Shown here: piece by piece, positions 1 through 64,000 of the stretch
How the letters are laid out: each line of letters opens with the position of its first letter
Numbering within the stretch: the stretch's first letter is position 1
Source: Bugula neritina
Taxonomy: Eukaryota; Bryozoa; Gymnolaemata; Cheilostomatida; Bugulidae
Reading direction: 5' to 3'
Assembly: GCA_964035545.1 (NCBI GenBank)
Contig: OZ037769.1
Span: 1,658,501 to 1,722,500 of the forward strand
DNA length: 64,000 bases
Notes under the pieces: generated by a model
Database searches by the model: none
The model's input: the letters and a program-made list of their open reading frames with translations, nothing else
Told to the model about the DNA's origin: nothing
Made by a program: the position numbers and the translations under genes

Positions 1-1001
1 GAGGTTCTTTAAAACTAAATGAATTACCTAAAAAGTAGGCTTCTAGTAGAACTAGGTTGAGGTGCGAATGCATGTTTTATGTTTACATAGTTTAAAATAC
101 CTACCAGCATTCAAACTTTATATAACTGAGTTTTAGCACAGTTTATTTGCAGGTAAAGTTACTCAAAGGAATTATGTGATTATTTAGTTTCGAATTTGTT
201 CCAATTGTTTGCCCATAATGCTGCGTAATCGTGTTGGTTTCAATGTCGTTTTATGTGACTGCTGCAAATGCTTTTTGTTAATTCTGAGTATCAAATTTTC
301 ATAAAAAAGCTTTGTTATGCACATTACTTGATTTTCAAATTACGAGTAGAAATTGTAAAGGAAACAATACATCTGAAGTATGCAGCTTAGAATTACATAG
401 GCTGAGTTGCTACCTATGTAGGTTGTGAAGTAGGAAGTATGTGCAATATATGTGACATTACCTGTAGCTCAACTAGGTTTACATAATAATGATGTGCATT
501 CATTGAATAGCCTTTGAATATTGTACTGATGAAATGCAAACTTGTAATAACTAAAAAAAATTAGATGGGGGATTGCAATTAATAAAGAAAGTCTAAAAAT
601 AACACCAGCCAAATACAATAAAATACTGTCAAGTTTATCCTTATCTCTATTTTCTTCTGCATAATTTAAAGTTTATGTTGTTTTTCCTAATTGTTGACCA
701 ATTTCGATCACTATATCAGTATTAAATTATGACATATAGGATCCGATAAAACTATCGGGCATCATATTATACAGTAGCATGTAAATCAAAATAATCTAGC
801 GTATTCCATATAATATACTGTTATGCATCATATATTTTTAATGATTATAACTAAATCCATATTTATTATGAAGTGCATTATATTACATAACAGAGAAATA
901 TTTAGGTCATGAGATTGCTTTCCATTCTGTGCTTACAGTATATATGCTAATTTATATTATTTTATATTAAACTCTATCTTATATATTATATTTCTATATA
1001 G
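1..1001. other. AT-rich non-coding stretch, probably intron
   Basis: No open frame of note and no recognisable domain on either strand. The stretch ends in a pyrimidine/AT run and an AG at 1000-1001 used by the first visible exon of the following gene, so it is most simply an intron of that gene. Earlier exons would lie outside the window. Confidence 0.5.
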
Positions 1002-3919
1002 ACTAAGCAAAGACAAGAAGAACATGAGAGCGGCCTTTGAGCCCTGTGAGTCTCAGAGACTGGCTATGCTAGGTAATCGGGACTCCCTGTTCACCCCCCT
1101 CCATAAACAACACAAACACATATCTCTACTCAAACACCCGGCTCTGCTCTGTATGGTTGTGCTGGGCAACAATGAGCTCTACACTCATGGCTACATCTGC
1201 AGCACGGTAGAGGAGTCAGTAAGTCTAGACATCAAGTACCTGATTATCGAAACTTGGCTTCAGTTATTTTTAAAATATTTTATATAGAGTAGCACAGCAT
1301 AAACTCCTGCGAGTTTGTATGTAGAAAGTAATTTTATCTCATTTTAGGTATTTTTGGCGAAGAAAATTAGAGATGAAATAGAATTTATTCGAAGAGAGTC
1401 TTTAAAAGCTGGCCAAGTGCCAAATTCCACTCTGATGGGGGAGAACCTTGTAAGGGGAGATAATAGCTACACTGTCGTTAAAGCTCCATCTTTGAGTAAG
1501 TAAAGGCAACAGCTACATAAGAAGTTTGTTAGATTACTAGGCAAAAATAAATAACAGCAAGTAAATAGAATATAAATTAACAAAAACAAAATGCTTGCTT
1601 TACCACCATGTTTTTGGTGATATATATATTATAAATTGTCTTAAGATTGCCAGGAACAATATTCGTTTTACCCTTTAGAGTCTAAAGTGGGGTCTAAGAA
1701 AAATTCAAGTAAAAAGAAAGACAGAGGAGCTTATTCTACTCATACAGGTTTGTGAGAGAAGATGCAATGTGTTTCCCCACAGTTAGCATCATTGTGTAAA
1801 AACAGCAGCTAAACTAACCCCATGATGCCTAATAGTTATAAAACATAGTTTTTAAAATTTGTGTGTATGTGTGTGTGCATGCGTGCGTGTGTGTGTGTGT
1901 GCGTGTGTGTGTGCGCGTGCTGCGTGTGTAACTTAAGGTGCCTCTAGCTTAACTCTTAACTCAGACAGTCATCATTCGTTTAATCTAACTATATTTGTTG
2001 TTATTTAATGTCAAGGGGAGGACGAGGTTGATTATGGGTCGTTTCACTTTGGACTCACTCGAGAGGAGTTCGTACCTCAGTACGAACCTGCAACTCATGA
2101 TGATGAAATCAACCAATTGATAAACCAAAACTTCCTGATTGGCCGACCCGGAGATCAAAATGAGGCAAGACAGAAAAGTCGACAAAGTTTCTTTTCCGAG
2201 ATAGAAAGTGGATCAGTTTCGGCGAGTGACTTGAATGTTAGAAGATCCAGTGATAGCCAGAGGCCTGTAGGGGTGGTACAGCCCGCAGTGAGGGACGGGT
2301 TTAAGGTTCTCCCATCTGATATCTCTGCTGATAAAACTAAACTCAAGCCGACAATCTTGAATGTAAAGACTAAGAGACAGAGTGAGGTACAGGAATTGTA
2401 TTTACATACACTAAATTAACAGCTACACAATAGTATAATTCACTAACATTCGAATATAGAAACAGAAAATAATATCAAGTTTACATTAAAGCCCACTTTT
2501 TCTTGGCTAGTAATAACGAAATTGAGATTCTTAATTTTTTAAACCTTTGTTTCCTTCTCTAACTGCTGTGTTGATTTTACCTAACTAATTAGTGTTTACA
2601 GTGGGAAGATGGTTTAACTCAATGCCAGCGATTGAGATTATATCATGTTTAGTCAGGACTACTGATGGAAGTTTTATTATAAAACCTGAACTTAAATTTG
2701 TGGTGTTGAGAGAACGGGGCGGCTCCTGTGGTGTAATGGCTAGCACGCTTGCAAGCCTGAGGTCTCGGGTTTGAATCTCAGTGAGGAAAAAGGTTTATAA
2801 AGTTAAGACTAGTCATTAATTGAAAATTGTTGCTAATATTTGCTCTAATATCAAAATGCTGCTCTAGATAACGCCAGAGTTAGATTTTAAACTGAAAATG
2901 AGGCAAAAAGAGAGCGAGGAGACAATCCTCAACCCACTAGCTCCGAGAACAGTTGTAAACCCGTTGGCAGAAGCTCACCCAGAGCAAAACAGGAAGTCGT
3001 ACATCAGTCCCACACCCGGACCAATCAGCAAGGTGAAGAATCTTCTAGAAATTTTTATTGTTTTATGGCAGTGTGACCTTACTTCTGTCTATAAATTGTC
3101 AAAAGGAAGTGAGAAATTCTCCTCTGCGACCAGAAACACCAAAGCATAACACAAAGTAGAACCTGTTTTAGTAGCCCATTGTCACACTTGATTGCCGTTA
3201 ATGTTATTACAGTTAGAGCTCTGGCAACTGTATGCAACAACCACAGGCTAGAAAAATACTCAATATATCATTGTTCTTAGCTTTGGTCTAACCTCTAAAA
3301 TAGTTCGGCTTTATGAATAAGAGTTGCTGATGTCTTTGTGATTGTATTTTACTTTAGATGAGCACCTCCCTGCCCTTTAACCCATCGGCTGCTTTGCCTC
3401 AGTCCAGTTGGCACGAGTCGGTGATTGGCAACTTCAAATCAAAAGAGAAGATAGAAAACCGGTGAGTAATAAAATGTACCAGAGCAAGTGTTGGTACATA
3501 CGGTACGAGAGTAAGTGGTGGTACATACGGTACAAGAGCAAGTGTTGGTACATGCGGCATGAGAACAAATGGTGGTTTCAGTAACGTTAGTAGGTGCTGC
3601 CGTGCTGAGACTATGAAATGAAGTATTTATTCTTAGAACTATAAAAATAGTAGTTGGAAGTGGTTATTATGCCTTGCTTCTGCTGTAACCAAGTTTACTA
3701 AGAATTCCTTTACCATTTCTTAGACTGACCAGCCAGATGGTGGATGCGAAGGAACTGCCAAAAATGAAATCAGACAAAAAACAGTCAGAAATTGAAAACT
3801 TGTTTTCAAGCGTGAATTTGGAAAAAGTTGAAACTCAGAACATGGGAGAAGAGAACTTTGCGATGACTGGGTCTAGCCCAATGAACCGGCTGCACGAAGC
3901 TATGGGTTTTATGCCCTAA
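1002..3919 (+). CDS. Unidentified multi-exon gene, 3' part (7 exons, 422 codons visible)
   Basis: Exons by splice signals and phase: 1002-1218, 1348-1495, 1679-1747, 2016-2386, 2868-3032, 3358-3461 and 3724-3919 (stop TAA 3917-3919). All junctions are GT/AG and the phases chain without a stop. The first exon starts inside a codon, so the 5' end is outside the window. The N-terminal visible part is compact, with hydrophobic positions (LLKHPALLCMVVLGNNEL). It is followed by a Lys/Ser-rich linker (SKKNSSKKKDRG), an acidic block (GEDEVDYGSFHFGLTREEF) and a long polar, Ser/Lys/Glu-rich tail ending LHEAMGFMP. There is no signal peptide, membrane segment or catalytic motif. I do not recognise the family. 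The sequence looks like an intracellular adaptor or scaffold with a mostly disordered C-terminus (inference). It is convergent with RPA2, 778 bp away. Confidence 0.7.
1861..1930. repeat. (TG)n microsatellite
   Basis: A degenerate run of tgtgtg with interspersed gcgtgc, lying in the intron between exons 1679-1747 and 2016-2386 of the unidentified gene. Confidence 0.9.
2720..2786 (+). repeat. tRNA-like sequence, probable SINE relic
   Basis: An A box matching TRGYNNARNNG perfectly (tggtgtaatgg, 2729-2739) and a B-box-like ggtttgaatct (2768-2778) occur at tRNA spacing. The D-arm region resembles Gln/Glu tRNAs. The anticodon stem does not pair and the acceptor arm is poor, so it is not a functional tRNA. 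A short A-run follows. It lies in an intron of the unidentified gene. A tRNA-derived SINE head or tRNA pseudogene is the best reading. Confidence 0.55.
3476..3565. repeat. 27-bp tandem repeat, about 3.3 copies, next to a splice donor
   Basis: Unit beginning gtaccagagcaagtg and ending ggtacatacg, repeated with few changes. It starts about 14 bp after the donor at 3462 of the exon 3358-3461. One copy contains a donor-like gagagtaagtgg. Confidence 0.8.
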
Positions 3920-4457
3920 GGCTACAAGTAGCGAACACTGTAGGTACTAACACATCACCTTTAGACATTTCACTCAGGCTACACTCCTAAACTATAGATT
4001 ATTGTGCATTCTAATATATCATTCTCACATTCCACCTTTCTAAACCTATGTACTCTAATAATATCTCACATTCCCACCTCTCAGCACAATCTAACTTATT
4101 TACCATGACTGAAGCCTGAGGAATGCTCAAAATGTTGTTTATTTTGATACCAATTATATTATTCTTATTACATTAAGAGTTTTGATACTATGTTTACTAA
4201 CATTTGAATACTATGCTTAGCGGACTATTATAAAGCATTATTAACTGTATATAATGTAAGTATTGTTATATGTAAGGTATTATACCCGACTACATATCTC
4301 ATATGTAGAAGCAATTTACTGTGATATTCAGCTTGCTAATGCACAAGGGAATTTGGCAAATACTGATTGTTATTATAGTTTTATTTGAAAAACTTATATT
4401 TATAAATTGATTTCATAACGTTACTAAATATTTACATTATGTAAAAACCACTGTATG

Positions 4458-4463
4458 AATAAA
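4458..4463 (+). terminator. Candidate poly(A) signal AATAAA for the unidentified gene
   Basis: AATAAA lies 540 bp after the stop codon at 3919. On the other strand an AATAAA (tttatt at 4382-4387) could serve RPA2. If both are used, the two 3' UTRs overlap tail to tail by about 80 bp. Confidence 0.4.
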
Positions 4464-4697
4464 AAACAAAACAAAAATAAGGATGCAGTACTAAGTTTAT
4501 ATCACCACTATTATACAACCGTTTTACTGGAAAGGCTGTACAAATAACAGTTTATCCAATGGATGAATGAGAAGAGAATAAACTATCTGGTTATAACATT
4601 TCTGTGTTAGTTACGAGAATCAGTTCCCAAGAAATGCTACGAGACGAGAGAATACAATAAGCTTTAGCCTGTGCTCTCACCCTTGCTGTTCACCCCC

Positions 4698-7600
4698 TCA
4701 GGCATCTTCAGTAGCTCTGAAGTGATCATCGTCTATGGTTGAGAATATAAATCCTTCGCCACTCAAGTAGTTTATGGCTTTCCTAAGAAACGTACAAAAT
4801 AAATCTCCTGATTGCTTGACCTTTGCAGCACTTTTGAACACATACAGATTTATTATTACCAGGTAACATGGTATAACATTATAAAGAATAATGTATCAAA
4901 CTCAGGTTCACTAAAGCTAGCTGTTTATACCCTTCTAGAGTTACCCAGATTAACTGATCAGTTAAACGTTTGATTAGTGTCCATGTCTCGAAGCAGCTTT
5001 AGTGGAAGTGAGATATTTACGTGGGAAACCAGTGATGAATACTGATATGTAAAGCAAAACTTGCCACTATAACCCCTATTATATATAGTTTATAATGCCA
5101 CTATATATTGTATAGTCTCACAGCCTTGCGGTATACTCACGTGATTTCATCAGCAGTAACGTGAGGCAGCGCTGCCTTGATCTCCGTCACACTCAGTCCC
5201 GTCATACTCTTGTTCCCCTGAATCACCGTCCTCACCTGCTCAGGAATACCCGCAGACGTGTCTACTTGACTCGCGTCCCCTTCGCCGGCCTGTAACCATG
5301 GCAACAGAACACTCAGTATTGATACTACACAAGAAGGCACAAGTCAACTGCCTATGTCACAGGGAAGTTCCCTAAAGGCTTCTACAAACAAGAAGACAAC
5401 TTATAGCTGAGTTATTGCCACGTGCATTGAGAGACATCTTTTCATTTATGAGTACAAAGATTTCTTCTTCAAAGTAAATCCAATTTCAAGCAAGTTTTTG
5501 AGAATAACAAAATGTGACGCTTGCCAATTATACTGCTTTCTCAAGTATAGACAAATGCACTTATTCAAAGTCTAGTAACAGGGAAAGACAACTAGTAACA
5601 GGGAGAGACAACTAGTAACGGGGAAAGACAACTAGTAACAGGGAAAGACGACTAGTAACAGGGAAAGACAACTAGTAAGGGGGAAAACAACTAACAACAC
5701 AAAAAGGTTTACCTGCTTCATCTTGAGGTAGGTGTGAGACATTTCTAACAGATGCATAGTAATCTCGTTGGGATCTTTCATGCTCATGATTCTGTTGATG
5801 ACAATGTTAGCAGAGCCCTGGAAAGACTTTACTGTTCCGAATACTCTCACGTATTCACCTTGAGAAATGGGCTGGGGCTGAGTGGTGTCTTCATCCTGCG
5901 TGATTAGATACATAGCAGTGTAGACAACTCTTAATTATGTAGCTTAGTGTAGACAACTCTGAATAATGTATTACTGATACTCACACTGATATACTGATAC
6001 TCACACTGATATACTGATATACTCACACTGAGACACTGATATACTCACACTGATATACTGATATACTCACACTGATATACTGATACACTCACACTGATAT
6101 ACTGATATACTCACACTGATATACTGATATACTCACACTGATATACTGATATACTCACACTGATATACTGATATACTCACACTGATATACTGATACACTC
6201 ACACTGATATACTGATATACTCACACTGATATACTGATACACTCACACTGATATACTGATACACTCACACTGATATACTGATATACTCACACTGATATAC
6301 TAATATACTCACACTGATATACTGATATACTCACACTGATATACTGATATACTCACACTGGTATACTCACACTGATATACTCACACTGATATACTCTCGA
6401 GCCAGTAGTTTAGCACCCGTATAATCAGCCAATTCATAGTCATGTCTCTGATTGTTCATCTCCGATGAGAGAATTTTGGCCACTAGTGTCACCTACATTA
6501 GAATTCAATTATACGTACAAGTATTCTACTATCTAGCACTATTGTATAATACTGTAGTAATTCGTGCAATTACTGTGCGTGAGTTTTCTACTTGCGTATT
6601 TAGTTGGCTATTCTACTAGTAATTACTAGGGTAGCTGTCGAGTAATTACGTTTATTATCCACAATAAAATACAAAACAAACATTACATCAAATTACACTA
6701 TAACATCAGTCAACTACTAACACATGTTTCTACTTCAAGCCCTTGCTTACAACAACGTGATCATTGTCAATTGCCCGGGAACTGTCACATGAGTCGGAAG
6801 CATATCTTCCGGTGCTGCTGATTGGTTACTACATAGGGGCCTTAGTATTCCCAGAACGGAGAGAGGACGATTTTCATATTAGTACATTGCATGACTCACT
6901 ACAATACCACCTAGCGTCATTGTATAATACCACCTAGCGTCATTGTATAATACCACCTAGCGTCATTGTATAATACCACCTAGCGTCATTGTATAATACC
7001 ACCTAGCGTCATTGTATAATACCACCTAGCGTCATTGTATAATACCACCTAGCGTCATTGTATAATACCACCTAGCGTCATTGTATAATACCACCTAGCG
7101 TCATTGTATAATACCACCTAGCGTCATTGTATAATACCACCTAGCGTCATTGTATAATACCACCTAGCGTCATTGTATAATACCACCTAGCGTCATTGTA
7201 TAATACCACCTAGCGTCATTGTATAATATCATCTAGCACTATTATATTCTACCACAACATATGTGTGCATCAGGACAAACATGCCGTGATATAAAGAGGT
7301 AAAAGAGTTTAATTAATTGTAACTAATTGGTTATCCTACATTATAAAATGTATATTTGTAACTACTGCCTTGGTAAGAGTCCGCAAGCTCCAAGTGTTCT
7401 AATGATACCAAGTGTGTTTGAAAAGACATTGAAAAGATTTCATTCACTAGTATAGCATTAGCTAACTGTCATTTATATGACACATAACCACTATACAATC
7501 ATTTATATGACACATAACCACTAAACAGTCATTTATATGACACATAACCACTATACAGTCATTTATATGACACATAACCACTATACAATCATTTATATGA

Positions 7601-8475
7601 CACATAACCAGTATACAGTCATTTATATGACACATAACCACTATACAATCATTTATATGACACATAACCACTATATAGTAATTTATATGACACATAACCA
7701 CTACACAGTCATTTATATGACACATAACCACTATACAGTCATTTATATGACACATAACCACTATACAGTCATTTATATGACACATAACCACTATACAGTC
7801 ATTTATATGACACATAACCACTATACAGTCATTTATATGGCACATAACCACTATACAGTCATTTATATGACACATAACTACTATATAGTCATTTATATGA
7901 CACATAACCACTATACAATCATTTATATGACACATAACCACTATACAATCACCTGCTGCAGCCCGCTGCCATCTACACAGACGAACTGGTCGTCCACCAG
8001 TGCCCTATGAATGGCCTTTATGCACATCGGCTTCATGCCATTTTTTTCCTACAAGCCGGAAAACCTTTTATAATATCACAATAACTCAAACAAGAGAAGA
8101 TAACCTCTACAAATTATCACAATTGGGAGAAGCAATCAAGTGAAAGCTGTACCTCATGTCCACGCTCTCTTGCCACACTAGGAGAAGCTCCGACACTAGG
8201 AGATGTCTCGAAGCCACCTAAAACATGCCTCAACTTTTAAAATCAACTGCTTATACTTCAGGTTACACATACGGATGAAAAACCAAAATATTTGAAGTTG
8301 GGCAACTCCAATTTTTCTAACAAAAACACAATATAATTATTTGAATTAGCTTCAATTGGCGAAACAAACTGGTATCAAACAAAGACTTTTCTTTTTTGCA
8401 AAGAGTGTCTTTGTTATTCGGCAATTCATAATGATAAGCTACAATTCACATACCTCCTTGGTCGTTCCAAGCCAT
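4698..8475 (-). CDS. RPA2: Replication protein A 32 kDa subunit (RPA2), 7 exons, 235 aa
   Basis: Subunit of the RPA heterotrimer that binds single-stranded DNA in replication, repair and checkpoint signalling. Exons in transcript order: 8475-8454, 8217-8153, 8048-7953, 6492-6385, 5895-5713, 5289-5141, 4782-4698. They total 708 nt, all phases match, and the stop is TGA. The short N-terminus starts MAWNDQGGGFETSP, like the MWNSGFES-type start of the family. The OB-fold is carried by exons 3-5 (MKPMCIKAIHRALVDD, VTLVAKIL, EYVRVFGTVKSFQG). The C-terminal winged helix is carried by exons 6-7 (LSGEGFIFSTIDDDHFRATED), the region that contacts repair proteins. It is shorter than the human protein (270 aa), mainly in the N-terminal Ser/Gly tail and the linker. 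Introns 3, 4 and 5 each have a minisatellite at the donor end. An LTR retrotransposon ends 350 bp upstream of the start codon. Confidence 0.95.
5573..5692. repeat. 20-bp minisatellite, about 6 copies, RPA2 intron 5
   Basis: Unit agtaacagggaaagacaact with single-base variants. It begins about 20 bp inside intron 5 from the donor of the exon 5895-5713. The unit has no splice consensus. Confidence 0.9.
5973..6395. repeat. 22-bp minisatellite carrying about 20 copies of a splice donor, RPA2 intron 4
   Basis: The plus-strand unit is actgatatactgatatactcac, with some 14-bp and variant units. On the transcribed strand each unit reads TATATCAGT/GTGAGTATA, which is the end of RPA2 exon 4 plus its 5' splice site. 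I count about 20 copies of GTGAGT. The last exon bases (6385-6395) already belong to the repeat. Confidence 0.95.
6900..7228. repeat. 23-bp minisatellite, about 14 near-identical copies, RPA2 intron 3
   Basis: Unit accacctagcgtcattgtataat repeated almost without change, with the last copy diverged. It lies mid-intron, about 410 bp from the acceptor at 6493, so it is not junction-anchored. The near-identity suggests recent expansion. Confidence 0.95.
7465..7951. repeat. 30-bp minisatellite, 16 copies, starting at RPA2 intron 3 donor +3
   Basis: On the plus strand the unit runs from atttatatgacacataacc to actatacagtc. On the transcribed strand the intron opens GTGATTGTATAGTGG and the repeat units read ATGATTGTATAGTGG, so the array starts at the third intron base and differs from the donor only by G to A. 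Because 30 is divisible by 3, both strands show long open frames (about 157-159 codons) that are artefacts of the repeat. Confidence 0.95.
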
Positions 8476-8823
8476 ACTTCAAAATAGATGTTACACTGGA
8501 ACAACAGCGTTTCAAGTTTTAAAAAATTCGGCTCGAACCAATTAACAGTGAAATCTTCAGCTTTGTCTACGAAAACAGATAGCAGTTAATTAACTAGACC
8601 CTAAAGCAATGTTAAATATAGGATAACTGTACAACAATTCTATTCAAAGTTTAATAAGCAACTGCAGTCACTGTAGTGAAAGTTGAAAGTCTGATAAGCA
8701 AATAAGATGAAGTTTTACTCTATCACTATGGCTATACAGTAAAAGAGTAAATAAAATGGCTATGTTTTTACTTTCAATAGCATCAAAATCCTTATCCTAC
8801 CTATAATTTTCATTTTATTATAC

Positions 8824-9128
8824 TGTTATAATTTTCAGATTTAGGGTTGATGTGCTATCCAGAGAGTCTATTTATTTACTATAGAACTGCACCAGGATAA
8901 GTCGAGTGAACGAGTATATTTTACACACAATTATACATTATAAAAACGATACATTATTTCCAAACAAGTTACACATCTAATCTATTTCACACTCTAGCTT
9001 CGACTGAGTTAGCAGCGGGAAACTACAATTGCTGCTAACTATCAACTACGCTAATTGGCTATCCATTGTTCCGGGTCAATTACGCGACCCTACATGTTGT
9101 GCTGCTGGTAGTTCCACGAACCACCACA
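8824..9128 (-). repeat. 3' LTR of the retrotransposon
   Basis: Downstream LTR, 305 bp, identical to the 5' LTR by eye. Its end lies 349 bp from the RPA2 start codon and on the same strand, so LTR promoter activity would read into RPA2. Confidence 0.95.
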
Positions 9129-9139
9129 CCGCCCCCACC
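9129..9139 (-). other. Polypurine tract
   Basis: The minus strand GGTGGGGGCGG immediately precedes the 3' LTR, the place where plus-strand DNA synthesis is primed in LTR elements. It has one pyrimidine near each end. Confidence 0.6.
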
Positions 9140-9472
9140 AGCAGAAAGCCATCTTTCTGATATATATATAAAAAAAACATTCATTAGTAACTACATACAT
9201 CAGTGGACAAAAATAACACATAATATACAGGAAGAGACATAATAATAATACAGAGTCATCGTAACGATCCGTTGCATACAATTGGCCAGCTGTAGATAGA
9301 CGAGGAATACTAGCTAGCTGTGGTGTTGACAGGGGATAACCTGTTAAGCAGTCAAACATTTACATGACCTCTTGGCTTCTCCCAAGAGGCGGAGTTGGAG
9401 TACTCCGGGTAGTCAACTAGAGTCCTTGTTGGGCACGCCGGTGCTTGGCTTGGCATGTACGCAGTTTCCGTT

Positions 9473-10231
9473 TCATACGGATCCCTTTAGCTGGAAGAGT
9501 CCTGTTGTAGTGTTAAGTAGATCTGGTGCCAGCTGGGTGAATTCTTCTTGTAATCGCAGAAGGCGTTCTTCTACTGTGGCTAGGCGTACTGGGTCTGGGG
9601 ACGGTGTCCGTCTGCGGCGCAAGGGTGGACTGGGGGACCTGGTTCGTCTCTTCGTCGGGGTAGGGGAGATCTCTCCTTCTTCTGGATATGTAATTTCCTC
9701 GGGGGTGTATGTAATTTGAGGGCGGTCAGACACCAACGGGGATTGTTGGCGGGCGTTGTCTAACACACGTTGGAACCCCGAGGACAGAACGGCTAACAGC
9801 ATGGCCTTCTTCACCAGAGGTCGTATAAGTGTGAGGAACTCCGGGTATAGCTTAGCGTCGACCACGTAGTTTTCTCCAGGGAAACAGCCCGCCGCTCGGT
9901 GTCTGGTGACGGGGTAGGGATACACGTCATTGTACCCGCAGGGGCAGAATGTTAGTAGGAGATGAGCATTGACGTGTAGTTTAAGGGAGCGGTGAGAGGC
10001 GCAATCTTCACCACAGATTTGGCATCTCGTCCGTCCTCTGGACCCCCAGGCCGTTTCTATTTCTTCTTCTGTTTGTGGAGACACCCACCGCCAACGGCGG
10101 CGTAGTGGCTCAGGCCGGTCACCACTAGCATACTTCTCCGGATACGGAGCGGGAAGTGTTCTATCCCGTACCCTGGTTGTAGCGGGTCGAGTGTAATCTG
10201 AAAAAGTTTCAACAGTGTTAATACAGTACAC
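9473..10231 (-). CDS. Extra 3' ORF of the retrotransposon, zinc finger plus RS-rich, 252 aa
   Basis: Sits in the env position between pol and the 3' LTR. It has no signal peptide and no transmembrane segment, so it is not envelope-like. It shows a C2H2-type finger (CQICGEDCASHRSLKLHVNAH), a further Cys/His cluster (CPCGYNDVYPYPVTRH), a basic arginine/serine/proline stretch (TRSPSPPLRRRRTPSPDP) and a C-terminal amphipathic segment (VEERLLRLQEEF) that may form a coiled coil. A pyrimidine-rich CTTTTTCAG near 10,200 could be a 3' splice site for a subgenomic message. Role unknown. Nucleic-acid binding is inferred. Confidence 0.75.
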   Translation of the reverse strand: MYCINTVETFSDYTRPATTRVRDRTLPAPYPEKYASGDRPEPLRRRWRWVSPQTEEEIETAWGSRGRTRCQICGEDCASHRSLKLHVNAHLLLTFCPCGYNDVYPYPVTRHRAAGCFPGENYVVDAKLYPEFLTLIRPLVKKAMLLAVLSSGFQRVLDNARQQSPLVSDRPQITYTPEEITYPEEGEISPTPTKRRTRSPSPPLRRRRTPSPDPVRLATVEERLLRLQEEFTQLAPDLLNTTTGLFQLKGSV

Positions 10232-10511
10232 TGCCGTGTTGTCAGCTTGAACAGCTTGGCAACTCCTAATTCAGTTACCTCGTAGAGATTTATGGTAGTG
10301 AATAGTCAGATAGAACACGTATTGCAATGAGATTATAAAAATCTCTAAGTCAAACTGAGTTCTTACTACGGTATTTCACTAACCTATCTCCAGCTCGATT
10401 GACTCAGTGAGTCAGAGCTGAGCGATGCAATCTAGTTTCGTATTAAGATATAGTTAACTCACCCCACGATCTGTTGTCGTAAGACATACTGAATGTGTGA
10501 AATGGTTTGAA

Positions 10512-13500
10512 CTACTGCTTAGAAACACGTCTACTCCGGACTGCATCAGCGTATGAAAAGATCGAGCAACGTGGTTGGGGTGCGTGATTAAGACTTTGTG
10601 CACCCGGCGGATGAATTTTGTTTCTATTTCCGCCGATACAAAAGTTGATATTTCCGTGGTGTTGACAACTCCCACATTTGCTCGATACTTTTCTCGTACG
10701 GTTTTCCCCTAGACTTTCATACACGCCGCTTTTAACGCAGTCGCATATGAAGTCCTTCAAGTATGCGGGGGGTTGCCTCGTACGCTGTCCCCTTTCTAGG
10801 GGGGGTGACACGCTTGCCGGTTCGTTAGTAGGGGCCTCTAATGGCGTCTCTACTTCACCGTTAGCGGTCACCTCTTCTTGTTCTCCGGATGGAGCCCCTC
10901 CCTCCGTGGGGGTTTGCACTTCCGGAACCGGCTCGGTTTCTGGAAGTGATGGAATTAGACTTGGCGGTGGCGGACACGCTTCCGTTGGTAGAAGCTGCCG
11001 CTCCTCTCTCACCAAGTTTTCTTCCCGCGGTATGACCACTTCGTATTCAGGTCCATGCCGCCGTCGCCCGCGCGTTGTTGTCTGCCTCCTGGGCTCTAAC
11101 AACGGGGGGGCTTCTCCCACTCCGTCGGGGCTAGCCCAATACGGTTTCAAGCGAGACTCATTCTGGATAGACACCTGTCCTGAGCGCTCAATCTTGTACG
11201 TATGATTGGGCATAGCCTCGACGACCACGTAGGGGCCTACAAACTTAGGCTTCAGCTTATCAGCCTGTCCGCGGCGCCTACGGTAATTGACCATCCACAC
11301 CTTATCTCCCCTTTGATAGAGAGGTGGTTCATCGGAATCTTCGTGCCGCACCTTCCACTGCTGTTGGCGCAGTATATCGTGTGCGGCCGTCATCCGTTCC
11401 ACTAGTTCACTGGCATACTCGTGGACTGAGTTATCTTGCTCTGGAACGTGATAGGTGAGATGGTCAGGGACACGAGTCTCTCTCCCGAGCATCAAGAGGT
11501 TTGGGGTCTCACCAGTACTGGTGTGTGGGGTGCTACGGTATGCACGCATGACTTGCGGCAACACCGTATCCCATTCCTCTTGACCTCGTCCAAGGAGGAG
11601 ACTCCGGAGTGCATCACCTAGCATCCGGTTGTTGCGCTCCACCACCCCGTTACCTTGAGGGTGGTAGGGGGTGGTCCTGCTCTGATTTACTCCCCAGAGG
11701 CGGCAAAGGTCGCTCATCAGTTGAGACTGGAATTGAGCGCCTTGATCAGAGTGTATCTGTTCGGGGAGCCCAAAATAACAGAATACATGTTGGTCTAGTG
11801 CCCTGGCCACTGTTGGGGCTGATGCATCTGGGATAGCCAGAGCATCCGCCCACCTAGTAAAGTGGTCGGTTAGTACTAGGATCCAATTATTGCCTCTGGG
11901 GGTCAGGGGCATGGGTCCGACCAGGTCTACAGCGACTACTTGCCAGGGCCTACCAGCGTATAGCCTCCGCCGTCCTGCTTCACCAGGGGGGCGGCTATGC
12001 TTACTGGCCTGGCAGATCTCACACTGTTTGACTCTGAGCCGGACATCACGCTCCATTTGTGGCCAATACCACCGAAGTCGTAATTTGGACATCACTCGCT
12101 TGACCCCTGCGTGGGCCTGCTTGTGAGTATCCCAAATCAACTCACGGCGGATGGCTGTGGGGCAGACTACCCTCTTCCTTTCCGGGTGTCTGCCGCTGGC
12201 AGCTAGAGAGATGGTTAGTAACCCATCCTGCCCGATCCGCAGCGAGTCCCAACGCTGACAGTATAGCCGGAACTCGGCGCATCCCTGTCGTATGCGTTCC
12301 TCGCTGGGTCGTCGCCCTTCCCTTTTGGCCCGGTATATGTCTGCCACGACTCCAGGCAGCTCTTCTTGGAGCTTCTTCAGCTCTCGAACATTACCGGCCA
12401 GTACAGGGTTGGCGCGGAGGTTTTGTACATCCTCCGGGGACTCATCAACTCTTTGCCTGAGTTGACCTTGATCCCAGTCAAACGGTGCTCCGTGATGAGC
12501 CAGCGTCTCTAACTCGCATCGCGGGGGACCTCCATCCCTCCTCTCGATGTTGAGACACTGTTTGCAACCTCCGTCAGGTCGGCGACTCAACCCATCCGCA
12601 TTGCTGTGTCTCTTGCCCGGTCGATGTTCGATCCGGTATGAGAATTCAGCTAGGATTTCGAGCCACCGGGCGACCTGACTAGAGGGCTCTGCTCTCCTGC
12701 ACAACCAGATCAGCGAGGCATGATCCGTACGCAGCCGGAACTTCCTGCCATATAGGTATGGTCTGAAGTGCTTCACTGACTTGATTACTGCCAGCAGCTC
12801 CTTGCGGGTAGTGCAGTAATTTCGTTCAGCGGGTGAGAGAGACTTGCTGTAGTAGGCTACTACTACCTCTCGGCCTTCCTGCACTTGTGACAGCACAGCG
12901 CCAGCATTTTGGTCACTGGCGTCCGTGTCCAGGATGTACTCCAGAGTGGGGTCTGGGTAGGCCAAGATGGGCGCCGTTAGTAGGCAGCCCTTGAGGCGGT
13001 CGAACGCTTCTTGCTCGACTGGAGTCCACTGCCACGTCACTCCCTTTGCGGTGAGCCGGTTTAACGGCTGGGCTATGCCCGCAAAGTCTGGTATGTATTG
13101 CCTGTAATACCCTACCAGCCCCAAGAAAGCCCGGAGTCCGGTCAAGTCTTGGGGGGTGACCCAGTCTTCTACTGCCCGTACCTTTTCGGGATCCGTTGCC
13201 ACGCCGTTTCGACCGACAACGTGCCCCAGATACTTGACCTCCGGCTGCAATAGAGCGCACTTGGAAGGTTTGAGCTTAAGACCGGCACCTCGGAGTCTCT
13301 CGAAAACCTCCTGCAGACGACTGACATGTGTCTCGAAGTCTGGAGAGATTACGATGACATCATCGAGGTAGACCAGCAGTGTCTTCCAATGGAGTCCGCT
13401 AAGGACTTGTTCCATCAGCCTCTGGAAGGTGGCTGGGGCGGAGGTTAACCCGAAGGGCAGCACCTTCCACTTCCACAAACCGTCCCGTGTGATAAACGCC

Positions 13501-14441
13501 GCTTTCTCTTGGGCGTCGGGACTCAGAGGAACCTGCCAATAGCCGCTTAGCAAGTCTAACGTACTGAAGTACTTGCTGCCGGCTAGGGCGTCCAATGACT
13601 CGTCAATACGAGGTAGAGGGTAGGCGTCCTGTATGGTTACGCTATTGAGTTTGCGATAGTCCACACAGAACCGCCAACTGCCGTCTTTCTTCCGGACCAG
13701 TACGACTGGCGAGCTCCACGCACTATGGGCGGGCTCTATCAGTCCCCGGTCCAGAAGATCCCGTACTTGTCGGCTAACCTCCTTCTCTTTCTCCGGCCCC
13801 AGCCTGCGTGTGGGCTGCCGGACAGGGACTGTCCCTGCAGTCAGCGGTATTTCGTGTCTGACAATTCCAGTCAGTCCCACGTCATGCTCTCCGCTGCTGA
13901 ACACATCACCGTAGTCGCGTAGTAACTTAGCCATAGCTTGGCGTTCTCTGTTACTCGCGCAGCCGCCACTGGCTGTTTCGTATAACTCCCGGAGGAGATG
14001 TGTTGGGACTGCCCCCCGTCCCTGAATAGGGCACTGAGGGGGTGCCTCCGTCGCATCACCCAGCGACGGGCCTACGTCTCCCTCCTGAACAGAGTGAAAA
14101 CGGCCCAGCATCGACCCAGCCGGGAGCTTGATAGGCTCGGTAAAGGGGTTGACACACTGCACTAAGATCTCCCCTTGCTCAGTCAGCTGATTCAGACTGC
14201 TGGCAAGTTGGATCTTTTCGTGCGCGCCTTCAACCACCCCGAGTCCAGAGATCCGGCTACTATTCACCCTGCAGTGAATGGTAGCCCGGGAGCGGCCTGG
14301 TATGATACGGTTGCGTACCACTTGCACACCTCCCACTAAAGGGCGGCCGAACTTGTCGACGCAGGCGAGTTCACGCCCGGACATCATCATTGCAGATCTG
14401 CTAAAATCTATGTGACATCCGTGCCGTTTAAGGAACGGCAT
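10512..14441 (-). CDS. pol: Retrotransposon Pol: reverse transcriptase, RNase H, integrase
   Basis: 1,309-codon open frame with no internal stop. Reverse transcriptase spans roughly residues 210-400, with SPVVLVRKKDGSWRFCVDYRKLN, LPFGLTSAPATFQ and the catalytic YLDDV near 13,360. RNase H follows, with DTDASDQNAGAVLSQ near 12,915. The integrase has an HHCC zinc domain (HAGVKRVM, CEICQ), a core DLVGPMP / DQGAQFQS / GNGVVERNN, and a GPY/F module (KFVGPYVVVE near 11,240). After this comes an unusually long, about 200-residue Pro/Glu-rich tail with no recognised domain. The start is nominal, since the polyprotein is probably entered from pro. Confidence 0.95.
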   Translation of the reverse strand: MPFLKRHGCHIDFSRSAMMMSGRELACVDKFGRPLVGGVQVVRNRIIPGRSRATIHCRVNSSRISGLGVVEGAHEKIQLASSLNQLTEQGEILVQCVNPFTEPIKLPAGSMLGRFHSVQEGDVGPSLGDATEAPPQCPIQGRGAVPTHLLRELYETASGGCASNRERQAMAKLLRDYGDVFSSGEHDVGLTGIVRHEIPLTAGTVPVRQPTRRLGPEKEKEVSRQVRDLLDRGLIEPAHSAWSSPVVLVRKKDGSWRFCVDYRKLNSVTIQDAYPLPRIDESLDALAGSKYFSTLDLLSGYWQVPLSPDAQEKAAFITRDGLWKWKVLPFGLTSAPATFQRLMEQVLSGLHWKTLLVYLDDVIVISPDFETHVSRLQEVFERLRGAGLKLKPSKCALLQPEVKYLGHVVGRNGVATDPEKVRAVEDWVTPQDLTGLRAFLGLVGYYRQYIPDFAGIAQPLNRLTAKGVTWQWTPVEQEAFDRLKGCLLTAPILAYPDPTLEYILDTDASDQNAGAVLSQVQEGREVVVAYYSKSLSPAERNYCTTRKELLAVIKSVKHFRPYLYGRKFRLRTDHASLIWLCRRAEPSSQVARWLEILAEFSYRIEHRPGKRHSNADGLSRRPDGGCKQCLNIERRDGGPPRCELETLAHHGAPFDWDQGQLRQRVDESPEDVQNLRANPVLAGNVRELKKLQEELPGVVADIYRAKREGRRPSEERIRQGCAEFRLYCQRWDSLRIGQDGLLTISLAASGRHPERKRVVCPTAIRRELIWDTHKQAHAGVKRVMSKLRLRWYWPQMERDVRLRVKQCEICQASKHSRPPGEAGRRRLYAGRPWQVVAVDLVGPMPLTPRGNNWILVLTDHFTRWADALAIPDASAPTVARALDQHVFCYFGLPEQIHSDQGAQFQSQLMSDLCRLWGVNQSRTTPYHPQGNGVVERNNRMLGDALRSLLLGRGQEEWDTVLPQVMRAYRSTPHTSTGETPNLLMLGRETRVPDHLTYHVPEQDNSVHEYASELVERMTAAHDILRQQQWKVRHEDSDEPPLYQRGDKVWMVNYRRRRGQADKLKPKFVGPYVVVEAMPNHTYKIERSGQVSIQNESRLKPYWASPDGVGEAPPLLEPRRQTTTRGRRRHGPEYEVVIPREENLVREERQLLPTEACPPPPSLIPSLPETEPVPEVQTPTEGGAPSGEQEEVTANGEVETPLEAPTNEPASVSPPLERGQRTRQPPAYLKDFICDCVKSGVYESLGENRTRKVSSKCGSCQHHGNINFCIGGNRNKIHPPGAQSLNHAPQPRCSIFSYADAVRSRRVSKQ

Positions 14442-15142
14442 CCCGAGGATAGCATCCTCCTTGAGCTGACGATGAACGTCTCTTGGATCGTTTGATCACG
14501 GACTCGTCCCGTCAGCTCAATTATACCATAGAAGGGAAGGCACGACCCGTCAGCGAGGGTGCCGTATTCCCCTTCGTATGCTTCCATCTCGCCCCTGACC
14601 CTAGTACTGAGGGTGTCGAAGAGTTGGCGGCTTAAGAGGTTTGTGGTACAGCCCGAATCAATGAGGAAAGTAACAGCTTTGCCTTCCAGTTTACCGGGCA
14701 AGAAATAGCTGTTCCCATGGGGCTGCACCTGAACTCTCCCTTCAGGCCTTACTCTCGCAGGGAGTACCTCCCTCGCTTTGGGTCGCGAAGGAGGTCTCTT
14801 AGGGCGGTGGTAGGTAGGCCTCGGGGGTGCCGAGGCTAGATTCTCAGCTACCTTTGTGGGCTCCCATCCAGATTCTTGGACTTGTAGCCCTGTGAATCTG
14901 TTGTGAAGGGGCATAGAAAAGGCAGCTGCGGGGCGAAGCCCCTTGCTGGTCCGTCGTGGCTGTTGCCACTGTTGGTTGCCAGTACGCGGTACCCGTCTGG
15001 GTGACCTGCGTTTCTTCTTCCCTGGAGGTTTCATCGTCGGCCCGCGGAAGGTGGGAACATCTGCGGGCCGCGGTAGTTTAACCCCTGATTTAGGAAGGGA
15101 CAATATCGGCGGAAATGTCCTTGATTTCCGCACTCCCAGCAA
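14408..15142 (-). CDS. pro: Retrotransposon protease region
   Basis: An open frame without its own needed start, entered from gag. It holds a basic, proline-rich linker and then a retropepsin with active-site FLIDSGCTTNL near 14,650. The downstream part of the protease (the conserved Asp-Ala-Ile-Leu-Gly motif) is in the pol frame, one base out of register, near 14,460-14,490. Either this copy has a one-base deletion or a frameshift is used inside the protease. The frame overlaps pol by 34 bp. Confidence 0.85.
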   Translation of the reverse strand: MLGVRKSRTFPPILSLPKSGVKLPRPADVPTFRGPTMKPPGKKKRRSPRRVPRTGNQQWQQPRRTSKGLRPAAAFSMPLHNRFTGLQVQESGWEPTKVAENLASAPPRPTYHRPKRPPSRPKAREVLPARVRPEGRVQVQPHGNSYFLPGKLEGKAVTFLIDSGCTTNLLSRQLFDTLSTRVRGEMEAYEGEYGTLADGSCLPFYGIIELTGRVRDQTIQETFIVSSRRMLSSGCRSLNGTDVT

Positions 15143-15984
15143 AAACTGACTGTTTCTCCCTGTGGCGGCGCCGATGGCCGCATGGGCTCAGGGGCGGTAC
15201 TCACTGGGTTTTGTGGTGTCAGTGTTGCTATCAGCTTGGCTAGCATGTCCGTCAGTTGAGTGACTTTTGATGCCGTCGCCAACTGGGACACGGCAGCCGC
15301 GGCGGGGGTTTCCTCCCCTTGTCCCGCGGCCGTGTCTGCGCGGTCTATCTCCACTTGGCGGGAGCTTCCGCGACTTTTATGCATTTGATTAGCTAGGAGG
15401 TAAGCTTCCCCCTCAGTCAGAGCATCTTCAACGGTGGTGACTCCCCTAGCTAGAAACTGGTGGTGGAGACCCAGATCGTCGACAGATGCTATGAAAGCGT
15501 CGAGGGTGTACCTCTCGCGGTTGACTGGGGGCAAGTCGCTGTACGCGATCTGTGCCAGCTTCATGACCGCGGCGGCATGCTCCCGCAGCGGGGTGCGGGG
15601 ATCACGCCGCAACCTCTGCACTCGGGCCCTGGCATCTGTAGCAGAGAGGCCAAAGCGGGCCCGCAGAGAAGCAAAGATATTATCAATGTCTACACCCAGC
15701 CCATAAGGCTTGGCTTTGTCCATCAATGCCATTCTAAGCTTCAGCAAGGCCACCCTAGGGGGCCACTGGGCGACGTCCATTACGTCGCTAAACTCTTGGA
15801 TAAATTGTTCCACCTCCTCTTCACCCGTGAAGGTGGGCGCCTTTAACCTGTAGCGGTCCTCAGCTAGTTCTCGCGGAACCCTTCGCTCTTCTACTACATG
15901 GTTAACAGGCGTTGTCTCTACAGCATTGTCTCTACGCTCACCTTCTATTGCCGGTGGTTGAGTTCCAGCATTCTCAGTCTCCAT
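15031..15984 (-). CDS. gag: Retrotransposon Gag, 317 aa
   Basis: Structural protein that forms the particle and packages element RNA. The start METENAGTQ lies 31 bp inside the 5' LTR, just after the primer site. The middle part (LKAPTFTGEEEVEQFIQEFSD) resembles the retrotransposon Gag capsid domain of Ty3/gypsy elements. A CCHC zinc knuckle (CWECGNQGHFRRYC) lies close to the C-terminus. The frame overlaps the following protease frame by about 110 bp in another register, as expected for Gag-Pol expression by frameshifting. Confidence 0.92.
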   Translation of the reverse strand: METENAGTQPPAIEGERRDNAVETTPVNHVVEERRVPRELAEDRYRLKAPTFTGEEEVEQFIQEFSDVMDVAQWPPRVALLKLRMALMDKAKPYGLGVDIDNIFASLRARFGLSATDARARVQRLRRDPRTPLREHAAAVMKLAQIAYSDLPPVNRERYTLDAFIASVDDLGLHHQFLARGVTTVEDALTEGEAYLLANQMHKSRGSSRQVEIDRADTAAGQGEETPAAAAVSQLATASKVTQLTDMLAKLIATLTPQNPVSTAPEPMRPSAPPQGETVSFCWECGNQGHFRRYCPFLNQGLNYRGPQMFPPSAGRR

Positions 15985-15997
15985 CTTGGATGCACTA

Positions 15998-16014
15998 TCC
16001 CACTGCTGCCACCA
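15998..16014 (-). other. Primer binding site, tRNA-Leu-like
   Basis: The minus strand reads TGGTGGCAGCAGTGGGA one base after the 5' LTR. It starts with the TGG complementary to a tRNA CCA end and resembles the complement of tRNA-Leu 3' ends. The tRNA assignment is from memory and tentative. Confidence 0.65.
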
Positions 16015-16015
16015 C

Positions 16016-16320
16016 TGTTATAATTTTCAGATTTAGGGTTGATGTGCTATCCAGAGAGTCTATTTATTTACTATAGAACTGCACCAGGATAAGTCGAGTG
16101 AACGAGTATATTTTACACACAATTATACATTATAAAAACGATACATTATTTCCAAACAAGTTACACATCTAATCTATTTCACACTCTAGCTTCGACTGAG
16201 TTAGCAGCGGGAAACTACAATTGCTGCTAACTATCAACTACGCTAATTGGCTATCCATTGTTCCGGGTCAATTACGCGACCCTACATGTTGTGCTGCTGG
16301 TAGTTCCACGAACCACCACA
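16016..16320 (-). repeat. 5' LTR of the retrotransposon
   Basis: Upstream LTR in element orientation. It begins TGTGGTGGTTCG and ends AATTATAACA on the minus strand. It should hold the element promoter. Identical to the copy at 8824-9128. Confidence 0.95.
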
Positions 16321-18415
16321 ATACCACCAGACAAAATACAGGCAGTTTTGACTATCTGCTACCATTTGAAGATGAATCTCATCACATTGTAGTTACTTGA
16401 TTTACTTTAGACTTTAAAGTTTAGTCACTGTCAGTAATTACTTGACTCAGAGAGTATTTTAAGTTTAAGTCAACCAGACGACTGCTACATTGTTACTTGT
16501 ATGAACGCAAAAATAACTAGAAAAGGCCTATACCAGTATTATTTTCATTTATAATAAATTTAAACTACAATTATATTAACGCTAACAGTAACAATCAATG
16601 AATAATATAAGCGGTTATCATTAACTTCAAGTCGATCACTGTCACAGTATCAGTATTTCAATTTGTCCAAGTGATAACAACTTAAATTATAATCATCAAG
16701 TGATAATCGACATCGTATTACTTACAGTTACTACTTAGTAAATGCAACACTTATAGTTATACTAATAGTAAATGCAATAGTTATACTTATAGTATTACTA
16801 ATAGTAAAGTAATACTAATACCAATAGTAATGGCAAATTTATTACTTAAAAAAAACTTTTAATTTTACTTTAACTTAAAGTTTTAGTTCAACTTCAAGTT
16901 TAACTTTATGGCGGATACTTAGTGTCATAATATACTAATGAATCTAGGGCCAATAGTAATAGCAACACTAGATATATTATGAATGGCAACAATACTGCGA
17001 CAACGAGAGTAGTAATACTATTAAGAGTAGAACTTTATAAACTTTGCTGTTATTAGAGAAGATTATAGTACTAGTAGTCAATCCAACGTGATACTTATTG
17101 ACTATAATAATGATCGGTGTTCCCGCTCCCGCAATAGCTTGCTAATAATTCCTTTGCATTAAAAGAGCTTTAGTAATATAATTTTAGTTAGCGCCCTGTT
17201 TAACATCGACTTTTATACAAACTGTACAACATAGCCATTATTGCTACTACAGCATCCAAATTTCTTTTCACCAAAAGAAGTGAAAATGTTGAGTTTTTTC
17301 TTATATATTTAGAAAGCAGTGTGTGTATTTCAAAGTTGAGACATTGTTTAGATTTATTAACATTGAGTGATAAGCAATGAAACACAACAGACTCAAAGCA
17401 ATAAACTACTTCATACACAAATGGGTTTTCAACAACTACAACAAACAGTTGGGGTTGAATGTAATTTTACTTAGTCAAATTACATCAGCAATAAACAAAA
17501 TGCAACATGACCAATTTATTATAGCTATTGACAGTCAATAGTTTCGTGGCTGAACTGAACAACTTGAAGTAAATTCATATAAAAGTTGATAAGGAACAAA
17601 AAATAAAAACAAGCATACAAGAGCTGAGTTGGCCGAATGAGAAATCATTATATACAATCAATTATAAACTTGTGCATCAACGTTGACAAAATATTAGAAT
17701 GCTATAATGGAGTGAAAACACTCCTCAGGCTTGTTGCTTAGCAGTTGAGAAAAAAAGGCATTTACATGTAAATACAACGACCAAAAGCAATAACCCAGTG
17801 AAGTCGATTTATCAAACATATAGCAGTGGAGCTGCAATGCATTGTAAGAGAATTTAAAATTAATAAAAAATAAAAAGCTACACAAAATCATTACCGGTGA
17901 AAACCTCATAAAAATGCTAAAATTCTCAAAAACATGTTTTACATAGTAATTTTTGTATTATGACTTTAAATAATATTTTGAAACCTCACGGACTACAAAA
18001 TATTAGGTAACAACTCTGTCCCAATTCTAACTATGGGAAAACTCACCAAGGAGCGGTGCAGTATATCTCTACATAAAACCAACTCACCGCTATCGCTAAC
18101 AATACAAGAAATTGCATAATTTATGGGTTTTCCTTTACCTAGTCACAGCAGAGAGGGGACAACTTCTAAGGCTGAGGTATATAGGTTACAGCTTAGTATT
18201 GGTTCCTGTATAGTTTGAGTATTGGGCACAATGGTTTGTGGGTGGTATTACGCAAGCTTCAATATACTAGTCAGACCACAGGCTACATAGCAACCAGCTA
18301 ACAACCGGCATAGTATTGCATAGTGAAACTCTTCAAAGCTTGATGTGCAACAGCAATACTAATCCTGTACAGTCATTGTTTCCTAGCAACAGCAGTTTCA
18401 CCTTAGTTCCTAGTG
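16321..18415. other. AT-rich spacer and syntrophin 3' UTR
   Basis: No coding signal. It contains low-complexity tracts built from actaatagtaa-like words (about 16,730-16,830). The part nearest 18,415 should be the syntrophin 3' UTR. Confidence 0.6.
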
Positions 18416-21400
18416 TCACGCAGTAATACCAAGTCTTGCTAGCTTTGCAGACAGGAAACTGTGCAATACAAACACAAATGGTTTGGGACTGGATTTCATC
18501 TCCAGCTCCTACAACATAAACCATTCTATTGACTAGTGACTGTATAAGTTAGCACCAACATGGCTGAAAACAAGGACAGGAAGTTGAATTAAATGGCTGA
18601 CTCAACTACTATAACGCAAATTGCAGACAATTAAACTATAGAATGGTTCAACATCTCCACTTTTCTCATTTGTATTAATTATTGGCATGGCACTGCACAC
18701 AGCTTCATCGATTTTTGGTACCTAATTATTTCTTATTGTAAATAATAAATAAATTATCAGTGTAAATAATAAATAAAATTTTAAGGTAAACATTAAAAAT
18801 TTTTTAAAGTAAATCCTAGATGAATTTATAGAGTAAATGTTGAATAAATTTTTAGAGTAAATATTATATAGACTTTTGGAGTAAATATGAAGACACATAC
18901 CTTAACCTCTTCGTCAGCGAAAGACAGCCACAGCGTGTTGACTCCGTCATCGGAAGACTTCTTAAGACTGCTAAAAGGGTACTGCCAAAGAACAACTTCC
19001 TGGTTGTTCTCACCAGCAGACGTTAGACTGAATCCGTTCTCGTAGTGTATCTTCAGTGTGGCGTCTCGACTTTGTAGACACACAGCTACAGGAGAACATA
19101 ATACAGCTACAGGAGAATATAATACAGCTACAGAAGAATATAATACAGCTACAGGAGAATATAATACAGCTAGAGGAGAACATAATACAGCTACAGGAGA
19201 ATATAATACAGCTACAGGAGAATATAATACAGCTACAGGAGAATATAATACAGCTACAGGAGAACATAATACAGCTACAGGAGAACATAGTACAGCTGTA
19301 TATTATAGTGAATAAGCAAAATTGAACTTAAACCTAGAGCTTTGATAAAAGAACCAGTTCCAATGTGTTGCTAGGTGTAGAATGTACTAGATAGACTGTG
19401 AACTCACCGCATGTAATTTGCTTGATGATTTGGGCAGCCTGGTGGGCCCCGTTCACCACCTCCTTAGCCCAGATAGCCTGGTCTCTTTGACTTTCCACCC
19501 TGAATGTGTGAGACTCAACGCCTTGATTAGTGCCCGTTCTTGTGCAGAATATATAGATGTCAGTTCCTGAGGCTAGACTTAGTTGCTTCCCACAATGCAC
19601 CAATCTACAAAGTGAAAAGGTCACTCAAACATGTACTCAGTAGCCATAAGTGTGTGTCAATCAGTGTGTATTATATTGAAACAGGAGTACACACTTAATA
19701 CACCTCCCAATGTATTGTGGGATAAATGCTGCAACTATGATAAAGTATTCTAATGAATGAAAAAAAGGCAGATAAACACAACTACTGCTAGTATATGTAT
19801 ACTTTGAAGACCCGGGAGCAAATTTTGTTAACAATATAAAGAACTGACAACTCCAATTGTTGACACTTTATTCTAGCTGTAGTATAAACTAGTTCTTTAT
19901 CTCATCAAACAGTTAATATATGCTACAAATTAAGGCTACAACATAGCCTGTGACCAGAGAAAACAACTCGATATAGACTATATTACTGCAGGTACAACAC
20001 AGTGCACTGCACACACCATACAAACAACATATCATTATATAACAGACAGCAAACATTACTGAAATCAACATGTCTTATGATTTATTGTACATCACAAAGC
20101 TGGCAGAGGCATATGAAAGCTCTCATTTCATTGGACAAACAAGCTGACTGGACTAGACATGACGTAGTCACCCAACATGTATCATGTTGCTATGGTTACC
20201 TTTAATACAAACACTGCAGCATAATAACAAAAGAAAGGATAACTTCACATTAGAGTGTGTTGCATATATTTATTTACCTACAGGCTATGAGAGAATGCAC
20301 CTACAATATGTCAACTATAGCTATTAAGTGTGAGGAGTTGAGAGAAGATAACTACGAAATATGCAAGCTATGCTGATTACAATACCTGGTCGCCAAGAGC
20401 GGGTGACTCTGAATTGGGTTAACCCATTGCTGCTCTGTTCTAGGAACTGCTTTGTATAGCAACAGATCTTTTTCCGTCACACAAGCAAATACGGGCTTCC
20501 ATGTTGGGTTCCCCTCTTTACTATGCACCTGGCAGAAATCACCATAACCAAATATTTGAAACAAACAATATTTTTATAAAAGAACAAATACCAGGCATGT
20601 GATATTTTATTATAATAACTATTTATATACCAGACAGTGTCATTCTCAATTCAATCAAAATACAGACACTATTTCAGTTACTTCACATACAAGCAGAGGA
20701 TACAGTGCTGATTTCCATCTTCTTGTGACATTTTAGACAGAACAGAAGCTAAGGCACCATTCTGACATGACGTACTAATTATCTCAGGAGATGGCAGCTG
20801 ACACTTGACCCTTAGTGGCAGCAGTCAGTTAGCAGTTTACAAGTGATATATTATATATAAGCATTGTAAGATATCTCTGACTGGTAATTGGTAAGAAGTC
20901 TAATTATAGAAGTCTTGAGAAATGTTTGAATAGTTAGTGAGCTACACATGATGTGATGTTTCTACTGCGGCTGCTGCCTGAATACAGCTGCTGCTGGCAC
21001 CACTTGTGGAAGTCTGTAACAGTTGGTAAACTGAAGATCTGTCTACTAGTGTTAGTACAGTGTCTACTAGTATTACTACAGTGTATACTAGTATTACTAC
21101 AGTGTGTACTAGTATTACTACAGTGTGTACTAGTATTACTACAGTGTCTACTAGTATTACTACAGCGTCTACTAGTATTACTACAGTGTATACTAGTATT
21201 ACTACAGCGTATACTAGTATTACTACAGTGTGTACTAGTATTACTACAGTGTCTACTATTATTACTACAGTGTATACTAGTATTACTAGAGCGTCTACTA
21301 GTATTACTACAGTGTCTACTAGTATTACTACAGTGTCTACTAGTATTACTGCAGTGTCTACTAGTATTACTACAGTGTCTACTAGTATTACTACAGTGTA

Positions 21401-24400
21401 TACTGGCATTGCTACATCATATCTGACAGATTTACTATGAGCTGATGGAGAGACCGGTGAAAGGACTGTGTTCAGTTGTTCAAGTGGTTATCACTACATT
21501 TTACCAACAGTTAGTATATTATAACCGAGTAGAAGAAAAGAAACTAAACTTTGTTAGACTGAGAACCTACCTGTTGAGCCAGCCACCCCATGTATTTGAC
21601 GAACCGGGTGCTAGAGATTTGAGACATGGTTTTGTTGGCCTCGGGCAGGGCTACTGAGTGCAGCCTGTTAGCCACGTTCATAGTGAGAGAGTTGAACCAG
21701 GCGCTAGCGGTCACTCTGTCCGGACATTTGAGCACACAGCAACTCTGCCCATCGGGGGCGTGTATTTCTATAGTCAGCATGTCTTTGTCTATCATAGTCA
21801 AGTTCTGACAGACGTAGGTGTTGGTTAGGGGGATAGTGCGCCTGTCCGACCATGTGGATGATTGTGGTGAGGTAGAGGCTGAAGAGCCGGACACATAAGA
21901 GTTTCCGGAGTCGTCCCACCCGATATCTGATAAGGAACTTGTCTTCTTAAAGAATGGAGTTATCTCCCTTAGGAATTTCACTGTAACACAGCATTGCATT
22001 ATGGGAACTTCACTGTAACACAGCATTGCATTATAAGAACCTCACTGTAACACAGCATTGCATTATGGGAACTTCACTGTAATACCACATTGCATATGGG
22101 ACCTTCACTGTAACACAGTATTGCATTATGGGAACTTAACTGTAACACAGCCTTGCATGACGATGAGTGACATTGCTGAAGTAAGGATTAGAGGTCAATG
22201 ATAAAAATGAGGATAGAAAATGGGGGAGAGTGGGAGAGGGGTGGATGAATTATAGAAATGTCAGTATCTAAATAATCTCATCAAAAAAGTATAATAAAAC
22301 ACACATTAAAACAGTTTTCAGGGAATAATGCAAACCCCTTATGCCAATAATACTATACAATATTTACCGCTCAAAAAATGTCTTAGTTTAGAAACTTTCA
22401 AGAATAAATTTATACAAATAAAAATAGCCATAAAATGAACTTCATGGAACTGAGGCTATATATAAACCGTGAAGAGGGGAGAAAACTCCCCTTTTATGCA
22501 GAGCCTCTATATTAGTGCAAGTGGACTGAAAGATAACTAGAGAGATATAAATGACGTGTAAATCTCCGCCATACATATGTAGTACGAGAAGACAACCCTA
22601 ACACACGGTTCTGTAGCTTACTAAGTAAGAATACCAGTACATAGACTGAGTTATTAGGCTGGTGGGTTAAATATGATGGGCATGTGATACCCTCCAAACA
22701 CACACTGGACTTTAGTATAGCTAGAAAATACACATGAATAAAACATAGGCAAGGAATTGCATAACAATGTACTCATATAAATATATATCTAGTACAAAAA
22801 TAAGTTTAGTATATAAATAGTGCTTCTTCTTACAGCAAAATGTTAAATCAGCCAATCAGCTGCTATTCCAATTAATAAGATTATGTTGAAGATAAAACCT
22901 GATGTTATTTATATAGTATTTTAATGAGTACTTCTTATGCTACTAGATGAAGGCCTATTATAATAAGAAAAATAAGTTCCATTAGAGGCAAAAGTTTATG
23001 TATGTATATGTACGTACAAATGAGTATAATATGTACGTATATATGAGCATAATACGTACGTATATATGAGTATAATATGTACGTACAAATGAGTATAATA
23101 TGTACGTATACATGAGTATATGTATGTGATGAGGTCTCAGAAAGGTGATGGTGGAAGACTATTGTATTATGGGAATGTTTAGAGTGAAAATACATCAGCC
23201 AGGGTTGACACAAAATAGCCTAGAAACTAACATCTGCAGAGGGGGAGAGTAGAAGATTTACTTTGGAAGCTGAAGTGTCAAATTACTTTGTGGCACCTGG
23301 AAGCAGGTATGTGTCAAGTGATTTAGCGCATGCTGACATATTGGCTGAGAGTTGTGAAGCACTGCTAATGCTGACTGCTGCCACTGAATGGCTTCTCAAT
23401 TACTCCGAGTGCACTACTAAGTATTCAGTCTGGTGACTGAGATTTAGAGGAAAAATCAATTATGAATATAAAATAATTTGAAGAAATCTTGCAGAAGACA
23501 AGTGTGTGTGACACATAAATACAGCTGTGAGAACATGAAAATAAATTCATATCTTACTGATAATAAGGGGGGTGTAATGGAGGGAAACCATGACGCAATG
23601 GTATGTTAGCTCACATGTTTGCATGAGTGATGTAGTAACATACACTTCAGTGGGCTAATTCACACCCATCTAGTAGTAGTTGAGGATCAGAGTGATAAGG
23701 AGAGTAGAGATGCAAGTGATAGAGAGGGGCTAAAGGTGAGCACACTGCAGTACAGGGTGTTACAGCCTACTGCATGGTAAATGTACATTAACCAAAAATC
23801 AATGACATTGGGCAACTTGTTATAAATATACATAACACACTTATAAGCTGCCACTCATTGATTAAATGGTGTACAGAATGTTGCCACTATTGGAGATGTG
23901 AAAGTCAATAACTGAATCAATGCCTGGCAGCAATCTGGCTGACAGCATAATATTTTGATAATCTGCCTGTCAATTTGAAAGGAAACATTTTTGGGAGAAT
24001 CACAACACAAAGGTACTGACCTTCCAACTCTACCACCTTCCCGGCGTTCTTCAAACAGCCGACAGCCTCGTCGTGTGAGGCGTGACGTAAATCTTGTCCA
24101 TTCACGGAAAGAACGGCATCACCTACATACAACTGTTTGGTCTTGTCAGCCGAAAGCCCTTTGAATATTTTACTCACAATAATCGGCATTTTATTCTCTC
24201 TGCCTCCTTTAATGCTGATACCCAGTCCGTTGTCCTCTTTAACAACTCTCACCACCCGCCTTTGCCCAGTTATTATCTCGCTGGGAAATTCCGACTCGGG
24301 TCTAACACCCGGGAGAGGCGAGTCGGCTGTGAAGAAGTGTACGGAATCCTCGCCGTCAGTACAACTAGAATTAGGGGAGACAACTCCCTCTGTATGCCGA

Positions 24401-24618
24401 GGGGAAAGCTCGGCATTTCCATTACGATAGTTGATATTATCATAAGAAGGAGATTTTGCGCTCGATAAAGCTGCTTCGGGTGGTTGAAGTCTAGAGATTT
24501 GGTCTTCCGATCTCATCACTAGCACTAAAGAGCTGTCGGTAAGCGTGGCAGCGACAGGGTGCCATTGCTGCCGCACGTACAGTTGGAGTAAGCTGGTTCT
24601 ATTTGCTAATGCTGCCAT
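18416..24618 (-). CDS. SNTB: Beta-type syntrophin, 6 exons, 541 aa
   Basis: Cytoplasmic adaptor of the dystrophin complex at the membrane. Exons in transcript order: 24618-24021, 21980-21571, 20528-20386, 19604-19408, 19085-18901, 18508-18416. They total 1,626 nt and phases match throughout. The N-terminal first half of the split PH domain includes [19 protein letters not shown]. The PDZ domain is at about residues 119-200, with carboxylate loop GLGI and the syntrophin signature [12 protein letters not shown]. The rest of PH1 follows, then PH2 ([22 protein letters not shown]). The C-terminal syntrophin-unique region ends [20 protein letters not shown], the dystrophin-binding end. Length equals vertebrate beta-syntrophins (about 540). 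Introns 1 and 4 end in minisatellites that repeat the acceptor site. Confidence 0.96.
19086..19293. repeat. 21-bp minisatellite repeating a 3' splice site, syntrophin intron 4
   Basis: Plus-strand unit cagctacaggagaatataat, about 10 copies. On the transcribed strand every unit reads TATTCTCCTGTAG/CTGT, a pyrimidine tract plus TAG. The real acceptor of exon 5 is the last copy, TGTTCTCCTGTAG/CTGTGTG. The first four exon bases are shared with the unit. Confidence 0.95.
21042..21415. repeat. 21-bp minisatellite, about 18 copies, syntrophin intron 2
   Basis: Unit tactagtattactacagtgtc with point variants. It ends about 155 bp from the exon 21980-21571, so it is not junction-anchored. All three plus-strand frames and one minus frame are long-open because the unit length is a multiple of three. 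Confidence 0.93.
21974..22160. repeat. 32-bp minisatellite containing acceptor plus exon start, syntrophin intron 1
   Basis: About 6 copies of a unit that on the transcribed strand contains GCTGTGTTACAG/TGAAGTTC. The functional junction is GCTGTGTTACAG/TGAAATTC, so the units duplicate the acceptor and the first 9 bases of exon 2 with one change. Copies become more diverged away from the exon. Confidence 0.93.
22998..23125. repeat. About 20-bp tandem repeat, syntrophin intron 1
   Basis: About five to six copies of gagtataatatgtacgta-like units with alternating acaaat and tatat segments. It lies mid-intron. Confidence 0.8.
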
Positions 24619-25858
24619 AATATGTAAACCATTTGCTTTAGCAAATCTTTAGGAGAGTAGTTTATGCATTGAAGCTCGCATATTTCTACAAGAGAAAAGT
24701 CTGTTGTGAAAATTTTACAAAACATTGCCACAGAATATAATACAATTCTTAATCATTCAATTTGAATTCTAAATTAAAAATATTTTCCTTTACTTAAACA
24801 CTAAAACGAAATGTAAAAAAAAACTAAAAGAATCACGACTAAAAACATACTTTAATGTTTTATGAAGCACCATTGGCATTAGAAGTTGTCTGAGCAATTG
24901 CTTTAGATCAATAAATTACAGTTGTTCACATTTTTTAGTACTACTGGTAGTAGTAAAATTACCAATACTAATAGTACTACTACTGCTACTACCAATACAG
25001 ATACTAGAAGTACTAGTACTAGTTGAAAATGAAAGAGTACTGGTAGTAGTAGAAGCACTAGCACCTCTGGCTCTACCATTAGTAGTACTAGTAGTAGTCT
25101 GAGAATTAGTGATATTAATGCTAATTAACTAGTTTAACATTAAGTTTAATAATAATTGATTAGTTTTAAAGCTATAATTATAATATTAATAAAAATCATT
25201 AATTAATAATTATAATTATAAATATTAATATATTTATAATAATTTCTTAGACTTAGACACTTACTGACTTAGAGTTAGTGATTATTATTTTAACTGTGAT
25301 TACTGTTTATAATCATTATGATTAGTAATCACAGCTGAAAAAATATATATAATTACTAAAATGCTATTACTCTAACAGGTAGATACTACATAATCAGTAC
25401 ATAACCACAGTAAAACAGATAACATCCAGCAAACCAGTGCCCTATTCACCGACCTAACTCTTTATGATTAACCACTAAACAGAAACTAACCCACCTAGTT
25501 TCAATGTGAAAGCGGAAATTGCTAAAATACTGCTAAACTTTACGATTACTAATTTGTTATGAATAAAGCACAATAATTATTCTACATAAAAGTTATAATT
25601 GTTTTAATTACAATTTTTTTTAAATAAATGCAAATAAATGTTTTTTTCAAGTATATAAATAATAAAATTTTGTGAGTTAAAAATGATCCGGTCAAGGCCC
25701 ATTTCCATTTCCTGTCCTCCTAATAAACTGAAGCTGTAGCTTCCATCTAGTTCTACAAGTACAACCACAAGTATAAACAACTGCAATGACTTTATAACAG
25801 TATTTGAAAATTCAATCTTGTCAATTCTTTCAGTTGAGTTGAAATTTGAAAAATTGTT
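24619..25858. other. Divergent intergenic region between syntrophin and ALKBH4
   Basis: Should hold the promoters of both genes, but no motif is convincing. The tract 24,935-25,115 is a degenerate AGT/ACT trinucleotide region (agtagtact-type words). The tract 25,120-25,370 is strongly AT-rich. Confidence 0.6.
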
Positions 25859-27627
25859 ATGTCAAAGCAGTGTGCTTGCAAAGGAATAAGGCGTTGCTTA
25901 TTGTGTGAGGATATACTGAATTCAAATGAAAATCAAAATGAAAAGGTATCACTATCAGTATCAGTGAATGTATCAGACTCATCTCAGTACCTGTGTGTCA
26001 TAGCTTGGTGAGCTTGAGATTCAGATTGAGATATTCTAATATAATACCAATATTTAGTTTATATTTTATAGTTAATTTATAGTTATTGACTACTGAAATG
26101 CCAATAATTCTTTGACTCCAACTGGTTGATGCATTTAGTATTTACTGTTTAGTGATTTACTGTTAGTGTTTACATGCCCATATCCTAATTTTTTCATATA
26201 ATTTAAGTTATAATAAATTAATTATTACATCTAGTTTTATATGGATAATAATGATTGTAATGAATATGATACAGCGAAGTCGTTTAAAATTTTAAACTAT
26301 TTTAAATCAGTAAGTGTAACTCACTAACTGTAAGACTAAGAGGCAGAGCTAATGTCACAACGTGTTGAACAATATATTTCGCTTTTACTTTTAGGGTGAA
26401 TTCACTAGTGACATATGGTACTACTGTATGTTTTGTGGAAACAAAGCTTACAGAGAAAACGTGAGCCATGAATACCATCCGGACTCCTCGGAATTTATAC
26501 TTATCGATGGTAACTAAATCTTATTAGTTTGTCACTAAAGTTACTAGCTGTGTGTCTGATGAAATTTATTTACTCTTGTATTTCACATTTCAGACAAGTG
26601 AGGTAAAAATTACTCAGTTAATAAGGTGACTTCATTAAAGATATTTTAGTTATAAATCTTACCTTTAAACCCAGTCATTTTATTCATAGTAACTGTGGTT
26701 TTGCAACTTTATTTTGGAGTTGTCTTGTAGTTGTTCTACAACATAGAGTAAGATAACTCCACAATAACTAAATGTTGCTTGTGTCTCAACACTCTATCTG
26801 TTATAAACACCATATTTATAGATACAACAACTGTAATTGTGTATAAAATGAAGTTCTAATTTTGTTCTTTTGTTTTCAGATATCACAAACTTCACATCAA
26901 TTTTTACGATATACTATATAGTCTATACGACACACTTTATGATATACTATACGATGTACTTTATGATATACTATACGATGTACGTTATGATATACTATAT
27001 GATATACTTTATAATACAGGAGTTTATGTAGAAACCAACTTTGTTTCTGAAGAAGAGGAAAGTCTGCTATGCCAAGGCATCGATCAGATTCCGTGGGTTG
27101 ACTCACAGTCAGGCAGACGGAAACAAGATTTCGGTCCAAAAGTCAACTTTAAAAAGAAAAAGATTCGTCTAGACACATTCAAGGGTTTTCCTGCCTTTTC
27201 CAGATTTATTATAGATAGAATGAAGTCTGTAGATAAGTTGGCAGACTTCTTAGCTGTAGAAATGTGTAACTTAGAGTATGTGCCTAGTCGGGGGTCTGCC
27301 ATCGACCCGCATTTTGATGACTTTTGGTTGTGGGGTGAGAGACTAGTGACAGTGAATCTACTTTCTCACACATGCTACACTCTCAGTCAAAAAGACTCTA
27401 ACGCCAGGGTTTTGGTCTCGCTGCCGAGACGCTGCCTCTGTGTGCTCGCCGCTGACGCCAGATACAAGTGGATGCACGCAATAGAAAGACATCATGTGAC
27501 CTCTCGTAGACTCGGTATAAACATTAGAGAACTTACAGAAGAATTTCTAGAAAATGGTTCTTCTTGGCCTGTAGGCAATGGGTTATTGGAAAAAGCAAAA
27601 CTAAATTTCCCAACTAATGGCAACTAA
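25859..27627 (+). CDS. ALKBH4: AlkB homolog 4, 2-oxoglutarate/Fe(II) dioxygenase, 3 exons, 269 aa
   Basis: Family member known for demethylase activity linked to actin-myosin function and DNA/protein demethylation. Exons 25859-25945, 26395-26509 and 27020-27627 total 810 nt, with phases 0 and 1 matching. The N-terminal cysteine motif CACKGIRRCLLCE is typical of ALKBH4. The core has SQSGRRKQDFGPKVNFKKKK, the iron ligands H-x-D in SAIDPHFDDFWLWGERL, the distal His in YKWMHAIERHHV, and the 2-oxoglutarate arginines in SRRLGINIRELTEEF. Slightly shorter than human (302 aa). The N-terminal start is chosen at the Met directly before the Cys motif. Intron 2 ends in a minisatellite that runs into the acceptor. 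Confidence 0.96.
26906..27015. repeat. 24-25-bp tandem repeat running into ALKBH4 acceptor
   Basis: About 4 copies of gatatactatacgatgtac plus tttat. The acceptor tttataatacag/gag is a modified version of the unit segment tttatgatatac, so the splice site lies in the last repeat copy. Confidence 0.85.
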
Positions 27628-27683
27628 TATTTTGAATACTAAAAATAATGCATTTTATTTTTAGCAGACATTTTATTACTAGA

Positions 27684-27689
27684 AATAAA
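27684..27689 (+). terminator. Candidate poly(A) signal of ALKBH4
   Basis: AATAAA 57 bp after the stop codon, overlapping further aataaa words. The gene converges on the secreted EGF-repeat gene, whose stop is at 28247. Confidence 0.6.
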
Positions 27690-28246
27690 TAAATAAGTAA
27701 ATTGAGGTACAAGTATAATTTGAAGTTTTTGTATTTACACTCTTCTATCTGTAATAATTCCATCATAATAGGTCATGTGATGCGTAAGGCACTAAGTTAA
27801 CCCACACACTCTGTACAGTGGAGTATGTTCATATATTGCTTTCTTTGTAGCATACAATCGATATGCGTCATCATTTGTGCAAAAATAACTATTTTTATAA
27901 CAAAATTATGTTACAAGTACAAAAATATAAATAGTTTTTAGATTCTAACAAAGACTGGATAGACTGTAAAAATGACTGAATATACAACTATAATATATAA
28001 TCATATGATATAATAAAATGTTTAATACAAAATGTACATTAACTAAAGACAAAAATTGCAAATGCACAATACAAAATTTGTAGAATTGTTTTTAAAAAAC
28101 CGAGATGTAGCTCATGCAGTATCTGCATATGAACTTTAGTGATTGACTTGTAGCGAATAGGAATACTGAGTGAAAATTGCAAAGTGACTTAGTTTTGTTC
28201 TCGTAAGAGTTGCCCGCACTTGACAAGTACTTGACAAGTTGTTATG

Positions 28247-31200
28247 CTAACTCTTCTCTTCCGAGCTGTTGTCATCACAGTTAGTATAATCGGGAGTAGT
28301 TTTCAGAACTGGCCGTTCTTCATAAGAATATCTGAATAACATAAATTCAAACTTCAGGCATTGTATGATAGGATAGGATAATCAGTTGCCATCAAGCGCC
28401 CTTGAACATTGCGGCCACCCACCTAGTGTGTTCTGCCAACGAGATGTATTTTACGTAAGTAATTTGCGTTTAGTTAACCTTGAAATTTTTTTTAGCAATT
28501 TCCATTCTAACAAGTGATGCATAGCACCTGTCATCTTGTGTCATTTACATGGTATATGATGATAGTGATGACACTCACCCATCAGGTACTCTGCATCTGC
28601 CATGTGCTGCAGTATTACACGCTACTAACTTATATTTCACCCTCCGCACTTCTTTCATTTCGTATTCTATTTTAATTTTATATTTCTTGCATTTCCTGTT
28701 GGTACAAAACATTGAATATCACTGAATTTTTATGTAGCAATAGCTTTAATGAAGCGTGTGAGAGCTAAATTTAGATAATTACAATGCGCTTGGTGTACCA
28801 TGACAATGAGGCTTACCTATACTCGCACTTCAGTCCAAACCATCCTGGGGGACAATAGCATGTGTTATACGCTATACACTGGCCCACATTTTGACAAGGG
28901 TTCTTCGCACAAAGATCACTATCAACTTCTGAAATATAGATGAAGAAATAATACTACCATTATTTCACAGAATTGTAATTACTAGCCTATTATCATGACT
29001 CATTAGGCAGGCTCATGGCTCATCAAAAGTTAATATGTTTCTTGAGTAAAGGTAACTCTCATTGGCTACTTTCATCATAGTAATCAAACTATCATTGGCT
29101 ACTTGCGAGATTAGAATCATGAGAAATTGTGCTGTATGGGAAGAAAGGAAATTTTATTTGATATGATAGATGAGACAATAATAGCTATGCAGTTTGACTT
29201 GTAGTGTTTGTACCACTCATAACTTAATCCACATATTCACATTATTATAGAGAGTTCCACTTCCAGCTTAATGTTATTCATGATATACTGAACACCTATG
29301 AGATAAATTGCTCTATTATTTTGGTTGTATAAGAGGTTTATTATCTGGTAGTTGTTATATGCCGGCAATGTTGCAACTCTCCATAAACAGGACCTAGCAG
29401 TTTCTAGTTCATTCATAAGTCAATGTTAGTAGCAGTGACTCAGATTGAGTCTCTTATTAAGCATGAAGATTGTGTTTTCTAATAAATATAAGAATATAAT
29501 CGGCCACAAACTTGAAATAAATATTATGGTATTTGGCTTTGAAAGAGTAGAATTTGAACTGAATCTCATTCTTTTGAAATAAATAACCTATATTTCAACC
29601 AATTAATCAAATTCAAACTCATTAATATAATTTGTCGCATGCTGACAAATGAGTTGGCAGTTTGAGTTCACAGAATTCCAGCCTTTGCATGCTTAGAACT
29701 GCAAGCCCTAGGCCCATGGATCAACTATCAGCAAAACTAAGCAAAATGTAGAGACGCAGGTTTTATGCAGCAACGGAGGTTTTAACATTTTAGTGTAACT
29801 TTCCAACTTACTATATTGGCAAACTTGGCCGCCAAAGCCGACTGGGCATGTGCACTGCTTGCTCTTCCTATCACATGTACCACCGTTGCGACAATTTCCA
29901 CATGTATCTGAAATAAATTCAAGCAGTCTTTGTAAAAACTACCAATATACCTGTTTTATTGAGCAAAATCTCACTCATACTGATAGTAAAGAAGGTCCTC
30001 AGATTGAGATAATATCTACTATTAACTTACCTGATTCACAATTCTTCCCCGTAAAGCCTTTCTTGCATTTGCACACATTTCCTTTTCGGCATTTTCCTCC
30101 ATTTAAACAACCTCCCTCGCAAACCGGCACTACAACATGCAATGGAAGTTGATTATATAAATTGAAACTTTAACATATTTTTAGCTCACATTAACTCTAT
30201 GTGTAAAAGCATTCCTTAAAAAACTATCTGCTGCTCAAATTACAGACTGCAGGCATATGATTTGTATTTGTTCATTCTTCAATCATAATTGGTGCAAGAT
30301 GAAATAGCAGTACATAGACTTTGATATTGATTTCTATGTTAGTGATTGATTAAAGTTATTGATATCCAATTTATATGATCTATTATTAGCTATAGCAATG
30401 ACTAAATATAGTACAGTATTTAATATAAAGAAATAATAATTGAACTTATAAGTGATTGCTTTGTTGTAAATTATTGGACGAATCAGTTTGCTGCATTCTT
30501 ACCAGGTTTGTGACAACGTGAACCTCGCCAACCTGCAAGACACTGGCATCGATTCTTTCCAACACATGTCCCGCCATTTTGACATTCTCGCGTGCACCCT
30601 GCATGGAAAGACAAACACAAAAGATTAAATATTTCTTAATTTCAGCATTGCCTTCACTTCAGACCTCCATGGGTGTTTCAACATAAAGTGACTTGGAGTT
30701 TAGCAGTCCGGAAATGCTTAATGCTTTTGATCAAAGGGAATTTTCGCAGCTTTGCACAGTTTTAATGAAATGGGGATGAGAACAGGCATATTTTATTGAT
30801 GCATTTATGATTTCTTTGAACATTAGATTTTTACATACATTATTGTTATGACTTCGCATAAGCAACTTTTACTTTTGATTAATTGGCTAGTATTCTGTCA
30901 CATTTTTAAGTGCTTTCTCATTCATCAAATTTATTGCAGCCATTAGAATAGGTGAACCTCTCCTAGTAACACTTGTATCAGTCGAAACAATTTAGTATTG
31001 TAATTGCTAGCAGGCTTATGGAAACTTGTAAAACTTATTTTAAAATTCAAAATAAAGGATTGTAATCTATTTTTCTTCTAGGCCGTAAACCTAACTTTTT
31101 TTCTATATTAAAAACCCTACATTTTTTCAAGTTTAGCAGAAAACAAAAACGAGGCAAATTTTAGTTTTAATTCACATATCAAATAATTTTTATGCAAATA

Positions 31201-34200
31201 ACAACAAAATGCTATGCTTTAAATACTCTAGTAACATTGATTTAGTACAGAGCAAGCTATATGCTTGTCTTGGTCGATTTACCAAGTTTACTGTTAGTAA
31301 ATCAGAATTAAATACAATTAATTAAATTTCATATTAATTTAGTGTTATCAAATAAAAATTTAAATTCCTGTTCAATGAAGTTTAAATTATAGTTAACCGC
31401 AATGCATATTTCAGCACAGGTGGGAAGCAATCTTAAGTGGAACTGAATAAGGCAGTCACAAACTTGTATTTTTAAGCCGGTTGAAACACTGACACAGCAG
31501 TCACAATCAGCAAGACTCAATTATGCTATCGAAAAACAGTTTGTTAGAGTTCAATTTAAAAACAATGTTCTATTAAAAAGTTTTTTAAATAAAATTTCTC
31601 AAACCTTTTCTAGGAGTTTTCAATTCTTATTAAAGCGTGGGAAAACTTTTCAAATGATTAGAAATCTTACCGTTGTTATCCTGATGATGGTCGGAGCAGA
31701 ACCGGCCTCCATAGCCACTCGGACATTGACACTGATTGTGGCCGATGCAAACCCCACCATTGCGGCATAAAGGAAAGCATAATGCTAAAATTTAAAGTAG
31801 ATCTTGAATACTAATTATATAATACGCAGTAATTAATTAATCTTAGTGACTCTTGGAAAAGAGTTTAAAGATTAACTCAGGATTATTTACGGCTTATCAA
31901 TTCACAATTACTGTTTGTCATTTGATTATGTAACCACTTAACCAGAGTGAGAATTACAAAAGTTATTAAAAGAAAGGATTCTATGAAATGAGAAAGAAGT
32001 CAGATACATCTGGTGAGTAAAGGTATTTACGTTTATCACATCTGGATCCTGACCAACCAGTCTGGCATCTGCAGACCCCAGGAGCTGTACACTCTCCTTT
32101 ATCACAACCTCTCTCGCAGATAGCTGTCAAACATATATCATTAATTTTCTATCAATTCCAACTCTGCATATATTACTCAGTTTTGAAATGAGATGTGATT
32201 TAGTGACTATTTGAATTTGACATGTATCAGTACTAAAATCAGCTACAATTCCATGTTATCATTTAGTATGGAAGAGAAGTGTATAGACTGGAAACCTTCC
32301 AAAGTAGATGTTTACTATACTCTAGTTTACAAAATTACTCAAGCTTTAGACTATATTATTATGTTGTCCATAAAAGCATTAGTTAATTTACTTTAATCTC
32401 AAATACAGTATATAGCTATGTCATTTGACACCTCAGGTTAGTTTACAAGAGATTTGTGATTGCAACTACTCAGTTTATCTTCAAACTATACAGTTCATTC
32501 TTTTAAAAAAGTTGGTTAAAAATGTTATGGTATATCACTTTATTTAGCAAAAAGTATTAGTTTGCATTTAAAGAATGGATTTTAAGTTATATTTTAGTTA
32601 GTTGGTAGAAGATGTTTTTTTTTCATGCTAACTAAAACATTATCCTCTGATTTATAATCCAATTAATTACATAAGGTATTATATGAAGATATTAAACGTT
32701 AAAGAATTCCTACCTGTTTCACACTTATTTCCTGTCCAGCCAGTTGGGCACCTACACACACCATCCTCTATGCACTGTCCATTATTCTTACAATCACATA
32801 CTACAAATACAACATAATATTATCTTATAACTTATATGAAAACTGAAAAGGGCTCAACTGTGTTTTGTATATATCTGCACTTGTTGCTTTTTCATTTATT
32901 TCTGTGCTCATTTTGTGTGTTTTGGTGTACTTTCTTTAGAAAATCTTGCCTTACTTACTGTAACAAGTTAAAAACCTCTTTAAAGCAATCATAATATAAC
33001 GTAATAGATAATAACAACACAATCAATCACTTAATATCCAGCTGATGTCACTTGATTCACAGGTAAGCAAGGCACTAATTTCAACATTTTGATATTTTGA
33101 ATTATCCATTTGAAAAATAAATTGTGGATAAAGGCTAATAGAGTGATTCATGGTACATGCAGGCTTTATCTATAGAGAAAAAATTCACACCAATAATGCA
33201 AAATAATACCTTGGTGGTTTATATTTGAACTCGAATCAAGTTTCACTTGACATACAAATTTGTTTTGAGTGCAAATTCTTTTGGTAAGATGGTTGAGTAC
33301 TTGTTTGGCTGAAACTACATCTGGCAAACACAACTTAACACCAGCCTAATAAGATTCATTATATTGAAACAACCAGACAAATTTAATTTTGGCAGTCGAA
33401 ATTTAAATCAGAATATATTTCAGCAATTCTAAACATTATATTGTTAAATTAAAATGTTTGGATATTTACATTGTTTAAAAGCATTGAAGCATTAGTTGAG
33501 AATTTGAGTGTAATTGTTTAATCTATTGTTTTAGCTCGTTGCAGAAGATCTTCAAGTGAATCTAATCTTGAACTGACAAGGTATTCTCTACTCACAGTCT
33601 TAACTCATGAACATTGCGGTAAGCTTTCCGTCGCCCTGTATCTATTCTTGCGATTAATTCAGCTGATACCAACATAATACAAGTAACCAGATTGTGGTTC
33701 ATTTAGTGTACACGAGACAATCACTTTTAATCATTGTTTCTTGTAAGAGCACTTTCACTGTTTCCCAAACCTGCAGTCTCTGATGAGGCTTGTTTAATGA
33801 ATGGTTCAAGATTTTTAATCGTTTACTTTGAGATTGTTATCAATTGAGATGCGCTAAATTGTCTGTTGGATTGTTGACTGTATGGGAGATTATATTCATT
33901 ATTATTTACACAATATAATACAAAACCACCACTTGTATTGCTGGACAATTCTAACAAGTTTATAATTTGTCTCAAAGATTTACACACCGAGTTGATAGCT
34001 TAGTGGTCAGATTGCTATTAACACAGTAGCTCCGTATTGACACTATGTTACAATTGGCTCATCAACGATGGCGTCAATGTTTATTAATGCCTTAGGCTCA
34101 TTATCATTATCCCCTAATTTTATGTCCAATTTAAAAAGTTCAATCAGTTTAGAGCCTACTGTAACCCCTAGAAGACCCTACAGCAGTTGCAGTTTTACAA

Positions 34201-37200
34201 ATCAATATAAGACTGTTATAAATTTAATCTTTGTTCAATGGCTTGCCTTAACTAGTAATTACCACAAAAAATGTTAGTCAAAGGTGCACAGGGATTATTT
34301 TATTCCCACGTGAAGTTTTTTGTCATTCAGTGTAACGAGCATATAGTTAGAAAATAAATTAAATACCAAGTCTTATTTCTAAAAACAACTTTTGTAGTAA
34401 AAACTGGTCAAGGAATTTAATGTTGTGAAATAAATTTTTGGATTGAAGCAGTGCTTAGCACTTTTGAACAAACTTTTACTACATCAGTTAATCTACCAGA
34501 TTGCAATATTTCATAATTTCTTTAGCTTCATGTTTTAGTGATATAGAAGGTTTAAGCAACCACAGCCATAGCTACTAGTTCCACATGACAATACTTAATC
34601 TCTCATCAACATGTGGAAACCTTTACTTGCCTTAAATACATGAAAAGATTATGGCAAATCAGATTGCTATGGTTAAAGGGAATGCATGAGCTTAGTGGTT
34701 GAGTTTTAAACAGATTTGACAGAAAATAGCATTATTTTATTCCAAAAATTGCTCTTCCATAAATGATATTGCCAAGTAGCTTTACCTGGACACCGCCCAT
34801 TGAAGCACTGCTTTTCATGAGCCTTAGGGACGTAGTAAGGTATACAATCATCTGGGTTAATCTTGTCGTCTAGACAGAAAGGTGTGCGAGATTTCACTCC
34901 AAATCCACAAGACACACTGCACTCGCTCCAAGTTGACCATTCCCAGTGCTCTGCAATAATTGGATGCATGACTCAGAACGTACCAGACTCAATAAAATAA
35001 TATAATTATGTTGTATTTATTCATGGCTTCTATAATTTATAATAATATACTGACTTATTGGGTGCAACAGCGTACTAACATACCAGCTGACATAAAAAAA
35101 GCTATAACTATCTCAAAAGTAAACCAACAACCAATTTTTTGGAGTTTGCCCTGAATATATTACACTAATAAGGTTTTTTTGCGGCATTGAGAAAATTGTA
35201 TAACCACAAAACACAAGTGAGAGTGGGTGTTTTACCTAGATAGTTTTCTGCGGCAGTTCCACCTCCTGAATTACTCTGTCTTGGAGAGGCATCCGCAGAC
35301 TGGTCTGTCATCTCTCCCCACGTTGAGGAACTGCACTGATTTTTAGCATCATTAGCATCAGATGTGAGAACCAGCTGACTCAGAGCTCCCTGGTAACAAA
35401 GAGAGAGTATAAGCTGCACAGATTATCAATGAAACGAAAACTTCTTAATCCTAAAAATATCTAAGCTTGATCTAATGTAATGCATGCAGAACTGTAATTT
35501 TACTAATGTTACATTATCTATTAGACAGTCAATGTCCAATTACTAGTTCAATTATCCCTGCTATATTAATATTTACTTTTACTTGTTATTAGCTCTTATG
35601 TTGTTGTAAAAATATTGAATAGAAGTTCTTAGATAAACTTTCAATTTTTTTATTCTGATGAGTTTTCTAACCTCAAATCTTTCGTCAGCACCTCTGTCCA
35701 TGGCAAATAGTTTGGACCCGACAATTATTGTAGATTTGTAGACATTTGGTATAAATGGCACGGATTGAATAACCTGGGTGGTCCTCTGGAGACAGTTATA
35801 GTACATAGTGACGTTGGGACCAGACACGCTGAACGCAAACTGATGCCATTGGCCGTCATTTATGTTATCGTGAGGGAGAGGAATCGAGACCGAGCTCATA
35901 CGCCCTGTGCTATGAAGAATCTCAAGAGTTGGGGACGGGTAAGCTTTCAGCCCTAAATACAGTCGACCTGAAGAATCTGAGACTGAAAACAGATACTGGC
36001 CTTCTCTCGGGTATTTAGTCTTGCGAGGGCGGATTCTAGCCATGACTGAAAACCTTTGTGGCCAGAGTGGACTGAAGACTTGAGGCGTAGACACTTGGCT
36101 GTAGAAGTTAGGTGTGATGTCGTAAATCATACTGCCGCTGACATTCAAAGCAATCACACCTTTCTCCATTTCATCAAATTTAGCCAACTCCACTATGTCT
36201 TTCACATCTAAAAGAAGTAATGAAATTGGAAGCAACTCAAATATTAAAATACGAGATTTAATCTTCATGAAGATAAGAACTCTTGAGAGACAGATTAAAG
36301 GTAAATCTATAAGAATTGAGCAGCTTGTGTGGCCTCCAGGCATGTCCCCATTATGCTATTACCACAACATTATTATTAATATGTCAGGTATGCACCTACT
36401 AACATTCATACTAACATCATCTCAATGGGTATTAGACAAACACAGAAGTCCTCCAAACCTCCAGCTTATTCATATCACATTTCGAACTAATACAAGACAT
36501 GTGCTTCCCTTTACCTGCCATTATTATGTCAACTAAATCTTTAATAGTTGTGTATATTTATAGTCATAAAATATGTTGTACATACTGTAATTGCATCCAA
36601 AAGAAGTCATGGTAAAGGAATTTACCATATTTCCTTTTAATGTTATTGTTGAGAAGTATGATTAAATTTGCTGATGAAAAAAAGATGCTGCTGTTTGCTG
36701 TTAGCATTAGCTGGAAGCATTTGATAGCTTTTACTTTGTGTGACACTTTATGCTAAGATTGTATCTTTTTCTCACCCCAAATTAATTAAAATAATCAAAC
36801 CGCATTTCATTTAGCAGCAGATGGTGAAAGATTCTTTAAGACAATTATTGTTATTAGCTAAAAAATAATTTTCAATGCAATTTCAATGGATGGCCCTATG
36901 CAAAACACTATGTTGATGCGTATTTTGCTTGCAAACTTATTAAGTAACATAGCTTAGCTCAGATTTGACTTTTAGAAAATCTGATTTTTTTAAAAATAAA
37001 CCGGCTTTTATTATTAAATTTTAAAAGACATATTATTTAAGTAATGTTCTAACAAAGCAATTATTAAATAACATCTATTAACTGTAATAAACTTAGACCG
37101 TATTTCTAAACCAGTTGTTAATAAATGAAAGGCTGGCCCAGTATCTACCCACAACATTTGTTAGAATAAAAGCTGTCCACAAGTCTGTAACTTTTAAGCT

Positions 37201-40200
37201 TGTTTAATCTACTGGAATAAACATTAACTGGAAATGAGTGAATAATAGCACAACTGTTGTAATAGGAAATTGTAACATTTCATAAACAGGACACATGGTT
37301 TATAGTATTTGTGGGCATTAGTAATTATGCATAGTTGCATGAAGCACAGCCGCATGGATAAATATTTGATATATCCACTATTGCTTATTAATTACTGGTG
37401 CCCTTTACCGATTTAATTAATGTTTGAGCCACTTAGATGCATAAATATTTTTGTTCATTGAAAAATATGATACAACTTGCTTAATAATTCTGGAGCCAAG
37501 AGTTTTAATAAAAGATTCTGGTATCTCAAAAGATTAATTTCATGAACTAATTAATAATTTTGTGAAGCACATACTTTTGCAAACTATGTTGTTGCATTTC
37601 CGTTTCTCTGTATTGTTTCCAGCACATCTATCAGCAGAGATTCTTGTACATTTCCTGACTCGCTGTTGTACACCTTGATCTCCACAGTTCTTTGAGCACG
37701 GTGACCATTCCGACCAAACCTCATACCCTAGAAATCAGTACAATGACAAATATTGGTATTTTTCTTAGCAGACGTAAAGAACAAAGGGTGCTGCTCATTC
37801 TGCTGCAGGTAATGTTGTCAACTCATTTGTGAAATCTGGAGATATTTTTAACCGTGGCTTCGTTTATGATGTCTCGTAATCAATAAAATAGAATCAGCTA
37901 CATTTATTAGCTGCATAATTAATCATTTTTGCTAATCAATGTGATAATAGCAATCAGATGAGCTCTGCTAGTCATTCACAAAGCAGTAAATTAATTACCT
38001 TTATTAGCTACGGTTGACAACAATAGGATAATGCTTGGATTATGTGAAGGAACAATAACACAATGATTATTTCCAATCAATACGAATATTTCACACTAAA
38101 TTACACTGGACACTAATTATATAACAATCTATTAAATTAAATAATGTGATGAGTTTATTAGGCTTTATTTAGATCAATGACATTCTAAGACAATAAAATA
38201 TATGTCTAATTACTATTGATTTAGCCCAGAGTACAGCTATTGTCTATCTTAAGAACAGTTAATCTCAACTTCAGTAAATACCACTAGTTGCAACGATGGC
38301 GTGAGAATCTTCAATGGTCTATAGAATTATAGAAGCTGCTTATGAATAATTTCTCTTCCATGATTGAAGACATTTTTAATTGCATTTTTTATACTTGCTC
38401 TAAGTACATTTCAAGTAATCTTTATTTATGAGAAAACAAAACAGTTACTTCAGAAATATTTGGTGATCATCCTGTAAGCCCTACTTTTTTTAGGTCAATT
38501 TTTTACTGCTTTCAAAAAAAAGCTGCGTGTAACTGGTAACCTATTGACACCATTTACCATAGACCACACGTACGCAGATGAATAGCAAATCATTCATGAT
38601 GCTATGCTAATGAGCTGGAACACACTTCTCTATTTTTAATTTTATTCTAAGTTTTTTGTTGAAGGACTTTAGCTGACCTTGGGAACCTAGAAATTATTCA
38701 TGATGAGTTTTACTTTTCTAAGTTTTGCAAGAGTAAAATGGCCTATTTTTTGGCATTAGCATACCAATTACCTAAAACCTCTTTATTATACATCTGGTTG
38801 CTTTGACTCAACTGAAAGCTTTCTCTGACTCACAGTAATTAGCATTAAAATGGTAAAATGTTCTGCAGGAGAATTCGTTATGCAACACTTTTAGTTAATC
38901 TAATTTTAACCTTGACACTCGACAAGTTTATTCTGACTACTATATTCTGTGTTTTACTTAAACACATGCTATATACTATCAATGTTTGCATTATTTCTGC
39001 TTTAATTATCATATCAAGCAGAAAAAACAACAGCTCTAGGCGCCAGCAAAGTTTGAAAGAAGCATTTTGGTTCTCGAAACAACAACTTTCCTGATGTTTC
39101 AGTGTTGTTTATCACACATCTTACCTGATCATGCAGAAGAAATTAGGATGCAAACAATACAGCACACTGCACTACAAACAACACAATAGCACCTTTTGGG
39201 ACAAAATTTAAGTAACGTAAAATCAACTGGGTACATTGTTACAGGGTATCCTAACATCCTGGCTTCTAACGCACAGATAGACAAAACACTTGCAGACTTT
39301 GATTGAAGCAGCGGGCTAGGCTGCCGCAGTATTAATAATATCCTAATGTTTTCACAACTATGTAAACCTTTCCACTTATTTAATTGACAAGGGCTTAAAA
39401 TTTGACAAATTAGAGTACGTTATGCTAATAGCAATAGGGTGAAATTTTGAGAAATCCAATCTAATTTGATATAAACATGATCATCACGTTACTGTCTGGC
39501 CTGTCAACACTCCTTACTATGATTTCAACACCCGGCATGAATCATTTTATCATCTAGGTAGAAAAGAAACTGAGGGCTTCACATATTAGATGTAAAAATG
39601 TACGTTTAATTTGTTCAATTTTAGTAACAAGTTGGATAAAATTGCACTAATTTTAAACCGATCAATATATAGATGAACCAGAATACATATTTGCTAAATT
39701 ATTGATATTCTGTAACCTTGAATGATGGATCATTGCGAATAATGCCTATCTTTATATTAGTATAGAGTTTGCCATAGCCAATAGGCCTGGTGGTGCATTG
39801 AGTACACAAACTGCTTATACAACGTAGACTGTGATTAGGGCCACCAACTCCCAGCTCTGTCTGGGTGGCCATCAGCAAAGCTTCTCTTTGTATTTACTGT
39901 TGGTTCTGTGCTAATATTTTGCCCTCAAGTTTGCTCAGTAAAACAGTGGACCTTTTCAATGTTGCCAAAATACATATAACTTTGTTTATTGTTGGAGATG
40001 AAAAATTATGCCAAAAGTTGCTTGTTGATTAACTGCGAAATTATGTAAATTTTTCTATAAAATGGAAATATTTGTGCTCATGAAATATGTATTGTAGAAG
40101 TGTAGATGTGAGTGCATATTAAGTTGTATTGCTAGTAAAGCAATTCTAAGCCATTACTATGAACTATGAGTATAACTGATTGTTACTTATTCCAGGAACT

Positions 40201-41393
40201 GCAACTATTCTACTCCATTTGTCTCCTAATGTTGCTTCACTAATTGTAAATCACAGGGCCAGGTGGGCCCAACGGCTTCCAGTACAATTACATACAATTT
40301 CTAGGATGCACACCAGTTTTGTTGTAAATGACAAATTGAATTAAAATTTTGCTATAAACTTTTTGTTGTGTTAACAATATACTCGGCTGATGCAGGTGGT
40401 GCCCTAACCCTTCTAACAGTAGCTATGTATGTATATAAGCACGTATATACAAGTATAGATGTATATATTCTCACACGCATATTATATACATATCCCTCAA
40501 TCCTTGATTAGCCTAGACTCATTTATCAATATATTAATTAAATAATTCTCATTTTAATACTAGAGTAAAAAGTTTAATTGCCAGTTATCAAAATAAAAAT
40601 AATGACATAACCGGGTGATTACTTTAAATAATTGTCTATATTATATCAGAGTGCACTCCATTAATATTCTTAGAAGATATTAAATTTGAACCAGTTTTTT
40701 TTTAGCTTATGCAATTTAGAAAACAACAGTCATTCGTGGCAATTAAGAAACTGATTCTGTCAACTTTAAAAATAAATGCTCACTGTATCATTTAAAGTAT
40801 CCACAAAGCAGCAAATGCAGAATAAATGCAATATGGGGACCATTAGAAATTAGTAAGCTCTGACACATTCTATGAGCTCTAACACCCTCTGACACATTCT
40901 TTGAGCTCTAACACCCTCTGACACATTTCATAAGCAACTCACCAAGGTTCTGGAGGATGACTTTGTCCTCCATCTGCATCGTCCAGATCTCTGCGGCTCC
41001 AAACAGATCCGAATAATGTGCCGAGAGATGATCATCAACAATGTGTAGAAATAACATAAACACATGTTCCTCGTTTAAGTCAGCAAAGCACCTCAACATG
41101 CTGCCAAAGTTTGAAATCTTGTGGACATCTTCGGGTAGAGATGAGTTGTGAGGAATGGATTCTATAAGACTGGCCCCTTTCAATGTCCTGAGAATTTTGA
41201 AGTCTACAGAGTAGGTGGTCTGTTCATCTGCTAGGTGCTTGTAAGACTTGGTAACGTAGCCAACCACCACAATGGCTGCTTTAGCTGCACGTTCTTCTGC
41301 CGGAAGTTTTACCCAGTCGAAAGCTTGAGGACAAGCTTGGGTTAGAGTCACAAATAAAGTCAAAATGAAAAGTTGCTGCGTGAGGCTTTTCAT
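28247..41393 (-). CDS. Secreted NtA-like / TSP1 / LamG / TSP1 / 7xEGF protein, 13 exons, 746 aa
   Basis: Exons in transcript order: 41393-40943, 37727-37575, 36207-35672, 35389-35236, 34950-34786, 32800-32714, 32123-32031, 31784-31671, 30598-30503, 30129-30031, 29907-29812, 28928-28817, 28331-28247. They total 2,241 nt with every phase consistent. Residues 1-20 are a signal peptide ([20 protein letters not shown]). Residues 21-150 resemble the agrin NtA/TIMP-type OB fold ([31 protein letters not shown]). Residues 151-201 are a TSP1 repeat ([12 protein letters not shown]). Residues 202-400 are LamG/TSPN-like ([26 protein letters not shown]). A Ser/Gly linker follows, then a second TSP1 ([14 protein letters not shown]) at 431-486. 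Seven six-cysteine EGF repeats, one per phase 1-1 exon, run from 487 to 718. The short acidic tail ends at TAG. No membrane anchor. Probably extracellular matrix or signalling. I know no named ortholog with this order. Confidence 0.85.
33991..34066 (+). repeat. tRNA-like 76-bp sequence, probable SINE relic
   Basis: GTTGAT (33991-33996) and ATCAAC (34061-34066) pair as an acceptor stem at tRNA length. An A-box match tagcttagtgg is at 33996-34006. GCTAT/GTAGC (34014-34030) can form an anticodon-like hairpin with a 7-nt loop. The T arm is not recognisable. It lies in intron 5 of the EGF-repeat gene. A decayed tRNA-derived element rather than a working tRNA. Confidence 0.4.
40858..40930. repeat. 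29-bp repeat, about 2.5 copies, near the donor of exon 1
   Basis: Repeats of ctctgacacattctatgagc followed by tctaacacc. The array starts about 12-16 bp after the donor at 40942 of the NtA-domain exon. Confidence 0.7.
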
Positions 41394-44300
41394 TTTCAAA
41401 GCTTCTAGTCTAACAATAACGAAGTATGGTTTTCAGCAAGCAATTGTTACAAAGTGTTGTGTAACTTTGACATTAGTAGCAGCTGGTACAGCTGTATCCG
41501 TCTAACTCGTAATCCTCACCAATCTCGGCTAGCACAATTAGGGAAATAAGCTACTTTCTCCAACTTTTCCTTTTATATGATAATCGCGCATGTTTTGTGG
41601 TAGGGAATAAGCTACTGTATATTCATCCCAGTGTATAGAAGCGTGTACTTAAGAACAACAAATGCACATGTCATTCTCTTAAATCACGCCCACTATATCA
41701 GTGATAATCCCGCCTGCTAAATGAGTTTTTACATAGACTGGTACACGCGTTTCTACAACACAAACAGATATACATGAGTATAATTGTTAGTAATTCATGC
41801 TTGCGGTGTAACAAAATAGATGTATTAACATGTACTGAGTGCTGGGTTTTTAATTCAATTGATAGAAAGTTATGAATCAAGTGCTAAACAAACGGTGCTA
41901 ATGTTTACAAAACATTAATCTTGTAGGTAGCTCAAGTTTAATTTACATAAAAGATTATTAAAAAGAATAATAATCAAAATTAATTTTTCAGTTCATCGAA
42001 GGTATAATTGGAAGCCGTGTGATTAAACAAGATCACTTATTGGTTACTAAGCTTGCCTCTGCTCTAATGACTCATCCAGTATTTCCTGTCGCAAAATAAG
42101 GTCATTACTTTGGCACAGCATTTCCAATAATTCTGTTTTTTGCTAATCAGTCATAAGGTGTGTTTGAAATAATAGAATTATAGAAAATATGAAAACGACA
42201 TTCGTGGGAGAGTTAAAGCGTAATGGGTGGTGGGTCCGTACCCCAAACCCACAGTTGATAACCTTTGCCATAAAATAAAAACTTTTATCAACCTTTTCCT
42301 GAGAATATAATAAATGAAAAGCTCCACCTACGGTAGCATATTTGAAAAACACCACTATTAATAAGAGCTGTCGTATCTTCAATTTGATTTTTTCATTCAA
42401 ATCTTCCAAACGTTCACATGTGTTTAACTATTGTTAAACCTTGTAATCGTTGCTCAAATAGACCCTAATCAGCACAAAGTCCCCTTTAAACTATTTAAAG
42501 CAGCTTATATTTTAAGTTTGTTTGGCAGTTCTTTTATGATTGCATCTGGCAGAGTTGATGCTATACATTCTAATGAAAAATGATAAAATCATGCAACTGG
42601 GTGTTTTACAAATAGCCCTCAATTGAGTTATTAGAATGGTTTGAAAACAGTTAAATACTAGTAAAACTAACCAATAAAAATAGAGTACTTAATTATCCTT
42701 GCTGCATTTCACAACTGAGCAAAATTAATTATATTTTCAAGGAGACTTAAAAGCTAATATATTAGTTTATGCCTCAGCTATAGTAATATTGAATTATGAT
42801 ATTCATTAGCGTTGGAATGTCAATACATTAGCAGAAAATAAAAGTTTACAAACTTCTTGTGGATATTGTGCAATGAATAATGCTTTAAATGTTCTTCCCA
42901 AATGAGCTGCAACACCGCTAGTTATTAGTTTGGTGATTAAACTCAAAAACTGCAGTAGCTTAGCAACTATAAGCTGAGAAAGAGGGGTCAACTTTAACTT
43001 GAGTAGTATAGTTTCTAGAGCTAAGATTCTTTTTACATATTTCAGCAATTGTTTGCGGTTGTACGTAGTTCCACCCTTTATTTGAGACTTAAGCATTCCT
43101 GAGCAGATTAAAAGTTAACTAGCTTATCTGAGTTAAACATGGGTCATATCTTCTAGTTTACTTTCACAAATTTCTTGTGAATTGTAAAATTCAAATTAAT
43201 TATAACATTGAAAATTATATTCTTATAAATATGAAAAGTGTCTGTTTGCTTTCTACTGCCTAATCACAATTTAAAAACTAACAAAACACTCAACTGCTAC
43301 AATACAATCGTGTAAGTTCGATTTAATTAAAAAAACCTTTAAAAAGTTAGTGGTTGCATTTTTCTAACAATATCTAATAATCTCAAGCATAGCCAAAGTT
43401 CTTCAATACAATGCATAGCCTACAGTTCCTCAGTAAAACACTTTATAGATGTGTGCTAACTTTTCAACGTGGAAACATGGAGTTATCTCTTCCTAACAAT
43501 TTTTAAAATGTAAATATTCTTTCTGTTTACTTATTTAAAATTGATGACTAATGTTACTTTCCCCATAAATATTAACAGTTATCTTAAAGTTAGTGAAATG
43601 AAACTTTCAACTGTTATATACAGGTTTTACGTCGGAAGGCTATTTTTTAGCAATTTATAGCTAAAAAAATACATCTTATGAAGCAATCATCGTATTGGCT
43701 CTTTCTGATTAACATAAAGGATCCATTTTTATCTTTGGCATTCACTGAAACTCACAAGAAGGCTGATCACTTGAAGGTAATATATCAGCAAGCCAAAACT
43801 TCTAGAGATTCTCATAAATTTCTCATTGATTTAAACAGAACTTATACTGATTCTATTGACTGGAGCATATCCGATAACAACTGGACAGTTTCCAAGATAT
43901 TACGCCCAACTTACCAAATCCCAAAAGTTGTTTTTTTAAAATTATGTAATGAGATAAGAATTCCCAAGAAAGAATTGAGCCAAAACTCTGGCGCGTTTTA
44001 CAATCATCAAAATATTATTTTTTCAATATTTATTTGTTAAATTTACATGAATTAAAATGAATGTAAATAACAACTTTTGGCACCTCCCATGACACACGGA
44101 ACTGGGTTCCTCCAGCTGATGGCTCCTAACCGTCTAGAACTCTGTAGAAAATATTTTGCAAGTCATGCAAATTTTGCTACAATCTTCTAAAAAAATTGGG
44201 CTTACAATAACGTTAGGCCGGCTTTATATTTATAGCTTTATTTGTGCTAAATATTGCATACTTTTAGCTTTTGAGCTAACCTAGTGCTAGCTTGCTAGGT

Positions 44301-46459
44301 TGAAAAACATCCTTAATTTTGAATGCAAGTTAGCCTATCAGAAGCTGGTTTATTATCAGATATAATTATTATGTATGTAGATATACGAAGAAATTTAACC
44401 AGTAAATAGCAGAACTTATTTGAAAAAAGTGGATTTTAAAAAAGTGCCTTAAAAAATGCATTTATTAATTAATAATCAAAGCATTTGCTTGTAGATAATT
44501 ATATAGTTAGGTCAATAATGATTGTCACAGTGCTTAAAATGTCTTTAAATGTTGTTTAATCCCATCAAAACAACTTGAAGATGCTTATCATATGTAAACT
44601 TTAGGCTTATAATATATAGCTAGTGTTAGGAAGAGCATAATTGCTTCTGTGCCCCATCTGAATAATTCCGCGGCCCGATTTAAAAAATTCCTTTCTGTCA
44701 GGGATTCTCACAGGAATGGATACTATAAGCTTTAGTTAACAAATGCAACACCTACAAAACCTACAATTATATATTATAAATTACCAATATAGTTTCATAC
44801 TGGAGATATTTGAGCTGCTGCAGTTGTAAACAAACACAAAAGGTATTTTATTACATAACCACATCACGGGACTTCACTATCTGATCATGCATATGCTATA
44901 TCTACACTTCCTTCAGATGCAGTATTAATACTTTAATGGTTAAATTTCTAGCAAACTTCAGTTGATGTTTTATGCTTTATATTAAACACTTCAACAACAA
45001 TGTCAGCTGGTTCTCTGCAGATGTTTGTTCACTGCTCTGAGAAATTTGATTCTGTGGTCCAATAGAGATTCAAAATATTGAAAATGATCATTTAAAGTCC
45101 ATAAGTCTATAATTAAAAGAAGATTTGCATTAATTATTTGTGGTGTAAGGTCTAGTAATGGAGGGAAAATGTTGTGTTCCAGATAATGGAAATGATAAAA
45201 GAAGTTGAAAAGTCCAACTTGCACCTCAAACTAAAGTTCATAAAAAGTGTTAAAAACTTGAGCTAATGAATCTTTCATGTATCTGTTGTAGTTCTGTGAA
45301 GTATTTAGTAAAACCTATATGTTTTACTTATTTCTAATTAAGAATTTGCAGTTGTTTTAAACTCAACACATTCCTTTCAACATTAGTTACAAGAGGGATG
45401 TGATAAATTGTTTTCATTGGTTGAGGGAACAGTTCAAGTACTGGGGATTAAGATGAAGGACTGCTCAGCAATGCCAGAAGTGGGAAAGGGTATTAAAGAG
45501 ATACAGACAGTCATACACACTGAACTTTCCATAATCTCCTTCAACCCAGCTGGATGTTGCCAAAGTTGAACATACCATAGAAGGAAATAAATCAGTTTCG
45601 GTAAAGTTATAATTACATGAGGTCAAAAAGAATTGCGATTTCTGTTGAAGTGAAAAATTGGTTAAAACTTGTTGATAGCCAACAGTTCGGTGCAGACTAC
45701 CAGAGACTTCTCAAGGTTCTGGTTACAAGAAATTACTGGGTATGAGTCAGCAGAATAAGCTACCTCAGCTTAAATAAAGATAAAAAACATATTTTTATCC
45801 CAAATCCTGGTTTTAACAAGTATTAAAATCTTGTCTGGGGAAAGTTAAACGCGTGAAACAAAATTATTTTCCATGCAACTGTTCAAACACACAATTATGT
45901 TGAATCTGCAGGAAAGAAAACTTGCTATAACTGTCAGCTTCTTGTAAGTGTTTTGCTGCCGCGAAAGCAGTAAAATCGTTGAAAAAGTAACTCTAAGTTT
46001 TAGTGAATTAGTAAATAAAAATTATGCAGTGGCAATAAGCTTTTGACCTAGCTTGTGCCCCAAAAGCAGTTGTACTATGCAAACTCTTTTCTTCTAATTG
46101 AGCAATTTTGTTTCAACGGGATCATTTTTAGCCAATTCTAATATTATATACACGATATACACTACAATTTCTAGCATGTTTATGAATCGCTGTATACAGC
46201 ATAGCGTACATGAACTGAGTGTAAGCTACTAGCGATAATAATATCAACTTACTAATTAGCTCACAGACTGCTATTTTAAACCCTATATTGTAATTAAATA
46301 TAGTAATGGGCTAGTAGCTAAACATTCTAGAAAGAACATTAAGTTATTACATTATGTCTAGGTGACAGATTAGGGTTTCATATGTCAATGATGCAGGCGA
46401 TTAACACCGATTAGCACCGCAAGGTATCTCTATGCCAATTAGTAACATATAGCTACATA

Positions 46460-46540
46460 TATTATGGCTAGAGGGAAGGGGGGAGAAGGGGAGAGGGGGA
46501 GAGGAGGGAAGGGGGAAGGGAGAGATAGGATGGAAGGAAG
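46460..46540. repeat. Purine-rich G/A tract
   Basis: A run of gggagaagggg-type sequence on the plus strand (polypurine/polypyrimidine), which may adopt non-B structure. No gene is associated. Confidence 0.7.
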
Positions 46541-46612
46541 GCACAGAAGGATGACAGAAAACAAGATAGTGCAGTTTTAGTCTCCAAAATCATGTCACTT
46601 CCATAGTCTAAA

Positions 46613-46750
46613 GTATGCATCACATGACCTGTGGCATGTGTCACATAACCTGTGGCATATGTCACATGACCTGTAGCATATGTCACATGACCTGTAGCAT
46701 ATGTCACATGATCTGTAGCATGCATCACATGATCTATAGTATGTTTCACG
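46613..46750. repeat. 21-bp minisatellite, about 6 copies
   Basis: Unit tgtcacatgacctgtagcat with variants (atgcatcacatgatctatag). It lies in the gene-poor region. Confidence 0.88.
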
Positions 46751-49700
46751 TAATTCTTATGGATATAGTCTCACAATATTACCTTATTCAACTTCTTTAA
46801 ATAAACATTTTCCCAGGAAGTTAGTTTTAAGAACAATAAAAATCCTTGAAAATAGCAGCTACAAGTTGCGCAGTTGACGTTTTAAGCAAGGTTTAGCAGC
46901 TGCAAATAATCGCTTTCTATTTTCCCTAATTTTTTTAACGTAGTAGGTCTAAGTATTTGTTGTGTTTTTTGCTTATGACTAAAAATATTACAGTAAACGA
47001 AACAGGGCCAGGTATTAAACACAATGAGTAGATAACTCTCAGTTGGCTGTTACAACATCTTCAGCTAGTATGTGAAGCATTTCTGAACATACCATAAACA
47101 CTTTCTATTATTATAATCAATAAATTCCTACGTGAAACTATTATAGGTTATGGATTTTAGCATAACATCTGTTCAGTGCACTACAAATGTTAAGTTCTTT
47201 ATTAATAAATTTCACTGTAACTGATTGACAGTAAGCTTGTTCATTTTATCAAAAGTATAAATACTAGGTTATTGCTTGTTTCACTAAGATACATTGTATT
47301 GATTCCGTTATTGTAAAAAGTTGCATTAGGCTTGAGTCACTTTAAAATATAATAAGTTGAAAGTAACACATGCTGGCAAACATTGAAAAGTTTAGTAAAA
47401 CCTTTGAACCTAAAGATCTTATTTTAAATTATAGACATCTATAGGGACAGCTAACATCCCGTGGTCTAAATAGCTGACAAATGCCAGCTATGCTGCAATG
47501 TTATAACGAACTAGCATAAAAGTTCATCAGCTTTCTTTTGACTTGTTTCAAGATGTTTGACATGAGATGTAGATACAAGCTTATATAAAGAGTTGTACAT
47601 TGCAAATGAAATATACATAATAATATTGGCATGACTTAGCTTGGTGTTAGTTTACATCATGTACTCAAAATACCAAAATAACATTTATTGGATATACATT
47701 ATATTACCACTAATTAAATTACCCAATCAAATGAACATCTTTACTTCACCAACAACGAATTTCATTTTTAGAAAAAAAGGTAATTTTCTTTGATGTGCTA
47801 TTTAAAGCATATAGTATAAAATTCCATGAAATAATGTTTTATATTATTTATTATAGTTGAAGTATAAATGCAGTAATACAATGTTATATATATAATGTAA
47901 TAAGATGATGTAACAAAGTCTGTATATTTACTCTGCAATACGTTTGCCTTATAAGTTTCGTTTTTGGTGTAGATCTTCAATTTAATGCTGCTTTAAAAAC
48001 AGGAATTTTTTTGTCAGCATGCATTAGGATTTCTTCTAAAAACCACAACAAAAAGCATCAGTTTTAATATATCATAGCTCGTAAATATAATAAACCAACA
48101 AGTATAGCCTCATATCTACCTGATCAAGGATGATTGTGGTGAAGCTTTTCAATCTTCTAGATTATTAAATCATCATTTTATAAGCCTTTCCGCCACCAAG
48201 AACCACGGCGGTGAAAGGTGATCACTATTTTTTATAAAAAGTAAAATAAGAGAGATTAAACTTAAGTTATAAAAACATTGACCTAAACACACTCTATCAA
48301 TCTAATAATTGTTGATTCCAGTTCCTGCCGGGAGTACATTATCCTGTCATGTATGGTGACTGCACACCACAAATATACCTACAAAATAGAATAATGACCA
48401 TGAGCCTAAACCCAAGGTCATTTTAGAGATCATTTGTATTTTTTCTATATCAATGGAAAACTGGAAATAAATAGAATTTGGTAAATATATGAATTATGTG
48501 TACCAAAGGTGAAAAACAGTTTTATGATACCATTTAAAGCATTTCAATTTTTTACAGTAATTAATGAATGTTTTTGACACATTATTAAAATTTGTGCTTC
48601 TACATTGTAGAATAGATTTTTGTAGCATAGAATGAATAAGAGTAATTGTTTGTGCCAACCATTCTGATTGGATGATAAAATGAGATTATATAACTGGCAG
48701 CAGATTACTGACAGCAGACAGTTGAAGTATGTAAAGTATTAAAACTTATAGGAGCAGATCTACAGCCGTGGTTAGACAGTAAATTATAACAAGCTATTTA
48801 CAAAGTATATAAAGTATACGTTGTTGCTGTGAGCTTTTTGGATTAACTTGCTTTTAGTCAAAGTTGGCTAAAAGGAAACAGTTCATATAAAATTTGTGAC
48901 TTTGTGGGTCTTTAAGTGGAACTTGAACAGATGGCTACGTTGTTTTACGACTCCAACACTTAGTTATCTTTCCACTAATCAGCATGAGCCAAAAGTAATT
49001 TATTGTTGCGAAATAGCCATTTAAAATATTTCATGAAAGCTAACACACTGTAATAAAATTAATTTTCATAAAATAAATGATATAAAGATTAGAGTTTAGA
49101 CCTGACAAGAATAATGCAGATTTATAATCTAAATTACTGAGTAAAAGTGAGGATAGGCGCCAAACGTGCTGTAGAGAGTGATGGATGATAACGTAAATGA
49201 TTAGATACGACCATTGAATATTACACATTAGCTGAGGAAATATTCCCATTAAGATTTTATTTTGAATAGATTAAATTACTCTAACAAGTAATAAAACACC
49301 ATAATCTCATTTTATATATGCTTTCAATAATTACTGGCAAGGAATAATGTGATTGGTACTGAGATAACGTCTAGACAGCTCTATCAACAAACACACCAAA
49401 CCTTCATCTCTGCAAAAAATTGAGATCTGATTTTTAGGTTTCACCACCCAGAAACAAATGTGCAATTAACACCTGAAGACATTTTATAGCAGGTTTAAAA
49501 GTTTAAATTTACTGGATAGAGAATAGCATGGAAACATAAGCTAACTTGGGCACATGCAGATACAAAAAATACTTTTATGAAAATATCAGAAAACACTTGT
49601 TGGTGTGTAAGTGAATTTATATTGTGCAGTAATAAAACATGTTATATTTGTCTTACTAAAATTATTGCTTCTACAATAAACCCATACATACTATAACTAT

Positions 49701-50186
49701 ATTAATTACACCACCGTTGCCATAGTTACATATGATATACAAGTATTATGTAACTACTAAATAAAAAGATCAATTGATTCTTCAATATATTTGCCTGAAC
49801 TTTTTAGACCACGGCTAAAACTTGTTTTCAAAAGTATACCACTTTTATTTCTTGAAAGTACCAGAGCTTGTTTGCTGGTTGTTTGCTGACTGATGCTACA
49901 AGTTCAAGGCCATTTGTCTCTCAGTAAGTTATGCGCATTACAATGCAACTTGGCCAAAGTGGACAAAGTAATGTGATTCATTGACCATCTGCACAACCTT
50001 GATGAATGTTACCTTCCGTTTATAATTGTTTACCAAGTCTGCAAGTTTTTGTGGATTATTATGATAATGCGATTAAAATCTGAAATCTAAATTATTGTTT
50101 TTGCGTTTACATGAATAATCTACTGACGGTCAAGTTTTTAAACTGTCTTTTTTATTATGCAATTAATTTAAATCATCGCTGTTGGC

Positions 50187-50802
50187 TTACCAGATGAAAT
50201 TGGCGGTTTTTAATTCTTCTTCTTGTGCCAAATTTGCTCTAAGCAACAGTATTTTGTTTGGGTAACTTTTACATAATGTCGGATACTGAAGCAACTTATA
50301 GTTGAACTTCCACTTTATTATAAGCATATAAGATGCAATAATAAGCAAATTTTTGACCATTTGGCACTCCATAAAAATACCTGATGCAGTAGTCAATGCA
50401 AGTCCATCGCTCACATGTATATATAATCCATAAAAAAAACTATTGGTGTAGCAATGGCTTTTAAACCTGCATCATTATTTCCAATAATAACTTCACTACT
50501 ATTGTCCTGTATAGGTTTAATAATGAACTCTGTGATGCACTCATTTCATCTACTGTAGTTTAAGTTGACTGAAATGACTGCATTCGCTGTGGGCCATGAT
50601 AATTCAAAAGTTCTTGACAGCATGTCTTAACATGTTTATAGTCTGAGTGTTCCACCACTGGTTCAATAAAACCATATAAACCCAAGTTTTCTAATAAATG
50701 AGTAATAAAAATAATTTTGTGAGTCAGAAAAGTTCTTGGAGTAACAATAACTCTAACTATCAACTTAAAATAACTTAAAACTTCAACTCTGTAACTCACC
50801 AC
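50187..50802 (-). pseudogene. Decayed coding relic, family not recognised
   Basis: Three consecutive minus-strand blocks have protein-like composition but lie in different frames with stops. They are 50802-50560 (LLENLGLYGFIEPVVEHS, KTCCQELLNYHGPQRMQS), about 50535-50410 (ECITEFIIKPIQDNSSE, GLKAIATPIVFFMDYI) and 50414-50187 (SDGLALTTASGIFMECQM, LLQYPTLCKSYPNKILLL). The helical, Leu-rich character would fit a HEAT-repeat protein such as an exportin, but this is only an impression. The frame changes indicate a pseudogene or retrocopy. It may also be chance. Confidence 0.3.
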
Positions 50803-51081
50803 AATGACTCAGGGATACATAAGATGGTGAACTCAACTCTACAACTGAGATCTACAACCAACTTAGCAATGCATTCTCTCTTTTAAACATTGCAAAGTGA
50901 GGGTTTAGTAAATGTGTGCTGCATAAAGAGAAAAAGATTCCCTTATGATTTTATATACCATGAGGCATTTAAATATGAAGTGATCATATTATCCCACTAG
51001 CTAAAGTTTGAAAAAAGTTCCCCATCACATTAAAATACGTTAAATAGTACAGCTGCATACATGCAAAAATTGTTGGAAAGC

Positions 51082-51150
51082 ACACACACGCACACACGCA
51101 CGCACGCACACACGCACACACGCACACACGCACGCACACACGCACACACG
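51082..51150. repeat. (CA)n/(CACACACG)n microsatellite
   Basis: Runs of cacacacg and cacg words. Confidence 0.93.
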
Positions 51151-53045
51151 CATTATTTAGTCTTCAACTTGATAATATGAGTTATGCATTCAGCATATCT
51201 AAAAATTAAAATCAAAGCTTTTACGTATTTAACAAAGCAATACAATCATTTTAGTATCTCACAAAAATAAGGTCCTGCAAATTAATCTTTCTAGGGTAAT
51301 ATAGCAGTTACAAAAAATTGCAAAAATTTCATAATAAAATATTAAAATTTAATTAATAAGTATTTAGAGCATAATATAGGTGCCTGCTTGTCTTGTCAAT
51401 ATGAGATAATTGTGGCTCAAATAACTAATAATTTATTAGATATTTCAGTTGTCAGATTATACAATAACACTGCACTAGCATGACCTTACAGCGTTACATA
51501 AGCTGTATTACCAGTTATGAATTTAATTAGAATTTAATTGTTTAACGTCTGCTTATTTCCGATTGTTTATGTAATAAAGAGATTTATTGGATTTAATAAA
51601 GTGATTTAATAGATTACTACTGAAAGTCCTTGGATGGGAAGATGAATCTATGATGCAACAAGGTATGTAATTAGCAAGAGATTATATAATCTTATGTTCT
51701 TTCTTTGCAAAGTATTGTAATTGTATGTACCAGGTCAATTCATTTTCCTTTCTTATGTTTGAACATATTTCACTTGCCTACACACTCCTTATCAATGCAT
51801 GGTATAATGTTGTGCATTTTATTTATTTAAATATTATTGATTTTTATGCTTTATCCTACTAACTTTTTAAACTGTTATGCTCATTTATTGAAAATCCTGG
51901 AAAAATTTTTAGGCTAAAGCAGCTAAGATTTTGAGGCTATCTTGATTAAAGTCACATGATCATATAGATCTATAGTTACTCTGCTAGGATGAATAAATAA
52001 GATATTATGCTGTGTTTTCATGCATCTAGTTTTTTAAGTTTAAGTTGTTCTGTTTGAGTTAGAAGGTTTCTTACTGGCTCCAGAGAGCAGAATGTGATAA
52101 AATGACTCACATTCTACAGTCAATCAAAAAGTGTATTATTAGAGTTATGTGCTGCTATACTTATTTACAGGAAAACATAACTCACAAAAATCTTTTAATC
52201 AAGTTGAGTTTACGCAATATTATTTTTCAGGCATCAAATTGAAAAACAACATGTAAATATTTATTTATTTTTCTAAATACTGTTAATATAAAGTACATGT
52301 ATAGCAATTTTGAATTAGTATATCTCTTATTGTGATTTAGTGTAATTGTAGAAAAATTAATATATGAGCCACTTACTATTATTATTTTTATTGTCTTAGT
52401 CTTAACATTAAAGAAAATATTATGTTATTTAAATAACACTATATTTTTATGTGTAATAAAATTTGTTTGAAGTGGTAAAGCTTCTATTTACACATAGTGC
52501 TAATTGTGATTGTCAATGCCATTAGCTTTCCATTACATTAGTACGAGTATAATTAGCATATATAAGTTTAAATTCTGGTACATGCGTATGCAAGTGCATT
52601 GTTTTCAAGGTCTCCTATACATTATCCAAGGTGTATCTTACAGATTATTTTATTCTTATTGTTACAACATGCCTACTCTAATGACATCAGTGATTATATA
52701 TTAAACATGCATACATTAACACTGCGTCCATACCTCTGATATAAAAATTATGCAATCTTTATAAAGCTCATCCAGTTATAACAAGTTCTACTATACCTTC
52801 GGGCAGCATATAATATGCTAATTTGCATTCTTTAAAATACTAAAGTTTAGGGTAACAAAATAATGAAATTTGTAACATTTTTTGAATAAACGTACGTAAT
52901 TCAACTTTCTAAAGTCTAAAGAGAAGATAACTGCTAAGTTTTCTTTTCACACAATATAGTTTATAGCTGATAGTGACTCTACTTCCAGGATATGTCTAGA
53001 CTGCATATGTAGTTGTGAGCTGATAGAGATATTAACACTTTTCCA

Positions 53046-53210
53046 GTTCAGTGATTTTAACTATGCACACCCCCTCACCTGTACGCACTTCACCTGTATA
53101 CACCCCTCACCCGTACACAAAGGTACACTACTCAGTACTCACCCATGTGCTACTCACCTGTATACCTGTATACTACTCACCTGTACACTACTTACCTGTA
53201 TACTACTCAC
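53046..53210 (-). repeat. Array of consensus 5' splice sites
   Basis: On the minus strand the core unit is GTGAGTAGTATACAG (15 bp), giving successive CAG/GTGAGT, CAG/GTAAGT, CAG/GTGAGT and CAG/GTATAC junctions. More diverged copies follow (TGG/GTGAGT, CAG/GTGAAG). It starts exactly at the end of an open 30-nt segment bounded by an AG. Confidence 0.8.
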
Positions 53211-53240
53211 CTGCATAACGAAAACTCTTGGCTTTTCTAG
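53211..53240 (-). other. Candidate orphan 30-nt exon next to the donor array
   Basis: The minus strand shows TATTATTACACAG/ followed by ten open codons (LEKPRVFVMQ) and then TGCAG/GTGAGT. Both ends fit splice consensus and the length is a multiple of three. No neighbouring exons were found, so membership in a gene is unproven. Confidence 0.3.
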
Positions 53241-53928
53241 CTGTGTAATAATAGTCGTTTAAATGCAAAAATTTGAAAATTTGTGCCTAACTATATATAC
53301 AGCATGCGATGGTGATTTTTAAACTTTTGCATGTCAGTTGTTTTATTAAATGTGCATATCTATTATACAATGTTGGTGCAAAACTCCACTATAAGTTACT
53401 TGACGAGTTTAGAAAAGGTGCACACTTACATTAGTATATAATATCAAATAATTTGTGACTGCACTATATAACATCATAACTTCTAAGATCAGCTTTGAGT
53501 ACACTTGCTTTATTTTATGTAAAAAGAATTGGCTCAGTGGTAGTTTGACTAACATAGAACCTAAAGACTAAACAGTATTCGATATACGAATGAATAAAAG
53601 TGATTCTGATAAACTAGAGAACAGTAATATAATATTTTCACAAATAAAATATGCACAAAAAGGATTGAGCAAAAAATAATTGTGTTACGCAAATAATATA
53701 AACAAAAGCAATGCATAAATCATCACCCATACTTCTCATAGCTGATAAAAGAAATTGCCTGAGTATAAAAGTGAAGATAAAATAAATAAATAGCTATAAT
53801 TGTATTAATAATTCCCAGTCTATTATTAGTTTTTCTGCTATTAGCACCACAATAGCATAAAAAGGCAAAATTTAAACTATAATATACCGTTATGTACAAG
53901 TAAAATAGGAGATGAATACAACCTTTGC

Positions 53929-53934
53929 TTTATT
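53929..53934 (-). terminator. Candidate poly(A) signal of CLN3
   Basis: AATAAA on the minus strand, 147 bp after the CLN3 stop codon. Confidence 0.45.
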
Positions 53935-54080
53935 TGAATTTGGTTTGTTATAATATAAAATAATTATAAAGCTAGTCTATGTAGAGTATGGATCATAAAA
54001 CTGCAAGATATGGATTATATTATCTTGTTAATACATTTAATAGAATATAATATATATTTGGCTAAATAAATGAGGTAGCA

Positions 54081-57000
54081 TTACTTCCAAGTTACACCTA
54101 AACTACATATATTGTTGTGAGCTAATATGGATAGGAAGGCGGTGATAGTTATCCCCGTAGAATCTGCAACACTAGCAATTCCCAGGCTAAATTCTCGGTG
54201 TTCATCTTTAACCTAAATTACAAACCAAACTTATCGAAATTTCTTGTTGTAAGACACACAATTGACGCAGTAAAAAATGCCCATACTACTGTAATATAAT
54301 ATCTAAGGATGTAAACTACTAAAGTATATAATTTTAACAGAGTTAGAAAAATTCCCCAGCTTAACTTTTCTGAAAGAAATAATGTAACTGTTGATTCACA
54401 ATGCTCAAATTATAGCATGCTTAAATAAGTATATTATTTTACCATTCCTTTCATTGAAAAAAATGGAATTTTCAACCGGTTTTGCAGAAAAAAAATCATT
54501 TCAATGTAGCAGCACAACAGCCCAAATTATTCATTCAGGAATTTCATTTGCACAACTTTTCTAAACCCCCAGTTTTAGTTTTTTAGTAAAATTATCATCA
54601 GTCTGCATACATACCTGGTTTGATATTTGATAGAAGGTTTGGACATAACCTAGGCCACCCAAACATCCTTCAAACAGTATAAGAGCAAAGACTATCCAAA
54701 TACCGTGAGCTTCAGGCATGTAGTGGTAGATAACTTGGTTGGTGAGTATAGTTAGATTTACTATCTACAACGGGACATATACAGTTTACACTCTGTGATA
54801 TATACAGTATACTCTGTGATATATACAGTATACTCTGTGATATATACAGTATACTCTACGATATATACAGTGTACTCTACGGTATATACAGTATGCTCTA
54901 TAAGTGAATATACAGTAGAGAAATATACTGCCAGAGAAGTACCTGCAAGAGTGGCAGTATCCACAGGTGCTTGAATGTGAAACAGTTGACACTGGAGCGA
55001 GAAATAAAGACACCCACTTGATAGATGGTTTGATACCACCTATACTGAGCCTCTATGGACAACCAGCTGCACGCTGCAGAGAAGTACAGCAGCTCAAACT
55101 AAAGAGCAAATAAATATACCAATTCATCAAACATACAGTCTGATTCAAAAACTAAAAAATTATCCTTTTGTAAACAACTAACAGTCATCTGAACGAAAGA
55201 CCGCTGACTATAAGTGACCTGAAGAAGTGCTGCCTGTAGAAGTTATACTCACCAAAGCCTGGTTGATGAAGTACTCCGCCATGTAAACTATCATCAGTGG
55301 AACCATAAACTTCAGCAGTGGCTAGATGGCAATAGAAGCAATGATTCATTTAACCAAATAAATTAGTAAATAAATATACATGTACATACAAACACACACA
55401 CGTACATACATATCTACATACATATTGGTGTCATAACTCTATACGAAGTTGTCCTACCTGTATAAGTCTTATCATCTGAAGCAGTGTATAGTCATTCTTA
55501 GGAGTTGTCCTTCTGTTGGGATCAGTTTGAGAATCAGCAGACAACTCCTGATATTGATTTATTTTATTGAAAGACCAGAGTGACCAGCTATTCTGTATGT
55601 AGGGAGGTCTGACAATCAGTAGATAGTAACTGTAAGTAAGAAACATACACTATAAATACACTACAGCTACACTACAGCTACACTACAGCTACACTACAGC
55701 TACACGGGACAAGAATAGTCACTAGCTAGCAGATTCCATCACCTCAAGGCCATAGACAGAGGCACCACGAGCATGATGAGGAGAGAAGTGTTAGCCGAGA
55801 GACCAAGTTGAGTTAAACCAGCGTAGGAAATGGCGCCAAATATACCGGCTGCACCAGTTCCAGATGACCAGGTGGATATGGCATTCCTACAACACCATAC
55901 ATTGTACACAGAATTAGTACATAGAATTGGTTCAGTGAAATTATATGTTGGAACAGTCACACAGCAAGATATAAAAGGAAGGGAAAACACAACATTACTT
56001 CCTGGAAGCCTTTAAATACAGACATATTTGAAGATATATGAAAACCAAACACTACTTTTAAACTCTCACAAATCTTAGCACATTTATAGGACAACAAAAA
56101 TAATTACATAATATAAATATAATTAAATTATTCGGGATATTCGTTGAATTAATTGATATTTAGAGATACATAAACGTACATGTATATTTACCTCTCTATT
56201 ACACAGAGTCACGTTTGGCATATGTATAATATAATATTTACCTGCTGTTAACAAACTTATGTATATAATATTTACCTGCTGTTAACAAACTTATGTATAT
56301 AATATTTACCTGCTGTCAACAAAGAGATGTACTTACGCTGCGTAATAAGAAGACATGCTAAGGAAAGTAATCTCCCCAAACCCACTAGAAACACTCCCAC
56401 ATGCCACACCTGCAACATGACATGCAGCTTTAATGTACAAAACACATATTGGAAGTGACAGTAAACAGTTTTAATACTAACCAGGAATAGTATACTTTTC
56501 TAATATGCTGAATATTAAAGTCACCGTATTACTAAGGTAAAAGGAAACAACTCCAGTAGTAAGAGCAATACGCACTATTGAATCCCAGCAGGCTTATTAA
56601 GGGTGATAGAAAGAGCATGATTGCTCCAGGAATTTAAGCAGACGTTCTCTCACTGTATTGCTAGACACACAGTCAGTTTCACAGGGATGGGGGCTTTAAA
56701 CAAAAATCGACAGTATTTCTATCAAATATACGATTACCAATATATAGACTACCAACTCACCAATATATAGACTACCAACTCACCAATATATAGACTACCA
56801 ACTCACCAATATATAGACTACCAACTCACCAATATATAGACTACCAACTCACCAATATATAGACTACCAACTCACCAATAATTAGACTAACAACTCACCC
56901 ATATTTAGACTACCAAATCACCAATATTTAGACTACCAACTCACCGATCCATAGACTACAAACTCACCAATATAACTGAGCCACTTGATCTGGGAGCCAG

Positions 57001-58377
57001 CAAGAGCAACTATTATGAAACTAGACGTGTTAAACAGCACCACTATCATCACTCTCAAACTGAAACAAACATACACACAGTATGTATCCATTATAGTAGC
57101 AGAAAATATGGATTCCTCGCAACTCAATAGAAAAAAATATTCTAATTAGAAATGTAGATAAAATAAAAATAGCCTAAAATGAGAAACAATGTTAAATGAG
57201 ACAGACTTACTTATATGAAATCCTGTGCATATAGAACGGGGCAGTGAACTTGATGAACAGTGTGGGTAGAATATCGGCCAATAAGATGCTGCCAGTTCCC
57301 GTCGGGTTACAGATCAACTCATGAGGTGTTTGAGTCGTTGCGTTCCACTTGCACTTGGCAATCTCTTGCTGAAAGTCAGAGATGAAGGAATAAAACTTTA
57401 ACAAGAGTATCTGATGCCCAAGACTGAAGAATTTGGCATTTAAATTTGTAAAGTAAAGAAATGGCTTCAAAATAAAGTTTATTATAAGTCAAAATAGCTG
57501 CTTGCTTCAAGTTATGCTAATAAGTGAAAGTTTATTATTCAAATGGGTTTTCCGTCCAACAAACTTATGTGTTACTGAAGCTAAATTACACAGTTCAACT
57601 ATATATAGAGTCACTGTATATTATAAAGCGTACTGTAATTCTCACTGGAAGAATGGATATAAGTAAAACGCTCAGTTAACTAACGAACACTGAAGTCCTA
57701 GAATTTAGGCACAGCAGCTCAACACCTGATAAACTTTATTATACTTGTTATGTGTAGACAACTCCCTTTACTTTCTTATTTCAAATATTATCTTGACAAA
57801 AAAAGCAAACCTCGTTTGGCTGAAGAATATCGTTTGCTGCTGACAGCATAACAACATATCCAAAGTTGTTGGTTAGTCCGAATATCCTAAAATATAAAAC
57901 TGATGGACTTTTGTCACATGCAAATATAAAATATATAATAACCATTACATTATCATTACACAAAACAAATCAATTAATTAACTATTGAAAAAACTCGTGG
58001 AATAATTGGCAAACATTGATTAAATGAAGATTACTCAACAGCTGAGTACACTTACCAGAAAGCTACGAGTGCTCTTACTTTACAAGTTCCTGTAAACCAC
58101 GGCTGCTCGTAACGCAACTCATCTAAACATAGTAACTAAATATTAAAAACCTCCAACATAAATAACATTTGAAGAAGCCATTTCACAAAATAACTTCTCA
58201 ATAATTTCAGCCAAGTGTAAATTTTAGATCAGAGTAATATGCATACATGTAGGTAGAAACAGTAGTAGAGTGATACTAACTATTAGATGTGTGTGAGTCA
58301 GTTATGAGATTGGTCTCATCAGTTACATTTTGGTCTTCATCTTCCTTCCATTCTTCTGAGATATTATAGTCCGCCAT
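54081..58377 (-). CDS. CLN3: CLN3/battenin lysosomal membrane protein, 12 exons, 461 aa
   Basis: Multi-pass lysosomal/endosomal membrane protein of the MFS-like CLN3 family. Loss of the human gene causes juvenile neuronal ceroid lipofuscinosis. Exons in transcript order: 58377-58281, 58122-58056, 57886-57811, 57368-57211, 57059-56968, 56409-56337, 55886-55743, 55629-55458, 55321-55253, 55098-54943, 54764-54615, 54212-54081. They total 1,386 nt, all phases match, and the stop is TAA. An acidic N-terminus ([20 protein letters not shown]) is followed by membrane segments. Family motifs are [78 protein letters not shown] and [21 protein letters not shown]. Length is close to human (438). The most C-terminal residues (CSLGVTWK) may allow no CQLS-type prenylation motif. 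Introns 5, 6 and 10 carry junction-proximal repeats. Confidence 0.97.
54776..54900. repeat. 21-bp minisatellite filling CLN3 intron 10
   Basis: About 6 copies of ctgtgatatatacagtatac. It ends about 12 bp from the acceptor of exon 11 and takes up most of the 178-bp intron. On the transcribed strand each unit contains ACTGTATATATCACAG/AGTATA, which resembles the real junction ACTGTATATGTC...TTGTAG/ATAGTA. Confidence 0.9.
55660..55705. repeat. 11-bp tandem repeat, about 4 copies, CLN3 intron 7
   Basis: Unit tacactacagc, about 30 bp upstream (in transcript sense) of the acceptor of exon 8. Confidence 0.8.
56240..56327. repeat. About 34-bp repeat, 3 copies, with acceptor-like and donor-like words, CLN3 intron 6
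   Basis: On the transcribed strand each unit contains TTTGTTAACAGCAGGTAAAT, an AG acceptor-like and a CAG/GTAAAT donor-like site three bases apart. It begins about 10 bp after the exon 6 donor. Confidence 0.85.
56736..56967. repeat. 23-bp minisatellite repeating a splice donor and exon end, CLN3 intron 5
   Basis: About 10 copies. On the transcribed strand the units read TATATTG/GTGAGTTGGTAG. The real junction is TATATTG/GTGAGTTTGTAG. The units therefore repeat the last 7 exon bases and the 5' splice site. Copies nearest the exon are the most diverged, and those further in are nearly identical. Confidence 0.95.
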
Positions 58378-60088
58378 TTCCAGTTCTCCGTGGCAGCATG
58401 GAGCAGGAAGTATACCAAAGCGTTAATTCAGCCACTTGATTTAGTATGTCACAGCAAAACTGTAAAATATATTTATGAAATGAGGGTGATTTTCCTATTG
58501 ATCTGATGGGATGGAAGATATGGAAAATTGATTAGTTATTATTTTATAATAAGTCTATCAATTCTGCACATTTATTGATAATCATAAATGATAATCATAA
58601 TGATAATGATAATTTATAATTTTCTGTTGTATTTTATTGGTTTTTGACAATGACAACAACAATTATAATAACGGCACTCATTCGCAACTCCACAGTTACT
58701 AACTACTATATAAATTTATCACTTCTAGTTATAAGTTAATTTATTTATTATATCTTTTATTATTTATAATCTACTGAGTTTTGTTTACCCTTTGCTCTTG
58801 GTGCTCTAACAGGATGCGGAAATGTAGTTGAAACTCTGAAAAAATTCAAAAGAGAAGATTCACTGAACTATAGCCTAGATCTACTTCAATGAAAAGACCG
58901 GACGCCAAAGGGGTAGAGGGCATTGCCCTTTGTTAATAGCGTAGCAGCTATTGTTTGTTATTCTTTTCACAATGTTGTTGAAGGTACTTCTTCGGAATTA
59001 TCTCAATTTTATAACGATGATTTTGTAGAAAGATATTACTAGCTTGGGTTTATTTATTTAAATTGAAATGACTGTTGTCCCACAATAAAGGTACATCGCG
59101 AATCTTCGCGCTCAGTCTATTAATCATTTTAGGGATTTCCACTAGTGTTGCTATCTTTATTCCAGCATTTAACGGGTATTTACGAAGACATACGTCTACG
59201 ACAGAGGCTTTCAATTTTCACTTTGCAATTGTTAAGACAGTTGTGATACTACATATTGTACATTTTTATCACTAATACTAATAGCAATACTAATAGTAAC
59301 ACTATTAATATTATACAAGATAATTTTACTAATACTGTAAATGTAATAGTAATGTCAGAATATCAGTATCAGACTCAGTATGAGTATGACTATGAGTACA
59401 GAGTATCACTAACTCTAAGTGACTATCAGTATGAGTATGACTATGAGTATAACCCTGCCAGTGCCTGTGGCTGTCAGTCTCGTCTGAGTCTGTGAGACTG
59501 AGTCTCAGTATTACTATGGCGATACGAGTGTGGTCTATGAGTATCAGTATCAGTCTGAGTCTGAGTATCAGAATGACTCACCACAGTGACTATGAGTATG
59601 TAGTAGTACTAGTATATATCAGTAAAACTCTAAGTATGAGTAACTCAGTCAGTATGAGTATGAGATTCATTGCCATATTAAATTTGATAATCATGATGAT
59701 ATTGAATTTGATATACTCTTATTCATAATATTGTGGTTGTCATTGACTGGTTGACCCAATGATTGAGCGTTACTACTATGATCATAATGCTAAATTAGTT
59801 TCAGTTGAACACTTAGTAGTTGTCAACTATTCATTATATTTATTGTTTATGTTGATATTTAGTTTTATACTGATATTGAATTTGATATTGTAATTGTTGT
59901 TATTAATTATACATTATGATTAAGGATTATTATTAATATTTTAGCTGAACAAAATTAAATCAATAATCATTAATGTGTTTGATGTTGTATATTCATATTG
60001 TAGTAAATTGTAGAGCCAGAGACTTGGCAGAGTGATACTGATAGTTGCCATCTAAAGAGATTCCCTAATCATTCTTTATTGATTCGAA
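58378..60088. other. Divergent intergenic region between CLN3 and HPD
   Basis: AT-rich. 58,570-58,640 holds gataatgataat low complexity. No convincing promoter motif or further exon was seen. Confidence 0.6.
59270..59690. repeat. Degenerate pentamer/hexamer tract (tatcagtatgagta words)
   Basis: Starts as actaatagtaatacta words and continues as mixed cagtatgagtatgac words with tgagtc variants. It reads as short tyrosine-rich open frames, but its composition is that of simple sequence, not of a gene. Confidence 0.75.
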
Positions 60089-61308
60089 ATGGTAAGACAC
60101 TATTTAGCTTCATCTATACTGTTGCATTTGTAAATGTTTATAATATTTTACAGGCCTAAGGCTTAGACTGTCTTTAGCCCTACAATTCTATGACAGACCA
60201 ATGTTACAACATAAACAATTCCTTAGGCTTTAGCTGGATATTTTTTTAAATTCATTTGATCTTGAATGGCAGCAACTAAATATCTTGCTTCCTGGTGATT
60301 TTTGGCTGAACTCGAAAGTAAAATAAATTTTAAAATATTTCTTTACTACTATATCATTTAATATTCCTTTTTTTAATGGTTATAAAGTTTTAAAATTATG
60401 ATGCAAATGATTGTATGGTTATTTCCTAAAACTATAAATTGGGTTTACGCCTTCCAGCATAGACTATGTCAATGGGTTTTTGACCTGCCCCCTTTCTGAA
60501 GCTGCTGAACTGCACACATAGCTATATAGTTGACAACTTCTAATCTATAGTAGATTATTTGCTAGCAGAAGTTAACTCAGGTTTTGCTATCTGTTGTAGT
60601 CGTACTTTAAAGACAAAGGAGCTAAGGTATGGTCTTACATACTTCTTCTGTTTAGACTTACTCCATGTCCATATTTTCTCAAATTAATACATTGTTATAA
60701 AAATTGACTTTAGTTTTCTGCTGTAACTTTAGTTTTTTTTTGTATCTGTTGAAGTTATTTTGTGTAAAGGAACTACTAAAAAAGCTTATGGCATTCGATT
60801 TTTATAATGTCTAATCAAGTGAAAGTTGTCATGCAACCTACCAGCCAGAGTTTTTATTTTAGTAAAATATTATAATATTTTGTCCTCATTGCTTATTATA
60901 TTTTAAGATAGCTATCCCAAGAATGCCAAGTTAGGTACATCTCAAAGTGAAAAGTTAATTTGTTTTAGTGTTTCATAAACTGTATTCAGTTATTGTTCAG
61001 AATAATCTTATTTGTTATTCAACTAATATTTCCCTAATACTTTCAGTTTCCTAAATTGAAATAAACTGATTGAAGTTACTTTTTCATGTTATAGTTAGGT
61101 ATTTATGTTTTCAAGTTGTTTTTCCACCAAATTGTGCGATGAAATTGGGAATTAAAACATAAGTTCATCATTGTTTGTTTGTGTTGAAGTTTGTTTGTTT
61201 GTGAAATGTAATATTACAATAAATAATAACATGTTATGCTTCCAGCCAGAACTTGGGAGAATTGTGGCATTTGACCATATCACCTTTTGGGTTGGCAATG
61301 CAAAGCAG
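60089..61308 (+). CDS. HPD: 4-hydroxyphenylpyruvate dioxygenase, 5' end (3 exons, 31 aa)
   Basis: Enzyme of tyrosine catabolism converting 4-hydroxyphenylpyruvate to homogentisate. Coding starts in exon 60089-60091, which holds only the ATG before a GTAAGA donor. Exon 60600-60626 (27 nt) and exon 61246-61308 (63 nt) follow in phase 0. The product begins SYFKDKGAKPELG and continues with FDHITFWVGNAKQ, the conserved N-terminal beta strand of the vicinal-oxygen-chelate fold. The remaining exons must lie beyond the window, past the 25-bp satellite in the next intron. The ATG-only exon is inferred from phase and the family N-terminus. Confidence 0.85.
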
Positions 61309-62336
61309 GTTAGTAAACTGTTACTTAGGATTACATAATCGTTGAAATGGTGAAGCATTGACTAATAATAGGATTGTAATGTTTGTCTACAGTTTAAATC
61401 TCATGTCGAATGAAAACTGAACTTTATACTGTATGGCCTGACCAAAGTTGTTGACAAGTTAAACTTAACTGCTGTATTGTTGCAACATACAACACCCTAT
61501 TGTTTTCAGTGTTGTTTACATTTCATTATTCAACATTGTATTTGGTAGACTAGGGATAACTGTGTTTAACTAGTCCAGCTAGTCATGCTATGCTGAAATC
61601 ATAGGCATTTCTGAGCAAGTTATATGCATTGTGGTTTTCAGTTATTCTGCTGTGTATACAGAATTTAAATAATATTCTGCAATAAATCAAAATATGTCAT
61701 TTTCTGTGAGAAAAGATTAATTTGCATAAATATTATAAGTTGATATCCTGTCTAAAGTGCCTGCAACCTTTCCCCACTCAGTCACTCCTCTCTTCAATAT
61801 TATTGCTATAAACATAGAAAATATACTTGAGGTGCCACTGAAAAATTGCTTCAGTAACTCCAATTTCAATAGTTATTAACGCATTAATTTTGGGTTAGGA
61901 CACCTGTTAAAGTTCTTTCAACACATGCCTTCTTTTGCTACCCTGTTCATCTAGAATATGGGCTTTTGTCAATTTCTCCATTACTGCACCAAAGTGAACT
62001 GTGCTTTCATCTACTGCGAACAAACCCTTTCACTAAATGTTGGAATTTCAGCTCAGAGTGTTACATGTATTGCCTTCATAGTTGCAAATGCTGAGCTGGT
62101 TTCATAAATAAAACTTAGTAAATTGGAGGCAGAGTTTATTTGTACTATTATAAGACATATCCAGTTGTTATTTGGAGCACTTAGTTTAAATATTAGCCAC
62201 TAGGTATTCTAGTCACAAGAGAAAATGTTTAAATAAACTAGCAGGTATTATTTAGTTACCTTTAGCAAATATTTCAGAATAGTGGTTCTTTATACTGCTA
62301 TATGAATGCAACAATGCATTTTGGGAATATCTTGTA
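61309..62336. other. HPD intron 3, unique part
   Basis: AT-rich sequence after a GTTAGT donor. No further HPD exon was recognised before the satellite begins. Confidence 0.6.
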
Positions 62337-64000
62337 AGTGTTATATTACTGTATGTGTTATTATATTACTATATACTATCTGTGTTATATTACTATACTA
62401 TATACTACATGAGTTATTATATTACTATACTATATGTATTATTATATTACTATACTATATGTATTATTATATTACTATACTATATGTATTATTATATTAC
62501 TATACTATATGTATTATTATATTACTATACTATATGTGTTATTATATTACTATACTATATGTATTATTATATTACTATACTATATGTGTTATTATATTAC
62601 TATACTATATGTATTATTATATTACTATACTATATGTATTATTATATTACTATACTATATGTATTATTATATTACTATACTATATGTATTATTATATTAC
62701 TATACTATATGTATTATTATATTACTATACTATATGTATTATTATATTACTATACTATATGTGTTATTATATTACTATACTATATGTGTTATTATATTAC
62801 TATACTATATGTATTATTATATTACTATACTATATGTATTATTATATTACTATACTATATGTATTATTATATTACTATACTATATGTATTATTATATTAC
62901 TATACTATATGTGTTATTATATTACTATACTATATGTATTATTATATTACTATACTATATGTATTATTATATTACTATACTATATGTATTATTATATTAC
63001 TATACTATATGTATTATTATATTACTATACTATATGTGTTATTATATTACTATACTATATGTATTATTATATTACTATACTATATGTGTTATTATATTAC
63101 TATACTATATGTATTATTATATTACTATACTATATGTATTATTATATTACTATACTATATGTATTATTATATTACTATACTATATGTATTATTATATTAC
63201 TATACTATATGTATTATTATATTACTATACTATATGTATTATTATATTACTATACTATATGTGTTATTATATTACTATACTATATGTGTTATTATATTAC
63301 TATACTATATGTATTATTATATTACTATACTATATGTATTATTATATTACTATACTATATGTGTTATTATATTACTATACTATATGTGTTATTATATTAC
63401 TATACTATATGTGTTATTATATTACTATACTATATGTATTATTATATTACTATACTATATGTATTATTATATTACTATACTATATGTATTATTATATTAC
63501 TATACTATATGTATTATTATATTACTATACTATATGTATTATTATATTACTATACTATATGTATTATTATATTACTATACTATATGTGTTATTATATTAC
63601 TATACTATATGTGTTATTATATTACTATACTATATGTATTATTATATTACTATACTATATGTATTATTATATTACTATACTATATGTATTATTATATTAC
63701 TATACTATATGTATTATTATATTACTATACTATATGTATTATTATATTACTATACTATATGTATTATTATATTACTATACTATATGTGTTATTATATTAC
63801 TATACTATATGTATTATTATATTACTATACTATATGTGTTATTATATTACTATACTATATGTATTATTATATTACTATACTATATGTATTATTATATTAC
63901 TATACTATATGTATTATTATATTACTATACTATATGTATTATTATATTACTATACTATATGTATTATTATATTACTATACTATATGTATTATTATATTAC
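62337..64000. repeat. 25-bp satellite array, more than 60 copies, runs off the window
   Basis: Unit tatgtattattatattact followed by atacta (25 bp). After about 60 bp of diverged copies it becomes almost perfectly homogeneous. The main variation is one site, gtatt versus gtgtt, with the gtgtt form scattered singly or in runs of two or three. It extends past base 64000. Confidence 0.97.

Follow-up and report, generated by a model that had tools for sequence, protein, structure and literature searches.

Minisatellite arrays are anchored at splice junctions in the bryozoan Bugula neritina, at donors as well as acceptors and in unrelated genes. The window, a stretch of 64,000 nt, comprises positions 1,658,501-1,722,500 of chromosome 5 in the assembly tzBugNeri2.1. 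Most of its intronic arrays lie within 20 bp of a splice site and some run into the exon. They are probably junction-seeded minisatellites of the kind named 'mirages' in amphioxus, in which tolerated short duplications of a junction have been multiplied by slippage.

Arrays at splice junctions of the window and of chromosome 1

Using reading frame and splice sites, 24 introns were modelled in four multi-exon genes (gene A, RPA2, syntrophin and CLN3), whose frames all stay open once the exons are joined; for an NtA-like gene the first exon only was modelled in this way. The RPA2 model is 99% identical to RPA2 of Bugula neritina over the aligned columns. Its junctions QQ|V and YIS|DED are backed by homology (Bugula and Watersipora RPA2), as are the syntrophin junctions E|VKFLREIT and TC|AVCLQ (Watersipora). 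The CLN3 model reaches 429 bits against Pfam over residues 1-400 and was also compared by eye with two homologues; a search of PDB gave no match for it. In an ALKBH4-like gene, the upstream exon of which was translated by hand, a PDB match continues across the junction. Agrin NtA is found in the NtA/EGF-type gene with 24.1 bits, slightly below the cut-off of 25.1. Gene A had no match in a Pfam search, hence its junctions are set by the reading frame. The size of 20 of the 24 modelled introns ranges from 104 to 558 bp. The junction arrays are as follows.

3462..3576, + strand: donor 3461 of gene A (unidentified gene; exon 3358-3461), 27-bp array at 3476-3576, 14 bp away
7468..7955, - strand: RPA2 donor 7953 (QQ|V), 16 copies of a 30-bp unit beginning at intron base 2 (1 bp away)
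5977..6395, - strand: RPA2 donor 6385 (YIS|DED), 19 copies of GTGAGTATATCAGTATATCAGT, the array extending 11 bp into the exon
5572..5713, - strand: RPA2 donor 5713, 20-bp array 19 bp into the intron
21972..22158, - strand: syntrophin acceptor 21980 (E|VKFLREIT), 32-bp unit of TTACAG plus exon-initial bases, 9 bp into the exon
19082..19297, - strand: syntrophin acceptor 19085, 21-bp unit CTGTATTATGTTCTCCTGTAG of acceptor plus exon-initial bases, 4 bp into the exon
18738..18901, - strand: syntrophin donor 18901, degenerate 24-bp array 12 bp into the intron
26905..27020, + strand: acceptor 27020 of the ALKBH4-like gene, 24-bp array ending 3 bp upstream of the exon start
40858..40943, - strand: donor 40943 of the NtA/EGF-type gene, 29-bp array 15 bp into the intron
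56736..56974, - strand: CLN3 donor 56968 (SYI|G), 10 copies of the unit GTGAGTTGGTAGTCTATATATTG of donor plus exon-terminal bases, 7 bp into the exon
56229..56337, - strand: CLN3 donor 56337, 34-bp unit with AGCAGGTAAATAT, 13 bp away
54764..54899, - strand: CLN3 acceptor 54764 (LLQ|IVN), 21-bp unit AGTATACTGTATATATCACAG, 12 bp away, linked to a junction copy by eye only
55629..55743, - strand: CLN3 intron 55630-55742 (113 bp), 11-bp array 16 bp from the acceptor in an intron that leaves little other room

At RPA2 6385 the unit GTGAGTATATCAGTATATCAGT consists of the donor and exon-terminal bases. The repeated copies of the RPA2 7953 array read AT in place of the donor GT, and at CLN3 56337 the junction copy appears shortened (by eye; the alignment score is just 12). 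The original prediction had placed arrays near junctions of several named genes, and all 11 junctions that were matched to those names indeed carry an array at ≤20 bp. Two further junction arrays, at syntrophin donor 18901 and in the CLN3 intron 55630-55742, had not been listed there. The statement that donors and acceptors are both affected, with a different sequence each time, is borne out by the window arrays and by the swap control described below.

Other features of the window are listed here.

2717-2790, + strand: tRNA-like stretch by eye, a possible SINE, within a gene A intron
9473-16017, - strand: LTR retroelement of Gypsy type; its long open pol frame covers reverse transcriptase, RNase H and integrase, and its GC content is about 0.55 vs roughly 0.34 in the surroundings
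62388-64000: 25-bp satellite, 64 copies with 98% match, continuing past the window edge
6385-6492, - strand: RPA2 exon that Watersipora isoform X1 contains but that isoform X2 and the annotated Bugula RPA2 lack

ARAGORN and Rfam reported nothing over the window, including the tRNA-like stretch. Owing to its pattern of presence and absence among isoforms, the RPA2 exon looks like an old alternative exon.

For the distance analysis arrays with a period of 10-100 and a TRF score of at least 80 were counted, 13 of which fall within the 24 modelled introns of the four genes. Ten of these 13 lie ≤20 bp from a splice site and four extend into the exon, while the remaining three are interior (410, 900 and 154 bp from the nearest junction). 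Uniform relocation within the same introns yields 3.25 arrays at ≤20 bp with a maximum of 8, and ten were reached in none of 20,000 trials; P values from the window are post hoc since it was picked for this very pattern. In introns whose free space exceeds 150 bp, 6 of 9 arrays are found at ≤20 bp compared to 0.83 expected by relocation.

As a replicate, twenty 10-kb pieces of chromosome 1 were sampled at fixed spacing and their exons predicted with a small gene finder, for which the window served as training set. An array was taken as a junction match if its near edge lay no more than 40 bp inside the exon or 20 bp into the intron, considering the 33 of 38 arrays that are not mostly exonic. 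Nine of the 33 arrays match predicted junctions vs 2.87 by relocation (P = 0.001), whereby four of the nine belong to one OATP gene (L027) and another one (L024) is low-complexity and probably no gene. Under the same method the window gives 10 of 24 arrays at junctions, 1.72 being expected. With a different scoring and both samples pooled, 27 of 52 arrays score at least 10, compared to 15% of 400 random placements. Arrays are thus closer than shuffled positions to splice sites in the window and to predicted ones on chromosome 1, as had been proposed.

A simple explanation would be that these are ordinary intronic minisatellites of a repeat-rich genome, whose proximity to junctions is a matter of geometry. 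Many introns are short (20 of 24, see above), and arrays in intron interiors also occur (3 of 13). However, random placement in the same introns accounts for 3.2 of the 13 arrays while 10 are observed, the chromosome 1 replicate deviates with the P value given above, and some units contain exon bases. This explanation is already disfavoured and we regard it as quite unlikely.

Exon bases within the repeat units

To control for chance similarity, 26 junction/array pairs were compared by aligning each exon edge both to the array of its own pair and to arrays from other junctions of that type. The 304 swapped comparisons reach a maximum score of 23; rows with a common gene label were excluded, but several L009 and L027 rows were not separated. 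Seven of the 26 pairs align across the junction with exon bases at a score above 23. Four of them are in the window, namely RPA2 6385 (own-array score 46), syntrophin 21980 (37), syntrophin 19085 (32) and CLN3 56968 (33), and their units align 4 to 11 bases into their own exon. Hence the earlier proposal that the unit holds exon-terminal bases in at least four cases is borne out by these four junctions, all of which exceed the control maximum. The other three are chromosome 1 pairs: L009a, an acceptor array whose 33-bp unit includes 23 exon bases and which is outside the nine junction matches of the relocation test, and the acceptor array L027a and donor array L027b of the OATP gene with 8 and 17 exon bases, respectively. 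Boundary-spanning units are therefore present at donors (RPA2 6385, CLN3 56968, L027b) and at acceptors (syntrophin 21980 and 19085, L009a, L027a). The exonic share of the unit varies between 4 and 23 bases, as random breakpoints would yield.

The other 19 of the 26 pairs show no cross-junction alignment above 23; the ALKBH4 row is among them and does not count, its junction having been set three bases off. In gene A, RPA2 5713, syntrophin 18901, the NtA gene, CLN3 56337 and CLN3 54764 the exon edge aligns to the unit no better than the control level, so these six arrays are placed near the junction only. RPA2 7953 scores 22 with its own array, just under the control maximum, and L019a and L027d, which appear junction-spanning by eye, both fail the alignment control. 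Arrays near junctions are thus not all demonstrated to be junction-derived.

Splice words are weakly enriched in the consensus sequences of the units, and this consensus test is a weak one. The donor word GGTRAG is found in 5 of 88 array units vs 1.2 expected (2 of 55 vs 0.8 in the chromosome 1 samples alone), and acceptor words in 5 and 9 of 88 vs 2.6 and 7.8 expected. In the same 88 arrays (window and L009-L028) the units favour words such as TAGTAT, GTGTAC, TAATAC, ACTGTA and TGAGTA over the surrounding DNA. Ungapped self-similarity of junctions showed no excess: at least 16 of 24 matches were reached by 2 of 26 donors and 2 of 27 acceptors vs 14.7% and 9.9% of control sites, which included arrays. 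Hairpin-prone units were considered as a cause and rejected, as the units have no folding advantage over shuffles (mean z -0.10, n=61) and contain no excess of palindromes.

Repeated donor words across the genome

A strict class of donor arrays was defined by three AGGTRAGT words at 8-38 bp spacing, with the same pattern reversed as control. Genome-wide this gives 3574 matches (2099 + 1475) compared to 95 (50 + 45) for the backward pattern. Single donor words outside arrays show 16 vs 9 in 264 kb, which are small counts. The excess of triples is far above that of single words and therefore looks to be mostly a property of arrays. In support of the original suggestion, the pattern hence recurs elsewhere in the genome, both in the chromosome 1 replicate and in the one donor class counted. 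Matches overlap within arrays, and the 100 matches listed reduce to 14 distinct arrays within the initial 8.6 Mb of chromosome 1, from which we extrapolate about 350 to 500 arrays of the strict class in the genome. The window contains a single match to this pattern (53152-53212), and none of its 13 junction arrays fits it, so that the genome total of junction arrays is likely higher. The match belongs to the following array.

53152-53217, - strand: 15-bp array TATACAGGTGAGTAG that repeats a donor consensus; it lies downstream of the CLN3 stop, where no coding exon is visible

Ten of the 14 chromosome 1 arrays appear to adjoin the donor of a predicted coding exon, based on ORF scores that have no control of their own (under a related score 8% of random placements reach 20). 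In nine of them a same-strand ORF ends where the array starts (L029, L035, L042, L044, L046, L047, L048, L050 and L051), and L045 adjoins a donor on the opposite strand. No coding neighbour was found for L041, L043, L049 and L052 (L041 and L049 on the same strand only). Pfam or PDB back the exons of L042 (ankyrin), L046 (caspase), L051 (OATP) and L047 (IP3 receptor). The L029 exon has a sub-threshold Ig match (19.3 bits, cut-off 30), and a Pfam search with the exons of L035, L044, L048 and L050 gave no match.

At L047 the end of the IP3 receptor exon, TACGTCTACCAGCTAGTGAAG|GTGAGTCAC, recurs as a 30-bp unit.

L047, 1188-1416: IP3 receptor donor array, 30-bp unit in frame and without stops

Consequently, splicing at inner donors would extend the protein by ten residues at a time. 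Several of these loci combine both types of array. The L046 caspase exon is preceded by an acceptor array (17 copies of 43 bp, with the exon start CATGGACT) and followed by the donor array, at L050 a donor array is joined by an acceptor array ~10 bp from the exon, and L035 has an acceptor array at one exon and a donor array at another.

Origin of the arrays and relation to amphioxus mirages

Units commonly measure 20 to 40 bp, and a good part of them copy the sequence across a donor or acceptor junction, including 4 to 23 bases of the exon. For RPA2, syntrophin and CLN3 it is the exon-proximal copy that gives the conserved protein. Judged by this homology it is the working splice site, so that the extra copies are intronic and leave the protein unchanged. 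Duplications of a junction would thus be nearly neutral, because the copy beside the exon keeps working, and the same duplications inside exons would be removed. Slippage or unequal exchange may in turn expand and homogenise the duplicated copies.

Slippage tolerated at junctions, with every new copy a potentially usable splice site, had been put forward as the cause in the original prediction. This holds insofar as it explains the undamaged exons, but it falls short in number. If duplications were seeded uniformly over intron and junction, 1.2 of the 13 arrays in the window would be expected to span a junction whereas four do (P = 0.023, post hoc), and the excess of donor triples far exceeds that of the single words, for which counts are small. 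Tolerance therefore seems not to be the whole story. Junctions seem to seed or retain arrays more often than intron interiors do, which suggests that something beyond tolerance favours them; they may also be a mutation hotspot, or the arrays may bring a benefit.

As a rival explanation the arrays may have a selected function, in which repeated donors or acceptors act as a buffer for splicing, strengthen intron definition or bring about alternative splicing. All internal copies keep the core GT or AG in 11 of the 13 arrays examined for this (the exceptions are RPA2 7953 and L027a), and the alternative RPA2 exon described above, missing from the annotated Bugula protein and one Watersipora isoform, is flanked by two array-bearing introns. 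Moreover one intronic minisatellite of C. elegans is enriched beside alternative exons, according to the accessible text of that report (PMC4039745). The same exon skip however exists in Watersipora, and across all 13 arrays so examined splice columns diverge more than the others (36/489 vs 106/3356), largely through the RPA2 7953 unit that lacks GT. A lower divergence at the splice columns of internal copies was not found in these arrays. We therefore consider a selected function improbable.

In the Rogers model of intron gain exonic AGGT segments are tandemly duplicated and the array itself becomes the new intron. Units of the AGGTRAGT class run GT...AG, and one chromosome 1 locus resembles such an intron.

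L009, 4394-4660, - strand: GRASP55/65 intron that seems to be mostly one 30-bp array

Most window arrays, on the other hand, sit at one intron end while the other end is outside the array. We regard intron gain as a very unlikely source. Both processes have in common that tandem duplication supplies splice sites. In the available part of its description (PMC4974935), AGGT-segment gain makes a new intron in an exon, whereas in Bugula existing junctions were multiplied into existing introns.

Junction seeding thus remains our preferred reading. More tentatively, and less likely than not, it could reflect an active genome-wide process of tandem duplication aimed at junctions, a mutation hotspot tied to splicing or transcription, which would have produced hundreds to thousands of mirages, would still be remodelling introns and possibly splice choice, and would exist independently in lancelets. 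In any case the arrays make it possible to test directly if splice junctions are mutational hotspots, and how the spliceosome chooses among many near-identical donors. With so many junctions, existing data (Ensembl annotation, HiFi reads, the alternate haplotype and other bryozoan genomes) would allow seeding, tolerance and intron growth to be measured.

Repeats at splice sites have been seen before in single genes. The human IFI6 (G1P3) gene carries a splice-donor minisatellite, a repeated splice donor like those of Bugula, but in a single gene. As far as the accessible texts go, repeats also touch splice sites in Cryptococcus, where repeat expansion creates introns (PMC2395259), and internal tandem repeats occur at exon-intron boundaries in human segmental duplications (PMC2812944); both cases are confined to one gene or to recent paralogues. 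Literature searches, mostly of open-access text, yielded no genome-scale or bryozoan report of boundary minisatellites, the accessible part of the Flustra genome paper (PMC13326412) included, and the terms 'tandem repeat', 'satellite' and 'intron' are all absent from the main text of the draft B. neritina genome paper.

The closest counterpart is found in amphioxus. In the portions of the reports available to us, mirages are minisatellite-like tandem duplications across exon/intron boundaries, described in the globins BflGb6 and BflGb9, Adh3, troponin C and PGBD5 (PMC3087553, PMC3902484). Either the donor or the acceptor is duplicated, many units contain splice signals, and regular splicing is reported to be intact. 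Since the same thing is already on record there in several genes, the idea of a new kind of repeat, raised in the original prediction, does not hold. Bugula arrays likewise span the exon/intron boundary (7 of 26 pairs), do so at 5' and 3' boundaries, and resemble the AG/GT signals of many mirage units in that the core dinucleotide is intact throughout all copies of 11 of the 13 arrays examined. Mirages come from gene-by-gene reports in a cephalochordate, with units of 10-72 bp (Adh3) or about 150-160 bp (globins), whereas the arrays described here come from a bryozoan and affect many genes, with one donor class at 3574 vs 95. Taken together, the kind itself has already been named mirages, and what is new is the phylum and the scale: boundary minisatellites turn from a lancelet curiosity into an apparent genome-scale feature of a distant phylum.
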